DNA of 64,000 nucleotides from Marinifilum caeruleilacunae (lineage in GTDB: Bacteria > Bacteroidota > Bacteroidia > Bacteroidales > Marinifilaceae), in contig NZ_RZNH01000025.1 in NCBI RefSeq assembly GCF_013141825.1, positions 1-64,000 on the forward strand, given 5' to 3'. The notes under the pieces are model-generated. The model saw only the letters and a program-made list of their open reading frames with translations. It ran no database searches and was not told the DNA's origin. Positions 1 through 64,000 of this stretch are shown here, in pieces. Each line of letters starts with the position of its first letter. The stretch's first letter is position 1. A program made the translations under genes and the position numbers.

Positions 1-1
1 G

Positions 2-277
2 ATAGAAGAAAACCCACAAGAAAGCAGAAAAGAGTGGTTATTGTGGATGATGCAACGTGCAGGCAAGGGTAATAGTAATATAGTGCACCGTCAGTTTTGG
101 CAACAAAATAACAAACCTATAGAATTGTGGAGTAACCAGGTAATAATAGAGAAGTTAAATTATATTCATAATAATCCGGTAGATGCAGGTTTTGTGGAAG
201 AGGCACATCACTGGAAATATAGTAGTGCTAAAAATTATGCTGGTGAAAAAGGACAGCTTGATATTAAACTATTGTAA
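2..277 (+). CDS. REP-associated tyrosine transposase (RayT, Y1_Tnp family), C-terminal part
   Basis: The reading frame is open from the left edge, so the gene begins outside the window; about 91 codons are visible. The residues around NPVDAGFVE followed by HHWKYSSAKNYAGE are the typical C-terminal signature of RayT / IS200-like REP-associated transposases (HUH endonucleases acting on single-stranded DNA). The HUH motif and catalytic Tyr lie in the missing part, so activity cannot be judged. It is followed within 25 bp by a REP-like palindrome (301-313), the arrangement expected for a transposase and its cognate repeat. The family call is firm; completeness is unknown. Confidence 0.85.
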   Translation: MEENPQESRKEWLLWMMQRAGKGNSNIVHRQFWQQNNKPIELWSNQVIIEKLNYIHNNPVDAGFVEEAHHWKYSSAKNYAGEKGQLDIKLL

Positions 278-282
278 TTTTC

Positions 283-345
283 TGTATTCACAGGACACGA
301 GCGAGACGCTCGCGCCAGCGGTCGGTGCAAACTCGGACCATCTGG
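283..345 (+). repeat. REP-like palindromic repeat, copy 1
   Basis: A perfect hairpin GCGAG-ACG-CTCGC (301-313) is followed by a conserved block ending TGCAAACTCGGACCATCTGG. The same block recurs near 9008-9075 (direct), in part at 9715-9735, and inverted near 10648-10670. Copy 2 has GTGAG-ACG-CTCAC, so both arms changed together and the stem is kept. It lies directly behind the RayT gene. Confidence 0.75.
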
Positions 346-483
346 GGTTACACTTTAGGAACACCAGGTTTGCTTATCGGTATCCCACTTACAATTCTCA
401 TTGTCATTTTCATTAAACGGTATGTACTGGAATCCTACGAATACATCTGTTTGGGAAAGAAAGAGGGGGTATCGCCGCAATAG
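346..483 (+). pseudogene. Orphan C-terminal tail of a membrane protein (AI-2E transporter-like?)
   Basis: Directly after the REP-like block, a frame with no start of its own encodes about 45 residues. They contain a hydrophobic segment (LLIGIPLTILIVIF) after GTPG, then a short basic tail and a TAG stop. The GxPG-hydrophobic-PLT pattern resembles the last helix of AI-2E/PerM family transporters, but the match is short. I read it as the surviving 3' end of a gene cut off by the repeat or by a rearrangement. Identity is tentative. Confidence 0.4.
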
Positions 484-550
484 TCAACAATTGTAATATA
501 GCATGTGCTGCAAGCATTTGACTTGCGACTGAAAAAAATATAAAGACTTA

Positions 551-590
551 AACCCAACCCACTTACACAAAAACGTAAGTGGGTTTTTTC
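551..590 (+). terminator. Terminator-like hairpin, dispersed family copy 1
   Basis: AACCCACTTAC (556-566) pairs perfectly with GTAAGTGGGTT (575-585) over an 8-nt loop and is followed by TTTTTT. It belongs to a family with copies near 8855, 10740 and 11353. Here the third stem pair is C:G (CCCACT/AGTGGG), whereas the other copies have GCCACT/AGTGGC, a compensatory difference. Confidence 0.7.
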
Positions 591-638
591 TGTTATAGCA
601 TAAGCTGTTTACCCCAAATTCTCATTCCCAAATCTGCT

Positions 639-689
639 AAATCGATGCTCAATGCCCGATTGTCGATGCTGAGTATGTGTTTGTCGATA
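639..689 (+). repeat. Three-box GTCGAT element, copy 1
   Basis: Boxes AAATCGAT (639-646), TTGTCGAT (660-667) and TGTTTGTCGATA (678-689) are set 21 and 18 bp apart. The same three boxes with exactly the same spacing occur at 10808-10858, while the DNA between the boxes has diverged. In both places the element follows a copy of the terminator-like hairpin and precedes a gene. The rest of 484-864 holds no gene; a small hairpin TTGCTTA/TAAGCAA (816-835) sits in the leader of the next gene. Confidence 0.55.
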
Positions 690-864
690 TCGCTAGGAAT
701 TCAATGTTTGCTTTTTCATATTGTTAAGCATCTTGAAAAAATCCTCTTTTGGCAGACTTACGAGTAGAACAGACTTCTTGCCGAAAACTTCCATTGAGCG
801 AAGACTATGAATCCATTGCTTAGACGATTAAGCAAAGTAAAAAATGCCTTAAAAAAGTATCAGT

Positions 865-2445
865 ATGAAAAGAAAAGATGTTTTATTTCTAAGTCTGTTT
901 GTAGGAATGCTATTTGCCTTAGCTTGTGAACAAATTAACATGGATGATGAGTTTGATACCAAGCAAGCCGAAAAACAAAATGAATCTTCTGGCAAGATTA
1001 ACTACGATGTGAGCCTAAAAAGTGCCAGGTTTTTAGCGGAATCGGTAGATCAGGACCAGGAACATAGGGTGAAAAAAGTAGACCCCATTGTTTATGCTGG
1101 TGATACCCTGCTTTACATTGTAAACTTTAACAAAGGATGGCAGGTAATATCGGGCGATAAAAGAACCGAAGCCATTTTGGCTTCCGATTCTGAGGGAAGC
1201 CTAAATGCCGACCACTTAGATCATCCGGGGGTGACAACCTGGCTAGGCGACCTTGCTGATCGAATATATGCATTAAAACAAGCCAACCCTGAAGTGCCTT
1301 ATGATGAAAATATAAAACGATGGATTCTCATTGATAAAGCAGCACATTTTACCAAAGAAAATCTGGATTATTACAGGGCGAAATACAAAGCTGTTGCTGT
1401 AGGCAATAACAAAAGTACTCCGGGCGGTTGGGATGATGGTCGACGTTGGGTTAAACGCTTGATTTCTGTGAGTTCCAGAACAATGATAACAAATCAGGTT
1501 GGTCCACTCTTGCAAACCAAATGGGGACAAGGGGCTCCCTGGAATAGCAATGTTCCCAGTGTAAGAATAGGTAATGATTGGGTAAAATGCCCCACAGGAT
1601 GTGTTGCGGTAGCTATGTCACAAATTATTTACAACATGCACTACTGCATCAACAAACCAACAGGATTATTTCATGATGTTTTGGGTACAGGAAGGATTTA
1701 CATTAGACGTAATGATGTCCACTTTTATCGTGGCAATTATGTAACAAATTCTAACAGATGGGATCTGATGCCTTTGCGTTTTCAAAAAAGAGTTGTATAC
1801 AATCCTGAATTAGGTCGATATATTTATGATTATACTACTCCTTATTCCTCTTATGTTGCGGATCTAATGGCAGATGTTGGCAACCGGGTAGATATGAGTT
1901 ACAGCGCTAAAATAAGTGTCGCACGAACGAGTATTGCAGCATTTAATAGATATGGCATAAATGCCAGCGAAGCTGATTACGACTACAATACGGTTTACAA
2001 CAATTTAAACAATAACAAACCTGTACTAGTAACAGCAGACGCTGATAAGGACAGGGTAGGCATATGGCCATTTCGACAAACGGTTTACAAAAAAGGACAT
2101 GCCTGGGTAATTGATGGTTACAGGCAGAAAGAAACCACCTCTACTTACATCTACGAGTGGGAATTTGTAGGTCACATAGACGATGAATATTTAGAACGGA
2201 ATAACCCTTACTATAAAGATCCTGTTGGACATGAAGCTTTATCTCCTTCCTCCATTGATGATGATATTTATCATGGCAAACGGGTCACTGAAACCTACAC
2301 TAATACACATAATCACCTAATAATGAATTGGGGTTGGGATGGAGCATATGATAATGGAGAATATGCTACTTACTCCAGTGCAATATGGACAGCTGGTGAG
2401 TATGATTTCCAGTACAGGAAGAGAATCTTTTACGATTTTAGATAG
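865..2445 (+). CDS. C10 family (streptopain-like) cysteine protease, lipoprotein
   Basis: 526 residues. A lipoprotein signal ends in ALAC (Cys21). Residues of about 40-120 form a Spi-type propeptide domain (SARFLAESV and GWQVISGDKR are typical). The peptidase core follows: the nucleophile Cys246 lies in CPTGCVAVAMSQ, the general base His412 in HAWVIDGY, and Trp489/Trp491 in NWGWDG. All catalytic landmarks of streptopain and Bacteroidota C10 proteases are present, so it should be an active zymogen attached to the outer membrane. Two small paralogous lipoproteins follow on the same strand. C10 proteases are often encoded beside inhibitor genes, so these neighbours are candidates for that role. 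Confidence 0.93.
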   Translation: MKRKDVLFLSLFVGMLFALACEQINMDDEFDTKQAEKQNESSGKINYDVSLKSARFLAESVDQDQEHRVKKVDPIVYAGDTLLYIVNFNKGWQVISGDKRTEAILASDSEGSLNADHLDHPGVTTWLGDLADRIYALKQANPEVPYDENIKRWILIDKAAHFTKENLDYYRAKYKAVAVGNNKSTPGGWDDGRRWVKRLISVSSRTMITNQVGPLLQTKWGQGAPWNSNVPSVRIGNDWVKCPTGCVAVAMSQIIYNMHYCINKPTGLFHDVLGTGRIYIRRNDVHFYRGNYVTNSNRWDLMPLRFQKRVVYNPELGRYIYDYTTPYSSYVADLMADVGNRVDMSYSAKISVARTSIAAFNRYGINASEADYDYNTVYNNLNNNKPVLVTADADKDRVGIWPFRQTVYKKGHAWVIDGYRQKETTSTYIYEWEFVGHIDDEYLERNNPYYKDPVGHEALSPSSIDDDIYHGKRVTETYTNTHNHLIMNWGWDGAYDNGEYATYSSAIWTAGEYDFQYRKRIFYDFR

Positions 2446-2566
2446 AAATTTTAAGAGTTTCGGAAGCTGTTCATATAAGATCTTCCAGATCATTGAGTCG
2501 CAAATGAGAAATTGTAGAAGCATAGGATTCCCAATTAGAAAAATAATCAGATAAAAAACTTAAGTT

Positions 2567-3349
2567 ATGAAATACACACTAATTACAATTTTAATACTAG
2601 CCTTGCTTTTTTCTTGCAAAGACAAATATATACCAGGTGGTATCGATTATTTTTATCTGCCCAGAGAATGTAAAATTTTAGGTGCAAGTAATGCCTTTTT
2701 AAAAGACGAAGGTTCCTTTCTCGGCTTGGAAGGTCTCTATTCCATTAATAGAATAACCAATGAAGAGAATAGTGTGAAAGTAGAAAATTATTTACTAGAC
2801 ATCTATACTAGTAATGTAAACCCGGAAATTATTGAGGCCTATATGAGTTCCCCGGACTACAAGGGAGAATCGCTTATTCAATTAATTGATAGTGTTTTTC
2901 TTGATGAACATGATTTTGACATGGAAAGGCAAATGAGTAGGTATCTCGAAAGCAAATCTTCTCTGTCATCATCAAGTACAGCTACTGATGGTGTAAATTT
3001 GGTGCCATTAGAGTATCGCTTAAGTGAAATAAAAGACCTTAAGATTTACAGTACGAGTTCTCTTTTTGGGGAAAAGGCAGGAAGACCCCTAAACAGATAC
3101 TTTCAAATTTACAGTACTTCTAATGGTTTTGTATTCGATCGTAACAAACAACTTATTCCACTCAAAAATAAAGAGTGGAGCCTTGGAAAGTACCTAAGTA
3201 TTGCCCCCATTGCATCAGTAGATTTATTTCTATGCTTTAAATCAGCTCCACCCGAACTGCCCATTGATACCCGAATGGTGGTGGAAATGGAACTGGCAAA
3301 CGGGGAAATTTTACGAGATAGCAGTGCACTGGTGAGACTTCTCAAATAA
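2567..3349 (+). CDS. Unrecognised lipoprotein, first of a tandem paralogous pair
   Basis: 260 residues with a short signal peptide and lipobox LLFSC (Cys17). I do not recognise the family. It is clearly paralogous to the next gene: both open with MKYTL, share a (P)RxC motif near residue 33 followed by a glycine/aromatic-rich stretch, have a serine-rich insert in the middle, and share a C-terminal block SLFGE, YFQIYS, KYLSI, PPELP, DTRMVVEMELANG. It lies 121 bp behind the C10 protease. Position suggests an inhibitor, chaperone or substrate-binding partner of that protease, but nothing in the sequence proves it. A Spi-type inhibitor would normally be only about 100 residues long. Confidence 0.8.
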   Translation: MKYTLITILILALLFSCKDKYIPGGIDYFYLPRECKILGASNAFLKDEGSFLGLEGLYSINRITNEENSVKVENYLLDIYTSNVNPEIIEAYMSSPDYKGESLIQLIDSVFLDEHDFDMERQMSRYLESKSSLSSSSTATDGVNLVPLEYRLSEIKDLKIYSTSSLFGEKAGRPLNRYFQIYSTSNGFVFDRNKQLIPLKNKEWSLGKYLSIAPIASVDLFLCFKSAPPELPIDTRMVVEMELANGEILRDSSALVRLLK

Positions 3350-3390
3350 GTGAAATGTAGTGATTTGAGACAACAAAATACATTTTAATT

Positions 3391-4188
3391 ATGAAATACA
3401 CACTAGTAATAATTTTAATAGCAGCATTGGTTTTTTCCTGTAAAAAAGAAGATAATGAGATCGATGGAGTCATGTATCAATATATACCTCGCAAATGTAA
3501 TTTTGTTTTTGCGAAACATGCTTACTTAAAAGAACATGGCCCCTTTCCCGGTATAGAACGCACTTATACTTTGGAACACATGCAGGATTATGCCTTTAAG
3601 GATGGTGAAATGCAAGAAGCAGCCATCGACCTAAAAGCTGAAAATTATATAATGGCTGTTAATACCAGTAATATAAACAGTGGTACAATATACTGGTATT
3701 TTAACCCTTATTTTTTAGATAACCCTCTTTCTGAAGAGTACTTTGATGCACGTGATATAAGTATGGAAAACCAATTGAAACGGTATTTCCAAAATGGCTC
3801 GGGTGGGAGTGGAGGTTCGTCTTATTCTTCTGCAAATCTTAAAAGTATAGAGTATCGTTTAAATGAGGTGAAAAATTTAAGGATTTTCAGCACAAATTCT
3901 CTTTTTGGTGAAGATTCGGCAACTGCTTTGAACGCATACTTTCAAATTTATAGCGTTTCTCATGCTTTCATCTTTGATGCCAACAAGCAGTTAATTGCTC
4001 CAAAAATAGAAGGGTGGAGTATTGGTAAATATTTAAGTATTCGCCCCTTTGCATCAGAACTTTTATACCTGCGCTTTAAATCGCTACCACCCGAACTGCC
4101 TGTCGATACCCGAATGGTAGTGGAAATGGAATTGGCAAACGGTGACGTTTTACGAGATACCAGTTCAATGGTAAGACTATTGCCTTAA
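3391..4188 (+). CDS. Unrecognised lipoprotein, second of the tandem paralogous pair
   Basis: 265 residues, lipobox LVFSC (Cys17). It aligns along its length with the gene before it. The strongest conservation is in the last 110 residues (SLFGED, YFQIYS, GKYLSI, PPELPVDTRMVVEMELANG), including the DNA, which points to recent tandem duplication. Differences gather in the middle, where this copy has a Gly/Ser linker (GSGGSGGSS) in place of the other's Ser run. Function unknown. The 41-bp spacing suggests co-transcription with the first copy and possibly the C10 protease. Confidence 0.8.
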   Translation: MKYTLVIILIAALVFSCKKEDNEIDGVMYQYIPRKCNFVFAKHAYLKEHGPFPGIERTYTLEHMQDYAFKDGEMQEAAIDLKAENYIMAVNTSNINSGTIYWYFNPYFLDNPLSEEYFDARDISMENQLKRYFQNGSGGSGGSSYSSANLKSIEYRLNEVKNLRIFSTNSLFGEDSATALNAYFQIYSVSHAFIFDANKQLIAPKIEGWSIGKYLSIRPFASELLYLRFKSLPPELPVDTRMVVEMELANGDVLRDTSSMVRLLP

Positions 4189-4281
4189 AGTTGGGATATC
4201 TGTAATGATTGCGAGCAGTACCAGTGGCTGCTGAAATGCTTGTGCAGGCAATTAATAAGAATCAAAAATCGGCTTAAAAAT

Positions 4282-5169
4282 ATGAAAACAAACAAGCTAT
4301 GTATCGTGCTGTATTTGCTACTTGGAGCATGCGTGGAAGACATTGATATTGAAAATAAATGGGAGCAAAAAATTGTGGTGAACTGTACATTGGATACAAG
4401 CAGTGTGCAAATTCTTAAGCTTACCTACAGCAATCCGTTGGGAGTACATTATTACGATGAGGTGGAAACTGCCACGGTTAGCCTATACGAAGACAGCAGC
4501 ATGCTGGGGCATTTTACAAAAACAGCATACGCTCACTGGGAATTGAAATACAGACCGCGTGCAGGAAAAAGCTATCAGTTAAAGGTGGAAGTTCCCGAAC
4601 ATAAGGAGATAAGAGCATCTACCACAATGCCTTTTCCCCTGCAAATAAGCAAGGCAAATGGAAATGATTCTGGCACCCGAAAGCATTTGAATCAAAAAAT
4701 GGCCAACTCTCCTTACTGGCTTTTTATTTTAAGGCAAAAGAAAAGTGAGCAATACCCGATGAATTTGACTCCACAAGTGTCTGCCAGCGATGAGTTAGAA
4801 AACCAGTTGGGTACAAACCATCCTTTTAGCGATCATTTTAACATTTCAGATCCCGCAGAAAGTTTTATCAAGCAGCCATTTGACATGTACATCAGGATTG
4901 AAACACCGGAAGAAAAGGCTGAAACTCCTCATGATTTTTACATTGAAGGCCGTCTGAGCAAATGCCTTCTTTTTTGCAGGGCAGCTTCTCCCGAATACGA
5001 CCGATATCTGAAAAGCAGTATTCAAAAAATATTGGTTTATGAAGCTTCAGAAGATCCCTCGCAATGGTTCGATGAAAACGAGGTGTATTCCAATATAGAA
5101 AACGGGCTTGGGATATTTGCAGCCTACTCCGACCACATATTAATGTACGATGACGATTGGGGGATATGA
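4282..5169 (+). CDS. DUF4249 family lipoprotein
   Basis: 295 residues from the ATG at 4282. This start is chosen because it places MKTNKLCIVLYLLLGAC as an SPII signal; an in-frame start at 4240 would add 14 non-signal residues. The body matches DUF4249: a beta-rich domain that begins with a VVNCTLD strand, then VSLYEDS, GKSYQLKVEVP and STTMP, followed by a long C-terminal region. DUF4249 lipoproteins are normally encoded beside a TonB-dependent receptor, and the next gene is one. The two probably form an outer-membrane uptake or surface complex; the ligand is unknown. Confidence 0.8.
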   Translation: MKTNKLCIVLYLLLGACVEDIDIENKWEQKIVVNCTLDTSSVQILKLTYSNPLGVHYYDEVETATVSLYEDSSMLGHFTKTAYAHWELKYRPRAGKSYQLKVEVPEHKEIRASTTMPFPLQISKANGNDSGTRKHLNQKMANSPYWLFILRQKKSEQYPMNLTPQVSASDELENQLGTNHPFSDHFNISDPAESFIKQPFDMYIRIETPEEKAETPHDFYIEGRLSKCLLFCRAASPEYDRYLKSSIQKILVYEASEDPSQWFDENEVYSNIENGLGIFAAYSDHILMYDDDWGI

Positions 5170-5277
5170 CAAGTGCAGAAAATCCTGAAAAATGCAATTA
5201 ATAGGTCAATCCTTTCCTGTTGTTATGCTTTTATGATCAGAACTCTACGATTCACTTACCAAACAAATTTTAATCGA

Positions 5278-7668
5278 ATGAAAGAACGATTTTATTACAC
5301 AATACTACTTGTAATTTGCAGCCTTGCGACAATTGGTCAAGAGCATATTTCTATCAGTGGGATCGTATTAGAGAGCGATACTAAAAAAGCAATTCCTTCC
5401 TGTAATGTGATTGTAAGAAATGGGCAGACCAGGCTAAAGACAGGAACCATATCGCAAGGCGATGGTACTTTTCTCATTCACATTAAAAAAAGCCCGGGTG
5501 AAACTGTAGACTTACAAATCAGTCATATTAATTATCAAAACAAAAGCATTCAGCTTAGCGCTGATAAAGATCAGCAGGTCAAGATCTACCTAAAGCATAA
5601 AGATTATGCACTTTCGAATGTGAATGTTTATTCCGACCACCTTCCCGAAAATCGGGGTAATGTCTTTTCCTTTTCGCCCGAGCAGGCAAAGTCAAGCATT
5701 TCCATTGCCGGCGAACCCGATGTAATCAGGCATCTGTCTGGTCTTCCGGGAGTAGCACAGGGAATTGAAGGCACACTGGGTTTGTTTGTGCGCGGCAGTA
5801 ACAATGGCAGTAACAGGGTAGAATTTAATGGCGTTCCCTTTTATTCCTACTCACATTTGGTAGGGCTTTTTTCTGCATTCCCATCCGAAGTAATCAAGCA
5901 AAGTACATTTCGTCCGGGAGGAATTCCTGCACAATCGGGCGATCTTTCCTCTTCAATTTTACAAATCACCAAAAAGAAAGCCAAAGCTGATTCCTTGAAA
6001 GGCAAGATTAGCTTATCGCCTTATCTTGTTGGTGCCTACCTTGCTTTTCCCTTGAAAAAGGAGAAAGTCTCCTTGCAACTCTCTACAAGGCATTCAATAC
6101 TTCCCTATATTTTAAATGGTATAGCCGATTTAAATGAGGATGAAGATGTGGAAGAGGAACAAATGAAAGCGCAGGTAATGGATTTTACAGCCATTCTCGA
6201 TTGGCAAGTAAATCAGCACAACAGCATAGATCTAATGCTTTACGCTTCGAACGATTACTTCGATTTTAAAGACGAAAGCAATCAAAACAAGTTAAACTGG
6301 GGGAGCAAAGTAGCGAAATTAGCCTGGGAGTGCCAGCTCTCACCTGTGTTAGAATGGAGAACAAAGTCTTATTTCTCTCATAGCTATTCGGCACGGGAAT
6401 CGATTTATTTTAATGAATATCGTAGCGATCATCATCCGGAATCGCAATTGAAACTGGGGACAAAACTGAATGAATGGTGCGTAAACAGTGAATTGCAATA
6501 CGATTTTACCGATCGTTTAAAAATGACCACAGGTTTGAATTACCAGAACCGGGCTTTTCATCCTGCATCGGAAAAAACGCTTTATGAGCAAAATAGTCAT
6601 AGCAAATCCAGTCCTGACTTAAAAGTGGGACTCCTGGCGGCTTATGCTAATTTTCGCTATCATATTCCTCAAAAAATGGAATTGATGGCGGGCTATAGGC
6701 ATACGATTCAATCGGGAGACAATAGTAGTAAAGTCAGCAATTTCGATTTGCGCTTTCTAGCAGATATTTATCTCCATAAAAAAATGGGGATTGAACTGAC
6801 TTTTGATAAGCTCACGCAATATTACCATGTGCTGGAAGGCTTGCCCACTGGCTGGTCCTTAAATGTTTTAATTCCTTCTTCCGATTTGCATCCCGAAGAA
6901 GTTACAAAACAGCTTTATGCAGGTTTCTTTTTGAAAGAACAGCAAAAGGATATCAATTTTCAATTGACATTGGGGGCTTATTACCGAAAAATGAAAAATC
7001 TGCTTAGCTATAAAAACAGTATTAATCTCTTTGGTTTGAACGATGCCACCTGGGAAGATGAGGTTGATGTTGGAAAAGGGTATTCCTATGGGGTAGAACT
7101 CTCGGGTTCGCTACAAGCAAAAAAACTAGGTGCAACAATGGCCTACACCTTATCAAAATCTGACAGGAAATTTAAAGAAATCAACCAGGGGAAGAGCTAC
7201 CCTTTTAAATTTGACAGGCGACACATCCTAAATCTGCAAACGAAATATACAGTAGCGGAAAAAATCAATAAGAAGAATCAAAAAGTAAAGCAGTTTGTTA
7301 ATGCGGTTTTGGCCTTCTCAACAGGGCACAAAACTACTTTGCCGGTTTCCTCATACCAGGGAGTTTTACCACCATACTGGAATCAGCGTGCAAACGGATG
7401 GACTTTGCCCATCGAAGCGGATAACAACGCCTATCACAGGCAGGAAATGACCGCACGAAACGCTTATAAAATGAAAGATTATTTTAGAATCGACCTTGCT
7501 TATACTTTCGTGAAATATCGCAAAAAATCAAAACGCGAACTCTCCATTTCTATTTTTAATGTATTAAACAGAAAGAACCCTTACCTGTACTTTTATGACG
7601 AGGAGAGATGGCAGCAATTAAGCATTGTGCCAATTATGCCATCTGTTAGGTGGTCTTTGAGTTTTTGA
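5278..7668 (+). CDS. TonB-dependent receptor with carboxypeptidase-regulatory-like N-terminal domain
   Basis: 796 residues from the ATG at 5278, where a Sec signal (MKERFYYTILLVICSLATIG) begins; a GTG at 5173 is in frame but would bury the signal. Residues of about 25-105 are a CarboxypepD_reg-like beta-sandwich. The plug domain follows (LPGVAQGIEG, LFVRGSNNGSNRVEFNGVP, FRPGGIPAQSG), then a 22-strand-type barrel ending in aromatic-rich RWSLSF, the usual BAM-recognised C-terminus. Paired with the DUF4249 lipoprotein directly upstream. It is an outer-membrane active transporter of unknown substrate; no SusD partner is present, so it is not a standard glycan (SusCD) system. Confidence 0.88.
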   Translation: MKERFYYTILLVICSLATIGQEHISISGIVLESDTKKAIPSCNVIVRNGQTRLKTGTISQGDGTFLIHIKKSPGETVDLQISHINYQNKSIQLSADKDQQVKIYLKHKDYALSNVNVYSDHLPENRGNVFSFSPEQAKSSISIAGEPDVIRHLSGLPGVAQGIEGTLGLFVRGSNNGSNRVEFNGVPFYSYSHLVGLFSAFPSEVIKQSTFRPGGIPAQSGDLSSSILQITKKKAKADSLKGKISLSPYLVGAYLAFPLKKEKVSLQLSTRHSILPYILNGIADLNEDEDVEEEQMKAQVMDFTAILDWQVNQHNSIDLMLYASNDYFDFKDESNQNKLNWGSKVAKLAWECQLSPVLEWRTKSYFSHSYSARESIYFNEYRSDHHPESQLKLGTKLNEWCVNSELQYDFTDRLKMTTGLNYQNRAFHPASEKTLYEQNSHSKSSPDLKVGLLAAYANFRYHIPQKMELMAGYRHTIQSGDNSSKVSNFDLRFLADIYLHKKMGIELTFDKLTQYYHVLEGLPTGWSLNVLIPSSDLHPEEVTKQLYAGFFLKEQQKDINFQLTLGAYYRKMKNLLSYKNSINLFGLNDATWEDEVDVGKGYSYGVELSGSLQAKKLGATMAYTLSKSDRKFKEINQGKSYPFKFDRRHILNLQTKYTVAEKINKKNQKVKQFVNAVLAFSTGHKTTLPVSSYQGVLPPYWNQRANGWTLPIEADNNAYHRQEMTARNAYKMKDYFRIDLAYTFVKYRKKSKRELSISIFNVLNRKNPYLYFYDEERWQQLSIVPIMPSVRWSLSF

Positions 7669-8139
7669 TTTGGAACCACTATCTCCAACCAGTTCAAGTC
7701 TCTAACTTGTGGGTAAGCAGGCTGGCGAGAGTTTACCCAGTAGCCCTACAGCTCAAAGAAAGTATTTTTTGAAGATTTCAACTATCCATACATTTTTTAC
7801 AATTCAATTTGTAAGCCTTTTAGCCTAAAATAAAACTCACCAAAGTGTTAGTAAATTAGGCATTTATACTTTGTAGATACTCCTTAAAGTCTCAGAATTG
7901 GAATGTGAGACGATTCGTATAGCAAGTAAGAATAAATTAGCATTCCCATTTAGAAAATATTCAAAATAATAGAAAGGAATTTGAGAAATCACCTTGCGTT
8001 TGTGTGGCTTTACAAATTAGTCTATTTGTAATTAGAATGCATTGCTTCAGTTTATAGGGTGTTAAAGCATATGCAAAATACTTAAAACTTGGTATAAACC
8101 AGGAAACGATTGGGCAAGAATTATGATTCAAAAAAAAGT
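7669..8139. other. Gene-free stretch, 471 bp
   Basis: No coding frame of note on either strand. A stem TGGGTAA (7710-7716)/TTACCCA (7733-7739) encloses a GC-richer 16-nt loop about 40 bp after the TonB receptor gene. It has no T-run, so it may be a processing or stability hairpin. The remainder is AT-rich, with no convincing promoter. Confidence 0.5.
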
Positions 8140-8745
8140 ATGGAGAAATTAAAGACATTGGCAATTGCTATACTGCTTAGCGGCTTTTTATTTGTTGGTT
8201 GTAGTAAAGAAGAAAATGACCACCACTCATCTAATTATCTCAAATTAGGCGGCTCCAAATATGATTTACAACAAGGAGTTTTAGAGAATTTTGGTAGTAA
8301 AGGGAACAGTAGCAATAAATTTAATTTAACTCTACTTTCAGCAGGTTTTACAATACATGAATTTGATGAAGTATTTGACTCTATTTCTGGAACAGGACAT
8401 GGAGTATATTTTGTGCTCTATTCGTCAAGTTCTGAAAAATTAGAGATTGGAGATTATGTATACGACTCCTATGCAAGTGGAGAATCCAAAAGCTATGATT
8501 ATGCTGATGGAGTAATTAATTACAACACACAAACCGAAGAAGGAAGCTACCTGGAGATCACCAATGGCACTTTAAGTATATTACAAAACTCAGAAACTTA
8601 TGAAATTTCTTTTAATGGTACCGATGATGATATTTCATTCTATTACAAGGGTTCTCTTAATGATTACGACTATAGTGAACATGTGAGTGAGAGTACTGCT
8701 TATCCCAAATCTATAACACTAAAGGCCGAATTAAGAATACAATAA
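8140..8745 (+). CDS. Small lipoprotein of unknown function
   Basis: 201 residues from the ATG at 8140, which gives MEKLKTLAIAILLSGFLFVGC with a lipobox (FVGC); a TTG at 8110 is in frame but less likely. After the lipidated Cys comes a Ser/Gly/Asp/Tyr-rich, probably all-beta protein of the type common among Bacteroidota surface lipoproteins. No catalytic motif is visible. It lies in a low-GC accessory stretch and is followed by a copy of the terminator-like hairpin. I do not recognise the family. Confidence 0.7.
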   Translation: MEKLKTLAIAILLSGFLFVGCSKEENDHHSSNYLKLGGSKYDLQQGVLENFGSKGNSSNKFNLTLLSAGFTIHEFDEVFDSISGTGHGVYFVLYSSSSEKLEIGDYVYDSYASGESKSYDYADGVINYNTQTEEGSYLEITNGTLSILQNSETYEISFNGTDDDISFYYKGSLNDYDYSEHVSESTAYPKSITLKAELRIQ

Positions 8746-8850
8746 ATGTGATTAGTGTCTGAGCATTTTTTCTACATATGAGTGCCAAGTTAGATGCCCC
8801 TCGCTGATGCGAACTTCATGCTCCTATCTATTCTCATAGAAAATAATTTA

Positions 8851-8890
8851 ACCCAAGCCACTTACAGTAAATGTGAGTGGCTTGTTTGTT
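8851..8890 (+). terminator. Terminator-like hairpin, dispersed family copy 2
   Basis: AAGCCACTTACA (8855-8866) pairs with TGTGAGTGGCTT (8872-8883) with one T:G wobble, followed by GTTTGTTTT. Same family as the copies near 556, 10740 and 11353. It sits about 110 bp after the preceding lipoprotein gene. Confidence 0.65.
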
Positions 8891-8984
8891 TTGGTACTGG
8901 AAACTCGCTGGCTATTTTTACCTAAGCTAATTTATTGTTACATTGAGAACGGAAGTGTTTTGTTGAAATTTGGCAGGAGAGAGG

Positions 8985-9068
8985 GCAGTTTGAGTATTAA
9001 TTGTTTTCCTGTATTTACTTGGACACGAGTGAGACGCTCACGCAAGCGGTCGGTGCAAACTCAAACCA
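8985..9068 (+). repeat. REP-like palindromic repeat, copy 2, with possible RayT 3'-end remnant
   Basis: Hairpin GTGAG-ACG-CTCAC (9029-9041), then GCAAGCGGTCGGTGCAAACT and CCATCTGGA as in copy 1. Upstream of the hairpin, GGCAGGAGAGAGGGCAGTTT and the next ~30 bp resemble the last codons of the RayT gene plus its 3' flank (GCTGGTGAAAAAGGACAGCT at 239-258). The copy may therefore be a decayed RayT+REP unit. The remainder of 8746-8985 holds no supported gene. Confidence 0.6.
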
Positions 9069-9161
9069 TCTGGAGATCTTATTAGAACTGCAGATGAAAA
9101 TGTTAAAAGATATTTAGGTGATGATGCAAGAAAAGCTATTGAAAAACTTAATGATGAATAA
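9033..9161 (+). pseudogene. Orphan gene tail ending in KAIEKLNDE (possible toxin C-terminus)
   Basis: Directly after the REP-like block, a frame without a start reads SGDLIRTADENVKRYLGDD and then ARKAIEKLNDE before TAA (9159-9161). This is a hydrophilic, helix-prone and plainly protein-like sequence. Its stop overlaps the start of the next gene (ATGATGAATAA), the compact arrangement typical of toxin-immunity pairs in polymorphic toxin loci. The fragment is too short to assign a family. I infer the 3' remnant of a displaced gene. Confidence 0.45.
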
Positions 9162-9777
9162 AGCAATAGTATTTTTTTCCTTTATAATTTTACTTATGTC
9201 TTGCCAAGAAGGTGAAGATGTAATATTAAAATATGATTATGCGGGTAAATCTGTGTTATCGAGTAACATTAAATATTACTCGATTGTTCAAAATATCACA
9301 GATAGTGTTGTGATTAAAAGCTATTATGTTGGTTTAGATTCAACAAATACTATCTCTAAAGAATTAAACTTTCAAATTTTTGAAAAATATAACGATACAG
9401 AGCATTTTTTATACGGAGCAATTCAATTGAAAAAAGATAAGGGCTGTATTGGTGCTAAATGGAGAAGTTCTAGAGAAGATATTCAATATGATAGTCTTGA
9501 TGTTTCTTTAATTGGTGTAGTTGATACAATATTCTCTAATGTTCGAGTTAATGATTGTTACATATTTGACATTAAATATGATAATAATTCGGATGAAGAT
9601 TTGTCAGATTATAGAATTTATTTCGATTTTAGGAGTAAAGCTGTATTAAAAAAAATCTATTATCGTAATCAAAAAATTAAAGGTGTGGAAGAGATAATAA
9701 GGGTTACCCCCGCAAATGCAAACTCGGACTATCTGGAGGTGCTCCACATGAAAGAAAAGGATCATCATTTCAAATAA
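9154..9777 (+). CDS. Small lipoprotein, possible immunity protein
   Basis: About 207 residues from the ATG at 9154 (or the adjacent ATG at 9151); the signal MNKAIVFFSFIILLMSC gives a lipobox Cys. The frame also extends upstream to a GTG at 9118, but that would overlap the orphan tail and spoil the signal. The body is low-GC, charged and beta-rich, with no motif that I recognise. Its last ~25 residues (from PANANSDYLEVLH) are encoded by a partial copy of the REP-like block, so the original C-terminus has probably been replaced. The start overlaps the stop of the orphan tail, which suggests an immunity role (inference). Confidence 0.6.
   Translation: MNKAIVFFSFIILLMSCQEGEDVILKYDYAGKSVLSSNIKYYSIVQNITDSVVIKSYYVGLDSTNTISKELNFQIFEKYNDTEHFLYGAIQLKKDKGCIGAKWRSSREDIQYDSLDVSLIGVVDTIFSNVRVNDCYIFDIKYDNNSDEDLSDYRIYFDFRSKAVLKKIYYRNQKIKGVEEIIRVTPANANSDYLEVLHMKEKDHHFK
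9715..9735 (+). repeat. REP-like repeat, partial copy 3 inside a gene end
   Basis: ATGCAAACTCGGACTATCTGG matches the right-hand block of copies 1 and 2 but lacks the palindrome. It is in frame within the 3' end of the 9154 gene and precedes another orphan coding tail. Confidence 0.5.
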
Positions 9778-9851
9778 ACAGTATAAATGTTTCACCACTT
9801 GGTTTTCCAATAACATGGAGAATTCGATACTTGGACTACCTTCTATACTAA
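9732..9851 (+). pseudogene. Orphan gene tail after REP-like block, third instance
   Basis: From the end of the repeat block a start-less frame reads SGGAPHERKGSSFQINSINV and then SPLGFPITWRIRYLDYLLY before TAA (9849-9851). It overlaps the 3' end of the 9154 gene in another frame. It is protein-like (HERKGSSF, ITWRIRYLDYLLY) but I cannot name a family. The small TM protein gene starts 19 bp later, as an immunity gene would follow a toxin tip. Confidence 0.4.
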
Positions 9852-9870
9852 TTATGAATAACAATAAAAT

Positions 9871-10242
9871 ATGAAAAAGAATAATTTTAAGTTGTTGTTT
9901 GTTCTATTCGCAGTAATCTTTATTTTGTTTGTACTGTTAAATTTGATAGGTCCAACACCCCCTACAACTGAAGATTTTTTATCAAGTCATTATGATTTAG
10001 GATTTACAGATTTTGAAGTTAAAGGTGTGGTACAAGAAAAGTATTTAAGTGATTCACATAATCGACCAATAGTTGTTATTAAAAATAGTGATGATAAAAC
10101 GTATAAATTTTATTTTCAGACAAATGATGAAGAGTTTTATAATTACGTTCAGATAGGAGATTCGGTTTATAGTAAACGAAAAAGCTGTAAAGCTAAGGTG
10201 TGGAGTGAAAAAAGAATTAGAAACTTTAATTTTTTAGAATAA
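9871..10242 (+). CDS. Small membrane-anchored protein, paralogue pair member 1
   Basis: 123 residues: one N-terminal membrane segment (FKLLFVLFAVIFILFVLLNL), then an extracytoplasmic beta-rich domain with FEVKGVVQEKY, IVVIKNSDD, YKFYF, IGDSVYSKRKS. This pattern (F.G.V, I.LKN, GDS.YK...S) is seen in many small Bacteroidota proteins of unknown role and is repeated in the next gene. GC is about 30 percent, lower than in the later part of the window, which fits acquired DNA. It may be an immunity protein; that is inference from size, anchoring and the orphan tail just upstream. Confidence 0.65.
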   Translation: MKKNNFKLLFVLFAVIFILFVLLNLIGPTPPTTEDFLSSHYDLGFTDFEVKGVVQEKYLSDSHNRPIVVIKNSDDKTYKFYFQTNDEEFYNYVQIGDSVYSKRKSCKAKVWSEKRIRNFNFLE

Positions 10243-10257
10243 TAAAAAAATTAAGTA

Positions 10258-10626
10258 ATGTTTTATAAGAAGAAAGAATTTATAATATCATTGTTAATGA
10301 TCCTTTTTGTAGGATACTACATTGCTGACAGTAATAGATATTATGACGGCTTTAAAAATGATAGTACCAAGTTATTTTCAATTAAATTTGAAGGAAAAGT
10401 AGAGGATATTAATGTTGATAGAGGTTGGGTTACAATAGTTCTCAAGAATGACGAATCTTTTTCGATTAGATCATCAGCAAATAATAATTATAATCCTAGA
10501 CTTTTGAGTCGATTTCTGAGGATAAATGATTCTATTTATAAGCCATCAAATTCGGATACACTATACGTTTTTAAGGAAAAGCGTAAATATTATTTTATAA
10601 TGGAAACTTTAAAACTGAATGAGTGA
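10258..10626 (+). CDS. Small membrane-anchored protein, paralogue pair member 2
   Basis: 122 residues: N-terminal membrane segment (EFIISLLMILFVGYYIA), then a domain with FEGKVEDI, WVTIVLKNDESF, INDSIYKPSNSD, which aligns with its upstream neighbour's FEVKGVV / IVVIKNSDD / IGDSVYSKRKS. It lies 15 bp behind that gene, so the two are co-transcribed divergent duplicates. Very AT-rich. Function unknown; the immunity-protein idea given for its partner applies here too. An inverted REP-like copy begins about 20 bp after the stop. Confidence 0.65.
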   Translation: MFYKKKEFIISLLMILFVGYYIADSNRYYDGFKNDSTKLFSIKFEGKVEDINVDRGWVTIVLKNDESFSIRSSANNNYNPRLLSRFLRINDSIYKPSNSDTLYVFKEKRKYYFIMETLKLNE

Positions 10627-10644
10627 TATTCATAACTGTTCTCC

Positions 10645-10710
10645 CCAGATGGCGCGAGTTTGCATAGCCCGCTAGTTCGAGTTTGCTCCCAGATCGCTAT
10701 CGGGATCGGA
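10645..10710 (-). repeat. REP-like repeat, inverted copy 4
   Basis: CCCAGATGGCGCGAGTTTGCA is the reverse complement of the TGCAAACTCG..CCATCTGGG block of copies 1 and 2. A second, weaker inverted copy (GAGTTTGCTCCCAGATCGC) and a palindromic GATCGCTATCGGGATC follow. Together they form a repeat cluster just behind the two small membrane proteins. Confidence 0.55.
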
Positions 10711-10735
10711 CTCTGCGAAGCAGTATATAAGAAAA

Positions 10736-10775
10736 CCCCAAGCCACTTACAGTAAAAATGTAAGAGGATTTTATT
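10736..10775 (+). terminator. Terminator-like hairpin, dispersed family copy 3 (decayed)
   Basis: The left arm AAGCCACTTACA (10740-10751) is intact. The right arm TGTAAGAGGATT (10759-10770) carries two mismatches, followed by TTATTA. Same family as the copies near 556, 8855 and 11353, apparently decaying. Confidence 0.5.
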
Positions 10776-10807
10776 ATCAACCTCTTTTTTAAGCAACATA
10801 TTCCAAT

Positions 10808-10858
10808 AAATCGATATTCAGCCTACGCTTGTCGATACACAGCTATTGTTTGTCGATA
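10808..10858 (+). repeat. Three-box GTCGAT element, copy 2
   Basis: AAATCGAT (10808-10815), TTGTCGAT (10829-10836), TGTTTGTCGATA (10847-10858): the same boxes and spacing (21 and 18 bp) as at 639-689. It lies 80 bp before the DsrE gene, so it may be regulatory or a mobile-repeat remnant. Confidence 0.55.
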
Positions 10859-10937
10859 GTACTGTTCTAATTTTCTTTTTCTGAATAAGTTTAATGCGAA
10901 AAATGAATTCATAAACAACTACATTAAAACAAGAGAA

Positions 10938-11294
10938 ATGGAGAAAGTACTCATCATTTTTAATCGTGAACCTTACGACAATACCGATGTAAACTGGAAT
11001 GCATTAAGGCTTGCCGAAACACTGCGAAAAAACGGGCAGAAAGTAAGAATTTTTCTAATGAATGATTCTGTCGATATGGCAAGAGATGTGTGCAAAGCAC
11101 CAGAGGGAAGTGAGGATTTATCGCAAATGCTGAAAGACCTTATTGCCAATGGAGTTCCTGTTAAGGTTTGTGGTTCTTGCATGTCGCGCTGTGGGATCTA
11201 TAAAAATCATCCCTATTTCGAAGGAGCCGAAAAATCAACCATGCAAGCATTGGCTGAATGGACCATCGATAGCGACAAGGTCTTGACTTTTTAA
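10938..11294 (+). CDS. DsrE family sulfur-relay-like protein
   Basis: 118 residues, close to the usual DsrE/YchN size. It opens with a beta strand VLIIFNREPYD, has the alternating alpha/beta pattern of the fold, and carries conserved cysteines in VCGSCMSRCG (Cys78, Cys81, Cys85), of which Cys78 or Cys81 corresponds to the persulfide-carrying Cys of DsrE-like proteins. Cytoplasmic. Probably takes part in sulfur transfer; partners TusA or DsrF/H are not nearby. It stands alone between two repeat-rich spacers and is followed by a good terminator. Confidence 0.85.
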   Translation: MEKVLIIFNREPYDNTDVNWNALRLAETLRKNGQKVRIFLMNDSVDMARDVCKAPEGSEDLSQMLKDLIANGVPVKVCGSCMSRCGIYKNHPYFEGAEKSTMQALAEWTIDSDKVLTF

Positions 11295-11352
11295 ACATTA
11301 AAATGCTTGTCAATTGCCGCAAATCTGCGACTTGTGACTCAAAAAGAAACTT

Positions 11353-11385
11353 AAGCCACTTACAGTAACATGTGAGTGGCTTTTT
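11353..11385 (+). terminator. Intrinsic terminator, dispersed family copy 4
   Basis: AAGCCACTTACA (11353-11364) pairs with TGTGAGTGGCTT (11371-11382), one wobble, 6-nt loop, followed by a T-run. It ends the DsrE transcript. The upstream phrase GCGACTTGTGACTCAAAAA also resembles the DNA before copy 1 (TTGACTTGCGACTGAAAAA). The rest of the 387-bp spacer to 11681 is AT-rich without a gene. Confidence 0.75.
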
Positions 11386-11568
11386 AGTATCTCTTAGTTG
11401 AGTTGTTTTATTTAAGACTTGTGGTAATTAATATTTATTAAAGGCATTATCCCATTCAATAAAACTCCTACTAAGACACCATTTTTCTCGTTTTTTCAAC
11501 AAAATATCATATCCATATTTATAATAAATATAAATCTAACAATAAGGGGCATAAAGTTAAGTTTGTTT

Positions 11569-11600
11569 TTTGTTAAACTTGTAATCGATCCTTACCTTTA
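11569..11600 (+). promoter_or_regulatory. Putative Bacteroidota-type promoter
   Basis: TTTG (11569-11572), a 20-bp spacer and TACCTTTA (11593-11600) fit the TTTG / TAnnTTTG pattern with one mismatch. It lies 82 bp before the S41 peptidase start. Confidence 0.4.
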
Positions 11601-11681
11601 GGCTTATCATATTTTAGAATTAATGTTCTATAAAAAATGGTCATTATTTGTACTTTTCAAATATATGGCCACCCAATTGCC

Positions 11682-12776
11682 ATGAACAAACGAATCGTAC
11701 TACTGCTTATTGCACTGCTTCTTATAGGAAGCTATTTTTACCTGGGCCGTAGCAAGGGAAAACCTGTGGAGAGCTTCGAAGCCTTTCACAAGGTTTTTAG
11801 TGAAAAGTACGCATTGTTTGATGTGAAACAGATCGATTGGGATGCAGAATACCAACACTACTCCAAACTGGTGAACGAGCATACCAGCGATGATGAACTG
11901 TTTGCCATTTTTCAGGAAATGCTTCAAAAGCTGGATGATAAGCATTGCTACATTTACCGTTTCAATGAAATCTATTTTTCGGGTTTTGGCCTGCCTTCTT
12001 TGAACTATTACGATTTATTATCCTTCGATTTTCGATTGCCACGCAATGGTTTTTCCCTGGATGTGATTGAAGATGAATACCTGCTGGAATCGGAAAAATC
12101 ACTGCAGGTTTATTCCTTTTTGCCACCAATGGGCATTCGCAAAGTCTTTACAACAGGTTGGTTGCAGGATTCTATAGCCTATATCCACATGAGTGAGATG
12201 AGCAATCGTTCCGAAGAGGTTCATGAATCGATTCAGCATTTTCTGAAGAAATACCAAACTGCAAAAGGCTATGTAATTGATGTGAGAGACAATATTGGAG
12301 GCTATTCGATGCCATCAAAAGAATTGGCAGCCCATTTTAGCCAGGAAGAGCATACCTATGCCATTTCTCGATTGAGAAATCCGGAAAATACCGCGAAGTT
12401 TAAAGCAGCTGAACCCTGGATTTTATATCCCGCAAGGGAAAGCACTTACCAAAACCAGCCTATAGCCTTGCTTACCAACCGAAATACCCAAAGTGCAGCC
12501 GAATTGTTTTGCCTGATGATGATGACTTTGCCAAGGGTAAAACAGATTGGTGATACCACTTCGGGCATTTTTGCCGACACTCACATTGGAAAATTGCCAA
12601 ATGGCTGGGAATATCGACTATCGGTACGCAAAACCAATAATGCACATGATGCTGTGGTTGAAGATATTGGCCTTGTACCTGATATCCTGATACAAAATGA
12701 TTACCAGGAATTGCAAGCAGGAAGAGATCTGGTTCTGGATTGGGTCATTGAAGATATGATAATAAACAATAATTAA
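11682..12776 (+). CDS. S41 family (C-terminal processing-like) peptidase
   Basis: 364 residues from the ATG at 11682, whose MNKRIVLLLIALLLIGSYFYL is a signal/anchor; an ATG at 11637 is in frame but would displace it. The N-terminal part is helical (FHKVFSEKYALFD), as in S41 relatives. The C-terminal core has GYVIDVRDNIGG, then TNRNTQSAAELF with the likely nucleophile Ser271, and a final GLVPDILI strand. No clear PDZ domain is seen. Probably periplasmic or membrane-anchored. The small zinc-ribbon gene follows by 3 bp, so they form an operon. Confidence 0.88.
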   Translation: MNKRIVLLLIALLLIGSYFYLGRSKGKPVESFEAFHKVFSEKYALFDVKQIDWDAEYQHYSKLVNEHTSDDELFAIFQEMLQKLDDKHCYIYRFNEIYFSGFGLPSLNYYDLLSFDFRLPRNGFSLDVIEDEYLLESEKSLQVYSFLPPMGIRKVFTTGWLQDSIAYIHMSEMSNRSEEVHESIQHFLKKYQTAKGYVIDVRDNIGGYSMPSKELAAHFSQEEHTYAISRLRNPENTAKFKAAEPWILYPARESTYQNQPIALLTNRNTQSAAELFCLMMMTLPRVKQIGDTTSGIFADTHIGKLPNGWEYRLSVRKTNNAHDAVVEDIGLVPDILIQNDYQELQAGRDLVLDWVIEDMIINNN

Positions 12777-12779
12777 AAT

Positions 12780-12992
12780 ATGGGGTTATTTAAAAAAGCA
12801 GAAGCACAACAAGTGAGTGTGAAAGGACATCAATTGCATTGTCCGGTTTGTAGTGAGACATTGTTTTACCAACGGGAAGCACAGCTAAATACCGCAGTTG
12901 CTTCATTTTTTAATTTTGATTGGGCCAATCGTTCGGCTATTTGTTTTGTATGTGCCAATTGCACTCATATTTCCTGGTTTTTGGGAGAGTAA
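12780..12992 (+). CDS. Small zinc-ribbon protein
   Basis: 70 residues with two Cys knuckles, HCPVC (Cys21, Cys24) and CFVCANC (Cys55, Cys58, Cys61), set 30 residues apart with an aromatic-rich middle (SFFNFDWANRSAI). This fits the short Zn-ribbon domain found in DUF2082/zinc_ribbon_13-like proteins. It is probably a zinc-binding nucleic-acid or protein adaptor, but no function is known. It starts 3 bp after the S41 peptidase gene, implying translational coupling. Confidence 0.75.
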   Translation: MGLFKKAEAQQVSVKGHQLHCPVCSETLFYQREAQLNTAVASFFNFDWANRSAICFVCANCTHISWFLGE

Positions 12993-13019
12993 TAAAATTG
13001 TAAAGAAGCATTTTAAAGC

Positions 13020-14432
13020 ATGAAAAGAAAAATAATAGGGGGATACTTGCTGCTGGCGGGTGTATTTGCTTTCATTCTTTCATCCTGTAGCGATGGAGAA
13101 ACCATATACGAACATACCATCGATCGCCCGATAGATGTAAGAGCCACGCAAGGAGATTTTGTAGATATGATTGTAGTGGCCTGGGATGCTGATCCAATCG
13201 CAAAGATTTTCGAAGTCTATCGAATGAATGATGAAACGAAAGAATATGAGTTAATTGGAAAGACTGGGCACAAGTATTTTGTGGATCATGATGTTGAACA
13301 AACACATTCCAATTACTATTACAAAGTTCGGGTTTACAACTCGAAGAAGTTGCATAGCGATTATAGTGATATCTGTAGTGGTTATCTCGATCAGTTTCTT
13401 TCGGTACAGGGATTCGATGTGGTCGACGGAGATAATTTGGATCACATTTATATGGAGTGGCCCGAAGTAAAAGGAGCAGATTCATACGAGGTGCATCGTT
13501 CAGTTGACGATACCTTAAACTTCCAAAAGTTGATCGAAACCAAGTCTAATCACCACTACGACAGAAAGGTAGATGTTTTGACTAAATACTACTATAAGCT
13601 TAGAGCGGTGAATATGAAATTGGGAAAAACCAAATTTTCGGGTATCGATAGCAGCTACATTTATGAGCAGTATGAATATCTTGAAACCATTGGGGAAAGA
13701 GGCTACGACACTGGCCAGTTTAGTTGGCCTTATGGCATTTTATTCGATGCTCAGGACAATTTCTATGTTTCGGAAACCAGTGCCAACAGAATTCAGAAAT
13801 TCAAAGCGAATGGCGATTTCATCAAGGTATTTGCCCACATGTCGGTTCCAAGAGGAATGGAGTGGTTCATTAATGGAAATATGCTGATTGGAGAATCGGA
13901 TGTGAGCAGAATGGTAGAATACGATTTAAATGGAAACAGAATTGACTATTGGAACAATTCTTTCAGGTATTTCAGGGAAATTGATGTAGACAAAGCTGGA
14001 AATATTTATGTAACCGATAGTGATAACGATCGGGTGCAGAAATTCGATAAGGATAAAAATTTCATTCGAATGTGGGGTGGTGAAGGCACTGGTGATACCC
14101 AATTTGATTTTCCCTGGGGATTGGAAGTTTTTAATGATGTAGTATATGTTGGCGATGGAAATTTTGTTCGCCTCTTTACCTTAGATGGTGAGTTTATCGA
14201 AAAATGGGATTTTGAAACACCTGTTTATTACATCACTGCTCACAAGGGACACTTGTATATTTCCTGTAGAAACTATGTACTCAAAACCGATGAGGAAGGA
14301 AATATTCTTTCGAAGATTGGGATGGGAAAATTGGAAATGCCACAGGGTATAGGTTTTCACAGCGATGGCAGAATGTATGTGGTAGATACCGGAACGCACG
14401 ATGTAAGGATATTCAGGAATTTGAGTGAATAA
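13020..14432 (+). CDS. Lipoprotein with fibronectin type III-like domains and NHL beta-propeller
   Basis: 470 residues, lipobox SSC (Cys23). Residues of about 35-215 contain two FnIII-like repeats (VVAWDADP..FEVYRMND and YMEWPEVKGADSYEVHRS). From about 220 a six-bladed NHL/TolB-like propeller follows, with repeated GQFSWPYGI, GNIYVTDSDNDRVQKFD, FPWGLEV, MYVVDTGTHDVRIF. Such surface lipoproteins bind ligands or partners; no catalytic site is evident. It resembles in fold the NHL propeller at 22714 in the redox cluster, though the anchor differs. Confidence 0.85.
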   Translation: MKRKIIGGYLLLAGVFAFILSSCSDGETIYEHTIDRPIDVRATQGDFVDMIVVAWDADPIAKIFEVYRMNDETKEYELIGKTGHKYFVDHDVEQTHSNYYYKVRVYNSKKLHSDYSDICSGYLDQFLSVQGFDVVDGDNLDHIYMEWPEVKGADSYEVHRSVDDTLNFQKLIETKSNHHYDRKVDVLTKYYYKLRAVNMKLGKTKFSGIDSSYIYEQYEYLETIGERGYDTGQFSWPYGILFDAQDNFYVSETSANRIQKFKANGDFIKVFAHMSVPRGMEWFINGNMLIGESDVSRMVEYDLNGNRIDYWNNSFRYFREIDVDKAGNIYVTDSDNDRVQKFDKDKNFIRMWGGEGTGDTQFDFPWGLEVFNDVVYVGDGNFVRLFTLDGEFIEKWDFETPVYYITAHKGHLYISCRNYVLKTDEEGNILSKIGMGKLEMPQGIGFHSDGRMYVVDTGTHDVRIFRNLSE

Positions 14433-14587
14433 ATCAGCAAGAGCTTTAACTTAGTTTAACCTAAATTGGCTTAACATTAACCTGATAGACTGTTAAAAAT
14501 AACTTGCTTTGTATATCGACAAGAAATTGTACGAATTGCTTAAGAAATAAGTGTGAGTTCAAGCTAACCACTATACTAACTAGTCGA

Positions 14588-14622
14588 TAAAATCCCTGTA
14601 AATTTCTTTTGCAGGGATTTTT
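14588..14622. terminator. Bidirectional intrinsic terminator between convergent genes
   Basis: AATCCCTG (14591-14598) pairs with CAGGGATT (14612-14619), followed by TTTTT on the plus strand and preceded by AAAA for the minus strand. It serves the NHL lipoprotein (+) and the GNAT gene (-). Confidence 0.75.
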
Positions 14623-15143
14623 TATGCCAGGTTTTGATTGCTTTCTTTACTGATACGATAGTACCTTGCATTCTCGAAGCCATGGCAAATGTCGTTTTTC
14701 CAGTACTGCATGCCCATTTTTTCCAGAACCTTTACCGAGGCGGTATTCTCAGCAACCACTCTGCCAATAATCTCATCGAAACCCAGTTTGTTGAAACCAT
14801 AATCGATACATGCCTTTGCTGCTTCGCTCGCATAGCCTTTGTTCCAGTGGGTCCTGAATACGCGAAAGCCAAGATCTATCAGGCCTTCTTCAATCAATTT
14901 TAATCCACACCATCCAATAAATTCCTGATTCTCTTTGGCAATCATGGCCCAGCGACCATAACCATTCTTCTCATAGTCGGCATAATTCTCAAGAAATGTT
15001 CTGGCCTGATTTACCGATTCAAAGGGTGGATCTCCAGTATATCTGATTACTTCCGGGTCGGCATTCAGATCAAACATGCTCTGAGCATCATCGGGAACAA
15101 ACTCCCTCAATTGCAACCTCTCCGTTTCTATAATGATTTTCAT
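14622..15143 (-). CDS. GNAT family N-acetyltransferase (RimJ/RimL-like)
   Basis: 173 residues. It opens with IIETERLQLREF, the usual start of the RimJ/RimL (Acetyltransf_3) branch, continues with DPEVIRYTGDPPF and GLIDLGFRVFRTHWNKGYASEA, where the last part is the acetyl-CoA-binding loop (RxxxGYA type). It ends with GRVVAENTASVKVLEKMGMQ, the conserved NxxSxxxxEKxGF helix. Cytoplasmic; acetylates an amino group on a protein or small molecule that the sequence does not reveal. It may be co-transcribed with the upstream glycosidase gene. Confidence 0.9.
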   Translation of the reverse strand: MKIIIETERLQLREFVPDDAQSMFDLNADPEVIRYTGDPPFESVNQARTFLENYADYEKNGYGRWAMIAKENQEFIGWCGLKLIEEGLIDLGFRVFRTHWNKGYASEAAKACIDYGFNKLGFDEIIGRVVAENTASVKVLEKMGMQYWKNDICHGFENARYYRISKESNQNLA

Positions 15144-15159
15144 GACTTTTGATTTTGAT

Positions 15160-17355
15160 TTATTTCAATCGAAGCAGCCTGATTTTATCTATTCGAACCG
15201 CATTTCCCTGGCCATTCATGTTGTTGTTGAATTCCTCAAAACTGATCTTAAAGAAATTATAGCCTTTCTTCAGATCTGCCTGGAAGCTATTGCTATAGCC
15301 ATATTCGTTCCAGTTTCCTTTGCCTCGTTGCGGAAACACAATGGAGCCCAGGTAACCGTTATTTTGCCATAAGCTCCTGCTTACACACATGTCTCCATTG
15401 TCGAAATCTCCGTTGCCATTAGCATACAAAAAACTGATTTGATAAGTTCCTTTTCTAGGCGCTTTTACCTGGAAATAATAGGGTTCTTCATCTGTTTTCT
15501 TTAAAACGATATAAGGCGACTTCCGATTGGTTTGAAAAGCTTCAGCTTCCAAATGCTTTTCGTATTTGCTCTCATACAAAACCACTGGTTTCGAAAGAAA
15601 AGAATGAACTTTATTGCTGTCAAGTGCTTGTACACAATATTCAACAGGCTCTTCTATTTTAACATCGGTCATGTAGCTGTCCTTGGTTTCCAATAGCAGT
15701 TCGCCATTCTGATACACTTTGTAATACACTGCATTCTCAATGCTATTCCATTGCAATTCGTTATTTCGGTACGATAGTACAGGAGTTGCAGGTGAGTGGT
15801 AATGATCTACCAGATTTAATTCTTCTCCTGCGGGAACCTGGTTGTTCATTTTAATCACAATTTTATGATGCCCTTCTATGTTTTTAGGAACTACCGCTCG
15901 TCGGTATGGCGTTCCATCGAAGGTAAAGGAGCTGATTTTATTTCCAAATCCTAATACTTCTACATGAAGAATTGCATTGTGATATTTTAAATTGCTTAGA
16001 ATTTGCTTGCCCTTCAATTCTCGCGGAATTACTGGCCTAAACTCCATTTGCTCGCTTGTTAATCGAATCCCCATCAGCACATGCAGATAGTTCGATAAGG
16101 AGGCTGAAGCACTTAAAAGGTCGGAATCCTTATTAAATTCTGTTCCCTGAAAATCGCCATTCTCCATCAAGAAATTCTTCTTGTTTGTTAAAAACAATCC
16201 ACTCGATCGTAAGGAGTATGCCAAACCATGCAGAACCGCCCTGGTATTGCCATTTTCGGCTGCAGCCCAATTCCAACTCGCCTGAACAAATGGCCAAATA
16301 CTATTGTTGTGGTAGCTTGGGATGTTTGGGATTTGAGGATGAAAACAAGCTACTCCAAACTTGCTTACTGGCACTTGATTTGCCGAAGCGTTGCTCACAT
16401 TCCAAATGTTAGCTATCGATTCTCCAAGTCCATCTGAATGCTCGGAAAGTAAATTACTGTTTTTGTATAGAAACTGGGCGAAATGTTTGTTTCGATCCAA
16501 ACGGAATTTTGTATTGATACTCTTTTTCAAGGCTTCCGAAATGTGCTCGTATTTTTGAACATCTTTCGAGAGCAATTTGCCCATGTTGATTAAGGCTTGC
16601 AATGCCTCAAAATGGATCACCTGGTTCGAAAGAGAATAACTTTCGTAGATATCTGTTGGTGTCATCCATGCAGGGTAGGACTGTTCTCTCCAGTTTAAAA
16701 AAGAGGCTTCGCCCTTAAACAGGTGCATGTGGTAATCCCAAATCACATTTACATCATCCTCTATGCTGTTTTTGATGATAAAGTAGGTTTTTCTCAGCCA
16801 ATCGTTGTCACCGGTTGCCTTATAAACCTCCCAGGCAGCTATTGCCCAAAGCAATCGATCCGAAGCAATTGGCCATGAGCCACCTGTGCCAGGATCTTGC
16901 ATAATTCTATCATTTTTAACTCGTTTAATCAGGCTGTTTTTGCATACTTCAGGGTGGATAAGCGCCAAAGAAAAAATGCTGGAATATCCAAGCTCAACCG
17001 TTGTGATGTATTCATCTAAAAAAATGCTGTCTTCTATAATTTTACGATCGATTTCCTCAAGGGAAAGGTTGTAAACGGCATTTAACAAATCATGATTGGA
17101 TTCATAAGAAGGATAATGAAACAATTTTCGTTTCAGCTTCCATTCATCACTTGCAAGATTGGGGTAATTTGATGTGATTTCTTTACTGCCATCGGCAACG
17201 GCCTTAAATTCTCCTTGCTCAATCCTGTTGGGATAAATCTTAAACTCATCAGAATTGAATACAATGGTATTGTCAGAACTGCAAGCCGAAACCAGGATGG
17301 TGGTAAATAGGATACAGGCTAGGTATAGTCTGACATGTAGGGGATTTTTTTGCAT
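15160..17355 (-). CDS. Six-hairpin (MGH1/GH63-like) glycoside hydrolase lipoprotein with C-terminal beta domain
   Basis: 731 residues from the ATG at 17355, which gives MQKNPLHV and a lipobox VSAC (Cys25); an in-frame start at 17388 adds 11 residues. Residues of about 120-480 have the (alpha/alpha)6-barrel pattern of MGH1-like/trehalase-clan enzymes: GSWPIASDRLLWAIAAWEVY, YPAWMTPTDIYESYS, NNSIWPFVQASWNWAAAENG. A beta sandwich and a Fn-like region follow, and the last ~130 residues look like a carbohydrate-binding module (YQISFLYANGNGDFDNGD, VRIDKIRLLRL). Outer-membrane or periplasmic glycan degradation is likely; the substrate is unknown. Confidence 0.75.
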   Translation of the reverse strand: MQKNPLHVRLYLACILFTTILVSACSSDNTIVFNSDEFKIYPNRIEQGEFKAVADGSKEITSNYPNLASDEWKLKRKLFHYPSYESNHDLLNAVYNLSLEEIDRKIIEDSIFLDEYITTVELGYSSIFSLALIHPEVCKNSLIKRVKNDRIMQDPGTGGSWPIASDRLLWAIAAWEVYKATGDNDWLRKTYFIIKNSIEDDVNVIWDYHMHLFKGEASFLNWREQSYPAWMTPTDIYESYSLSNQVIHFEALQALINMGKLLSKDVQKYEHISEALKKSINTKFRLDRNKHFAQFLYKNSNLLSEHSDGLGESIANIWNVSNASANQVPVSKFGVACFHPQIPNIPSYHNNSIWPFVQASWNWAAAENGNTRAVLHGLAYSLRSSGLFLTNKKNFLMENGDFQGTEFNKDSDLLSASASLSNYLHVLMGIRLTSEQMEFRPVIPRELKGKQILSNLKYHNAILHVEVLGFGNKISSFTFDGTPYRRAVVPKNIEGHHKIVIKMNNQVPAGEELNLVDHYHSPATPVLSYRNNELQWNSIENAVYYKVYQNGELLLETKDSYMTDVKIEEPVEYCVQALDSNKVHSFLSKPVVLYESKYEKHLEAEAFQTNRKSPYIVLKKTDEEPYYFQVKAPRKGTYQISFLYANGNGDFDNGDMCVSRSLWQNNGYLGSIVFPQRGKGNWNEYGYSNSFQADLKKGYNFFKISFEEFNNNMNGQGNAVRIDKIRLLRLK

Positions 17356-17447
17356 ATTATTGATTTGAATCAGCAATAAAAATAGCAAATCGTTCTAAAA
17401 ATTAAAGACTTGTTACGGGCTTTTCTAGCCAATTGCCTGTATAACAC

Positions 17448-17472
17448 AAAAAAAACGACCGAAGCCGTTTTT
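17448..17472 (-). terminator. Intrinsic terminator with UUCG loop
   Basis: Read on the minus strand, ACGGC-TTCG-GTCGT (17455-17468) forms a 5-bp stem (one G:U) capped by a stable UUCG tetraloop, followed by a T-run (17448-17454). It ends the minus-strand lipoprotein gene 17566-18279. Confidence 0.7.
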
Positions 17473-17565
17473 TCTAGTGGGTTAAAAGTAATGATGTATG
17501 TAGTAATTGAGATTATACTAAAATTATATAAAATAATTTGTTAAGTCAATACTTTATTATAAAAA

Positions 17566-18279
17566 TTATTGTTTTTTTGTTTTGTTAATAATTTCTGCCT
17601 CCTCAAGAATTACATCATATTTATAACCAGCACCAAAATCTTTATCTAAAGTTAAAAGTCCTTTAAATTCAATAATTTCCCCAATGCTTACACTCTCTTT
17701 TGTTGTAATGGTAAGATCGAAACTTCCATTATGGTCGGTGCCATCCTGAATGTGAACCCAGTTTTTATTTAATATATTTTTATTGAATTTGCTCACTTTC
17801 CCTTTTACTTTAATAATGGAATTTGCCAATTCTGATTTACTCTTGTAAAGCTCCTCAATGGTGGTATAGCCTTCCGTTTTTTTAATGTCTACCTCTAGTT
17901 TTACCGACGATGGTTTTTTCATCATACTTTCATGATGAAGGTTAGAAATGGGCTTTGATTCGCCTGATATGGAGTTCAGGAAGTAAATCAAAGGAAAGGT
18001 TCTGTTCAGCTCCTTGCTGTGAAAATCTTTCATGGGTAAAGCATCTTTGTAGTAGTAGGCTTTTCCTATTTCAATTGGTTGTTTTCTAATGGCAACCCAT
18101 ATCTCTTCCTTGTCGTTCTTTCCCTTAATATAGGAATAGGTACTTCCGTTGATTACTTCACTTACTGTGATTTTTTCTCTGCCGTCAGGAACGTCTACAG
18201 AAGCTTGTTTTGGTTCATTTTTACAGGCCGATAAGAGTATGGCACTTACAAATAGGATGGATAATACTAATTTTTTCAT
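17566..18279 (-). CDS. Lipoprotein with C-terminal OB-fold domain
   Basis: 237 residues from the ATG at 18279, giving MKKLVLSILFVSAILLSAC (Cys19); an upstream in-frame start at 18306 would add nine residues. The middle has a short beta domain (TYSYIKGKNDKEEIWVAI). The C-terminal ~100 residues are OB-fold-like: IIKVKGKVSKFNKNILNKNW and VHIQDGTDHNGSFDLTITT, then IGEIIEFKGLL. This architecture occurs in periplasmic proteins of unknown role in Bacteroidota, sometimes near cytochrome or redox genes. It is divergent from the propeller/Fe-S cluster, so co-regulation is possible. Confidence 0.75.
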   Translation of the reverse strand: MKKLVLSILFVSAILLSACKNEPKQASVDVPDGREKITVSEVINGSTYSYIKGKNDKEEIWVAIRKQPIEIGKAYYYKDALPMKDFHSKELNRTFPLIYFLNSISGESKPISNLHHESMMKKPSSVKLEVDIKKTEGYTTIEELYKSKSELANSIIKVKGKVSKFNKNILNKNWVHIQDGTDHNGSFDLTITTKESVSIGEIIEFKGLLTLDKDFGAGYKYDVILEEAEIINKTKKQ

Positions 18280-18509
18280 AGGTGTATATCTTGATTTTAT
18301 ATACAAGATAATGGTTTTATTCTTACCTGCTTTACAAGTCTTGTTTAAGAAAGTTAAAAACTTGTTAAAAGACTTTTAAATATCCATCCTCAGCAGAGAA
18401 AACTTTTTATTTGTTATCGGTGAGTTTAAAATGTTATTGTAAATTAAATAAAGACTTGAATGTCTTAAAAGTTCAATAACGGACAGTGTTGTAACGAAAT
18501 CGAACATTA

Positions 18510-18524
18510 TTAGAATAATTCTAA
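18510..18524. promoter_or_regulatory. Candidate Fur/PerR-type operator (7-1-7 palindrome)
   Basis: TTAGAAT-A-ATTCTAA is a perfect 7-1-7 inverted repeat. It differs from the PerR box half-site TTATAAT by one base per arm. It lies in the 433-bp divergent spacer, about 190 bp before the first propeller gene. The rest of this spacer (18280-18712) holds only AT-rich DNA and the promoter described next. AT-rich palindromes arise by chance, so this is a candidate only. Confidence 0.35.
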
Positions 18525-18644
18525 ATAAGATCGATAGAAATACAAAGGTGGGTAGTAGTGTTTTTTGTGTTTTGGTATAAAAAATGTTGCATCGCAAATC
18601 GTTTTTATTTAGACCTAAAACATATTTGACTGTACGGCGATGAA

Positions 18645-18679
18645 TTTGTCTTTAAAAAAGCTCCTGTCACTTATCTTTA
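18645..18679 (+). promoter_or_regulatory. Putative promoter of the propeller/Fe-S/terpenoid cluster
   Basis: TTTG (18645-18648), a 23-bp spacer and TATCTTTA (18672-18679) match the Bacteroidota TTTG / TAnnTTTG pattern with one mismatch. It ends 33 bp before the first ATG of the cluster. Confidence 0.4.
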
Positions 18680-18712
18680 TAGAGTTTTAACCAAATAATA
18701 AAAGTTTCAAGC

Positions 18713-19918
18713 ATGCTACGTATTTTATTATCCTTAATAATTGTGTGTTCCAGTTTGGCTGGAATGGCTCAAAAAGATGCGCAATGGCGCGGAGAAAACC
18801 GAGATGGTAAATATCCTGATACAAACCTTCTAAAGTCATGGCCTGCCGAAGGTCCTAAAATGCTTTGGCATTTCGACAATCTTGGCGATGGACATGCTTC
18901 TGCTGCTGTAACCGAGAAATATGTATACACAGGTGGAACAGAAGGAGACAATGGTTTTGTAATTGCTTTCGATCATGATGGAAAGCAGGTGTGGAAAGAA
19001 GTGTATGGCAAAGAGTGGATGGATTCTTACGATGGTGTAAGAACAACTCCAATGATTAATGATGGAATGCTTTATATCCTTACAGGTCTTGGAGAGTTGG
19101 TAGCCATGAATGCCGACAATGGAAGCCTTGTGTGGAAAAAGAATATTCTTGACGAATTTGAAGGAAGTAACATTCGTTGGGGAGTAACTGAAAACCTTGT
19201 GGTTGAAGGAGAGAAGCTATTCTGTACTCCTGGAGGAAGCCAGGCAAGTGTTGTAGCTCTAAACAAGAAATCGGGTGACTTGATTTGGAAATCAGTTGCC
19301 AAGGGTGAGAAATCAGCATACTGTTCGCCAGCTTTAATTAAAGTGGGCAAGAGAAGTCTTTTGGTAACTCATACTCAAAATTCAATAGTAGGTATCGATA
19401 CCAAAGATGGTAAAATGCTATGGAGTATCGATCATCCTAACCGTTATTCAATTCATCCAAATACTCCTGTTTACCAGGATGGAATGTTGTACTGCTTTAG
19501 CGGATATGGCAAAGGTGGTGTAATGTTGGAATTGTCGGAAGATGGTTCAAGTGCAAAAGAACTTTGGAGAAATGAAAAGCTGGACAACCAAATGGGTGGT
19601 GTAATTCTTTTGGATGGAAAAATCTACGGATCGGGTCATGTTAACAGAGAATGGTTCTGTTTGGATTGGAAAACTGGCGAAACCGTGTATTCAGAGAAAA
19701 TGCTAAGTCGCGGAAATGTAATTTTTGCTGACGGCATGCTGTATTGCTATGGCGATAGCGGCGAAGTTGCATTGGTAGATGTTAGCAATGGTTCATTTAA
19801 TAAGGTGAGCTCGTTCAGAGTCCCATTTGGCGAAAAACAGCACTGGGCACACCTTGTAATTCACAATAAGAAACTATACGTGCGTCACGGTAGTTCTTTA
19901 ATGGTTTATTCTATCTAA
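18713..19918 (+). CDS. Secreted PQQ-type beta-propeller protein 1
   Basis: 401 residues: Sec signal (MLRILLSLIIVCSSLAGMAQ), then QWRGENRDGKYPDTNLLKSW, the entry strand typical of PQQ-binding-like WD/quinoprotein-fold proteins, and repeated blades (GDLIWKSVAKGEKS, DGKMLWSIDH, WKTGETVYSEK). The quinoprotein dehydrogenase Cys-Cys and Asp catalytic residues are not recognisable, so PQQ binding cannot be claimed; the fold may serve as a scaffold. First gene of the long co-directional cluster. It is closely similar to the next gene and to the one at 33692, so the three arose by duplication. Confidence 0.88.
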   Translation: MLRILLSLIIVCSSLAGMAQKDAQWRGENRDGKYPDTNLLKSWPAEGPKMLWHFDNLGDGHASAAVTEKYVYTGGTEGDNGFVIAFDHDGKQVWKEVYGKEWMDSYDGVRTTPMINDGMLYILTGLGELVAMNADNGSLVWKKNILDEFEGSNIRWGVTENLVVEGEKLFCTPGGSQASVVALNKKSGDLIWKSVAKGEKSAYCSPALIKVGKRSLLVTHTQNSIVGIDTKDGKMLWSIDHPNRYSIHPNTPVYQDGMLYCFSGYGKGGVMLELSEDGSSAKELWRNEKLDNQMGGVILLDGKIYGSGHVNREWFCLDWKTGETVYSEKMLSRGNVIFADGMLYCYGDSGEVALVDVSNGSFNKVSSFRVPFGEKQHWAHLVIHNKKLYVRHGSSLMVYSI

Positions 19919-19935
19919 GCTAAAATTAAATTGAT

Positions 19936-21183
19936 ATGACTAAAATTCTTGTAAGTATAATCGCTTTTCTTCTTGTAGTACCTGCTATTGCACAGGAAAA
20001 AGTGTTTACCGAATGGCGCGGACCAAACAGGACGGGTGTATACCAGGAAACAGGTTTGTTAAAAGAGTGGCCGGCCGAAGGTCCTGAGTTACTTTGGCAC
20101 AACGACAGTATTCCGGTAGGTTACTCATCGGTTGCTATTGCTCACAATACCATTTTTTTAACCGGACTTGTGGATAGCCTTGACTACTTGCTTGCCCTTG
20201 ATATGAAAGGAAACAAGAAGTGGCAGGTTGCTTATGGTCGCGGATGGGATGGCTCTTTCGTGGATAGCCGTGCAACTCCAACCATCGAAGATGAAAGAAT
20301 TTACCTTTCGAGTGGTAAAGGAGATGTTGCCTGTGTAAATGCTTTAACGGGTGAAATTATCTGGAAAGTAAAAGCGACAGAAAACTTTGGTGGAACTTTT
20401 GGCAAATGGGGAATTTCAGAATCGATTCTTCTATACAAAAACATGGTGTATTATACACCTTGCGGTGATCAAACTACCATGGTTGCCCTGGATAAGATGA
20501 CGGGAGAAACCATTTGGCAATCGAAAAGCCTGAATGATAATCCTGGCTATGTATCGCCACTGATGATCAACAGAAATGGCAAAAATCAGATTGTAACCGT
20601 AATCGAAAAGAGCGTTATCGGATTAAATCCGGATAACGGGAATATCGATTGGCAATTTGATTATGGCGCATATGCCGGGGGAAAATGGAAAGCCAATATT
20701 CAAACCAATACGCCCTTGTACAAGGATGGTAAGATATACATTACCAATGGTTACGATCATAAATCGGTAATGCTGAACCTGAACGAAGATGCTTCGGGTG
20801 TGGAATTGGCCTATGTTGATTCTCTTTTGGATGTACACCATGGTGGAGCTGTATTACTGGATGGATACATTTATGGCGCCAACTGGCTTCATAACAGAAT
20901 GGGGAACTGGTGTTGCCTGGATTGGAATACCGGTGAAAAAATGTACGAAACCGAGTGGCAGAACAAAGGTTCGATTATTTCGGCCGAAGGAATGTTGTAC
21001 TGCTACGATGAAAAAGGTGGTAACATTGCTTTGGTAAAAGCAGACCCTAAAGAGTTTAAGGTAATTAGTGAATTCAAAGTTCCTTATGGAAAAGGACCAC
21101 ACTGGTCGCATCTTGTGATACAAGATGGGGTGATGTATGTGCGTCATGAAAACGCACTAATGGCTTACTCAATTAAAGAATAA
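19936..21183 (+). CDS. Secreted PQQ-type beta-propeller protein 2
   Basis: 415 residues with a Sec signal (MTKILVSIIAFLLVVPAIAQ), then FTEWRGPNRTGVYQETGLLK, WPAEGPELLWHND and blades such as TGEIIWKVKATENFGGTFGKW, ISESILLY, LNPDNGNIDWQFDYG. It shares the block VPYGKGPHWSHLVIQDGVMY with the corresponding VPFGEKQHWAHLVIHNKKLY of the gene before it, so the two are tandem paralogues 17 bp apart. Periplasmic or surface-exposed; no enzymatic residues can be named. Confidence 0.88.
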   Translation: MTKILVSIIAFLLVVPAIAQEKVFTEWRGPNRTGVYQETGLLKEWPAEGPELLWHNDSIPVGYSSVAIAHNTIFLTGLVDSLDYLLALDMKGNKKWQVAYGRGWDGSFVDSRATPTIEDERIYLSSGKGDVACVNALTGEIIWKVKATENFGGTFGKWGISESILLYKNMVYYTPCGDQTTMVALDKMTGETIWQSKSLNDNPGYVSPLMINRNGKNQIVTVIEKSVIGLNPDNGNIDWQFDYGAYAGGKWKANIQTNTPLYKDGKIYITNGYDHKSVMLNLNEDASGVELAYVDSLLDVHHGGAVLLDGYIYGANWLHNRMGNWCCLDWNTGEKMYETEWQNKGSIISAEGMLYCYDEKGGNIALVKADPKEFKVISEFKVPYGKGPHWSHLVIQDGVMYVRHENALMAYSIKE

Positions 21184-21197
21184 AAATAAGAATTTAT

Positions 21198-21230
21198 GAC
21201 CTGGCAGTGTTCTTCGAACCTGTCAGTGTC
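21198..21230 (+). repeat. GACCTGGCAG..TGTCAG repeat, copy 1
   Basis: GACCTGGCAG (21198-21207) and TGTCAG (21221-21226) are 23 bp apart. The same motif with identical spacing lies at 31755-31783, also between two genes of this cluster. It resembles the palindromic AACCTGTCAGGTT-type repeats common in Bacteroidota spacers. Confidence 0.5.
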
Positions 21231-21248
21231 TTGTTGAGACATTACAAT

Positions 21249-22673
21249 ATGCTGTCGAAAAGAAGCGAAAAAGGTTTAATTCTACTGGCCATTGTAGTTG
21301 CAATGCTACTTTTTGTATACTGGTTGGCTTATAATCCGGTAAAGGATATTCATGCAAGTATTCCTGGAATGGATAATCGTCCGAAGGAAAGTGCCGATGA
21401 TGGTGGAAAAGTGAAAATTGGAGAAGGATTTGATTTCTACCAGGATTTTGAGTCCGATTTGCAGGGAAAATGGGTGCAGTTTCGAGGAGCCAATTCAGAT
21501 AATATTTCCAGCGATCAAAGCAAACTAATCGACTCTTGGGGCGATGGCCCTAAAATTGATTGGCAGGTGGAACTGGGAGAAGGTCATGCCGCTCCTGTAG
21601 TCTATAATGGCAAAGTCTATGTACTGGATTACGATGAAGTAAAAAAAGCCGATGCCTTAAGATGCTTCTCTTTAGAGACCGGAGAAGAACTCTGGAGAAG
21701 ATGGTACCGCGTTCGTATCAAAAGAAATCATGGGATTTCGAGAACGGTTCCTGCCATCAACGACAAATACCTAATTACAATTGGACCTCGCTGTCATGTC
21801 ATGTGTACCGATCCTAACACAGGAGATTTTCTTTGGGGAATCGATTTGGTAAAAGAATACATGTCCGAAATTCCATTTTGGTACACTGGTCAATGTCCTG
21901 TAATTGTTGATAATATTGCCATTATCGCGCCTGGCGGATCATCTCTTTTAATTGGGGTTGATTGCGCAACGGGCAAGGTGATCTGGGAAACGCCAAATCC
22001 TGATGGCTGGAAAATGTCACACTCTTCGGTTATGCCAATGACTTTGGATGGTAAGAAAATGTGGGTGTATGCTGCTGTTGGCGGTATTGTTGGTGTTTCG
22101 GCAGAAGGTGACGATTTGGGTCAGATTCTGTGGAAAACCAAAGATTTTGCCCCTTCGGTTGTTGCGCCGTCGCCAGTTGTTTTTGGAAATGGCAAAGTAT
22201 ATATGACTGCCGGATATGGAGCCGGTGGTATTCTATTGCAGGTTAAAAAATCAGGAGGAAATTATACGGTTGAAACATTGCAGAAATTCAAACCAAAAGA
22301 TGGTATTGCCTCCGAACAGCAAACACCAATCCTTTACGATGGGCACATGTTTAGTATTCTTCCAAAAGATGCAGGTGGAATAAGAAATCGTTTCGTGTGT
22401 GTCGATCCAAACGACTGTCAGACCATTCTTTGGGATAGTGGTTCGGCAAACCGTTACGGATTGGGACCTTATGTGGTTGCCGATGGTAAGTTTTTCATCC
22501 TAAGAGATGATGGAACGGTTGCCATTGCAAAAGCAACATCTAAAAGTTTCCAGTTATTGGACAAAACCAAGGTGATGGATGGACACGATGCCTGGGGACC
22601 ATTGGTAGTGGTAGATGGCCGCTTGCTAATGAGAGATGATAAACACATGCTTTGTATCGATCTGAGAAAGTAG
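21249..22673 (+). CDS. Membrane-anchored PQQ-type beta-propeller protein 3
   Basis: 474 residues from the ATG at 21249, where an N-terminal membrane anchor begins (GLILLAIVVAMLLFVYWLAY); a start at 21207 is in frame but lies in the repeat. The propeller begins with WVQFRGANSDNIS and has IDWQVELGEGHAAPVVYNGK, TGEELWRRWYRV, TGKVIWETPNP, ILWDSGSANRYG blades. Cysteines in RCHVMCTDPN and CVDPNDC are unusual for the fold and could bind a metal or form disulfides. It differs from the first two propellers in its anchor and sequence, which suggests a distinct place in the same periplasmic assembly. Confidence 0.85.
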   Translation: MLSKRSEKGLILLAIVVAMLLFVYWLAYNPVKDIHASIPGMDNRPKESADDGGKVKIGEGFDFYQDFESDLQGKWVQFRGANSDNISSDQSKLIDSWGDGPKIDWQVELGEGHAAPVVYNGKVYVLDYDEVKKADALRCFSLETGEELWRRWYRVRIKRNHGISRTVPAINDKYLITIGPRCHVMCTDPNTGDFLWGIDLVKEYMSEIPFWYTGQCPVIVDNIAIIAPGGSSLLIGVDCATGKVIWETPNPDGWKMSHSSVMPMTLDGKKMWVYAAVGGIVGVSAEGDDLGQILWKTKDFAPSVVAPSPVVFGNGKVYMTAGYGAGGILLQVKKSGGNYTVETLQKFKPKDGIASEQQTPILYDGHMFSILPKDAGGIRNRFVCVDPNDCQTILWDSGSANRYGLGPYVVADGKFFILRDDGTVAIAKATSKSFQLLDKTKVMDGHDAWGPLVVVDGRLLMRDDKHMLCIDLRK

Positions 22674-22713
22674 TAGGAATTGAAAAAAATGAATTTGCTA
22701 AAATCGTATACCA

Positions 22714-23676
22714 ATGAGAAATAAATTGATTTTATGGTTTTCTGTTCTCTTGCTTGTGGTGCTGATAGCATTCATGGCAAAGGATCTGTTTACATCCAAT
22801 GATCCCACAGATAAGAATGTGTATGAATACGATTTGAACTCTCTTAGAGAGGTGGATTCCAAATTGGTGAGCCATAAGGAGAGCAAGCAAATCAAAATCA
22901 ATGCCGATGAAATTCATGCCATTGCTACCGATCAGAATGATCAAATTTATGTGGGTACCGATAAAAATGTAATTGTACTGGATGCCGAGGGAGCTCTAAT
23001 CCGCAGCTTAAAACTGCGACAGCCTGCCTCTTGTCTAACTGTAATGGATAATGGAAATATTGTGGTTGGCATGAGTACACGTGTCGATATCAGGAAACCA
23101 GATGGAAGCCTGAGAAATAGCTTCGTGGTGAAAGGGGAGAGAACCTATATCACTTCCATTGCAGTTCAGGATGAAAACATTTTTATTGCCGATGCTGGCC
23201 AGAAAATCATTCATCATTTCGATATGGATGGAAACAAAATCAAAGAAATTGGAGGAGAAAACCAGGAGGAAGGAATCAAAGGATTCGTAATTCCGAGTCC
23301 ATTTTTCGACCTGTTGATTGGTCGCCAGGGAGAATTATGGGCCGTAAACCCGGGCAGACATGCTTTTGAGGCCTATAATTTCGAAGGCCAGCAAATATCG
23401 AATTGGGAAAGAACCTCGATGAGTGTGGAAGGTTTTAGCGGTTGTTGTAATCCATCGAATATAGCAATGCTTTCCGATGGTTCTTTTGTAACAGCAGAAA
23501 AAGGATTGGAAAGAATTAAAATACACCTCCCTTCCGGGGATTTCAAATCAGTAGTTGCCGCTCCCGAATTGTTTGAGGAGGGCACCATTGGAATCGACCT
23601 GGCAGTGGATTCAAATGACAGGATATTGGTCTTGGATCCTGTAAAAGGATTAATCAGAATTTTTGAAGCAAAATAG
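22714..23676 (+). CDS. Membrane-anchored NHL/six-bladed beta-propeller protein
   Basis: 320 residues: N-terminal anchor (LILWFSVLLLVVLIAFMA), then an NHL-type propeller rather than the PQQ type: ALIRSLKLRQPASCLTVMDN, GNIVVGM, QENIFIADAGQ-like blades, ELWAVNPGRHAFEAYNFEG and GCCNPSNIAMLSDGSFVTAE. The CC pair in GCCNPSN is notable. It lies 40 bp after propeller 3 and one base before the small Tat protein, so it is translationally linked to the Fe-S part of the cluster. A role in docking the periplasmic Fe-S proteins is possible (inference). Confidence 0.82.
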   Translation: MRNKLILWFSVLLLVVLIAFMAKDLFTSNDPTDKNVYEYDLNSLREVDSKLVSHKESKQIKINADEIHAIATDQNDQIYVGTDKNVIVLDAEGALIRSLKLRQPASCLTVMDNGNIVVGMSTRVDIRKPDGSLRNSFVVKGERTYITSIAVQDENIFIADAGQKIIHHFDMDGNKIKEIGGENQEEGIKGFVIPSPFFDLLIGRQGELWAVNPGRHAFEAYNFEGQQISNWERTSMSVEGFSGCCNPSNIAMLSDGSFVTAEKGLERIKIHLPSGDFKSVVAAPELFEEGTIGIDLAVDSNDRILVLDPVKGLIRIFEAK

Positions 23677-23677
23677 A

Positions 23678-23890
23678 ATGGAAAGAAGAGATTTTTTGAG
23701 AAGTGGTATGAGAGGGCTAATCATTGCAGGATTAACAGCAATTAGTGGCGTTTTTGTTTATCGCAATTACACCACAGAGGAAACTTGCGAGTTTACAACT
23801 CCTTGTCAGGATTGTAAAAGCCTAAAAAGTTGCCAAAAACCAGAAGGTTTAAAGTACAAAAGAGATCAAAAAGCTTCTAATAATCAATAA
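23678..23890 (+). CDS. Small Tat-signal protein with Cys cluster
   Basis: 70 residues from the ATG at 23678, two bases after the NHL stop; this start gives the twin-arginine motif MERRDFLRSG and a hydrophobic stretch. The rest is short and holds CEFTTPCQDCKSLKSCQK, four cysteines that could ligate an Fe-S cluster or heme-free metal. Export would be in the folded, cofactor-loaded state. I do not recognise a family. Its place between the propeller and the Tat ferredoxin suggests a small periplasmic electron carrier or assembly factor. Confidence 0.7.
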   Translation: MERRDFLRSGMRGLIIAGLTAISGVFVYRNYTTEETCEFTTPCQDCKSLKSCQKPEGLKYKRDQKASNNQ

Positions 23891-23913
23891 CTAGTCAGCA
23901 AAAACTAGTCAAT

Positions 23914-24474
23914 ATGAAAAAAGACAGAAGAGAATTTATCAATACCTGTTTTCGTTTTGCAGCCGGAGCCAGTATTGTAGGTGTTGCAGGAGTCTTGGCA
24001 AGCAAAAGTGCCAAAGGAGATTATTTTTGGCAGCTCGATCCAACAAAATGCACACAATGTGGGCGTTGTGCAACCAGTTGTGTGGTAACACCATCGGCGG
24101 TAAAATGCATCCACGTATACGACATGTGCGGCTATTGCGATTTGTGTGGTGGATATTTTCGTCCGAACGTAAAAAATCTATCTACAGGTGCAGAAAATAT
24201 GCTTTGCCCAACAGGAGCAATCAAACGAACCTATGTCGAAGATCCGTATTTCAAATACGAAATTATCGACGATTTGTGTATTGGCTGTGGAAAGTGTGTG
24301 AAAGGTTGTGGAGCTTTCGGAAATGGTTCCCTGCAATTACAGGTGAGTCACGATTTGTGTGTGAATTGCAACGAATGTGCCATTGCACGCGATTGTCCTG
24401 CCGATGCATTTAAACGAGTTCCTCTTGAAGAAGCCTACCAGTTTGCCGGCTTCAAAACCAATAAAAAGATTTAA
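23914..24474 (+). CDS. Tat-exported poly-[4Fe-4S] ferredoxin
   Basis: 186 residues. The twin-arginine signal is KKDRREFINTC with the hydrophobic segment AAGASIVGVAGVLA. Four Cys groups follow: CTQCGRCATSC, CGYCDLCGG with LCPTGA, CIGCGKCVKGC, and CVNCNECAIARDCP. This layout is like NapG/MauM-type periplasmic ferredoxins, which receive electrons from a NapH-type membrane protein. Exactly such a protein is encoded 3 bp downstream. It is therefore probably the periplasmic electron carrier of the system; its acceptor would be the propeller proteins or an unknown partner. Confidence 0.9.
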   Translation: MKKDRREFINTCFRFAAGASIVGVAGVLASKSAKGDYFWQLDPTKCTQCGRCATSCVVTPSAVKCIHVYDMCGYCDLCGGYFRPNVKNLSTGAENMLCPTGAIKRTYVEDPYFKYEIIDDLCIGCGKCVKGCGAFGNGSLQLQVSHDLCVNCNECAIARDCPADAFKRVPLEEAYQFAGFKTNKKI

Positions 24475-24477
24475 GAA

Positions 24478-25740
24478 ATGAAGAAAGTCCTTTCGATACT
24501 CTCTCTTTTACTATTATCCATAGTTGATTTTGCCACCTTTGCGCAAACGCAACGATTTCCAAGACCGGAGTTTGAGTCAGGTTATACCCAACCGGTTACT
24601 TCAATGCCGGCGCCGCGAGCAGGAATATTTGCCTTGGTAGATGTATTGCTTTTAATTGCGGCTTTAAGCCTGATTACCTGGTTTATTCATAAAAAACGTT
24701 CCAGAACAGGAGTGGTAATCACTTCTCTGTTCTCCCTTGTATATTTCGGATTCCTAAGAGAAGGCTGTGTTTGTTCTGTGGGATCGGTTCAGAATGTGGT
24801 CTTGGCCCTGTTCAATCCTGGATATCATATCCCACTTTCGGCATTGGCATTTTTTGTAATTCCTTTGGTATACACACTCTTTTTCGGAAGAACCTTTTGC
24901 GCAGGTGTTTGTCCTTTGGGAGCTGTGCAGGATGTTTTCCTTTTAAGACCAGTAAGCTTGAAAAAGTGGCTTCAGAAGGTTCTTGGTTTAATTCCTTGGA
25001 TTTACCTTGGTTTGGCAGTTCTTTATGCTGCAACCGGAACCGATTTTATCATTTGCAGATACGACCCTTTTGTAGGGATATTCAGGTTTAATGCTACCTT
25101 TTTCATGTTTGCCATTGGAGCGGCATTTTTGCTAATCAGTGTGTTTATTGCGCGTCCATACTGTCGTTTTCTTTGTCCTTATGGTGTGATTTTGAACCTG
25201 GTAAGCCGTGTGTCCAAAAATCACCTAAGCATTACTCCAGCGAGCTGTATTCAGTGTAAACTTTGTGAGAATTCATGTCCGATTGATGCCATCAATAAGC
25301 CGGTAGAGGTGAAGCAAATGGAAGATAAACGATCGGCAACCCAACGTTTTATTCTTCTGGCAATGATTATTCCGGCCCTTATGATTATTGGAGGTTGGGT
25401 GGTTTCAAACTTCCATGAGAACCTGGCCATGGTAAACTCTAAGGTTAGACTGGCAAATGAACTATTGCATTTCGATGCTGATACCATGAAAGAAAGCCTG
25501 GAGATTGAAGGGTTCAGAACTTCTGGAAAAACCAAAGAGGAGTTGTACCTGGAATCAGCCGATATTTTGAAGCAATTCTATTACGGATCGTGGATCTTGG
25601 GCGGATTTATTGGTTTGGTGTTTGGATTATCGCTGGCAGGATTAACAAGATACCGCTATCGTGAAGACTATGAAGCCGACAAAGGCGAATGTGTGAGTTG
25701 TGCCCGATGCTTGAAATATTGCCCGGTGGAAAAGGCTTAA
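24478..25740 (+). CDS. NapH/NosR-like membrane [4Fe-4S] protein
   Basis: 420 residues. A signal-like N-terminus is followed by several membrane helices. Between them are FCAGVCPLGAVQD and CRFLCPYGV, the CxxxCP motifs of the NapH/NosR/RnfE-like family, then a cytoplasmic ferredoxin (CIQCKLCENSCP). A second helix pair encloses about 70 extra residues, and the protein ends in CVSCARCLKYCPVEKA. NapH-type proteins pass electrons from quinol or a cytoplasmic donor to periplasmic ferredoxins. The stop codon lies at the edge of a MITE-like repeat, so the last few residues may not be ancestral. Confidence 0.88.
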   Translation: MKKVLSILSLLLLSIVDFATFAQTQRFPRPEFESGYTQPVTSMPAPRAGIFALVDVLLLIAALSLITWFIHKKRSRTGVVITSLFSLVYFGFLREGCVCSVGSVQNVVLALFNPGYHIPLSALAFFVIPLVYTLFFGRTFCAGVCPLGAVQDVFLLRPVSLKKWLQKVLGLIPWIYLGLAVLYAATGTDFIICRYDPFVGIFRFNATFFMFAIGAAFLLISVFIARPYCRFLCPYGVILNLVSRVSKNHLSITPASCIQCKLCENSCPIDAINKPVEVKQMEDKRSATQRFILLAMIIPALMIIGGWVVSNFHENLAMVNSKVRLANELLHFDADTMKESLEIEGFRTSGKTKEELYLESADILKQFYYGSWILGGFIGLVFGLSLAGLTRYRYREDYEADKGECVSCARCLKYCPVEKA

Positions 25741-25901
25741 CCACAAAGTAAGCTTGGACTGCTTGTAAATTTTAATGAAAAGCATTTAAAGAACGGAATA
25801 AAACGTGTGATTTTATAAGAATTAATAATATAACTCGGATATTAAATTGGGCGCCTTTGAGTGCCTTTGTGAAGTACTTCGAGTATCCTTTGTGGTAAAA
25901 T
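25737..25901. repeat. MITE-like element with terminal inverted repeats
   Basis: ACCACAAAG (25740-25748) at the left end is inverted as CTTTGTGGT (25888-25896) at the right end. The right part has direct repeats of CCTTTGTG (25852-25895). It overlaps the stop codon of the NapH-like gene and fills the whole 162-bp gap to the next gene. Similar CTTTGTG-rich spacers are widespread in Bacteroidota genomes (general knowledge; not searched here). Confidence 0.5.
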
Positions 25902-25902
25902 T

Positions 25903-27807
25903 ATGAAGAACAAATTCAAAATAAGAAAAACCAATCTTTCGCTGTGGAGAAACATTGCCATAATAGCGGGTACTTTCTCCTTTATCATCTGCATGTTGGT
26001 GCTGGTGAATTACATACAAATTAATCGAATTGATCCGGTAAATACGGAATTGATTAATTCATTGGTTCAAAGATTAGAAGAAAATCCAAATGATAACCAA
26101 TTGCGCGAGCAGATTCGTGAAATGGATCTTTTGGTAAGAAAGGCCTATTTTACCAATCAGTGGCAGGTAAAAGCAGGAGGATATCTTCTGTTATTGGGTG
26201 TAATTGTAACTGCTATCGCTTTACAAATGTTCTATGCAGGTAAGCAAAAGTTGCCTCAAATTAGCGAAGAAGAAGAGGAGAACATTGTCTTGTTCAAAGA
26301 GAAGGCACGCAAATGGATTGGTGTTGGTGGTTTTGGATTGGTGGCAATTACCTTACTGATAGCCTTTTTAACCCACAAGGAATTGGGAAATCAGTTTACC
26401 CAGGCTGCTTTGGTGGCTCAAACAACACCTGAAGAGACCAGCGATGTTGAGGTGGTAGAACCAATCAAAGAAGAAGTTGTGAAGGAAGAACCTGCCAAAG
26501 AGGAAGAAACTAAAGAAGAACAAGCAAGCGAAGAAGTACAGAAAGAGGAAGAAAAGCCTGCCGAAACTGTTGTGGAGGAAAAGAAAGCGGAGCCAGCTGA
26601 GAAGAAAATAGAAGCTCCTGTCACAAAACCTGCAAGCAGTGCCAGCTATCCTACAAAGGAGATGATGGCAAACTTTCCTGCATTCCGTGGTGCTGGTGGA
26701 CAGGGAGTATCTTACCAGAAAAATATCCCAACCGATTGGGATGGAGCAAGTGGCAAGAATGTACTTTGGAAAGTTCAGGTGCCGATTCATGCCTACAACT
26801 CGCCTGTAATTTGGGGAGATAAATTGTTTTTATCTGGTGCCAATGCCAGTCAAAGAGAAGTATATTGCTACGATCGCAACAACGGAAAATTGCTGTGGAC
26901 AGCAAAAGCGGAAGGCATTGCCGGATCTCCTGCCAAATCGCCTGAAGTAACACCAGATACAGGTCATGCAGCTTCGACGGTAACAACCGATGGAAAATCG
27001 GTATTTGCCATTTTCGCCAATGGCGATATCATTGCCTTGGATTTTAATGGAAAACAGAAATGGGCAAAAAACCTGGGCGTACCTGATAACCATTACGGAC
27101 ACTCTTCGTCTTTGCTGATCTACAAAGAAAAATTGATTGTACAGTTCGATCACAAAAAGGCAGCAAAAGTAATGGCTCTTTCAACTGCCGATGGAGCTGA
27201 GTTGTGGAGCACAAAAAGAAAAGTTCGCGTTTCGTGGGCATCACCTGTAATTGCTGAAATTGGTGGCAGAACAGAGGTGATTTTGGCTGCTGATCCTTGT
27301 GTGGCATCTTATGATGTAAACACAGGGCAAGAGCTATGGAAACTGGATTGTATTACTGGTGAGGTTGGTCCTTCGGTTGCAGTTGGCGATGGAATTGTAT
27401 ATGCTTTGAATGAATATGCAAGCCTAGTAGCCATTAAACCAGGCGAAAGTCCGGAGGTATTATGGGAAGCATACGATTACCTTTCGGATGTTCCTAGTCC
27501 GATTCTTTCTGGCGACAACTTGTTTATTGTAACCAGTTATGGTGCAGTGGTTTGTTACGATGCCAAATCGGGAGAAATCCGTTGGGAACAGGAATTCGAC
27601 AGTGGATTTTATGCATCGCCAATATTGGTTGATGGGAATGTGTATCTGCTTGACAGAGATGGGGTAATGCATATTTTTAAAGCCGATAAGGAATACCAGG
27701 AAATTGCAGCTCCTGCATTGGGAGAGAAATCAGATATGACACCAGCATTTGCTGATGGCAAAGTATATATCCGAGGAGAGAAACACCTTTATTGCATAGG
27801 GAAATAG
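25903..27807 (+). CDS. Multi-TM PQQ-type beta-propeller protein 4 with charged linker
   Basis: 634 residues. Three membrane segments (about residues 14-34, 88-108 and 138-157) are followed by an extended Glu/Lys/Pro/Val-rich linker (about 178-250, with many EE, KEE and EEV units) and a C-terminal propeller beginning FPAFRGAGGQGVSY. Blades include NNGKLLWTAKAEG, GAELWSTKRKVRVSWASPVI and SGEIRWEQEFDSG. The linker could let the propeller reach across the periplasm. The next gene's start codon is 2 bp after its stop, tying it to the NuoEF-like flavoprotein. Confidence 0.87.
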   Translation: MKNKFKIRKTNLSLWRNIAIIAGTFSFIICMLVLVNYIQINRIDPVNTELINSLVQRLEENPNDNQLREQIREMDLLVRKAYFTNQWQVKAGGYLLLLGVIVTAIALQMFYAGKQKLPQISEEEEENIVLFKEKARKWIGVGGFGLVAITLLIAFLTHKELGNQFTQAALVAQTTPEETSDVEVVEPIKEEVVKEEPAKEEETKEEQASEEVQKEEEKPAETVVEEKKAEPAEKKIEAPVTKPASSASYPTKEMMANFPAFRGAGGQGVSYQKNIPTDWDGASGKNVLWKVQVPIHAYNSPVIWGDKLFLSGANASQREVYCYDRNNGKLLWTAKAEGIAGSPAKSPEVTPDTGHAASTVTTDGKSVFAIFANGDIIALDFNGKQKWAKNLGVPDNHYGHSSSLLIYKEKLIVQFDHKKAAKVMALSTADGAELWSTKRKVRVSWASPVIAEIGGRTEVILAADPCVASYDVNTGQELWKLDCITGEVGPSVAVGDGIVYALNEYASLVAIKPGESPEVLWEAYDYLSDVPSPILSGDNLFIVTSYGAVVCYDAKSGEIRWEQEFDSGFYASPILVDGNVYLLDRDGVMHIFKADKEYQEIAAPALGEKSDMTPAFADGKVYIRGEKHLYCIGK

Positions 27808-27809
27808 TT

Positions 27810-30149
27810 ATGATGGAGATTCAAAATATTGTTGATAAGATAATTGCTGAAAAAGGAAAGGATTCTGATAAGGTAATACCAATTCTTCAGGCCATTCAGG
27901 GGAAGTTTAATTACCTGCCCGAGGAAGCCCTGAAAAGAGTTTGTGAAACCACTGAAATTACCGAATCTCAGATTACGGGAATCTCTACCTTTTACTCCCA
28001 GTTTCGTCATCAGCCTGTAGGGAAGCATATTGTGAAAGTGTGCGTTGGAACGGCTTGTCACGTAAAGGGAGCAAAACAGGTTTACGATAGCTTTAAGCGC
28101 GAATTAAACATTAGCGAGGGCGATACAGATGCCGAGAAGCTATTTACTGTAGAAGAAGTTGCCTGCCTGGGTTGTTGTACCATTGCCCCGGTTGTTCAGA
28201 TCGATGATGTAACCTATGGTCATGTAGAAACAGGTAAGGTTGCCGAAATTATTGAAGATTTTAAAAATCTTGCCCCAAGAGAGGAGAAGCAGGTTCGTGA
28301 AGTAACAGAAGATGGGATCTCGCAAGGAGAAATCCGCATCGGATTAGGATCTTGCTGTATTGCGAGTGGAAGTTCGGGGGTAAAGGAAGAACTGGAAAGA
28401 ACACTTGCCGATAACCAGATTAAAGTGGATGTGAAGCAGGTAGGCTGCGTTGGTGTTTGTAATCAGGTGCCAATGTTAGAGATTCACAAAGAGGGGGAAG
28501 AAGCTGCTTTTTATACCAAAATCAATGCGAATGAGGTAAGCGAAATTATAAAAAAGCACTTTCGCTCCGAAAGTTGGATGAGTCGCTTTAAAAACAGGTT
28601 CTACAACTACGCCGAAAATCTTACTTTTTCTGATATTCCGATTAGTTCGAACAGGTATAATGCCAACGAAGAAGATACGCCAATTGCCGAATTTTTGAAA
28701 GGACAGGTTAATATTGCTACCGAATACAGGGGAGAGATCAAACCTTCTGATTTTGAAGAATACAAATCGAAGAATGGTTTCGAGGCATTTATAAAATGTT
28801 TGAAAGAGCTTTCGCCTGATCAAATCATTTCTCAGATAGAAGAAAGCGGACTAAAAGGCCGAGGAGGAGCAGGTTTTCCATCTTTCATCAAGTGGAATTT
28901 GGTGAAAAATGCCAAGGCCGATAAAAAATACATCATCTGTAATGGTGATGAGGGCGATCCGGGAGCTTTCATGGATCGTATGTTGCTGGAATCTTATCCA
29001 TTCCGTGTAATCGAAGGAATCATGATTGCAGCATATGCAGTTGGTGCCAGCGAAGGTCGCTTGTACATTCGTGCAGAGTATCCACTGGCGGTAACCCGAA
29101 TTAAGGAAGGTTTGGAAATCCTGAAGAAAGAAGGTTTTATTGGAGATAATATCCTGGGAAGCGACTTTTCTTTCGATTTACAGGTGTTCGAAGGTGCTGG
29201 AGCTTTTGTGTGTGGTGAAGAAACTGCATTAATCGCCTCAATTGAGGGGAAACGTGGAATTCCCGAATTGCGCCCACCTTATCCTGCCGAGAAAGGATTA
29301 TGGGAGAAACCAACCTTAATCAACAATACAGAAACCCTTTCTTTGGTGCCATTTATCATTCGTAAAGGTGCCGAAAGTTTCAAGGAGATTGGAACGGATA
29401 ACAGCAAGGGAACCAAGGTATTTGCCTTGGCAGGAAAAATCAAGCGAGGTGGTTTGATTGAGGTACCAATGGGAATTACCATTAAACAAATTGTAGAGGA
29501 AATTGGTGGTGGAATTGCCGAAGGCAAAAAGTTTAAAGCCGTGCAGATTGGAGGTCCATCAGGTGGATGTATCCCTGCAAACATGTCTGATACAGCCATT
29601 GATTTCGACTCTCTTAAAGAGGTAGGAGCCATGATGGGATCGGGAGGTTTGATTGTTCTCGATGAATCGGATTGTATGGTGGATATTGCCCACTATTTCT
29701 TGTCCTTTACCCAGGAAGAGTCCTGCGGACGATGTACATTCTGTAGAATTGGTACAAGAAGAATGCTTGAGATCCTTGATAAAATCAAATCCGGAAAGGG
29801 AAAATTGAGCGACCTGGATCTACTGGAACAGTTGGCCATCAATACGCAAAAGGGAAGTATTTGTGGATTGGGAAAAACGGCGCCAAATCCAGTGCTGTCA
29901 ACCTTAAAATATTTCCGTCACGAATATGAGGCGCACATCAAAGGCGAATGTCCTGCCGGCAAATGTGAAAGCCTAATTCGCTACGAAATTAACGACGACT
30001 GTACCGGATGTACCAAATGTGCTCAACGTTGTCCGGTGGATGCCATTCAGGCGAAACCATACGAATTGCACACGGTTGACAATGAATTGTGCATTAAATG
30101 CGATATCTGTAAACAGATTTGTCCGGTTGATGCAGTAGAAATAAAATAG
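27810..30149 (+). CDS. NuoE-NuoF-ferredoxin fusion (HydC-HydB-like diaphorase)
   Basis: 779 residues from the ATG at 27810. Order: NuoE/HydC-type [2Fe-2S] domain (Cys78, Cys83, Cys119, Cys123); a second thioredoxin-like [2Fe-2S] domain (Cys182/183, Cys213, Cys217); NuoF core with the NADH/FMN loops GRGGAGFP (from residue 350) and GDEGDPGAFMDRMLLESYP; the N3-type [4Fe-4S] motif CGRCTFC (639-645) with a later SICGLG; and a C-terminal 2x[4Fe-4S] ferredoxin (CTGCTKCAQRCP, CIKCDICKQICP). HydB of bifurcating hydrogenases has the last four parts; fusion to HydC is the notable point. It should oxidise or reduce NAD(H) in the cytoplasm. Confidence 0.92.
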   Translation: MMEIQNIVDKIIAEKGKDSDKVIPILQAIQGKFNYLPEEALKRVCETTEITESQITGISTFYSQFRHQPVGKHIVKVCVGTACHVKGAKQVYDSFKRELNISEGDTDAEKLFTVEEVACLGCCTIAPVVQIDDVTYGHVETGKVAEIIEDFKNLAPREEKQVREVTEDGISQGEIRIGLGSCCIASGSSGVKEELERTLADNQIKVDVKQVGCVGVCNQVPMLEIHKEGEEAAFYTKINANEVSEIIKKHFRSESWMSRFKNRFYNYAENLTFSDIPISSNRYNANEEDTPIAEFLKGQVNIATEYRGEIKPSDFEEYKSKNGFEAFIKCLKELSPDQIISQIEESGLKGRGGAGFPSFIKWNLVKNAKADKKYIICNGDEGDPGAFMDRMLLESYPFRVIEGIMIAAYAVGASEGRLYIRAEYPLAVTRIKEGLEILKKEGFIGDNILGSDFSFDLQVFEGAGAFVCGEETALIASIEGKRGIPELRPPYPAEKGLWEKPTLINNTETLSLVPFIIRKGAESFKEIGTDNSKGTKVFALAGKIKRGGLIEVPMGITIKQIVEEIGGGIAEGKKFKAVQIGGPSGGCIPANMSDTAIDFDSLKEVGAMMGSGGLIVLDESDCMVDIAHYFLSFTQEESCGRCTFCRIGTRRMLEILDKIKSGKGKLSDLDLLEQLAINTQKGSICGLGKTAPNPVLSTLKYFRHEYEAHIKGECPAGKCESLIRYEINDDCTGCTKCAQRCPVDAIQAKPYELHTVDNELCIKCDICKQICPVDAVEIK

Positions 30150-30159
30150 AATTTGACGA

Positions 30160-30189
30160 GAGCTGATCGGTTTTAAGAACAGACAGCTC
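30160..30189 (+). repeat. Hairpin in operon spacer
   Basis: GAGCTG (30160-30165) and CAGCTC (30184-30189) enclose an 18-nt loop between the NuoEF-like and NuoG/GltD-like genes. No T-run, so it may be a processing or stability element, or a decayed palindromic repeat. Confidence 0.35.
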
Positions 30190-30204
30190 AGAAATAAGAT
30201 ACCA

Positions 30205-31737
30205 ATGCCAACAATTACAATAGATAAGCAGACCTTAGAAGTTGCCGAAGGAACAAGTATTTTAAATGCAGCCCGTTCTGCAGGCATCGAAATTCCAAGT
30301 ATGTGCTACCTGGATGGATGCAGCAATCATCCAACCTGCATGGTTTGTATGGTAAAAAACAATGCCAACCAGCAAATGATTCCTTCCTGTGCTACGAAAG
30401 TGGTAGATGGAATGGATTTGGCAAGCGATGATGCAGAAGTAAAGGAAGCCAGGAAAGAGGCCATTGAGCTTTTAATGAGCGATCATGTTGGTGATTGCGA
30501 AGCTCCTTGTCGTGTGGCTTGCCCGGCCTATATGGACATTCCAAAAATGAACCGCTTCATTGCCAATAATCAGTTTGATAAGGCATTACAAATTGTAAAA
30601 GAGGAAATTGCCCTTCCAGGGATTTTGGGATATGTATGCTCTGCGCCCTGCGAAAAAGTTTGTCGTAGAAAAGATGTGGATCAGGCAGTTTCCATCTGCT
30701 TACTGAAACGTTTCTCCGACGAGGAAAGCAATGAGTATCTTCCTGAGAAAAAAGAAAGTAATGGGAAGAAAGTAGCGGTAATTGGTTCAGGTCCGGCGGG
30801 TTTGTCGGCTGCCTATCATTTGCTGCTGAATGGATACAGCTGTGAAGTGTTTGAAAAAGAAGAGCAAGCCGGAGGGAGCCTTTTGCCTGCCATAGAAAAG
30901 GGAGAATTGCCTGAAGATATCCTGAAAAGAGAAATTGAAATTCTGAAGAAATTGGGCCTTGTGCTAAATGTGAAGCAAGAAATTACATTGGAAAAGTCTG
31001 CCTCTTTACAAAAGGATTTTGATGCATTGATTCTTGCCAATGGTGCAGAAGGAGAAGTGTTTGATTTGGAGAAAGGAAAATCGGGCTTGCAGGTTAAGTC
31101 AGGAACTTATGCCACTTCCAATTCGAAAGTGTTTGCCTGTGGTAGCATTATTCGAGTGCAAAAAATGGCTGTAAAAGCTGTAGCTATGGGAAAAGAGGCA
31201 GCCTGGTCGGTAGATTCATACCTAAGTAAGGGCGAAGCCAAGACAACAGAACGCCTGTTTAACTCCAGATTTGGAACCCTTCGTAAAGAGGAGTTGGCAG
31301 AATATTTGAAAGAATCGGTAGAAGGAGATCGTGTGGAAGCAAAATCTCCGAAAGGATATAGCAAAGAAGAAGCTATTGCGGAAGCAAAGCGCTGTATGCA
31401 TTGCGATTGCCGTAAACTCGACAATTGTCGTTTAAGAGATTGCGCAGAAGAATATAAGATCGACCGCAGAAGGTTTGCATTGGGAGAAAGAAATTCTGTG
31501 GTGAAATACATGAAGCATGATTCGGTAATTTACGAACCTGAAAAATGCATTAAATGTGGATTGTGCATTGAAATCGCCGAAAGGCATGGTGAAAAAACAG
31601 GATTGACCAATATTGGCCGTGGTTTTACCGTTAAGGTAGCAGTACCCTTTAATCAGGAATTGAATGAAGCGCTTAAGCTAGCGGGCAGAGAATGTGCTGA
31701 AGCTTGCCCAACAGGAGCTTTATCGATGAATAATTAG
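30205..31737 (+). CDS. NuoG/GltD-like Fe-S flavoprotein lacking the NAD(P)H domain
   Basis: 510 residues. The N-terminal [2Fe-2S] ferredoxin has CYLDGCSNHPTCMVC and a later Cys (PSCATK). The GltD-type Fe-S domain follows (GDCEAPCRVACP, YVCSAPCEKVCRR), then FAD-binding VAVIGSGPAGLSAAYHLL. The chain then passes directly from ALILANGAEG to SNSKVFACGS: the second Rossmann domain that binds NADPH in GltD/NfnB (about 120 residues) is missing. The C-terminus carries CMHCDCRKLDNCRLRDC and CIKCGLCIEIAERHG. With the NuoEF fusion it resembles bifurcating transhydrogenases of the Stn/Nfn type, but without an NADPH site. Confidence 0.88.
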   Translation: MPTITIDKQTLEVAEGTSILNAARSAGIEIPSMCYLDGCSNHPTCMVCMVKNNANQQMIPSCATKVVDGMDLASDDAEVKEARKEAIELLMSDHVGDCEAPCRVACPAYMDIPKMNRFIANNQFDKALQIVKEEIALPGILGYVCSAPCEKVCRRKDVDQAVSICLLKRFSDEESNEYLPEKKESNGKKVAVIGSGPAGLSAAYHLLLNGYSCEVFEKEEQAGGSLLPAIEKGELPEDILKREIEILKKLGLVLNVKQEITLEKSASLQKDFDALILANGAEGEVFDLEKGKSGLQVKSGTYATSNSKVFACGSIIRVQKMAVKAVAMGKEAAWSVDSYLSKGEAKTTERLFNSRFGTLRKEELAEYLKESVEGDRVEAKSPKGYSKEEAIAEAKRCMHCDCRKLDNCRLRDCAEEYKIDRRRFALGERNSVVKYMKHDSVIYEPEKCIKCGLCIEIAERHGEKTGLTNIGRGFTVKVAVPFNQELNEALKLAGRECAEACPTGALSMNN

Positions 31738-31754
31738 TAATTAACAATGAGAAT

Positions 31755-31783
31755 GACCTGGCAGTCTTTTCAGAAATTGTCAG
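31755..31783 (+). repeat. GACCTGGCAG..TGTCAG repeat, copy 2
   Basis: GACCTGGCAG (31755-31764) and TGTCAG (31778-31783) have the same 23-bp spacing as the copy at 21198. It lies just before the start of propeller 5, as copy 1 does before propeller 3. Confidence 0.5.
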
Positions 31784-31795
31784 CTTTAAGTAGTT

Positions 31796-32905
31796 ATGAA
31801 ACAATTGATTTTAATCATATTAAGTGTAGTGATGAGTCTTGGCTCTATTGCACAGAATAAACACAATTGGCTTTCTTTTCGTGGAGATACCGAGTTGAGT
31901 GGTGTAAGCCAGGCTGAATTGCCGAAGAACCCATCGCTTTTGTGGTCGTTTAAAACAGGCGATGCCATAAAATCTTCGCCAATTGTGAAAAACGGGATGG
32001 TTTATGTGGGTTCAAACGATGGTTACTTATACGCCTTGAACAATAAAGGCGAATTGAAATGGAAATTTAATGCCAAGACTTCTTTGGAAGCTTCTCCTAT
32101 GTACCTGGATGGAAATATCTATATCGGGGCACTGGATGGAGAGTTCTATTGCCTGGATGCCAGTTCGGGCACTGTGAAGTGGAAGTTTACCACGGATGGA
32201 CAAATTTCAGGTTCAGCCAATTGGTTCTTCGATAAAGAGAGTAAGAAGAAGAGAATTATTTTCGGATCGTATGATTTCCTGCTGTATTGCCTCGATGCTA
32301 AAACCGGGAAAAAAATGTGGACCTACGAATCGGATAATTACATTAATGGAGCAGCTTCCTGCAATGGTGAAATTGCCGTTTTTGGAGGGTGCGACGGTTT
32401 TCTGCACCAGGTGGATGTAATGACTGGGAAAGCAAAAAACAAGCTCGATATACAGACTTACATCGCTTCATCGGTAGCATTGGATGGTAACTTAGCCTTT
32501 TTTGGCAATCACGATGGAGAGTTTTACTGCGTTGATTTTCAGAAAAATCAGGTAAACTGGAAAAAGGAAGGTGCCATTTCTTACCTGGGATCGCCTGCCA
32601 TTGCCAATGATGTGGCCATTATTGGCGCTGAGAACAGACAGGTGTATTGTTTCGATAAGAAATCGGGAAAAATCAAATGGCAATTTAAAAGCAGGAATAA
32701 AATAGAAGCATCGCCCATAATTGCTGCCAATGCAGTGGTAATGGCTTCGGGTGATGGCCGAATTTATTTGCTGAACAAAGAAAATGGCCAGAAAATTTGG
32801 TCGTACGAAATTGGCAGAGCCTTAATTGGAACGCCTGCTGTGGTGGAAGGCTTGATTGTTGTGAGCTCGATGGACGGCAGTGTTTATGCCTTTGGAGAGA
32901 AATAG
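31796..32905 (+). CDS. Secreted PQQ-type beta-propeller protein 5
   Basis: 369 residues with a Sec signal (MKQLILIILSVVMSLGSIAQ). The propeller is the most regular of the set: WLSFRGDTELSGVS, then repeats such as GMVYVGSNDGYLYALN, GNIYIGALDGEFYCLD, KTGKKMWTYES, SGKIKWQFKSRN and GLIVVSSMDGSVYAFGEK. These are BamB/quinoprotein-type blades with the tryptophan docking motif. No catalytic residues of quinoprotein dehydrogenases. Probably periplasmic, binding another member of this system. Confidence 0.88.
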   Translation: MKQLILIILSVVMSLGSIAQNKHNWLSFRGDTELSGVSQAELPKNPSLLWSFKTGDAIKSSPIVKNGMVYVGSNDGYLYALNNKGELKWKFNAKTSLEASPMYLDGNIYIGALDGEFYCLDASSGTVKWKFTTDGQISGSANWFFDKESKKKRIIFGSYDFLLYCLDAKTGKKMWTYESDNYINGAASCNGEIAVFGGCDGFLHQVDVMTGKAKNKLDIQTYIASSVALDGNLAFFGNHDGEFYCVDFQKNQVNWKKEGAISYLGSPAIANDVAIIGAENRQVYCFDKKSGKIKWQFKSRNKIEASPIIAANAVVMASGDGRIYLLNKENGQKIWSYEIGRALIGTPAVVEGLIVVSSMDGSVYAFGEK

Positions 32906-32994
32906 AGCATTTGACAGGAGAATTGGGGCATAGAACGAAAAAAAGTGATTTTGAAAACGAATATTGATATTTTAAGCATTCTAAAGAAGAAGCA

Positions 32995-33675
32995 ATGGAT
33001 ATAGAATTAAAAGGGGTTTCAAAATATTACCAGATTCCGGGTAAGGAAAAAAGACTTGTACTCGACAACTTATCTTTGAAAATAAAATCAGGTGAATCAC
33101 TTGCTATTGTTGGACCTTCGGGTTCAGGGAAAAGTACTTTATTAAATCTGATCAGTTCACTGGATCAGGCGAGTGAAGGAAGTATTTTACATGCAAATAA
33201 AGATGTGAGTGGATTATCGGAAGAGGAATTGTCTCAGTTTCGAAATCGAAACCTGGGTTTTGTATTCCAATCGCATCACTTACTACCGCAATTGAATTTA
33301 ATTGAGAACGTATTGGTTCCGCTTATCCCTGAAAAGGAAAAGAGCTTAAGAGAAGAAGCAGAGCAAAGAGCGGAAAAACTGATTGATTTTGTGGGATTGA
33401 AAGATCAGATGACACAAAATCCGGGTCAGATGTCGGGTGGTGAATGCCAAAGAGCCGCTGTTGTGAGGGCTTTAATTAACCAACCAGGTTTACTATTGGC
33501 CGATGAGCCTACAGGTTCCCTGGACAAATTATCGGCTGAAATGCTGGGAGACCTACTGGTGTCGATTAACGAAGAGCAGAAAGTGACCTTGGTGCTGGTA
33601 ACTCACTCTATGGAGCTGGCAAAAAAAATGAAAAGAGTTTACAAACTGGATAATGGAAAATTATCAGAAATCTAA
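32995..33675 (+). CDS. ABC transporter ATP-binding protein (LolD/MacB-like), no permease partner
   Basis: 226 residues, complete ATPase: Walker A GPSGSGKST, Q-loop FVFQSHHLLPQL, signature MSGGECQRAAVVRALI, Walker B LLLADEPTGSLD, H-loop THSMELA. The sequence style is that of the LolD/MacB/FtsE branch, which energises FtsX-fold permeases working on lipoproteins or periplasmic partners. No permease gene is found in the window. The neighbours include a lipoprotein propeller, so a role in moving the lipoprotein or the isoprenoid product is possible. The next gene starts 16 bp after the stop. Confidence 0.92.
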   Translation: MDIELKGVSKYYQIPGKEKRLVLDNLSLKIKSGESLAIVGPSGSGKSTLLNLISSLDQASEGSILHANKDVSGLSEEELSQFRNRNLGFVFQSHHLLPQLNLIENVLVPLIPEKEKSLREEAEQRAEKLIDFVGLKDQMTQNPGQMSGGECQRAAVVRALINQPGLLLADEPTGSLDKLSAEMLGDLLVSINEEQKVTLVLVTHSMELAKKMKRVYKLDNGKLSEI

Positions 33676-33691
33676 TATCAAAACCCATACT

Positions 33692-34912
33692 ATGAAAAAC
33701 TACATCTTAATCTTGTTGGCAGTAACATTGTTTTCCTGCACATCAAATCAGAAGAAAATTAGTGAGTGGAGAGGTGAAAACCGCTCTGGAACTTATGCCG
33801 AAACCAACCTTTTAAAACAATGGCCCGAAGATGGACCAAAGCTGCTTTGGGATGCTGAAGGAATTGGTAATGGTTATGGCTCTCCGGTGATTAGCGATAA
33901 TACCATTTACCTGAATGGTGAAATTGATAGTGTTGCTTACCTGTTTGCAATGGATTTGCAAGGAAAAGTATTGTGGAAGACAGAGTTTGGAAAAGATTGG
34001 ATGAAGAATTTTATTGGAAGTCGTTCTGCTCCAACACTAGTGGATAGTTTGGTGTATGTAGCATCTGGTTTAGGCGATGTAGCATGTATTCATGCCGAAA
34101 CAGGAAAATTAAAGTGGCATTTGAATATGCTTGAGAAGTTTGAAGGCAAAAATACCCGTTTTGGATATTCTCAATCTCTTTTGGTTGATGGCGATTTGGT
34201 TTTTGCAGCTCCAGGTGGTGTAGAAAACAATGTAATTGCTTTGAATCGATTTACAGGAGAAACCCAATGGACCAATGCAGGTTTGGGTGAAATCCCTGCT
34301 TATTGTTCTCCATTGTTGGTAGAGTTTCCAAGTAGAAATATTTTAGTAACTTTCTCGGAACATGCTTTATTGGGAATTGAAACAAAAACCGGTAAAACAT
34401 TATGGACTCACCTGCAAGATACTACCAAAGGAGATGTAAATGGTAACACACCCATTTACGAAGACGGATTTTTATACTACGTAACAGGATGTGGTAATGG
34501 TACTGTAAAACTGAAAGTTGAAGAAGAAGGTGCTAAAATCACGGAAGTGTGGAAGAATGAAGAATTAGATAACATTATGGGCGGTGTTGTGAAGCTTAAT
34601 GGAAAACTTATTGCTTCGGGCCATCGCAAGAAAGTATGGAAGAGTGTTGATGCCGAAACAGGTGAAACACGCGACACCTTAAAATTTGGACGAGGCGCAA
34701 GTATTGCTGCCGATGGGATGTTGTATTGTTACAATGAAAGAGGACAAGTTGGACTTGTTGCTGTAAGTCCTGAGAAAATGGAATTGGTAAGTAAATTTAA
34801 AGTGACCAAAGGTACTAAGGAGCATTTTGCTCAGCCAGTAATTGCCAATGGGGTATTGTATATCCGTCATGGCGATGCACTTATGGCATACGATATAAAA
34901 AGCAATTCATAA
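33692..34912 (+). CDS. PQQ-type beta-propeller lipoprotein 6
   Basis: 406 residues from the ATG at 33692, giving MKNYILILLAVTLFSC with a lipobox; the frame extends back to 33653, overlapping the ATPase gene, but that start would not give a signal. The mature part begins SEWRGENRSGTYAETNLLKQ and WPEDGPKLLWD, close to propellers 1 and 2, with blades TGKLKWHLNMLEKFEGKNTRF and TGKTLWTHLQD and the end VTKGTKEHFAQPVIANGVLY. Outer- or inner-membrane lipid anchored. It is the third member of the 1/2/6 subfamily, separated from the others by 13 kb. Confidence 0.87.
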   Translation: MKNYILILLAVTLFSCTSNQKKISEWRGENRSGTYAETNLLKQWPEDGPKLLWDAEGIGNGYGSPVISDNTIYLNGEIDSVAYLFAMDLQGKVLWKTEFGKDWMKNFIGSRSAPTLVDSLVYVASGLGDVACIHAETGKLKWHLNMLEKFEGKNTRFGYSQSLLVDGDLVFAAPGGVENNVIALNRFTGETQWTNAGLGEIPAYCSPLLVEFPSRNILVTFSEHALLGIETKTGKTLWTHLQDTTKGDVNGNTPIYEDGFLYYVTGCGNGTVKLKVEEEGAKITEVWKNEELDNIMGGVVKLNGKLIASGHRKKVWKSVDAETGETRDTLKFGRGASIAADGMLYCYNERGQVGLVAVSPEKMELVSKFKVTKGTKEHFAQPVIANGVLYIRHGDALMAYDIKSNS

Positions 34913-35036
34913 TTAACAATGAGTAATTAATAATATCAAGCGAGAGTTGAAAATGTTTTGTTTGAAGCTCGTGTTAAGTTCGGAACAAAGAAGCATTTAC
35001 AATTATTAAATAGATGCCCTAATCCGAGATAGCTAT

Positions 35037-35083
35037 CGGAATTTACTGACTTTTTTATCCATGGAAAAAGTCAGAGTATTCCG
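35037..35083 (+). repeat. Strong two-step hairpin in operon spacer
   Basis: Inner stem CTGACTTTTT (35046-35055)/AAAAAGTCAG (35065-35074) and outer stem CGGAAT (35037-35042)/ATTCCG (35078-35083). It lies in the 212-bp gap between propeller 6 and the Cys-tail ferredoxin, preceded by a palindrome around ATAGCTAT. It could attenuate or process the transcript. Because the T-run is inside the stem it is not a classic terminator. Confidence 0.5.
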
Positions 35084-35124
35084 GCTTGAGGAAAATAATA
35101 AGATTGTTACTAAAAACTTATAAT

Positions 35125-35991
35125 ATGAGTAAGCAGATATTTATTTGTGGATGCGAGAAAGATGGTAAAATCGAAAAAGAGTCGGTTCAGAAATTGAAGA
35201 AGACTCTGGAGGAGAAGAATATTGGCTTCACTTATATTGAAGATATGTGTGGCACAATACTTAAAAATCCTGATGATTTGGAAAGCCTTTACACAGCCAA
35301 AGATGCAGTTGTTTTTGGCTGTCAGGCTCGTGCCATGCAACACCTGGTAGACAATTCGGGACGTAGGAATGAAGAACTTGCAACGGAATATTACCATATC
35401 GATGATGAGAGGGATGAATTGATTTCAAGCCTGGAGTCGGGTAGTGGTGAACCTTTGCAGATTAAATATTCCGATGATTGGAAACCCTGGTATCCGGTAA
35501 TCGATTATGAACGTTGTAATGGCTGTAGAAAATGCCTGAATTTTTGTCTGTTTAGTGTTTATTCGGTTGAGGATGATGGTACTGTAGTGGTATCGGCTTC
35601 GGCCAACTGTAAGGATATGTGTCCTGCATGTGCAAGGGTTTGTCCACAAAATGCAATTATCTTCCCTAAACATGCCGAAAGTCCTATTGATGGAGGAGAA
35701 GGAGATGGATCTGAAAATGAAAAAACAGATATTCTTGAACAAATCCAGAATGATGATGTTTATTCAGTATTGAGTGCAAGGAGAAAGAACTTCCAGGTTT
35801 CTTTACTGAAGAAAGATCAGTTACAACTGGCCGAAGAAGAGCGAAGAGCATGTTGTAGCGGAGGCGAAAAGAAAGAGGAAAAAAAGGAAGAAAAGTGCGA
35901 TTGCGATTGCAATTGTAAAGACGAAGCAGCAGTAGCAAGTTGCGATTGCGATTGCGACTGTAAAGAGGGAGATTCAAACTCTTGTTGTTGT
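35125..35991 (+). CDS. Ferredoxin-domain protein with Cys-rich metallothionein-like tail
   Basis: 289 residues from the ATG at 35125 (MSKQIFICGCEKDGK). Residues 1-110 form an alpha/beta domain with FICGC and VVFGCQARAM. A ferredoxin follows: CNGCRKCLNFC and CKDMCPACARVCPQNAI. The last ~50 residues are remarkable: ACCSGGEKKEEKKEEK, then CDCDCNC, CDCDCDC and a terminal CCC, 13 cysteines in all. Such a tail could bind several metal ions or store or deliver clusters. I know of no family with this combination. It opens the radical SAM/terpenoid half of the cluster; the next gene starts 42 bp after its stop. Confidence 0.8.
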
Positions 35992-36033
35992 TAGTTCACT
36001 CAGTTCAAATCTATTATCTAAAAACTATAGTTA

Positions 36034-37227
36034 ATGATATTTTCATTAGGAGCCAGAATATTTCGTAGCGTTGATTTAAAGTTGCTTTGGAAACTTGGAT
36101 ACAATCTTGGTTTTAAAGGAATGAAGGCAGTGGCGAAACACAAGAAACGTCTGAAAAAAGGTGAATTGTATCCTGCCTTTATGATGATTTCGGTGACCGA
36201 TAACTGTAATCTGAATTGCCAGGGCTGTTGGGTAAGCATCAACAATACTTCCAAGGGCATGGATGTGGAAACATTGGAGAATATTATCAATTCCAGTAAG
36301 AAGAAAGGGTCCTATTTCTTCGGATTATTAGGAGGCGAACCTTTGATGTATCCGCAGTTAATGGATGTTATCGAGCGACATTCCGATTGCTATTTTCAGT
36401 TGTTCACCAATGGAACTTTATTGAGCGATGAGATTGCTCAAAGAATGAGAGCCCTGGGAAATGTTTCTCCTTTAATTAGTGTGGAAGGTTTGCAGGATGT
36501 GAGCGATGTTCGTCGTGGTGCAAATAATGTTTATGGCAGAACAATGACTGGCATAGAATCGGCAACCCGAAACAAACTATTTACCGGTGTTGCCACAAGT
36601 GTTTGCAAATCGAATTTTAAAGATTTGGTGAGCGAAGAGTTTGTGAATTCCTGCATTAAAAAAGGGGTGCATTACCTGTGGTACTATATTTATCGTCCTG
36701 TTGGCGAGCGTCCAACAACCGATTTGGCCTTGTCCGAAGAGGAGATTTTGGAACTGCGCCAGTTCATGGTCGATATTCGTGTGAAAGCGCCATTAATGAT
36801 TATCGATACCTATTGGGATGAAAAAGGAAATGCACTTTGTCCGGGGGCAATTGGCTTATCGCACCATATCAACCCTTACGGTGATATAGAATTTTGTCCG
36901 CCAATACAATTTGCGGGAGAGAATGTTGGCGATGGTTCAAACCTGGAATCAGTCATTGAAAATTCTAAATACATATCAGGATTAAGATCAGGAATTAAAG
37001 AAAAAACACAAGGCTGTATTTTACTTGACGATCCTGAACATTTACATCGTATGCTCCAGGAGGTGGATGCATATGATTCATCGAAAAGAAGCACAGCATT
37101 TCAAGAATTACAGAAAATGAAGCCTTGTGCAGGCCATCATTTACCGGGAAAGGAAATTCCCGAAAAATCATGGGTGTATCGATTTGCCAAAAAGTACTCC
37201 TTCTTTGGCTTTGGTGCCTATGGATAA
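36034..37227 (+). CDS. Radical SAM enzyme with C-terminal Fe-S-like extension
   Basis: 397 residues. The radical SAM motif CNLNCQGC has Cys58, Cys62 and Cys65. FFGLLGGEPLMYP is the SAM-binding GGE region, and LFTNGTLLSDE and PLISVEGLQDVSDVRRG belong to the TIM-barrel. The C-terminal part contains CPGAIGLSHHINPYGDIEFCP, SPASM/twitch-like with cysteines set for an auxiliary cluster, and ends with KPCAGHHLPGK. The genes on both sides (Cys-tail ferredoxin, DUF116-prenyl synthase, cyclases) suggest it modifies an isoprenoid, much as HpnH acts on hopanoids, but I see no HpnH-specific evidence. The Cys-tail ferredoxin could be its reductant. Confidence 0.88.
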   Translation: MIFSLGARIFRSVDLKLLWKLGYNLGFKGMKAVAKHKKRLKKGELYPAFMMISVTDNCNLNCQGCWVSINNTSKGMDVETLENIINSSKKKGSYFFGLLGGEPLMYPQLMDVIERHSDCYFQLFTNGTLLSDEIAQRMRALGNVSPLISVEGLQDVSDVRRGANNVYGRTMTGIESATRNKLFTGVATSVCKSNFKDLVSEEFVNSCIKKGVHYLWYYIYRPVGERPTTDLALSEEEILELRQFMVDIRVKAPLMIIDTYWDEKGNALCPGAIGLSHHINPYGDIEFCPPIQFAGENVGDGSNLESVIENSKYISGLRSGIKEKTQGCILLDDPEHLHRMLQEVDAYDSSKRSTAFQELQKMKPCAGHHLPGKEIPEKSWVYRFAKKYSFFGFGAYG

Positions 37228-37318
37228 TCAATCGGCAATTAACAAATCAATAACAACCAATTAAAAGGGATGTAATTATATTCGTTTATTCTCTCATCTT
37301 AAATCTGGAATCTATAAA

Positions 37319-38923
37319 ATGATTTTAAGGAAAGATCAAATCAATACCAATTTAGGAAATGCACTGCCGCAAACTCCTGAAAAATTAAAGCAAATCAGGG
37401 ATTTGATTCGCGATTATGCTGCTGAAACGGAAATTGTTCCGCCCTTACAGGAAGAGGAGGTGATTTTCCATTCGGGAGAGTTGATCAAGCTGCATCCGGA
37501 ATTGTTTCTTTATCAGAAACTTTTGGCTGTAATGATTAACAATTTTGCATGGCAGAATATCGTGGCTGGTATTCCTTTTAATCGAAGAATATTGTTACTG
37601 CCTAAATGCTTTAGTCATGCCGATTGTCCGGCGGAATTCGACGAATTGGGCCTGCTTTGCGAACAATGTGGCAGGTGCGATTTGGCTGATATCATTTCAA
37701 AGGCTGATGACCTGGGTTACCATACCATTGTAAGCGAAGGAACAACTTCGGCCAGTGTTTTGCTCTCCTCTGGTCAGGTAGAGTGTGTAATTGGCGTTGG
37801 TTGTTTGCATTCTTTCGAAAGATCTTTTCCGCTGGCAGTAAAAGAGGCTGTGCCATCCATAGCAATTCCTTTGTACAATAACGACTGTAAAGATTCCAAG
37901 GTAGATGAGATTTGGTTGAACGAAATTCTTGCGGTAAGAAATCAGAGCAATTGGAATGGCTGGATTGATTTGGATCTGTTAAAGAAATCGGTAAAATCTT
38001 GGTTTAGCAAAAAGAATCTGGAGGAGTTTTTCTCCTATCGCGACGAAACGGTTGATATTGCCATTGACTGGATCGAAAAAGATGGAAAACGCTGGAGACC
38101 ATTGATTATGACTGCTGTTTATGATGCTCTTACCGGTAAATCGGGCGAGTATGACGAGACCATACAGAAATTGGCAGTTTCCATAGAATGCTTTCATAAG
38201 GCTTCGCTGGTGCACGACGATATTGTTGATGAGGATGATGAAAGATATGGTAAACCAACCTTACACAAGGAATACAATATGCCGGTGGCTTTAAATGTTG
38301 GTGATTTGATGGTAGGTTATGGATACCAGATGATTGCGGAATCGGGAGCCAAGCACATACGAAATTTAATGAAGGTAGCTTCTAAGGCGCATCGCGATTT
38401 GGCCCTGGGGCAAGGTGAGGAGTTGTTGTGGCGATCGAATGGCAAATTTCTAAGCAAAGAAGAAATCATCCGAATTTTTAGCAATAAAACTTCACCTGCT
38501 TTCGAAGTAGCTTTGCAATTTGGTGCCATACAGGCAAATGCCAATGGAAGTGTACAGAATGTGATTGCAGAATACAGCAGGGCTTTGGGAATAGCCTATC
38601 AAATTAATGATGACCTGGATGATTTTAAGCAAAAGGAAATTGCCAGTGGCTTTAATACCGTTCAACCATCGCTGGTATCAAGTATATTGAATGAAAAATA
38701 TCCTCAGAAAATGCAGGAATGGTCGAAAAGAAACCAGGAAGGCGATGCTTCGGTACATTCGGAAATATTGCATTGGGAGGAGACAAATCTGGCCATGAAA
38801 GAGGCTGAAGAAATGCTAAGCGAATACAAGCACCAGGCAATGCGAAGCCTTAGTAAACTGTCAAGTTCAAATTTAAAGATCTTGTTAACGCGCCTGTTGA
38901 ATCGCATCGTTCCCGAAAACTAA
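37319..38923 (+). CDS. DUF116 - polyprenyl diphosphate synthase fusion
   Basis: 534 residues. Residues of about 40-200 match DUF116: CFSHADCPAEFDELGLLCEQ and CGRCDLAD, then a V..EGTTSASVLLSSGQVECVI-type strand-helix. From about 240 the chain is a trans-prenyltransferase: GKRWRP, SIECFHKASLVHDDIVDEDD (first Asp-rich motif D300-D301-x-x-D304) and QINDDLDDFKQ (second motif D431-D435). Small residues Ala and Ser before the first motif, and its two-residue spacing, favour a long-chain product (inference). DUF116 has a Cys-rich, probably Fe-S or zinc site; fusing it to a prenyl synthase is unusual and suggests redox control or substrate channelling. Confidence 0.88.
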   Translation: MILRKDQINTNLGNALPQTPEKLKQIRDLIRDYAAETEIVPPLQEEEVIFHSGELIKLHPELFLYQKLLAVMINNFAWQNIVAGIPFNRRILLLPKCFSHADCPAEFDELGLLCEQCGRCDLADIISKADDLGYHTIVSEGTTSASVLLSSGQVECVIGVGCLHSFERSFPLAVKEAVPSIAIPLYNNDCKDSKVDEIWLNEILAVRNQSNWNGWIDLDLLKKSVKSWFSKKNLEEFFSYRDETVDIAIDWIEKDGKRWRPLIMTAVYDALTGKSGEYDETIQKLAVSIECFHKASLVHDDIVDEDDERYGKPTLHKEYNMPVALNVGDLMVGYGYQMIAESGAKHIRNLMKVASKAHRDLALGQGEELLWRSNGKFLSKEEIIRIFSNKTSPAFEVALQFGAIQANANGSVQNVIAEYSRALGIAYQINDDLDDFKQKEIASGFNTVQPSLVSSILNEKYPQKMQEWSKRNQEGDASVHSEILHWEETNLAMKEAEEMLSEYKHQAMRSLSKLSSSNLKILLTRLLNRIVPEN

Positions 38924-38956
38924 AATCATTGATTAATATCGACAAATTAGAACACC

Positions 38957-39922
38957 TTGAATAAAAAACGAAGCTGCAATACATCCATTTTTCAAGCGCT
39001 CTTAAAAAGCAAAGATATCCTTAGCCTCGAGGCTCAAAATCACATCAGCTCATTTATTTCTTCGCAGAAATATGAAGGTGGAGGTTTTAAAGACCGTGCA
39101 GCGAAACCTGATCTTTACTATTCGGTTTTTGGCTACACGTTAAGCCTGATTTTCGGGGTAAAGCTAAATGTCAGGCAAGAAGAAAGCTATCTGAATTCAA
39201 TTGACAAATCGAAATTGGATTTTATTCATACAGTCTGTTTGATACGTGCTAAATTTCTATTGAATTTGATCGATTTGCAGCAAAAATCAGGTTTCAACCT
39301 TAAGGCAGAATTAACAGAGGGTTTTATAGGGAATTTATTGATTAAAAGAATTTCAAAGAGCATTAAAAAGGAATATCATGGCTTGTTTCAGGTGTTGGAT
39401 TTATATCAATCTGAAGATCAAGGATACAATCACAATCGACGCCACGAAAAGCAATCGACTGTCTATGCCAACTTTTTAATCTGGACACTTTTCGACGATT
39501 TAGGATATGATGAAAAAAGATTAGAGGAAATCTGTCGCGCCAATCAGAAATTGAACTTGCCCAATGGCTCATTTGCCAACGAATTAAACAGTAGCGACGG
39601 TGTAACATCTGCCACTGCTGCAGCTTTGATTATGGATGCAGAACAAGAACAGTCGAAACTGTATTTGAAAGATATGTATACCCGGAGAGGTGGGTTTAAA
39701 GCAAGCGCCAATGTTCCAATTACCGACTTGCTTTCCACGGCCACGGCTTTGCTGGCTTTAAAATTGTCTGGAGAAAAAATGGAATCCTTTGCCGAAAATT
39801 CCTTAAATTTCATCAACCTTCACTGGGATGAGTCTGGAGGCTTCTTTGGAAGCATAGCAGATATGACCTGTGATGTGGAATATACCTACTATGCTCTTTT
39901 GGGTATCGGTGTTTTATCGTAG
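38957..39922 (+). CDS. Terpene-cyclase/prenyltransferase-fold (alpha-alpha repeat) protein, short
   Basis: 321 residues. No ATG start is available: an in-frame stop lies at 38948-38950 and the first usable codon is the TTG at 38957. Alpha-alpha hairpins of the squalene-cyclase/prenyltransferase beta-subunit type can be seen in SQKYEGGGFKDR, PNGSFANELNSSDGVTSATA, RRGGFKASANVPITDLLSTA and WDESGGFFGS (GGF/GxF units in place of full QW motifs). There is no DxDD motif, so it is probably not a catalytic class II cyclase by itself. It may pair with the next protein or act as a single-domain partner. The gap to the next gene is only 16 bp. Confidence 0.75.
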   Translation: MNKKRSCNTSIFQALLKSKDILSLEAQNHISSFISSQKYEGGGFKDRAAKPDLYYSVFGYTLSLIFGVKLNVRQEESYLNSIDKSKLDFIHTVCLIRAKFLLNLIDLQQKSGFNLKAELTEGFIGNLLIKRISKSIKKEYHGLFQVLDLYQSEDQGYNHNRRHEKQSTVYANFLIWTLFDDLGYDEKRLEEICRANQKLNLPNGSFANELNSSDGVTSATAAALIMDAEQEQSKLYLKDMYTRRGGFKASANVPITDLLSTATALLALKLSGEKMESFAENSLNFINLHWDESGGFFGSIADMTCDVEYTYYALLGIGVLS

Positions 39923-39938
39923 AACGTGAAATTTATAT

Positions 39939-41744
39939 ATGGATCAGATTTACAGTCGAATACAGTCTCTTAAGCAAAAGCTGGACAATCAGATTATCTC
40001 CGTAAGGAATGAAAATGGGTATTGGGATGGACAACTTTCCAGCAGCGCCCTTTCGACAGCTGTTGCAGTTTTTGCCCTTTGGAAATATGACAAGAAGAAA
40101 TACGACTACCAGATCAATAAAGGATTATATTGGCTGGCAGAGAATGTAAATTTGGATGGCGCCTGGGGAGATACAATCCGCAGCAAAAGTAATTTGAGTA
40201 CAACTTTGCTCACCTGGGCATGTTTTTCCATTGCAAAAGATCGGGCTGAATTCGCCGAAACCATTCAAAATGCTGAGGATTGGCTTAAGGATAGATTGAA
40301 AAAACTAGACCCGGAATCGATCAGCTCTGCTGTCTTGAATCACTATCAGAGCGACCAAACCTTTTCTGTTCCCATATTATCGATGTGTGCTTTGGCTGGT
40401 CGATTGGGCGACAAAGGCTGGAAACTTGTACCACAACTTCCTTTCCAAATGGCTGTTTTTCCCGACCAGCTTTTTAAATTTCTCAAGCTTTCGGTGGTGA
40501 GTTATGCCATTCCGGCTTTAATAGCCATTGGTTTGGTAAAATCGCGCAATAGCAGGCAGAATAAACTGGTGAGAAAGCTAAACAAATGGGTAAAACCTAA
40601 GGTTTTGAAAATATTGGCCGAAAAGCAACCTGATAATGGTGGTTTTTTAGAAGCAACACCCTTAACCGGATTTGTTCTGATGAGTTTGATAGGAGCAGGA
40701 GAAAGAAAATCGGAAGTTTGTAAGAAAGCTGCTGATTTCTTAGAGCAATCCATTCGGGAAGATGGATCATGGCCAATTGATACGCATTTGGCAACCTGGG
40801 TAAGCTCCCTGGCTGTGAATGCTCTCGATAATGATAGAATTTCGGAACTGTCAGATAGAGAGATGCTTGTATCTCACTATTTGAATCAACAGTTAAAAAA
40901 TATACACCCATTTACCAAGGCGAAACCTGGTGGTTGGGCATGGACTCACTTGCAAGGAGGTGTTCCCGATGCCGATGATACCTCTGGTGCATTAATCGCT
41001 TTGCACAAGCTCAGTAAATTTGAAAATGTACCTCTCGATTCCATCGCGCAAGGAATACAATGGTTAATGGATCTACAGAATTACGATGGAGGTTTGCCAA
41101 CCTTCTGTCGAGGCTGGGGAAAATTGCCTTTCGATTGTTCTTGTCCTGATATTACTGCCCATACATTAAAAGCTTTTGCATTGTGGAAAGATCAGATGGA
41201 TAGCCTGCTTCAAAATAAAATGGAAAAAAGCATTCGTTCAGCCTGGAAATATTTGAGAAAATCGCAACAGGAGGATGGTTCGTGGTTGCCATTATGGTTT
41301 GGAAACGAGGATGATATGCAGCATCAGAATCCGGTGTATGGAACTTCAATTGTACTTTATTCTTTAAGTGATTTACATGCAGTGGGTTTACACGATTTTG
41401 ATGAAGTGAAAAATAAAGCTTTAGCCTTTCTCCAGACCTCTCAGAATGAGGATGGTGGATGGGGAGGAAGTGCCAATATTATCTCTAGTATAGAAGAAAG
41501 TTCGCTGGCAATTAGAGCTTTAGCGTCTCACCAAATCGAGACCCATATCGAAAGTGGAATAAAATGGCTGGAATTGCATCTTCCGAAAGATTTGAATGAT
41601 ATTAATGCAACACCAATTGGTTTGTACTTTGCTTCGCTTTGGTATTTTGAAGACATGTATCCATTGGTTTTTGCTTCTTCTGCAATGAATGAAGTGGAGA
41701 AGTTAATTAAGAATTACGAATTATCAATTACGAACGAAGCATAG
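39939..41744 (+). CDS. Class II terpene cyclase (squalene-hopene cyclase family)
   Basis: 601 residues, near the 630-residue length of bacterial squalene-hopene cyclases. The protonating motif DADD lies at 344-347 in GVPDADDTSGAL, at the expected distance along the chain (DxDD is at 374-377 in the Alicyclobacillus enzyme). QW-type repeats occur as REDGSWPID, YDGGLPTF, FLQTSQNEDGGWGG and YLRKSQQEDGSWLP. The fold and motif support cyclisation by proton attack. No squalene synthase or HpnCDE is in the window. The substrate is more likely the polyprenyl product of the DUF116 fusion encoded upstream than squalene (inference). Confidence 0.88.
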   Translation: MDQIYSRIQSLKQKLDNQIISVRNENGYWDGQLSSSALSTAVAVFALWKYDKKKYDYQINKGLYWLAENVNLDGAWGDTIRSKSNLSTTLLTWACFSIAKDRAEFAETIQNAEDWLKDRLKKLDPESISSAVLNHYQSDQTFSVPILSMCALAGRLGDKGWKLVPQLPFQMAVFPDQLFKFLKLSVVSYAIPALIAIGLVKSRNSRQNKLVRKLNKWVKPKVLKILAEKQPDNGGFLEATPLTGFVLMSLIGAGERKSEVCKKAADFLEQSIREDGSWPIDTHLATWVSSLAVNALDNDRISELSDREMLVSHYLNQQLKNIHPFTKAKPGGWAWTHLQGGVPDADDTSGALIALHKLSKFENVPLDSIAQGIQWLMDLQNYDGGLPTFCRGWGKLPFDCSCPDITAHTLKAFALWKDQMDSLLQNKMEKSIRSAWKYLRKSQQEDGSWLPLWFGNEDDMQHQNPVYGTSIVLYSLSDLHAVGLHDFDEVKNKALAFLQTSQNEDGGWGGSANIISSIEESSLAIRALASHQIETHIESGIKWLELHLPKDLNDINATPIGLYFASLWYFEDMYPLVFASSAMNEVEKLIKNYELSITNEA

Positions 41745-41782
41745 ATTGTTGAGCAGGAGCTAAGCAATTAGGGCACAAAAAA

Positions 41783-41799
41783 GGCGCGAATATCGCGCC
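41783..41799 (-). terminator. Intrinsic terminator for the exonuclease gene
   Basis: GGCGCG (41783-41788) pairs with CGCGCC (41794-41799). On the minus strand it is followed by TTTTTT. It lies 11 bp beyond the stop of the minus-strand gene and also separates it from the converging cyclase gene. Confidence 0.75.
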
Positions 41800-41809
41800 A
41801 TATTATTCA

Positions 41810-43108
41810 TTATTCATTATCAACAACTACGCCAATCATTTCCCAAAATACCTTTTCATCCATTACATTTACATGATATTCCATGGCTTTGCGGTTCTTG
41901 CGTCCTTTCCCGGAGAATTGTTCTGCATGAGCTGTAATCAGGTAATCTACATTTTTCGAGACCACTCGCTTTACGATTAAACCACGTTCCTTCACCAATT
42001 GCTGTGCCAAATCACGATCGATTCGTTGGCCATTAATCTTACAATTCAAGTGACCAGAGAAACATACACTTTTACCTGCCAGCGATTTCAATTGTTTCTG
42101 AACACCTGGCGTGGTAATTGGAATTTTGGTACGCTCGTATTTGATCAATAAATCCAGCTCTTTTGGTAGAATGCAAAGCAAATCGGAAACCAAATGAAGA
42201 TCATCCATTTCGGCATTGGTCAGAATTTCATCTAAAAGGTAAATGCGAATCAGCTTGCGCAGATATTCCTCATGAATTTCCATAACCTGCTCTTTTGAAA
42301 GCTTGTAATCGGTAGCCAAATCAACCAGTGAAATAATCTCTTTTTCTTCCAAAATACGATCTGCAAGTGCACGATCCAAAACATTCAGATACTGACGAAC
42401 CGGAACAGAATCTCCCGCACTGGAAGTTAACCTGTTTAGTAAATCGTACAGTTTGGTTTTTTGTATGTTGGCAATGTTTTTTGCCTCTTTGCGCTTCATA
42501 AAAACGTTGCGCTCTTTCGGACAATCTTCAATTTCAACGATTTGCAGAAAATTCTCCACAAACTTTTCCAGTTCAAATTCCTGGGCATACAAATTCTTTA
42601 AAATGGAAAACAGTTTAGCTGTTGCCATTGAATCAGACTTTGCGCTATGTCGTACCGAAAAATCGATATCGTAATAGGTGCAAAGCTGCTCCAACCTACG
42701 CAAACCCGATTGTGGTGCTACCAAATTGAAAAGTTTCAATGTACAAATGCCTTCCAGTTTTGGCATGCTTCCGTTGAGTATTGGTTCCAGAAATCGAACT
42801 GCAAAATCAAGATCGTGAGCCACTAGAGTTTTGCCATTCAAACGTGAGAGGACATCGGGTACAATTTCAGAAGCAAGTGGTGCATTTTTTACCATATCAT
42901 CGGTAATGCCATGAATTTGAAATCCCTCTACATCTTTTCCAGGATGTACCAGTGTTTCATAGCTGTCCAAAAGTTCTCCATTCCAGTTTACAGTTTGAAT
43001 GGATAGTTCCACCAGGTGATCGCCATGTTGAGGTGAGATACCAGTAGTTTCTAACGAAATAATTGCAAATTGATGATTATACAGTTCCAGTATTGGATCG
43101 TTTGTCAT
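41810..43108 (-). CDS. DEDDh exonuclease-like protein with C-terminal BRCT-like domain, degenerate active site
   Basis: 432 residues. Residues of about 12-170 align with the DnaQ/epsilon exonuclease fold: AIISLETTG, then LVAHDLDFAVRFLEPIL and RHSAKSDSMATAKLF. In active enzymes the first motif is D-x-E-T-T-G and the second HNxxFD. Here the first Asp is Ser and the second-motif Asp is Ala, though the final H..D is kept. After a helical region, the C-terminal ~90 residues (LAGKSVCFSGHLN, VKERGLIVKRVVSKNVDYLI) look like a BRCT domain. It may bind DNA ends without cutting, or act in another way. Confidence 0.8.
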   Translation of the reverse strand: MTNDPILELYNHQFAIISLETTGISPQHGDHLVELSIQTVNWNGELLDSYETLVHPGKDVEGFQIHGITDDMVKNAPLASEIVPDVLSRLNGKTLVAHDLDFAVRFLEPILNGSMPKLEGICTLKLFNLVAPQSGLRRLEQLCTYYDIDFSVRHSAKSDSMATAKLFSILKNLYAQEFELEKFVENFLQIVEIEDCPKERNVFMKRKEAKNIANIQKTKLYDLLNRLTSSAGDSVPVRQYLNVLDRALADRILEEKEIISLVDLATDYKLSKEQVMEIHEEYLRKLIRIYLLDEILTNAEMDDLHLVSDLLCILPKELDLLIKYERTKIPITTPGVQKQLKSLAGKSVCFSGHLNCKINGQRIDRDLAQQLVKERGLIVKRVVSKNVDYLITAHAEQFSGKGRKNRKAMEYHVNVMDEKVFWEMIGVVVDNE

Positions 43109-43190
43109 AGTTAGTTTTACTTAGGGTAATCAGATTAGAACAAATATAAAACTATTGAATGAAAAATGAATTGATATCCTGCCTAAAGTA

Positions 43191-43221
43191 CTTGCCAAAC
43201 TTAAAAAATAATGTAGATTTG
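43191..43221 (+). promoter_or_regulatory. Putative promoter of the M18 aminopeptidase gene
   Basis: CTTG (43191-43194), a 19-bp spacer and TAGATTTG (43214-43221), an exact TAnnTTTG box. It ends 37 bp before the ATG. Confidence 0.55.
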
Positions 43222-43258
43222 AAATTCAAATTTCGAAGACAATATTAAAACATACACA

Positions 43259-44560
43259 ATGAGTAATTCAAAACAACAAGCACAAGAATTAATCGATTTT
43301 ATTCATGGTAGTCCGAGTACTTACCATGCTGTAAATAATATCAGAAAAGAGCTGAATGAGGCTGGATTCCAGGAACTGGACCTTCGCGAAGAATGGGCAG
43401 TTGAAAAAGGAGGAAAATACTTTACAAGCAAAAATGGATCTGCGATTTTTGCTTTCCAGATCGGAACAGGTGAGATTGAAGAAGAAGGATTCCAAATGAT
43501 TTGTGCTCACTCTGATGCACCGGGCTTTAAAATCAAGCCAAATCCTGAAATTGAAGTAGAAGGAAACTATATCAAATTAAATACAGAAGTGTACGGTGGT
43601 CCGATTTTGAATACCTGGATGGATCGACCACTTTCTATTGCTGGTCGTGTATCGGTAAAATCGAATGACCCTTTACACCCTGAGCACTTGTATGTGAAGA
43701 TCGATCGTCCATTAATGGTGATTCCTAACCTTGCAATTCACTTGAACCGTGCAGTAAACGACGGAGTTGAACTGAACAAGCAGAAAGATATGCTTCCATT
43801 GCTTTCGATGATTACCGAAGAAATGGAAAAAGACAATTGCCTGGTTAAGCTCATTGCAAATGAATTGAAAATTGACGCAGAATCAATTATCGATTTTGAT
43901 GTGAATTTATTCGAAGTAGAGAAAGGTGCCATTTTCGGATTGAACGATGAGTTTATCTCTTCGCCAAGATTAGATGATTTAGCGATGGCACATGCAGGTT
44001 TACAAGCCTTATTGTCGGCAGGTAATTCTAAGAAAACTCAGATGTTGGCCATTTTCGACAACGAAGAAGTGGGAAGTGTGACCAAGCAGGGAGCAGGTTC
44101 TCCGGTATTGCGCCACATTCTTCAGCGCATTGTATTCAAATTGGGTAAGGATATGGAAGCTTTACATCGCGCCATCTACAATTCGTTCATGATTTCGGCT
44201 GATATGGCTCACGCTGTTCATCCAAATATCGGAGAAAAGCACGATCCAACAAACCGTCCGTTCATTAACAAAGGTCCGGTAATTAAGATCCATGCCAACC
44301 AAAAGTACACTACCGATGGCGATTCAGGAACCGTATTCGAAACCTTGTGTAAAAATGCAGATGTTCCTTACCAGAAATTTGTAAATCGTTCCGACTTAGT
44401 TGGAGGTAGCACGCTAGGTAATGTTTCAACTGGTCAGGTTGATATCCGTACAGTTGATATTGGAAATCCTATGTTCGGAATGCACTCGGTTCGCGAAACT
44501 GGTGGAGTTGAGGATAATGCTTACGTTCGCAAAGTATTTTCTTACTTCTTCGGATTGTAA
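43259..44560 (+). CDS. M18 family aminopeptidase
   Basis: 433 residues, the usual size for bacterial M18 enzymes. Metal ligands can be seen: His in ICAHSDAPGFKIKPN (with the neighbouring Asp), Asp in SPRLDDLAMA, Glu pair in IFDNEEVGS, and His in ISADMAHAVHPN. The C-terminal DLVGGSTLGNVS loop is also typical. Cytoplasmic, dinuclear metal enzyme that removes N-terminal (often acidic) residues from peptides. Single-gene transcript with its own promoter and terminator. Confidence 0.95.
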   Translation: MSNSKQQAQELIDFIHGSPSTYHAVNNIRKELNEAGFQELDLREEWAVEKGGKYFTSKNGSAIFAFQIGTGEIEEEGFQMICAHSDAPGFKIKPNPEIEVEGNYIKLNTEVYGGPILNTWMDRPLSIAGRVSVKSNDPLHPEHLYVKIDRPLMVIPNLAIHLNRAVNDGVELNKQKDMLPLLSMITEEMEKDNCLVKLIANELKIDAESIIDFDVNLFEVEKGAIFGLNDEFISSPRLDDLAMAHAGLQALLSAGNSKKTQMLAIFDNEEVGSVTKQGAGSPVLRHILQRIVFKLGKDMEALHRAIYNSFMISADMAHAVHPNIGEKHDPTNRPFINKGPVIKIHANQKYTTDGDSGTVFETLCKNADVPYQKFVNRSDLVGGSTLGNVSTGQVDIRTVDIGNPMFGMHSVRETGGVEDNAYVRKVFSYFFGL

Positions 44561-44581
44561 GAGTCGATTCAATAATATTTT

Positions 44582-44613
44582 AAAAAGGCAGCACTATGTG
44601 TTGCCTTTTTGTT
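44582..44613 (+). terminator. Intrinsic terminator of the M18 gene
   Basis: AAAAAGGCAGCAC pairs with GTGTTGCCTTTTT around a short loop (44583-44610), followed by T-rich DNA, 22 bp after the stop. Confidence 0.8.
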
Positions 44614-44639
44614 TTCAATTTATGATATATCCTCCAGCC

Positions 44640-45060
44640 GGATGGGCTTTTACTTTTTTCTTGGATAAAAAAGTAAACAAAAAATCATCGACAAAGTCCT
44701 CAACCACCCACTAAAGTTCGAATTCTAAACAAAAAGAACTCGCTTCACTCAAACAACTTTTTGTTCTTAACGAATCCTTCACTAAGTGGGTCCCGGTCTC
44801 CGGACTTAATGTTGAGGGAGCTGCAATTTTTTAATTGCAAAGATTAATATTTGCAGCTCCCTTGGCATGAAGCTCGACGATGGGCCCCATAGGTGAAGAA
44901 GCTGTTAAGAACAGAATTTCATGAGTGAGGAACGAACGAATATTATTCTGTTTAAGCTTTGAGCCGTTATGGGTAGCGAAGAGCTTTAGCCTAGAGTTTT
45001 TGGTTCTTTTGTGTCAATGACAAAAGAACAGCCTGTCTGGCTTAAAGACTACTAAAAATT
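44640..45060. repeat. Structured, gene-free spacer; MITE-like or non-coding RNA candidate
   Basis: About 420 bp without a supported gene. Nested arms occur: ACCCACT (44706-44712) with AGTGGGT (44785-44791), enclosing AACAAAAAG (44728-44736) with CTTTTTGTT (44757-44765). A strong stem GGGAGCTGCAA/TTGCAGCTCCC spans about 44817-44862, and TGTTCTTAAC (44762-44771) recurs inverted as GTTAAGAACA (44904-44913). The ends (CTTTTTTCTTGGATAAAAAA and TTCTTTTGTGTCAATGACAA) are hairpin-like and of a kind seen in Bacteroidota dispersed repeats. Confidence 0.55.
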
Positions 45061-45144
45061 TTATCACATAGAATAAATAATTTTTACAAATCTCTATAAT
45101 ATTTTGCTTACCATTATTCATATCTGATTCATTAGGAGATCATC

Positions 45145-46254
45145 TTATTTACTTTCCAAAAGCTTATTGGTATGCTTCAACAAACAGATTAAATCCACAC
45201 ATTTACCAAACTCAAATTTCATGGCAGCAATCACACTATGTATGCCAATTAAGTTTCGGCTTAGCGACTTATTCTGCTCATTTACAATAGTATTTACCAG
45301 TTCTTTTGCCATTTTGTACCCATTCTGTTCATAAGCTGCCAAAACATTAATGGTAATTTCCTCTTCAGTCATTTCTCTTTTTAGCGGTGTATGCTTCAAC
45401 TTTCGAATCATGGCTTCGGCCAATGTCCAGGTCGACCAGGGATTTTGGCCTGTAAGTATATTTCCATCCTCAATTACATTGTCGAGATACTGATATCCCT
45501 TCTGGAACTGAGCTCCATTCTCGCTCAGTTTATCCTGTAAAAGAAAAGGGAATATTTCTTTGGCATCTGAGATTAAAAAAAGTTCTTCCTCGTTCGTGAA
45601 TGAGCATACTTTCTTTTGATCCAATAGGAATGAGCCATCTTCCATACGCACGTCAATTAGTGCGGCCGGACCATGACAAACGGCTCCAATTAGCTTATTC
45701 GATTCCTGATATTTCCTAAGAATTTGCTTGATTTTTTGGTTTTTCGGAAAGTCGAACATGGCGCCTTTTCCACCTGCAAAATAAATGGCATCATATAAAT
45801 CTTCGTTCACATCATCGATGGGGGTGCTGTGCTGTACCTTTTTTTGTGCGTCCTGGTCGTTTAGAAAAGCATAATCGTACACGCCCATATCATCTTCGTC
45901 GATTACAATAGGCGGTGTTCCTCCTTTCGGGCTGGCAATATCAACCTCGAAACCGTTGGTCTCAAAAACATAGTATGCACGCGAGACTTCGGTAAGTTCA
46001 TAACCTGTTTCCTTACCAGATTTTCCCATGCTATTGCAGCTGGTTACCACAACTAATATTTTGCCATTTTTGCTTTGGCTTTTATTTGCCAGGTAGGGAA
46101 TATCCTTGCTTTGGGTTCTACTTAATATTTCCTGATCTGGTCCGGCAGGAATCATACCAATAAACCAATATCCGAAAGCAATTAAGGAGATCATAAAAAA
46201 GCTGATGACGATTAATGACCATTTTAAAATTGGATACTTTTTGAATCTAAACAT
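45145..46254 (-). CDS. DJ-1/PfpI (Hsp31-like) domain protein with N-terminal membrane anchor
   Basis: 369 residues. One membrane helix lies near residues 12-32. From about 65 a type 1 glutamine-amidotransferase-like domain follows: KILVVVTSCNSMG, ASPKGGTPPIVID, IYFAGGKGAMFDFP, and the nucleophile elbow AVCHGPAALI with Cys193-His194. These match the Hsp31/YajL/PfpI branch (glyoxalase III, deglycase-like or protease-like roles are known in relatives). The membrane anchor and ~100 extra C-terminal residues are less usual. The preceding gene on this strand encodes a membrane AraC regulator, which could control it. Confidence 0.85.
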   Translation of the reverse strand: MFRFKKYPILKWSLIVISFFMISLIAFGYWFIGMIPAGPDQEILSRTQSKDIPYLANKSQSKNGKILVVVTSCNSMGKSGKETGYELTEVSRAYYVFETNGFEVDIASPKGGTPPIVIDEDDMGVYDYAFLNDQDAQKKVQHSTPIDDVNEDLYDAIYFAGGKGAMFDFPKNQKIKQILRKYQESNKLIGAVCHGPAALIDVRMEDGSFLLDQKKVCSFTNEEELFLISDAKEIFPFLLQDKLSENGAQFQKGYQYLDNVIEDGNILTGQNPWSTWTLAEAMIRKLKHTPLKREMTEEEITINVLAAYEQNGYKMAKELVNTIVNEQNKSLSRNLIGIHSVIAAMKFEFGKCVDLICLLKHTNKLLESK

Positions 46255-46344
46255 TGTAATTCTATTTTGATTTGAAAACTTCTCAAATCAAGTAAAATCC
46301 AATGCAATATTTTTAGGAAATGATCATTTCGGAAAAGAAAATGG

Positions 46345-47379
46345 TCAATCTGCAAGGCTTTTCCGATAGGCAAAAGGTGTACTTTTTGTGAAGTTTTTAA
46401 AGGCAGTATTAAAGCTCGAAACACTGTTAAAACCAGCTTCATATGAGATAGAAGCGATGGTAAAATTTTTGTAATTCTGATCTTTGAATAGCCGTATTGC
46501 CTCTTCGATACGAAATTGGTTAATAAAGCTATTGAAATTGGTTTTGTTCTTCTGGTTAATGATCATTGACAGACTCTGGGGTGTAACATTTAATTGCTGG
46601 CTTAAAGATTTTAGGGTCAAATCTCCATTTTTAAACAATTTTTCATCCACTACTAATTTTTTTACATTGCTCCACACTTCATCCGACAGTTCGTTCGAAA
46701 TACTGGTTGTTTTGTATTTCACCTTTTTTAGGTAACCTTTCTGAACTACGATCAAACTAATTGCATAAGCGAGAATTGTATATAAAATAGGCCCAATAAT
46801 GTAAGGAATAATACTATCGAATAAATTCAGAACATATACCATCCATACGGCTAAAAGCGAATAGAATAAGAGTTGTAACAAGGCATATGAATTATCATCT
46901 AAATTGTTCTTGCGTTCTTTTCGAATATATAGGAAACAGACAATTAGGTAAGTCAAAAAATGAAGGTAATAGGATAGAAATGCAAGGCCCAAAATCACCT
47001 TCGAAATGGAAAAAATGGATTGAGTATTCACCCAAATGCTAAAGGCAATGCCTCCCAGAGTTGGAATAAAATGCAGATAATGAATGGGTTTTAACTTGAA
47101 TTTGGCTTGACTTAAGGATTTGGCATAGAAATAGAAAAGAGGACCAATTAACATGATCGCCGCAAGGCCAATAAAGATGAACCACAATTCAAGTGTTTCG
47201 GCAAAATTTAGAAATACCGATTTTCCAACCCGAAACGAAAGTACCAGCAGCAGCAAAGCAAGAAATTTGTTGGAGGTGTTTTTGTATTTTTCGTGAATCT
47301 GAAGAAAAGATGCCAAAAAAATACCATGAAGAACACCCAAACCACTAATTAGAATTAAAAATATGCTACTTGCCGACAT
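46345..47379 (-). CDS. AraC-family regulator with N-terminal multi-TM sensor
   Basis: 344 residues. The first ~215 hold about seven hydrophobic segments (SIFLILISGLGVLHGIFLA and others). The C-terminal ~110 are an AraC/XylS DNA-binding domain with two helix-turn-helix units: LTLKSLSQQLNVTPQSLSMI and ISYEAGFNSVSSFNTAFKNF, then TPFAYRKS. This 7TM-AraC architecture is common in Bacteroidota and senses membrane or periplasmic signals. It lies 90 bp upstream of the DJ-1/PfpI gene on the same strand and probably regulates it (inference). Confidence 0.9.
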   Translation of the reverse strand: MSASSIFLILISGLGVLHGIFLASFLQIHEKYKNTSNKFLALLLLVLSFRVGKSVFLNFAETLELWFIFIGLAAIMLIGPLFYFYAKSLSQAKFKLKPIHYLHFIPTLGGIAFSIWVNTQSIFSISKVILGLAFLSYYLHFLTYLIVCFLYIRKERKNNLDDNSYALLQLLFYSLLAVWMVYVLNLFDSIIPYIIGPILYTILAYAISLIVVQKGYLKKVKYKTTSISNELSDEVWSNVKKLVVDEKLFKNGDLTLKSLSQQLNVTPQSLSMIINQKNKTNFNSFINQFRIEEAIRLFKDQNYKNFTIASISYEAGFNSVSSFNTAFKNFTKSTPFAYRKSLAD

Positions 47380-47460
47380 AACTTAAAAATAGAACTTGTT
47401 ATCAGATCAAAGAATGAAGTTAGAGAATATTTACATATCTACAAACTTGTGTGTAAGGAT

Positions 47461-49257
47461 TTAGGAAGAATATTGGAGTTGAATCAACTTTTTATACTGA
47501 CCACTGGAAATGGTCATCAACTGATCGTGAGTTCCTTGTTCAACAATTTTACCATTCTCTAAAACTACAATTTCATCGGCTTTTCGAATGGTTGATAAGC
47601 GGTGTGCAATTACAATTGAGGTTCGGCCAATCATCAGTTTTTCCAATGCTTCCTGCACGAGTTTTTCCGATTCTGAATCGAGTGAAGAAGTTGCTTCATC
47701 AAGAATTAGAATTTTAGGATCGTTTAAAATTGCCCTGGCAATGGCAATTCTTTGTCGCTGACCACCCGAAAGTTGTGTTCCGCGCTCTCCAACAATGGTA
47801 TCGAATTTTTCCGGGAAACGGTCGATAAATTCTAAGGCATTTGCTTTTTGAGCAGCCTCGTAAATATCTTCCTGGCTTGCATCTGGTTTTCCGTAAGCGA
47901 TATTTTCCCTAATACTTCCACCAAACAGGAAAATGTCCTGAGGTACCAAAGATATCTGGCTTCGCAAGGCCGAAAGGGAATAATCATGACTATCGAGTTC
48001 ACCGAAAAACAGACTGTTCTTTGGTGGACGATGCAAGAGTAGGAGCAAGGAGGCCAAGGTGCTTTTACCAGCACCACTATGTCCGACCAAAGCAACTAAC
48101 TGGTTGCTTTTAATTTCCAGGTTGATATCATTTAAAACCTTCTGCTCCAGTCGGGATGGATAAGCAAAGCTCAAGTTCCTCAAATGGATTTCACCATTCA
48201 TTCTATATTTTGGATCTAATTTCTGCAGTTCCTCAATTTCTTCGGGAACTTCATCGTAGATTTTGAACAGATCTTCGGTAGCACCAATGAACTTTTGGAT
48301 ATTGGTATACACATTGGCCAATCCGCTAATGGTTCCTCCAACAAAAACCGAGTAAATCACAAATGAAAACAGGTCTCCGGCAGCCATTTCGCCTGCTTGT
48401 AACAATCGTGAACCTTGCCACACCATTGCAGCAATAGCGCCAAATAATCCCAATATGATAAAAGAGGAAAATGCCCCACGATATTTACCGCGTGTCATGC
48501 CCAAATCGGCAATTTCCAAAGTCTTCTTTTTGTAACGCGAAATCTCCAGAAACTCATTGGTAAATGCCTTTACACTCTGTATGCCTTGTAGGGTTTCTTC
48601 TATAATGGTATTCGAATCGGCAACCTTGGTTTGCACTTCTTTAGAGAATTTTCGGATAAAACGACCAAAAAATCTTGCAGCTATCATGGTTGGAGGTAGG
48701 GTAATCAGCATAAAGGCAGTTAGTTTAATCGAGATTACTGCCAATAAGATAATTCCTCCTGTAATTACGATAATCTGGCGAATGAAATCAGCCAATGTAC
48801 TGGTCATTGTTTCCTGCAACTGAATAACATCTGCAGAAATTCGACTGTTAAGTTCGCCCACTCTTCTTTTTTCGAAAAACTGTAATGGCAACTTGATTAA
48901 ATGTCTGTAACTGGCCTGGCGCAAGGCAGCCAGAGATTTTTCAGTAACATTTACGAAGAGTATGATGCGAAAATAGGCGAAGGTAGCCTGCACAATCAAT
49001 ACAATTGCTATTAATATCACCGTTTGATTTAGACTTTGTCCGAGTGTAGTGGAATTGCCGGTATTCACAAGGTCGCCAAGCAGTTTTGGGAAAGCCAGGC
49101 TGGCCAAACTTGAGCCCAACAGGAAAAACATGCCTAAAAAATATTGCCCACGGTATGGTTTAATGTATTTATACAAACGCAAAGCGCTACTTATGCCGCT
49201 TCGGTTAATCTTTCCTTTCGGAACGTTAGAGGTATCGCTGCCATGTGATCTAGCCAT
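47461..49257 (-). CDS. ABC exporter, fused permease and ATPase (MsbA/MDR type)
   Basis: 598 residues: six-helix ABC_membrane domain (residues of about 30-320, including the coupling-helix region NTIIEETLQGIQSVKAFTNE) and a C-terminal ATPase with Walker A GHSGAGKST, Q-loop, signature LSGGQRQRIAIARAI, Walker B ILILDEATSSLD and H-loop IAHRLSTI. Half-transporter acting as a homodimer, exporting lipid or drug-like compounds. It stands alone; substrate unknown. Confidence 0.95.
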   Translation of the reverse strand: MARSHGSDTSNVPKGKINRSGISSALRLYKYIKPYRGQYFLGMFFLLGSSLASLAFPKLLGDLVNTGNSTTLGQSLNQTVILIAIVLIVQATFAYFRIILFVNVTEKSLAALRQASYRHLIKLPLQFFEKRRVGELNSRISADVIQLQETMTSTLADFIRQIIVITGGIILLAVISIKLTAFMLITLPPTMIAARFFGRFIRKFSKEVQTKVADSNTIIEETLQGIQSVKAFTNEFLEISRYKKKTLEIADLGMTRGKYRGAFSSFIILGLFGAIAAMVWQGSRLLQAGEMAAGDLFSFVIYSVFVGGTISGLANVYTNIQKFIGATEDLFKIYDEVPEEIEELQKLDPKYRMNGEIHLRNLSFAYPSRLEQKVLNDINLEIKSNQLVALVGHSGAGKSTLASLLLLLHRPPKNSLFFGELDSHDYSLSALRSQISLVPQDIFLFGGSIRENIAYGKPDASQEDIYEAAQKANALEFIDRFPEKFDTIVGERGTQLSGGQRQRIAIARAILNDPKILILDEATSSLDSESEKLVQEALEKLMIGRTSIVIAHRLSTIRKADEIVVLENGKIVEQGTHDQLMTISSGQYKKLIQLQYSS

Positions 49258-49404
49258 TCTTATTTTCTCGCTATTTGGTTTAATTCTTAATAATACACAA
49301 AATAGATGAGATAATGTTTAATTTTTATGCTTTACTTATTCAAACAACAGCTTGTTATTATGATGCAATTAAATAAGCTTTAAAAATGCTATGATAGCAT
49401 ACAA

Positions 49405-49430
49405 GAAAAGCCATCCCTTTCGAGATGGCC
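49405..49430 (-). terminator. Intrinsic terminator of the metallopeptidase gene
   Basis: GCCATC (49410-49415) and GATGGC (49424-49429) form a stem; read on the minus strand it is followed by TTTTC. It lies 43 bp beyond the stop of the 49473-51515 gene. The rest of 49258-49472 holds nothing else of note. Confidence 0.65.
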
Positions 49431-49472
49431 TTTGTGTATTTTGCCAATGGCTTATCGCCAAAAGCAATTATC

Positions 49473-51515
49473 TTATTTCAATTCTTTTAAAGCTTCTTTA
49501 GCAGCTTCCAATAATGGTTCAGCCGATAAATCATTACCAGTTGCTTCTACCATCCATTGGTTTGGCGTTAATCTACCTTGCTTAAAGATACGGTCTACTT
49601 CGGTAGGGAAGGTCTTTCCTTTTAAATGTTGCTCCAATTGGAATTCAATTACATTACCAAAAGCATAGTTCGATAAATACAACGGACTGTTCAACATGTG
49701 AGAATAAACCGCTAAAATTGGCTGGTCTTTCATACCATAAACAGGAGCGTAGAATTCATTCCAAACTGCTTTTGCAATATCCATGGTAGCATCGCGAAGT
49801 TCAGCGGCGCTTGCTTCAGGATTTGCATACAACCATCTCCACATGCGGATGTCAACCAATGAAACACCCATAATCTCGTATGCACTCCAGAAAAGATCCA
49901 ATTTCTTCAATGCATCTTTTTGTGGCGAATCATCATTTACATCCAATAGCATCATATCACGCTTTTGGAAAATAAATGCCAAAGCTTCGGTAAATGCCGT
50001 GTTCGGAACGCCGTTCATTACGAAATTGTCAACATCGTAAAGAGAAATGGTTTGCTCCACATTGTGACCAAATTCATGGATTGCAATGTTATAACCCTTG
50101 TAATCCATTCCTTTTGCACCAACTCTGGTACGCAAGTGAGCTTTTTGGCCTTTAGCTGCTCCACCCCAGGCATGACCTGATCCTCTTGCAGGATCAACCG
50201 CAATTCGATCTGCCAGCCACTGAGCTCTTTCCTTATCGTATCCTAATTTTACCAATAGGTTTGCCAAATCAGCTTCTAATGCCGCAGCATCAGGATATAA
50301 GCCTCTTGTTTGTGCATCCAGTTTCGATTCATCCATGCCACTACGAGCCTTGAATCCATCGTACCAAATATCGAATGGCTGTAACTTACGACCCAATCTC
50401 TTCTGAATCAGTTTACCTACTTTTTTGGTTTCTTCAGAACTTAGGAATGCAGAGAAAATCTTTTCGGTTGCTTCCGCTGATATCTCTTTGGCTCCATCAT
50501 ACTGTCTCTTAATAAAGGTATTCTGATCTGGATAGTAAGGATCAATTGCCTTATTCGCACGGAAATTATTCAGAATTTGCTGATATCTTTCGTTTGGTTC
50601 CGGAGTAGCATCTACAGCTTTACCAGCCTTGTAAACCACATTTGTGTATGGATCCCACTCAAAATCACCACTGTTGATTACCTTTTCAGGGATTTCCTGT
50701 GAAATGATTCTCTTCATCACCTGGTAAATCATTTTTTGCTTGTCTAAACCAACCTTTTTGTTGGCATAGTTCGCTTTAATTTCATCGCGCAAGTTCCAGT
50801 GAGAAAGCAATACTTTGTCTTCTGGAAAGTAGCGATTCCCTTTTTTATCCGTAAGGTGACCTACATAAATGTTATAGTCTGCGATGTATACATCAGAACC
50901 GGCCGCAGCAGTACCGGCAGCTTGCAGCAATTCCGAAGGAACTCTGGCAGTAAAATAATCTCCCAAACGTGCGTATGCCCACTCCTGGCGAGTCCAGTCT
51001 TTAGCATTTGCTTCCTTTTCAGCCAGGCTAAACGAAGGGAAATTCAGTGCAATTGTAAAAGCAATCTTGTTGTTGTAAAAGTCGTTCATCCAGTGAGAAC
51101 CTACACTATACGCTCCAAAAGCATTGTCGATTGGGTGCTGCTCGAAGGTATTCAAATGAACAGGTTCCAATAAGTCTAAAGTGATTTTGTTAAAGTGCCC
51201 GGTAATAATTTCAAGATTTCTCGAAATTTTATGGAACACCATCTCTTTTTCAGCCTTATCGGAGATATAGCTTTTCTTACAGAAGTTTGTAAAGTCTGCT
51301 TCTGTTCCATCGCTCAATCGCCAAAGGCTAGCAGCATGTTTTACACCTTTTTCAAGCAAGCTTTTATCCAAACAGTTTGCACTTAGCTCGTTAATGGTTG
51401 CTTTAATTGTTTCGGCAGTAATGTTGGATGTTTCTGCCTTCTTTTCTGCAATAACTTGATTAGTAGTTGATACTAAAGTTAAAAACGCAGCACAAAGAAT
51501 AAAAATTTTCTTCAT
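49473..51515 (-). CDS. Secreted zinc metallopeptidase (HExxH, M3-like gluzincin)
   Basis: 680 residues with a Sec signal (MKKIFILCAAFLTLVSTTNQ). The zinc motif is HEFGH (His480, Glu481, His484), and a third ligand candidate, Glu510 in FTEALAFIFQ, lies 26 residues after the second His, the spacing of M3-type gluzincins. The helical scaffold with long N-terminal region also fits M3/M32-type oligopeptidases. Probably a periplasmic peptidase digesting imported oligopeptides. The family assignment is from motif spacing and helical character; an M49-like or unclassified group is possible. Confidence 0.75.
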   Translation of the reverse strand: MKKIFILCAAFLTLVSTTNQVIAEKKAETSNITAETIKATINELSANCLDKSLLEKGVKHAASLWRLSDGTEADFTNFCKKSYISDKAEKEMVFHKISRNLEIITGHFNKITLDLLEPVHLNTFEQHPIDNAFGAYSVGSHWMNDFYNNKIAFTIALNFPSFSLAEKEANAKDWTRQEWAYARLGDYFTARVPSELLQAAGTAAAGSDVYIADYNIYVGHLTDKKGNRYFPEDKVLLSHWNLRDEIKANYANKKVGLDKQKMIYQVMKRIISQEIPEKVINSGDFEWDPYTNVVYKAGKAVDATPEPNERYQQILNNFRANKAIDPYYPDQNTFIKRQYDGAKEISAEATEKIFSAFLSSEETKKVGKLIQKRLGRKLQPFDIWYDGFKARSGMDESKLDAQTRGLYPDAAALEADLANLLVKLGYDKERAQWLADRIAVDPARGSGHAWGGAAKGQKAHLRTRVGAKGMDYKGYNIAIHEFGHNVEQTISLYDVDNFVMNGVPNTAFTEALAFIFQKRDMMLLDVNDDSPQKDALKKLDLFWSAYEIMGVSLVDIRMWRWLYANPEASAAELRDATMDIAKAVWNEFYAPVYGMKDQPILAVYSHMLNSPLYLSNYAFGNVIEFQLEQHLKGKTFPTEVDRIFKQGRLTPNQWMVEATGNDLSAEPLLEAAKEALKELK

Positions 51516-51649
51516 CTGATTAGGTTTGTTATCTAATTATTGAATATACAGGGCTAATATAGGCAATTGTACACCTGCAAACAATGAGCAATCTCATTTT
51601 AAAAGATGCTTAGAAGCAAAATAAAACACCGAATAAAATTGTCTATTCG

Positions 51650-51681
51650 TTTCACAGATTGGAATACATGTGTTATTTTTG
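51650..51681 (+). promoter_or_regulatory. Putative promoter of the YebC-family gene
   Basis: TTTC (51650-51653), a 20-bp spacer and an exact TATTTTTG box (51674-51681), 23 bp before the ATG. Confidence 0.55.
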
Positions 51682-51704
51682 CGAAAAAATTTTATACATA
51701 AATT

Positions 51705-52412
51705 ATGGGAAGAGCATTCGAATTTAGAAAAGCGCGTAAAATGAAGCGTTGGGATAAGATGGCCAAAGCCTTTACCCGAATCGGTAAAGATATTGTTATT
51801 GCAGTAAAAGAAGGTGGCCCTGATCCGTCAACAAATGCTCGTTTGCGTGCAGTTATTCAAAATGCTAAGGCAGCCAACATGCCTAAAGATAACGTTGAGC
51901 GTGCCATTAAAAAAGCTTCTTCTAAGGAGCAAAAAGATTTCAAAGAACTTGTTTACGAAGGATACGCGCCTCATGGAATTGCGATTCTTGTAGAAACAGC
52001 AACCGATAATCATACCAGAACAGTAGCCGACGTTCGTTCATATTTTAACAAATGCAAAGGTAGTTTAGGAACTGCTGGTAGTGTTGAATTCATGTTTGAG
52101 CGCAAGTGTCATTTCAAAATCGAAAATAAAGAATACGATATTGAAGAATTAGAATTCGAATTAATCGATCTTGGGGTGGAAGAAGTATTTGCAGAAGAAG
52201 ATGGTGTAATGCTTTACGGTGAATTTACCGATTTTGGTAAAATTCAGTCTTACCTGGAAGAAAATGACATGACAGTGATCTCTTCAGGTTTCGAAAGAAT
52301 TCCAATGGACACAAAAGAATTATCAGAAGAACAAGTTGCCGATGTTGAAAAATTATTGGAAAAACTTGAGGACAACGACGACGTACAAAACGTTTACCAT
52401 AATATGGCGTAA
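51705..52412 (+). CDS. YebC/PmpR family (TACO1-like) regulator
   Basis: 235 residues, standard length. It opens with MGRAFEFRKARKMKRWDKMA, the Bacteroidota form of the conserved YebC start, with FTRIGKDI, the NARLRAVIQNAKAANMPKDN block, and YEGYAPHGIAILVETATDN. This is the three-domain fold of YebC. Relatives act as transcription regulators (PmpR) or assist translation of proline-rich or mitochondrial proteins (TACO1, YebC2). Single-gene unit with its own promoter and a strong terminator. Confidence 0.95.
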   Translation: MGRAFEFRKARKMKRWDKMAKAFTRIGKDIVIAVKEGGPDPSTNARLRAVIQNAKAANMPKDNVERAIKKASSKEQKDFKELVYEGYAPHGIAILVETATDNHTRTVADVRSYFNKCKGSLGTAGSVEFMFERKCHFKIENKEYDIEELEFELIDLGVEEVFAEEDGVMLYGEFTDFGKIQSYLEENDMTVISSGFERIPMDTKELSEEQVADVEKLLEKLEDNDDVQNVYHNMA

Positions 52413-52443
52413 CAACACAAAGAATTTCATTCTTATTATACTT

Positions 52444-52474
52444 AACCCGGTTCAAACTTGAATCGGGTTTTTTA
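52444..52474 (+). terminator. Intrinsic terminator of the YebC-family gene
   Basis: AACCCGGTTCAA and TTGAATCGGGTT form a long stem with one G:T pair, followed by TTTTT, 31 bp after the stop. Confidence 0.85.
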
Positions 52475-52587
52475 TTGTCCTTTTTTGATAGCGGAATTGC
52501 AGATCTTTTTCAACTTTTTTCTCGATTCTAAAAGCCTGTAAATCTAGGGGGTGTAAGCCAATTGTTTGATCGTATGATAAATTACCT

Positions 52588-52617
52588 TTTGAGTGTTAAG
52601 AGTTTTTGTTATATTTA
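52588..52617 (+). promoter_or_regulatory. Putative promoter of the CoA-ester oxidation module
   Basis: TTTG (52588-52591), an 18-bp spacer and TATATTTA (52610-52617), one mismatch to TAnnTTTG; it ends 34 bp before the crotonase ATG. Confidence 0.4.
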
Positions 52618-52651
52618 GATATATAGATGAAAAAAAGTCTTACTCACACCT

Positions 52652-53425
52652 ATGATGTACAATTATCTAAAATTTGAAAAAAGAGATGAAATTGGAATTT
52701 TGTCTCTAGATCGTCCTAAAGCCTTAAATGCCTTAAATGAAGAGGTTTTTAAGGAGTTAACTTGCTTTTTGGAAAGCAATGATGTTGAAAATATTCGTGT
52801 ATTAATTATTACCGGCGAAGGAAAAGCCTTTATCGCTGGAGCTGATATCAAGGCAATGCAGGAATACTCTCCACAAAATGCCTACGATTTTTCTGAAACA
52901 GGCAAACGAGTATTCGATTTAATCGCGAATTTGGAAATTCCGGTTATCGCAGCCATTAACGGATTTGCCCTTGGGGGAGGGTTAGAACTGGCTTTAGCAT
53001 GTGATATTAGAGTAGCAAGTGAAAAAGCCCGTTTGGGATTGCCAGAAGTAAACCTTGGTTTGATTCCTGGTTTTAACGGAACACAACGCTTGCCGCGATT
53101 GGTAGGAGCTGGAAATGCCATGTATTTAATGATGCTCGGAGAAGGAATAACCGCACAGGAAGCTTATAACCTGGGAGTGGTTCAAAAGTTATCTGAACCA
53201 GAATTGGTACTGGAAGATTCGATTAAACTGGCTGGGAAAATTGCTGGGAAAAGTCCAAATGCTTTGCGTTTAGTAAAAGAAATGGTTCGTGAAGGATTAG
53301 AAATGGGCAGCAAAGATGCCGGAAAAATGGAATCGAAAGAATTTGGTCGATTATTTAAGGAAGATCAAAAAGAACGCGAAGAAGGTGTTAACGCCTTTTT
53401 GGAAAAGCGTCAGCCTAATTGGTAA
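52652..53425 (+). CDS. Enoyl-CoA hydratase (crotonase family)
   Basis: 257 residues. The start is the first of two adjacent ATGs (52652/52655). Conserved features: RPKALNALN, AFIAGADIKAM (first oxyanion loop), INGFALGGGLELALACDIRV (second oxyanion loop), and the catalytic-region EVNLGLIPGFNGTQRLPRLVG. The second acid/base Glu lies in the PEVNLGLIPG segment; crotonases have Glu at this site. It catalyses hydration of 2-enoyl-CoA to 3-hydroxyacyl-CoA. First gene of a beta-oxidation-type module that includes hydroxyacyl-CoA dehydrogenase, thiolase and acyl-CoA dehydrogenase. Confidence 0.93.
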   Translation: MMYNYLKFEKRDEIGILSLDRPKALNALNEEVFKELTCFLESNDVENIRVLIITGEGKAFIAGADIKAMQEYSPQNAYDFSETGKRVFDLIANLEIPVIAAINGFALGGGLELALACDIRVASEKARLGLPEVNLGLIPGFNGTQRLPRLVGAGNAMYLMMLGEGITAQEAYNLGVVQKLSEPELVLEDSIKLAGKIAGKSPNALRLVKEMVREGLEMGSKDAGKMESKEFGRLFKEDQKEREEGVNAFLEKRQPNW

Positions 53426-53561
53426 CATTCAATTTTAGCGGGGAAACTTATCGCATAAACTTGCGATTTGTAGGTTGTGATGATGGGTTTAAACAGTTAG
53501 CTCAATTGGGTGAATTATACCTTAAAATGATTAAGAAATTTAAATATAAAACAATAAACAA

Positions 53562-54890
53562 ATGGATTTAGTCCCTAAAATGAAAAACGTAAGTGTATTG
53601 GGTGCTGCTGGAAAAATGGGAAGCGGTATTCTGGTATTACTTTCATTCGAAATGGCCAAACTTAAAATAGGCCAAAAATCAAAAGAAGATTTTGTATTGA
53701 ACGCAATTGATGTATCACAGCCTGCATTAGTGAATTTGCTGGGCTATGTTAGATCCCAGTTGGAAAAACATGCCGAGAAAAACATCGTTGAATTAAGACA
53801 ATGGTACGCAGATAATGAAAACCTGGTGGATAATGAAGAGGTAATTCAACAGTTTGTGACAGATGTAATGGCGATGATTCAAACATCAACAAGAATTGAA
53901 ACTACATTTGAATCGAATCTAATTTTTGAGGCAATTAAAGAAGACAAAGCTCTTAAAGTGAAATTGTTCTCACTAATCAAACAAAATAATCCTGATGCAT
54001 GGTTCCTGACCAATACTTCTTCAATTCCAATTGGTGAAATTGAAAAGGAAGCTGGTTTGAACGGCGATATCGTTGGATACCATTTCTACAACCCACCGGT
54101 AATTCAAAAGTTACTTGAAATTATTAAGTGCGAAAATACGGGCGACGAATTAAACGATTTCTCGATTGCCCTGGCTAAGTCGATGAGGAAAATTATTGTT
54201 CCATCGAAAGATGTAGCAGGATTTATTGGCAACGGGCACTTTATGCGTGATGCCTTGTATGCTTTAAACCAGGCTGAAAAGCTTGCCGAAACAGAAGGAT
54301 GGGCAAAAGCTTTCTTCATGATCGATACAATTAGTAGAGACCTGTTGGTGCGCCCAATGGGAATTTTCCAGTTGATCGACTATGTAGGCGTTGATGTAAC
54401 CAAATTTATTTTGGAAAGTATGCAGCCTTCTTTCCCACAAGAAACACTTTCGCATGGTGTACTAAATCAGATGTTCGATAAGGATGTAAAAGGTGGACAG
54501 TATGCTGATGGATCGCAGAAAGATGGAGTGTTCAAATATCAGAAAGGAAGAATTACACATGTATATGATTTTGGCGCAGGAAAATATGTTTCTAAAGAAG
54601 ATATCGAAATGGATTGTGCAGCCAAATTAGGAGAACTGCCTACGCTTAAGATTTATTGGAAAACTGTAGTGCGCGATAAAAATAAGGCTGACTACTTGCA
54701 AAAGTTCTTTAAGGAATTGCATGCAATTGACAGTGTTGGGGCGAACCTTGCTGTTGCTTACGGACAAAATTCGAAAGCAATTGGTCAAATGCTTGTTGAT
54801 ACAGAAGTTGCAGCATCAGCAAATGATGTGAATACTGTATTGGAAACAGGATTTTTCCATGCTTATGGTCCGATTAACGATTATTTTTAA
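53562..54890 (+). CDS. 3-hydroxyacyl-CoA dehydrogenase family protein
   Basis: 442 residues from 53562; a second ATG at 53580 (MKNVSVLGAAGKMGSG) is closer to the Rossmann fold and may be the true start. The NAD loop is GAAGKMG rather than GxGxxG. LTNTSSIPIGEIEKEAG and GYHFYNPPVIQKLLEI are the conserved NTSxxP and HFxNP motifs of the family, and VAGFIGNGHFMRDAL the GF(I/V)xNR-type segment, here with Gly-Asn-Gly. The length exceeds the usual ~290, with extra C-terminal sequence. It should oxidise a 3-hydroxyacyl-CoA, though the changed motifs leave substrate choice open. Confidence 0.85.
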   Translation: MDLVPKMKNVSVLGAAGKMGSGILVLLSFEMAKLKIGQKSKEDFVLNAIDVSQPALVNLLGYVRSQLEKHAEKNIVELRQWYADNENLVDNEEVIQQFVTDVMAMIQTSTRIETTFESNLIFEAIKEDKALKVKLFSLIKQNNPDAWFLTNTSSIPIGEIEKEAGLNGDIVGYHFYNPPVIQKLLEIIKCENTGDELNDFSIALAKSMRKIIVPSKDVAGFIGNGHFMRDALYALNQAEKLAETEGWAKAFFMIDTISRDLLVRPMGIFQLIDYVGVDVTKFILESMQPSFPQETLSHGVLNQMFDKDVKGGQYADGSQKDGVFKYQKGRITHVYDFGAGKYVSKEDIEMDCAAKLGELPTLKIYWKTVVRDKNKADYLQKFFKELHAIDSVGANLAVAYGQNSKAIGQMLVDTEVAASANDVNTVLETGFFHAYGPINDYF

Positions 54891-55043
54891 AAGAGAGAAC
54901 TTCTCGCTTGTTGAAAAATGCTCATGCATTTGATTCATACAATCGAAAGTGATATCACTTAAACAACTAAACATTTAACAAATGGATTCGGGATCTGAGG
55001 ATTTTAAAGCGTTCTCTGTCTCAAATCTGATATCTAAAAAGAT

Positions 55044-56288
55044 ATGAAAGCTTTACGCAAAAAAGTATATATGGTAGCCGGTTACAATACAATTTCAATG
55101 GGAACCGGAAGAAAAGAGTTTCATCCAAAAAAGCCACGTCCAGATTTGGAACATTATATCAAGGAAGCTGGGCAGGAAACTTTAAAAATGATTGGTGGTG
55201 CTCAAAATGTAGATGAAGGAGTAATTGGAAACTTTATGGCATCTCGTTTTAACAAGCAGGCAAACCTGCCGGCATTTTTACCAATGATTGATGAAGGATT
55301 GAAACACAAACCTGCCATAAGTGTTGAAGGTGCTTGTGCATCGGGAGGTTTGGCTTTGGCAAGTGGAATTAAATCTGTTCTTGCCGAAACAGCTGATGTT
55401 GTATTGGTTGTTGGCTTCGAGGTACAGAATACCATGAAAGCTATGTACGGTGCCGATGTTTTAGCAGGAGCTGGATGGATGAAGACCAGGAAAGATGGTC
55501 ATGCCTACTTTTTCCCTGGAGTATTCAGTAATCGTGCTGGTGCATACTACGAAAAATTTGGTAGAGAAAAGACTCGTGAGGCCATGGCAAAATGGTATTG
55601 CAATGCTATTGAAAATGCTCGTTTATGCGAAACAGCTCAGGAGTTTCACAATAAAAATAAGGATTTGGAAAGCATGGCCAATATGCCTGTAAATCCAAAG
55701 AAATTTGTCGATCACCTGAATTATTCAGACTGTTCAAAAGTATCTGATGGAGCATCAGCAATTGCTATTGTTTCTGAAGAAGGGCTAAAGAAAGTTGGTA
55801 TCGATCCGAAAGATGCTGTTGAAGTGTTGGGAATTGGACAAGCTGCGGCTGATATTACCCAGGAACCGGAAAATATGACCAGTTTGACCACCATGAAGGC
55901 AGCTGCTGCTAAAGCTTTGGAAATGGCAGGAGTTGCTGTTGATCAGATTGGTACGGTTGAAGTTCACGACTGTTTCTCAATTGCAGGAATCATGGGTGCT
56001 GAAGCCATTGGTTTTGCCGAAGAGGGAAAAGGAGTTGACTTTGTACTGGAAGGTCATACATCACGCGAAGGTAAAGTTCCTTTTAATACCACTGGCGGAC
56101 TTATTGGTTGGGGACATCCAACAGGAGCAACCGGAGTTCACCAGGCAGTTACCGTTTGGGAACAGTTAACAGGTAATGCTGGTGAAGCACAAATTGAAAT
56201 GAAAGAAGACAGACCTTATGGTATGTCTGTAAATATGGGGGGAGATGATAAATCTCTTGTGGTTATTGTATACAAGAGAGGTGAGTAG
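55044..56288 (+). CDS. Thiolase-family acetyl-CoA acyltransferase (SCP-x-like)
   Basis: 414 residues. The nucleophile Cys98 lies in GACASGGLAL. VEVHDCFSIAGIMGAEAIG contains the (N/D)x(C)F region with His/Cys features of the SCP-x/thiolase-like branch, GGLIGWGHPTGATGVHQAV carries the GHPxGATG loop, and YGMSVNMGGDDKSLVVIVYK the end. It cleaves or forms 3-ketoacyl-CoA. It is more like the SCP-x-type thiolases than FadA. It follows the hydroxyacyl-CoA dehydrogenase gene by 153 bp. Confidence 0.88.
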   Translation: MKALRKKVYMVAGYNTISMGTGRKEFHPKKPRPDLEHYIKEAGQETLKMIGGAQNVDEGVIGNFMASRFNKQANLPAFLPMIDEGLKHKPAISVEGACASGGLALASGIKSVLAETADVVLVVGFEVQNTMKAMYGADVLAGAGWMKTRKDGHAYFFPGVFSNRAGAYYEKFGREKTREAMAKWYCNAIENARLCETAQEFHNKNKDLESMANMPVNPKKFVDHLNYSDCSKVSDGASAIAIVSEEGLKKVGIDPKDAVEVLGIGQAAADITQEPENMTSLTTMKAAAAKALEMAGVAVDQIGTVEVHDCFSIAGIMGAEAIGFAEEGKGVDFVLEGHTSREGKVPFNTTGGLIGWGHPTGATGVHQAVTVWEQLTGNAGEAQIEMKEDRPYGMSVNMGGDDKSLVVIVYKRGE

Positions 56289-56389
56289 GAATTAATTTGA
56301 ATAAAATGAAGTAGAATATAATGTAAATAGGCTAATGGTTGAATGCTAAAAGCTGTTAGCCTATTTTAACACACCTAAAAACAAACACT

Positions 56390-57529
56390 ATGAATTTTGA
56401 ATTCACCGAAGAACAATTGATGATTCGAGATGCAGCTCGTGATTTTGCTCAACGAGAGTTATTACCTGGAGTAATTGAGCGAGATGAGAAAGCGATATAT
56501 CCAACCGAACAGGTTAAAAAGCTTGGGGAACTTGGTTTCCTTGGAATGCTTGTAGGACTTGACTATGATGGTGGTGGAATGGATACCATTTCGTATGTAT
56601 TGGCCATGGAAGAAATTTCTAAAATCGATTCATCGGTTTCTGTAATTATGTCGGTGAATAATTCATTGGTTTGTTGGGGGGTAGAGAAGTTTGGTAACGA
56701 AGAACAAAAGCAAAAATACCTAAAGCCTATGGCTCGAGGAGAGAAAATTGGTGCTTTCCTTTTGTCGGAGCCAGAAGCCGGATCGGATGCAACTTCTCAA
56801 AGAACAACTGCCGTTGATATGGGGGATCATTACCTGCTGAATGGAACAAAAAACTGGATTACAAGTGGGAAATCGGCATCTACTTATATTGTAATTGCAC
56901 AAACCAAGCCGGAGCTGAAGCACAGGGGAATTAACGCACTGATTGTTGAAGCCGATTCGGAAGGAATATCGGTAGGACCGCATGAAAATAAAATGGGGAT
57001 GAGAGCTTCTGATACGCATTCAGTCATGTTCAACAATGTAAAAGTGCCCAAAGAGAATTTATTGGGAGAAGAAGGATTTGGTTTCAAATTCGCCATGAAA
57101 TCCCTCGAAGGAGGAAGAATCGGAATTGCATCCCAGGCATTGGGAATTGCATCGGGAGCCTACGAACTGGCGCTCAAATATGCCCAGGAAAGAAAAGCTT
57201 TCGGAAAAGAAATTATCAACCACCAGGCCATTGCATTTAAGCTAGCCGATATGGCAACAGAAATTGAAGCTGCTCGCTTCTTCTGCCTGAAAGCTGCGTG
57301 GTTGAAAGATCAGGGTAAACCTTATGGACATGCCAGTGCCATGGCAAAATTATATGCTGCAGAAACTGCAATGAAGGTAACGACAGAGGCCGTTCAAATT
57401 CATGGCGGATATGGTTATGTGAAAGAGTACCATGTTGAAAGGTTAATGCGTGATGCCAAATTAACGCAGATCTATGAAGGAACTTCAGAAATTCAAAAAA
57501 TTGTGATTTCGAGAGGTTTGGTGGATTAA
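56390..57529 (+). CDS. Acyl-CoA dehydrogenase (short-chain type)
   Basis: 379 residues, standard size. FTEEQLMIRDAARDFAQREL (N-terminal helices), AFLLSEPEAGSDATSQRTTA (FAD/substrate region), NGTKNWITSG, and the catalytic base Glu363 in YEGTSEIQKIVISR, the position used by short- and medium-chain enzymes. FAD-dependent oxidation of acyl-CoA to 2-enoyl-CoA with electrons passing to ETF. EtfB and EtfA are encoded directly downstream, so butyryl- or isobutyryl-CoA-like substrates are likely. Confidence 0.95.
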   Translation: MNFEFTEEQLMIRDAARDFAQRELLPGVIERDEKAIYPTEQVKKLGELGFLGMLVGLDYDGGGMDTISYVLAMEEISKIDSSVSVIMSVNNSLVCWGVEKFGNEEQKQKYLKPMARGEKIGAFLLSEPEAGSDATSQRTTAVDMGDHYLLNGTKNWITSGKSASTYIVIAQTKPELKHRGINALIVEADSEGISVGPHENKMGMRASDTHSVMFNNVKVPKENLLGEEGFGFKFAMKSLEGGRIGIASQALGIASGAYELALKYAQERKAFGKEIINHQAIAFKLADMATEIEAARFFCLKAAWLKDQGKPYGHASAMAKLYAAETAMKVTTEAVQIHGGYGYVKEYHVERLMRDAKLTQIYEGTSEIQKIVISRGLVD

Positions 57530-57598
57530 AAATTTGAAAAAATAAAAGAGAAAGGAATCTTCTATTTCTCTTATATCATATACAAAAAAACATCGCTT

Positions 57599-58348
57599 AT
57601 GAAAATATTAGTATGTATAAGTAACGTTCCAGATACAACCACGAAAGTTAAATTTAAAGAAGGAGACAGCTTATTTGATGATTCTGGTGTACAGTGGATC
57701 ATCAATCCTTGGGATGAACTTGCCTTGACTCGTGCATTGGAGTTAAAAGAAGATGCCGGAAATTCTGTGAATGAGATCTGCGTGATCCACGTTGGTGGGG
57801 CCGGCGCCGATGCTACTTTAAGAAAAGCCCTTGCCATTGGTGCAGATAAAGCAGTAAGAATTGATGCTTGTCCTGCAGATGCCTATCATGTGGCAGGGCA
57901 AATTGCAGAATTTCTAAAAGAGAATCCTTTTGATATTGTCTTTAGTGGAATTGAATCGAGTGATTATAATGGCTCTTCAGTAGGTGCTATGATTGCTGAA
58001 TTTATGGATTATCCTGGAATTTCGTCGGTTACTGCGGTGAATTTAGATGATGATGATATCCAGTTGAGCAGAGCAATTCCAGGTGGAAAACAGGTTTTGA
58101 AAACCGAAACTCCTTTTGTTGCTGTAGTTCAGAAAGGTATCGCCAACGAACCACGCATTCCTTCGATGAGGGGAATTATGATGGCACGTAAAAAACCTTT
58201 AGAGGTAAAAGCAGCTGCCGAAATGGATGTGCTAACCAAATCCGTAAAGTTCGAATTACCGGCAGAAAAAGGAGCATGCAAGATGATTGAATCTGAATCG
58301 GCTGAGCAGCTGGTAGATTTGCTGAAGAATGAAGCCAAGGTTTTGTAA
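57599..58348 (+). CDS. etfB: Electron transfer flavoprotein beta subunit
   Basis: 249 residues, usual EtfB length. Starts MKILVCISNVPDTTTKVKFK and has INPWDELALTRALELKED, typical of the beta subunit, then FSGIESSDYNGSSVGAMIAE and AIPGGKQVLKTETPFVAVVQ. It binds AMP or FAD and, with EtfA, accepts electrons from the acyl-CoA dehydrogenase encoded upstream. The bifurcating type cannot be decided by eye. The membrane Fe-S acceptor downstream makes a quinone-linked, non-bifurcating route likely. Confidence 0.94.
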   Translation: MKILVCISNVPDTTTKVKFKEGDSLFDDSGVQWIINPWDELALTRALELKEDAGNSVNEICVIHVGGAGADATLRKALAIGADKAVRIDACPADAYHVAGQIAEFLKENPFDIVFSGIESSDYNGSSVGAMIAEFMDYPGISSVTAVNLDDDDIQLSRAIPGGKQVLKTETPFVAVVQKGIANEPRIPSMRGIMMARKKPLEVKAAAEMDVLTKSVKFELPAEKGACKMIESESAEQLVDLLKNEAKVL

Positions 58349-58394
58349 ACGAAATCTGGATGAATCCGATTATTAACAAATTAAAAATGAGCCT

Positions 58395-59363
58395 ATGTCT
58401 GTAATTGCATTTGCCAAAAATTGGAATGGGAAATTTAAGAATTCCACCTACGAATTGGTATCATATACAAAAGAATTAGCCAATAAATTAAATACAAATT
58501 TGATTGTACTTTCCATCGGGGAAGTTTCAAATGATGAACTAAATACTTTGGGGAAATTTGGAGCGGATAAAGTTGTTTCTGTAAACAATCCTCAGTTGAA
58601 TATACTTACAAGCCGAGCTTATGCCAAGGTAATTGCTCAGCTAGCTGAAAAAGAAGCTGCCAGTGTTGTTGTTATGAGCGATAACAATAGTGGTAAGGCC
58701 ATTGCACCAAGAGTTTCGGTGAAACTAAAGGCAGGAATGGTTGCAGCTGTTCAGGAATTACCGGTTTCACTCGACCCATTTGTAGTGAAAAAGAGAGTTT
58801 TCTCAGGAAAGGCATTTGGACATGTACAAATCGATTCTGAAAAGAAGGTTGTAACCATTGCAAAGAACTGTTTTGGTTTAATCGAAAACCAGGTTGAGGT
58901 AAACATTGAAGAATTTGCTCCTGAAGTAGATGCCAGTCTGTTTAAAATCCAGGTAATTGAAGAAGAAGAGCAGAAGGATAAAGTGATTCTTTCCGATGCT
59001 GATGTAGTTGTATCGGCAGGTAGAGGAATGCGTAGTCCTGAAAACTGGGCACCTGTGGAAGAGCTGGCCGAAGTATTGGGTGCTGCAACAGCCTGTTCTC
59101 GTCCGGTTTCGGATGAAGGCTGGCGTGGACATGAAGAACACGTTGGGCAAACCGGGAAGGTAATTGCTCCAAACTTGTACATCGCAGCCGGTATTTCGGG
59201 TGCCATTCAGCATGTGGCTGGTATTAGTCGTAGTAAATGCATTGTTGCAATCAACACCGATCCTGAGGCGCCAATTTTTAGTGTGGCCGATTATGGAATT
59301 GTGGGAGATGTAATGGAGGTATTGCCTAAGCTGACCAAAGCATTTCGAAACTCTAAATCCTGA
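58395..59363 (+). CDS. etfA: Electron transfer flavoprotein alpha subunit
   Basis: 322 residues. The C-terminal FAD domain has VVSAGRGMRSPENWAPVEEL and CSRPVSDEGWRGHEEHVGQT, then APNLYIAAGISGAIQHVAGI and INTDPEAPIFSVADYGIVGD, all hallmarks of EtfA. 46 bp after EtfB. It forms the ETF heterodimer and passes electrons to the membrane Fe-S protein encoded next. Confidence 0.95.
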   Translation: MSVIAFAKNWNGKFKNSTYELVSYTKELANKLNTNLIVLSIGEVSNDELNTLGKFGADKVVSVNNPQLNILTSRAYAKVIAQLAEKEAASVVVMSDNNSGKAIAPRVSVKLKAGMVAAVQELPVSLDPFVVKKRVFSGKAFGHVQIDSEKKVVTIAKNCFGLIENQVEVNIEEFAPEVDASLFKIQVIEEEEQKDKVILSDADVVVSAGRGMRSPENWAPVEELAEVLGAATACSRPVSDEGWRGHEEHVGQTGKVIAPNLYIAAGISGAIQHVAGISRSKCIVAINTDPEAPIFSVADYGIVGDVMEVLPKLTKAFRNSKS

Positions 59364-59422
59364 TTTAATTTCAAGAAGTAAGTAGATCGTTTTTGATCAA
59401 ATACAGTCTAAACCTATAAGCA

Positions 59423-60685
59423 ATGACAAAACAAATCCTCTTTCTCATTTCACTGGCAATAACATTAGGAGTTTTTGCCTGGTCGGTGAAGCGATTGTGG
59501 GCTTTTTTTAAGCTTACTAAGCCGAGCTATCCAATACGCAATATTGGAGCACGAATATCGCATACGCTGGATATTGCCTTTGGGCAGACAAAAATTTTCA
59601 GGAAACCAGTAATCGGTTTAATGCATGCCCTGGTGTTTTGGGGATTTTTGGTGATTACCCTGGGGAGTATCGAAATTGTAATTGATGGTGCTTTTGGTTT
59701 AGAACGGTCCTTCGCCTTTACCGGATGGTTTTATGATGTTGTAATGGCATCGGGCGATGTATTCGCCCTGCTAATTATTGTTTTTATCAAAGCCTTTAGC
59801 TTGCGCAGGAGCATCATGCGTATCAAGAGATTTTCCGGTGTCGAAATGTCACCTAAATCGTATTGGGATGCACAAATTGCACTAAGTTTTATTGGTTTAC
59901 TGATGCTTTCTTTGCTGGCTTTTAATGTTGGATATATCAGCAATCATCCAAATGGTTACGAAGGAGTATACCCGGTTTCAGCAGCTTTGGTAAATCTCAT
60001 TAATATGGATTTAGGATGGTTACAAGAACCTGGTTGGTGGATTCATATCTTACTGATTTTCATTTTTGCGAACTACCTGCCATACTCAAAGCATTTCCAT
60101 GTGTTCCTATCGGTACCAAATGTCTTTTTGGCGAACCTGGAGCCTTTAACCAAATATCCTAACCTGGAAAGCATTACCAAAGAGGTAAAACTGATGTTGG
60201 ACCCTGAGGCTGCTTACGATGAAAGTGAAGAGGTGTCGCGTTTTGGAGTGAAAGATGTTCAGGACGTTAGCTGGAAAAATTATATGGATTCCCTGGCTTG
60301 TACACAATGCGGACGATGTACGGATGTGTGCCCGGCCAATATCACAGGTAAACTATTATCTCCAAGAAAAATATTTGTTGATTTGCGTAAGCGAATGGAT
60401 GAAATTGGGCCATTGGCGGTAAAAGGCAAAGAGGATGGAAAATCACTTATAAGAGACTATATCAGCGAAGAGGAATTATGGGCTTGTACCACTTGTAATG
60501 CCTGTGCACAGGAATGTCCGATTGATATCAGTCATCCAAACCTGATTATGGACATGAGAAGGTATTTGGTAATGGAAGAAGCAGCAGCACCAGCAGAATT
60601 AAATGCGATGTTTACCAATATTGAGAACAATGGTGCTCCCTGGCAATTTTCTCCTGAAGATCGCCTTAAATGGACAGAAGGATAA
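59423..60685 (+). CDS. Membrane Fe-S oxidoreductase, N-terminal half of a split ETF:quinone oxidoreductase
   Basis: 420 residues. About five or six membrane helices in the first ~250 residues (e.g. IGLMHALVFWGFLVITLGSI, HILLIFIFANYLPYSKHFHV) form a nitrate-reductase-gamma-like heme b domain; histidines within helices could bind heme. A cytoplasmic ferredoxin follows: CTQCGRCTDVCPANITGKLL and CTTCNACAQECPIDISHP. Single-chain ETF:(mena)quinone oxidoreductases (EMO type) have these domains followed by CCG domains, which here lie in the next gene. The two subunits together probably pass ETF electrons to menaquinone. Confidence 0.88.
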   Translation: MTKQILFLISLAITLGVFAWSVKRLWAFFKLTKPSYPIRNIGARISHTLDIAFGQTKIFRKPVIGLMHALVFWGFLVITLGSIEIVIDGAFGLERSFAFTGWFYDVVMASGDVFALLIIVFIKAFSLRRSIMRIKRFSGVEMSPKSYWDAQIALSFIGLLMLSLLAFNVGYISNHPNGYEGVYPVSAALVNLINMDLGWLQEPGWWIHILLIFIFANYLPYSKHFHVFLSVPNVFLANLEPLTKYPNLESITKEVKLMLDPEAAYDESEEVSRFGVKDVQDVSWKNYMDSLACTQCGRCTDVCPANITGKLLSPRKIFVDLRKRMDEIGPLAVKGKEDGKSLIRDYISEEELWACTTCNACAQECPIDISHPNLIMDMRRYLVMEEAAAPAELNAMFTNIENNGAPWQFSPEDRLKWTEG

Positions 60686-60745
60686 TGAGATCAATGATAT
60701 TCATATAGAGATGGACGATACCTCTCGAATAAAAATATTTACTAA

Positions 60746-61540
60746 ATGACAGATAAAAAACTACATGTACCGGTAATGGCTGATTTGGCAGCTAAAGGTG
60801 AAAAGCCGGAATATCTTTATTGGGTTGGATGTGCTGGCGCTTTCGATGACAGATACCAGAAAGTGGCACGTGCATTTGCCAAAATATTAAATCACCTTGA
60901 GGTGAGTTATGCCGTTCTTGGAAAAGAAGAAAGCTGTACTGGAGATGCCGCTAAAAGAGCCGGAAATGAAATGCTTTTCCAAATGCAGGCCATGCAAAAT
61001 ATCGACGTGTTGAATGGATACGAAGTGAATAAAATTATTTGCACCTGTCCGCATTGCTATAACACTTTAAAGAACGAATATCCTGAATTGGGAGGGAATT
61101 ACGATGTGATTAACTACACCGAATTTTTGGATGAAATGATTCAGGCCGGAAAGCTGAAACTGGAGAATAATCCTTTTAAAGGAGAAACGATTACTTACCA
61201 CGATCCGTGTTACCTGGGAAGAGGAAATAAGATTTACGATGCACCAAGAAATGTGGTGAAAGCTGTTTTTGGTGATGTGAAGGAGCTTAAGAGATCGAGA
61301 AGTTTTGGTTTATGTTGTGGGGCCGGTGGAGCTCAGATGTTTAAAGAGGCTGAAAAGGGAGAGAAGGAAGTGAACATTGAAAGAACCGAAGAAATTATCG
61401 AAAGAAAGGTTGATAAAGTTGCATCGGCTTGCCCGTTTTGTATGACCATGCTTACCGATGGAATCAAATTAAAGAATAAGGAAACAGAACTTCAAAACCT
61501 TGATGTTGCTGAAATTATTGAAAAAGCACTCGAACTGTAG
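60746..61540 (+). CDS. CCG-domain Fe-S protein, C-terminal half of the split ETF:quinone oxidoreductase
   Basis: 264 residues with two CCG-like domains: VGCAGAFDDRYQKVARAFAK with CTCPHCYNTLKNEYPELGG, and HDPCYLGRGNKIYDAPRNVV with GLCCGAGGAQMFKEAEKGEK and ACPFCMTML. These belong to the HdrB/HdrD/GlpC type (CCG = cysteine-rich domain binding a non-cubane or [4Fe-4S] cluster). 60 bp after the membrane subunit, so the pair works together. As a soluble unit it may be the ETF-docking part. HdrB-like enzymes reduce disulfides, but ETF genes beside it make that less likely. Confidence 0.9.
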   Translation: MTDKKLHVPVMADLAAKGEKPEYLYWVGCAGAFDDRYQKVARAFAKILNHLEVSYAVLGKEESCTGDAAKRAGNEMLFQMQAMQNIDVLNGYEVNKIICTCPHCYNTLKNEYPELGGNYDVINYTEFLDEMIQAGKLKLENNPFKGETITYHDPCYLGRGNKIYDAPRNVVKAVFGDVKELKRSRSFGLCCGAGGAQMFKEAEKGEKEVNIERTEEIIERKVDKVASACPFCMTMLTDGIKLKNKETELQNLDVAEIIEKALEL

Positions 61541-61552
61541 AAACCAAATAAG

Positions 61553-64000
61553 ATGAATACACCTGCTACATATCAATTGAAAAACTCGGTACGAATTGTT
61601 ACTGCCACTTCTCTTTTCGATGGACATGATGCTTCCATTAACATCATGAGAAGAATTATCCAGGCTTCGGGTGCCGAAGTAATTCACCTCGGACACAACC
61701 GTTCTGCCGAAGAGATTGTTGACTGTGCCATTCAGGAAGATGCCCAGGCAATTGCCATTAGTTCATACCAGGGCGGGCACATTGAGTTTTTTAAGTATAT
61801 GTATGACTTGTTGCAGGAGAAAAATGCAGGCCATATCCAGATATTTGGAGGTGGTGGTGGAGTGATTCTTCCCGAAGAAATTAAAGAGTTGGAAAGCTAT
61901 GGTATTGCTGGATTGTATTCGCCAGATGATGGTCGAAACCTTGGTTTGCAGGGCATGATAAACGAAGTGTTGCAAAAGGCAGATTACGAATTGAATCGAA
62001 TTGAGCTTCCAAAAATTGAAGATATTTCCTTTTCGGACATCAATACAATGGCCAGGTTAATCAGCCTGGCTGAGCAGGATGAGATTCAGGAGACTGATTT
62101 GTACCTGAAACTTAAAAATCATGCAAAAATCAACCATACTCCTGTTGTAGGAATCACCGGAACAGGAGGAGCAGGAAAATCTTCCCTTACCGATGAACTG
62201 ATTCGAAGATTTCAGATCGATTATCCGAAGATGAAATTGGGAATCCTTTCGGTTGATCCTTCGCGAAAGAAGAGTGGAGGAGCCTTACTGGGCGATAGAA
62301 TCAGGATGAATGCCATTCAGAACGAGAATGTATATGTAAGGTCTTTGGCTACAAGAAGAGCAAACCTGGCCTTATCGAAACATGTTGATGATGCTTTGAT
62401 GATTATGAAAGCGGCTGGCTTCGACTGTATTTTCCTGGAGAGTTCTGGAATTGGTCAGTCCGATACCGAAATTGTAGATTACAGCGATGTAAAGCTTTAT
62501 GTAATGACTCCTGAATTTGGTGCAGCCACCCAATTGGAGAAAATTGATATGCTCGACTTTGCCGATTTGGTGGCCATTAATAAGTTCGATAAGCAAGGAG
62601 CACAGGATGCCTTAAGAGATGTCAAAAAGCAGTACCAACGAAATCATACCTTGTTCGATCAGGATCCGGAAGAGATGCCTGTGTACGGAACTGTGGCTTC
62701 GCAGTTCAACGATCATGGTGTAAATGAACTGTATCATGCTTTAACACATTTTTTGGCTGATAAAGGTGTGCAGCAATTCGCACTGAATGGGAAACCTTTA
62801 TTGGAGGCCAGTAAAAAAATTGAGATTGTACCACCCGCAAGAGTCCGATACCTTTCTGACATTTCGCAAACCGTAAGAAAATACAACCGAAAAGTGGAAG
62901 ATCAGGCTGAGATAGCAGATCAGCTATATGCTTTATCGAGATCGGCAGACCTGGTTGACGATGAAATTGCCAAAAGATCGATTGAAAAAGAGTTCGAGAA
63001 ATTGAATGCAGATTTCAAACATCAGGAGATTATAGATGGCTGGGAAGATAAAGTTAAAAGATACAAAGAAGATGTATTTAAGTATAAGGTGAGGGGAAAG
63101 GAAATTTGTGTGGATACTCACATCGAAACTATATCTCACAATAGAATACCAAAGATTGTTTTGCCCGATTACAAGAGTTGGGGAGACATTGTAAAATGGA
63201 GTTTGAAAGAAAATGTTCCGGGAGATTTTCCTTATGCTTCGGGTGTTTTTCCTTTTAAACGTGAAGGAGAAGATCCAACACGCATGTTTGCAGGAGAAGG
63301 AGCGCCGGAAAGAACCAATAAGCGTTTCCATTACCTGGCGCATGCACAACCGGCAGTACGCTTGTCTACCGCTTTTGATTCGGTAACACTCTACGGTTCC
63401 GATCCTGACAGAAGGCCAGATATTTATGGAAAAGTTGGAAATTCTGGTGTTTCAATTGCCTCGCTTGATGATGCTAAGAAACTCTATTCGGGTTTCGATT
63501 TGGTTGATCCGAAAACCTCTGTTTCCATGACCATTAATGGTCCTGCGCCAATGTTGGTGGGCTATTTTATGAATGTGGCCATCGATCAGCAATGCGAGAT
63601 GTACATTCGCGAAAATGGACTGGAGGATGAAGTTGAGGCGAAAATTCAGGAAATATATCAGGATAAAGAAAGGGTTAGATATGTTGGAGATCTGCCGGAA
63701 GGCAATAATGGCTTAGGCTTGATGCTGCTGGGCGTTACTGGCGACCAGGTGCTAGAAAAAGAGATCTACGAAAAAATAAAAGCGGATACCATTTGCAGGG
63801 TTCGCGGAACGGTACAGGCCGATATGTTGAAGGAAGATCAGGCTCAGAATACATGTATTTTCTCTATTGATTTTGCCCTGAAAATGATGGGCGACATACA
63901 GGAATATTTCATCCAGAACCAGGTAAGGAATTTCTATTCGGTTTCGATATCTGGTTACCATATCGCGGAAGCGGGTGCTAACCCAATTAGTCAGTTGGCA
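61553..64000 (+). CDS. icmF: IcmF: fused isobutyryl-CoA mutase, 3' end beyond the window
   Basis: 816 codons are visible; the frame has no stop before the window edge, and IcmF normally has about 1,090. Order: N-terminal B12-binding domain (DGHDAS, residues 23-28, His25 being the cobalt ligand), MeaI-type G-protein domain (P-loop GTGGAGKSS from residue 203, [22 protein letters not shown]), then the TIM-barrel mutase domain ([57 protein letters not shown]). It interconverts isobutyryl- and butyryl-CoA with adenosylcobalamin. It follows the ETF:quinone oxidoreductase gene by 12 bp, completing a branched/straight acyl-CoA conversion module. Confidence 0.93.

Follow-up and report, generated by a model that had tools for sequence, protein, structure and literature searches.

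A conserved two-module gene cluster of Marinifilum caeruleilacunae as a candidate trans-envelope redox system with an accessory isoprenoid pathway

Results

Layout of the locus

The window, a 64,000-nucleotide stretch of Marinifilum caeruleilacunae DNA (contig NZ_RZNH01000025.1, positions 1 to 64,000), carries between positions 18713 and 41744 a run of 17 genes, all on the forward strand, which fall into a module A (g1-g12) and a module B (g13-g17; Table 1). Intergenic distances range from -23 to 237 bp, and 13 of the 16 gaps are shorter than 100 bp. An initial sequence-only reading had already described a tightly spaced co-directional run with most of this content, including six PQQ-type propellers and one NHL propeller, a NapH-like membrane ferredoxin, a NuoE-NuoF fusion, a Cys-tail ferredoxin, a radical SAM enzyme, a DUF116-prenyl synthase and two cyclase-fold proteins (the alpha-alpha toroid proteins g16 and g17), and family and profile matches bore these out. 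Its count of 18 genes had to be lowered by one, and of its two Tat proteins only g5 was retained, as the sole product with a twin-arginine motif in a pattern scan of the first 35 residues.

No RNA feature in the window exceeded the Rfam gathering thresholds. Promoter-like sites between 18200 and 35200 showed no excess (34 against 37.2 by chance); terminator-like sites in the same interval (21 against 13.7 by chance) were not used. In the literature searched, which lacked preprints and most subscription journals, no match to this cluster was recognised and no experiment on it was found. The cluster is more than a chance arrangement, since the family preserves its gene order and a second phylum its content.

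Table 1. Genes of the cluster, with window coordinates and the evidence for each assignment
Gene	Coordinates	Strand	Product	Evidence
g1	18713..19918	+	secreted PQQ-type propeller, 401 aa	PF13360 96.6 bits; N-terminal hydrophobic segment
g2	19936..21183	+	secreted PQQ-type propeller, 415 aa	PF13360 67.5 bits; N-terminal hydrophobic segment
g3	21207..22673	+	membrane-anchored PQQ-type propeller, 488 aa, strongly conserved	PF13360
g4	22714..23676	+	membrane-anchored NHL propeller, vicinal Cys244-Cys245	PF01436 33.3 bits
g5	23914..24474	+	Tat-type exported polyferredoxin, NapG-like role (predicted)	twin arginine, 17 cysteines
g6	24478..25740	+	polytopic NapH-like Fe-S protein, extra C-terminal Fe-S motif	TIGR02163 51.8 bits
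g7	25903..27807	+	membrane-anchored PQQ-type propeller, 634 aa	PF13360 114 bits; three hydrophobic segments
g8	27792..30149	+	fused BfuC (NuoE-like) and BfuB (HydB/StnB-like)	PF01257, PF01512, PF10589, Fer4
g9	30205..31737	+	BfuA/StnC-like Fe-S and FAD relay	9bov_A match
g10	31796..32905	+	secreted PQQ-type propeller, 369 aa	PF13360 141 bits, PF13570 260 bits
g11	32995..33675	+	LolD-like ABC ATPase	TIGR02211 244 bits
g12	33653..34912	+	PQQ-type propeller, lipobox-like LFSC	PF13360 83 bits; motif scan
g13	35086..35994	+	four-Cys domain at the N-terminus, then a 2x[4Fe-4S] domain and a Cys-rich tail	Fer4
g14	36034..37227	+	radical SAM enzyme, extra C-terminal cysteines	PF04055 61.6 bits
g15	37319..38923	+	DUF116 fused to trans-polyprenyl diphosphate synthase	PF01976 92 bits, PF00348 144 bits
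g16	38957..39922	+	single alpha-alpha toroid protein	PF00432 40.4 bits
g17	39939..41744	+	squalene-hopene-cyclase-like class II terpene cyclase	PF13243 107 bits

Predicted envelope components of module A

Five of the seven propellers (g1, g2, g7, g10 and g12) scored above the cut-off of the comparatively loose Pfam propeller domain PF01011, while none of the seven passed an NCBIfam redox-enzyme cut-off, so that the propellers may carry no electrons. Membership of the PQQ-dependent dehydrogenases was rejected accordingly, the best score being that of g10 against TIGR03075 (97.4 bits, cut-off 480). The modelled g3 appears to have a propeller fold in common with PQQ-dependent dehydrogenases, BamB and tetrathionate hydrolase, but the cluster propellers lie far below the NCBIfam cut-offs for PQQ dehydrogenases and BamB. 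Both vicinal cysteines of the NHL propeller g4 are kept in 66/66 aligned rows.

Conservation is also tight in the Fe-S proteins. In g5, R5 and R6 are found in 61 and 60 of 63 rows and the 17 cysteines in 61-63; in g6, for which eight hydrophobic segments were listed (two of them overlapping), 15 cysteines are kept in 76-77 of 77. NapGH and NosGH are quinol-linked periplasmic ferredoxin pairs, and like them g5-g6 combines a Tat-type polyferredoxin with an adjacent polytopic protein carrying Fe-S motifs. The pair differs from them, however, in the extra C-terminal Fe-S motif of g6 and in being tied to an NADH/ferredoxin core, with no known reductase gene. NapH itself was rejected as an assignment for g6, whose TIGR02163 score is well short of the cut-off of 213 bits.

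The ABC ATPase g11 had been described as alone, which holds for this locus, where no FtsX permease gene adjoins it; such a gene does adjoin g11 in 4/7 fetched genomes of the same genus or family and in many other relatives. LolCDE membership was rejected (TIGR02211 cut-off 308 bits, and no adjoining LolC/E-type permease here).

A Bfu-type core in g8 and g9

The solved structures closest to g8 form a well-separated group of nine chains at 582-685 bits, the next chain reaching 386 bits. The group, in which 9bov_B scores 685 bits, 8oh5_B 678 bits and 7t2r_B 629 bits, includes the Stn chain 8oh5_B, the HydB chains of 7t2r, 7q4v/7q4w, 8a6t and 7p5h, and three chains labelled NADH dehydrogenase or NfnB. 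Presuming that the InterPro domains of Bfu subunits map onto the Pfam families of g8, the BfuB and BfuC domains PF01512, PF10589, Fer4_21 and PF01257 scored above cut-off, and the SLBB domain PF10531 was detected at E 2.9e-5, yet at 24.2 bits against a cut-off of 27. In the portions of PMC9304861 used here, BfuB is described by FMN-binding 51K, SLBB, NADH 4Fe-4S and 4Fe-4S domains and BfuC by a 24K 2Fe-2S domain; the histidine ligand of cluster B2 is missing in 8 of 1558 BfuB and absent from non-bifurcating relatives. With the B2 ligand numbering of 7t2r_B taken from the same portions, H715, C628, C720 and C725 of g8 align with B2 ligands, H715 corresponding to H525. Of 36 rows, 35-36 retain each of the four (H715: 35, with one gap), as do all seven g8-g9 fusions from the phylum of Pontiella. 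The fifth B2 ligand place (C476; Cys or Thr), which PMC9304861 does not call defining in the portions used here, is occupied by Lys666 in the window and by Cys or Thr in 20 of 35 ungapped rows.

The 2Fe-2S and 4Fe-4S domains expected in a BfuA partner are present in the relay g9, and its Cys ligands are conserved. PF13510 scored over cut-off, and PF00037 (18.5 against 21.1 bits) and PF22117 (20.2 against 27 bits) below. Residues 4-281 of g9 match 9bov_A 6-287 and residues 272-506 match 426-671, which leaves 9bov_A 288-425 with no counterpart. The NuoG/GltD-like flavoprotein of the sequence-only reading is right as to family, although it lacks this 138-residue stretch of StnC-type chains. From the layout of GltD we take the stretch to be the NADPH domain, and StnABC transhydrogenase membership was rejected on its absence. 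The fused g8-g9 form also lacks the FAD domain, and together these two absences make NADPH an unlikely partner.

Thus, on domain content and ligand conservation, g8-g9 is likely to be a Bfu core of the HydBC/StnAB type, with electron bifurcation predicted and ferredoxin as a likely third partner. The electron-bifurcating type of the NADH part had been missed in the initial reading. The likeness to HydABC and StnABC, as treated in parts of PMC9304861 and PMC10482914, lies in the BfuC and BfuB domains and core ligands of g8. In contrast to those enzymes, the presumed NADPH domain is missing, a Lys stands at one B2 ligand place, and the third substrate here appears to lie across the membrane, via g6 and g5. 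As membrane-bound Bfu enzymes, PMC9304861 names Mbh-Bfu and Nuo-Bfu in the parts cited, and PQQ, NapH and propeller gave no match in its main text.

Module B

The predicted active-site residues of module B are close to invariant. Twelve cysteines of g13 are kept in 84-85 of 85 rows, its tail being variable; its ferredoxin part gave a weak best match, to HdrA chains (E 8e-6). All 91 rows of g14 keep C58/C62/C65 and C269/C288/C328. The seven DUF116 cysteines and the first Asp-rich motif of g15 (DDxxD, D300/D301/D304) are present in 93/93, and the second (D431/D432) in 92/93 with one gap, while place 435 holds D in 68, E in 24 and a gap in one. In g17 the DxDD motif reads DADD at 344-347, with D344/D346/D347 in 77/77; a motif scan of g16 found no DxDD.

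The hopanoid pathway shares with module B the DxDD class II cyclase family and a nearby radical SAM enzyme, but module B has a dedicated DUF116-prenyl synthase. Neither g17 (TIGR01507 95.1 bits, cut-off 431) nor g14 (49 bits against the HpnH cut-off of 225) qualified as a squalene-hopene cyclase or HpnH, respectively. The squalene/phytoene synthase family PF00494 was not found in this genome or in any of the seven Marinifilaceae genomes searched, and the hopanoid pathway was rejected for this genome only. Overall, PF00494 was found in 12/28 genomes, among them 7/14 other g14 carriers, which limits any exclusion of squalene to Marinifilaceae. A defence system was also rejected, padloc giving just a modest match of g14 to its viperin radical SAM model (50 bits; 8 proteins), as was a paper on Akkermansia with terpene cyclases, whose 'NapH' match was part of naphthylamide and whose genes were not placed.

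Co-occurrence of the modules

Presence was scored at E 1e-60 in the order and class and at 1e-50 in the phylum of Pontiella. Sampling of the window's order gave 13 genomes with g14, of which 11 also carry g6 and two do not; both genes are present in 25 of 29 genomes from the phylum of Pontiella, the other four having g14 without g6 and all carrying g17. Among the named module B carriers tested, 36/38 have g6, and in the phylum of Pontiella the two modules lie inside one 20-kb stretch in 10 of 17 fetched genomes. The P values of the association are 4.6e-8 and 2.6e-23, with genomes treated as independent though related. Terpenoid-half genomes are thus mostly genomes with the redox half, as a single system would have it. 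The reverse fails, however: of the 41 order members that have g6, 30 carry no g14, and in none of these 30 was the cyclase g17 found at E 1e-10. The redox half therefore does not require the isoprenoid, which counts against the earlier proposal of a required carrier or anchor.

The linkage of the modules is accordingly strong but one-sided. It could stem from block transfer; gene trees of g14, g6, g3 and g8 singled out neither transfer nor vertical descent. The gene order of module B is kept (g13 in 66/68, g15 in 73/73, g16 in 69/70, g17 in 64/66), many genomes place g8 in a single run with g5, g6 and propellers, joined by g9 where unfused, and the Fe-S cysteines and catalytic aspartates show almost no variation in either the window's order or the phylum of Pontiella. 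Open reading frames in the loci of relatives were called mechanically, with some genes missed or mis-sized in several loci; g14 of genome G762 and g17 of genome G822 were placed by separate searches. A GT4 glycosyltransferase was rejected as a stand-in for module B, as genomes of Draconibacterium and Maribellus carry both.

Discussion

Protein families, motifs, ligand conservation, operon linkage and co-occurrence point, tentatively and at somewhat less than even probability, to an undescribed two-module trans-envelope redox system, a variant of Bfu with an isoprenoid pathway as its accessory, in which g8, g9, g6, g5 and the propellers would pass electrons outward. The chain proposed in the sequence-only reading, from NADH through cytosolic Fe-S/FMN and the membrane to periplasmic Fe-S centres and propellers, fits the families and ligand conservation and so survives as its electron half, while its required isoprenoid does not.

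The topology, electron path, direction, substrate and product that we infer are as follows. The cytosolic core g8 would handle NAD(H) at its FMN and ferredoxin at its C-terminal clusters, and would exchange electrons with the membrane Fe-S protein g6 through the BfuA-like relay g9. From g6 they would reach Tat-exported g5 and a periplasmic assembly of propellers, some anchored and some secreted (g3, g4, g7, g1, g2, g10, g12), with the ABC system of g11 serving the envelope part. As the core is linked through g9 to g6, g5 and the propellers, the third substrate would lie outside the cytoplasm, and g3 is our guess for its point of contact. In these fermenters flow would usually be outward, the electrons of NADH and reduced ferredoxin being combined and discharged to an acceptor outside the cell, perhaps Fe(III) or humics. 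In module B, g15 would make a polyprenyl diphosphate, g17 with the help of g16 would cyclise it, and g14 with ferredoxin g13 would modify the cyclised isoprenoid; the product may work with module A, or be altered by it, where present.

Electrons could also run inward, the propellers oxidising a periplasmic substrate and g5/g6 feeding g9-g8, which would bifurcate to NAD+ and ferredoxin. This is unlikely: no propeller exceeds the PQQ-dehydrogenase cut-off, bifurcation requires a low-potential donor, and the cultured carriers Labilibaculum, Ancylomarina and Pontiella are fermenters in those parts of their descriptions drawn on here. About equally doubtful is a role in envelope biogenesis, in which reductant and transport from module A would serve the building or maturation of a surface lipid or protein, the incorporated lipid coming from module B. 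The transport part would be the ABC-FtsX system, accompanied in relatives by the GT4 glycosyltransferase. In the Marinifilaceae examined, however, GT4 is absent from the operon, many order members with g6 lack g14 as mentioned above, and an NADH/ferredoxin core would be excessive machinery for maturation. It is highly improbable that two unrelated functions merely adjoin, for although those same g6 carriers lack g14, module B loci of Draconibacterium, Maribellus and Sunxiuqinia (e.g. L066, L092) lack any module A gene within roughly 10 kb and L072 has just a distant g11-like ATPase, the three genomes concerned (G070, G075, G085) hold g6 and g3 elsewhere, g6 is found in nearly all named carriers tested, and the modules of the second phylum co-occur, often contiguously.

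Outward flow through the proposed trans-envelope system would make the cluster a testable candidate for Fe(III) reduction by fermentative Marinifilaceae. Labilibaculum filiforme 59.16B, which has both modules, and two sister strains transfer 2-3% of the electrons from glucose to Fe(III) oxides, for which the authors propose an NrfHA-type cytochrome (PMC5760507, in the parts cited). A bolder version, improbable as it stands, would be a novel bioenergetic machine performing bifurcation or confurcation with its third substrate outside the membrane, coupled through propellers with no cytochromes involved, and with a cyclic isoprenoid made for the purpose serving as its redox or docking cofactor; if true, it would give metal-reducing fermenters a cytochrome-independent extracellular electron route.

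In the parts of the two papers drawn on here, 17 of 57 BfuB clades have no obvious function (PMC9304861), and more diversity is foreseen in the HydBC family (PMC10482914). The cluster offers a concrete, conserved Bfu candidate whose third partner would lie across the membrane, and a new-looking isoprenoid pathway of prenyl synthase, class II cyclase and radical SAM enzyme that is tied to a redox system in two phyla, in a 17-gene block kept together in distant anaerobes.

Organization of the cluster in the window and in the family

The genome containing the window (G000; 5.27 Mb, 99.96% complete) carries the cluster as 17 genes, one fewer than the sequence-only reading had counted, with a single twin-arginine protein among their products where that reading had listed two; its remark that most intergenic gaps fall under 100 bp agrees with the 13 of 16 found. 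Apart from these small corrections its observation holds, and the linkage between module A (g1-g12: PQQ-type and NHL propellers, the Tat-type Fe-S protein g5, the NapH-like g6, the redox proteins g8 and g9, and the ABC ATPase g11) and module B (ferredoxin g13, radical SAM protein g14, DUF116-polyprenyl synthase g15, toroid protein g16 and DxDD class II cyclase g17) is real and spans two phyla. A literature search recognised no published description of the g1-g17 cluster.

Coordinates of the cluster and of other features in the window and in compared loci
Feature	Sequence	Position	Strand	Observation
g1-g17 cluster	window	18713-41744	plus	
g13, Cys-rich tail	window	35086-35994		no tail cysteine present in more than 34% of 70 rows, in contrast to the Fe-S ligands
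Two divergent genes	window	15160-18306	minus	lipobox-like motifs; one weakly matches alpha-L-rhamnosidase
Fatty-acid-oxidation-like run	window	53562-60685		3-hydroxyacyl-CoA dehydrogenase, thiolase, ETF alpha, 4Fe-4S protein
C10-family peptidase	window	865-2445		carries Spi-type inhibitor domain
GT4 glycosyltransferase	L149	13193-14470		between g10 and g11
Histidine kinase and LytTR response regulator genes	L131 (Draconibacterium aestuarii)	6890-8651		between matches to g1 and g2

Stretches from seven genomes of the same genus or family (G001, G010, G012, G013, G016, G021 and G031) were compared, ending in g15 for G016, in g16 for G031 and in g17 for the other five. The gene order recurred in all seven, and six held every gene within the fetched stretch, G010 being without g2 and g12. 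An FtsX-type permease gene of approximately 1093-1097 codons (Pfam check on the G013 copy alone) lies between g11 and g12 in G013, G016, G021 and G031; none occupies that junction in the window, G001, G010 or G012. Among the matches listed in the collection scanned, from which the window's own record may be missing, the closest named relatives of g14 were from Marinifilum loci (88-90% identity), and the genome was accordingly assigned to a Marinifilum-like member of Marinifilaceae.

The divergent lipobox-like pair adjoins the cluster in five of the seven family genomes, and a match to its smaller gene is adjacent to g17 in the Draconibacterium loci L062 and L067. Many relatives have the GT4 gene between g10 and g11; in L136 it lies between g9 and g10, and in L179 and L185 it follows the permease. 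None was seen in the operon among the Marinifilaceae compared. Two gene groups near g13 in several loci (c3 and c4) resemble, by eye, the kinase/LytTR pair of L131.

Association of the two modules

The neighbourhood of g14 was analysed in named genomes, using the best 80 of at least 521 confirmed g14 relatives. Among these, g13-g17 form a nearly fixed block: where the locus reached far enough, g14 was accompanied by g13 in 66/68, g15 in 73/73, g16 in 69/70 and g17 in 64/66. A best match of the g1-g7/g12 type was also present in 37 of the 59 loci with at least 9 kb downstream, and g3, g5 or g6 in 24 of the 80. Loci of Draconibacterium, Maribellus and Sunxiuqinia (e.g. L066, L072, L092) had no g1-g10 gene within about 10 kb of module B, and in these genomes module A is present elsewhere. 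Whole-genome searches of 38 carriers, from 38 of these 80 loci, found g3 (E 4e-82 or better) in 37 and full-length g6 (E 4e-130 or better) in all except G073, which has distant propellers only, and G090, which retains g1-g4.

In unbiased samples, g6, g14 and both were found respectively in 4, 2 and 2 of 346 genomes of the window's class, in 41, 13 and 11 of 247 of its order, and in 29, 29 and 25 of 194 from the phylum of Pontiella (assigned from the NCBI lineage). The two order members with g14 and without g6 were G482 (a weak match, 5e-67, without g17) and G564 (with g17). A follow-up search for the cyclase g17, covering 59 selected genomes, did not find it in any of the 30 order members with g6 and without g14, in two further Bacteroidia (G252 and G317) or in nine genomes chosen for being without g6. 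In Pontiella's phylum it was present in three of four genomes with g6 and without g14, one copy being fragmentary, and in all four with g14 and without g6; these last four count against a strict requirement for g6. Carriers of module B thus usually have module A too, but in the window's order module A often occurs on its own. The proposal of a single system is therefore borne out in that genomes with g14 mostly have g6 (11/13, 25/29 and 36/38 of those tested), but not for the 30 order members having g6 alone of the two.

Contiguity in Pontiella's phylum was assessed in 17 of the 29 genomes with g6, considering a 20-kb stretch each. Genes of both modules lay within one stretch in ten (G822, G762, G753, G736, G843, G776, G729, G682, G718 and G665), the g14 of G753 and G682 lying about 3 kb outside it; they were not seen together in the fetched stretch of the remaining seven. 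Within the limits of the stretch and the ORF calls, the first seven share the order g13-g14-g15-(g16)-g17-g3-(g4)-g5-g6-g7-g8-g10-g11-permease, g14 of G762 and g17 of G822 being placed by separate searches.

The redox core

At the predicted cytosolic end of the chain, the g8 protein joins a NuoE/HydC-type protein to a HydB-type protein. Its top solved relatives are 9bov_B, 8oh5_B, 9n5u_B, 7t2r_B and 7q4v_B (626-685 bits), followed by formate dehydrogenase and complex I chains at 386 bits and below; 8oh5 was identified as the Stn structure from the length of its C chain, which at 1172 residues equals that stated for StnC in PMC10482914. According to PMC9304861, the unusual B2 Fe-S cluster of BfuB, from the electron-bifurcating Bfu family, is bound in the NiFe enzyme by C438, C476, H525, C531 and C536, and the histidine is found in all but 8 of 1558 BfuB sequences while being absent from non-bifurcating homologues. 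Alignment to 7t2r_B places C628, K666, H715, C720 and C725 of g8 at these positions. All except position 666 were kept in every ungapped row of a 36-row alignment; position 666 is C or T in 20 of 35 ungapped rows, is Lys in those of Marinifilaceae, and is taken by a few other residues elsewhere.

The g9 protein aligns to 9bov_A on either side of a gap, leaving residues 288-425 of the latter unmatched, which by the layout of GltD we take to be the NADPH domain. In seven genomes of Pontiella's phylum (G822, G762, G753, G736, G843, G776 and G729) g8 is fused to the first domain of g9, as checked in three proteins and judged by length in the other four. Two of the three checked (L186, L191, L193) also match the last Fe-S part of g9, and none has an FAD domain between the g9 parts; other loci of the phylum (L136, L196-L199, L205) retain a separate g9. 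In StnC, the GltD-like fold covers residues 102-565 (PMC10482914). We read these domain losses as a soluble substrate site that would have gone and a wire to the membrane that would have been retained.

The isoprenoid proteins

Nearly invariant features, in the second phylum also (only 5-8 rows there), were the twelve cysteines of g13; in g14, the radical SAM triad plus three more cysteines; in g15, seven cysteines of DUF116 and the first of the Asp-rich motifs; and the DxDD motif of g17. The small residues preceding the first motif of g15, together with its model matches, suggest that its product may be a medium or long prenyl chain. Of 14 other g14 carriers tested, 7 have a member of the squalene/phytoene synthase family, and none was found in G000 or the six other Marinifilaceae genomes searched; the Marinifilaceae cyclase therefore probably takes as substrate either a prenyl diphosphate or some prenylated compound.

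Direction of electron flow

Outward disposal of electrons from NADH and ferredoxin fits fermenters, and flow in the inward direction instead is possible. Both modules are present in Labilibaculum filiforme 59.16B (locus L046). In this strain and two sister strains, 2-3% of the electrons from glucose reach Fe(III) when it is supplied as oxides and 6-12% when it is supplied as citrate, a transfer for which the authors proposed an NrfHA-type cytochrome (PMC5760507). Fe(III) reduction by this carrier is a lead to the acceptor, not a test. The most fitting description of the redox half is a new, predicted trans-envelope variant of the Bfu kind, with the isoprenoid half as its putative accessory.
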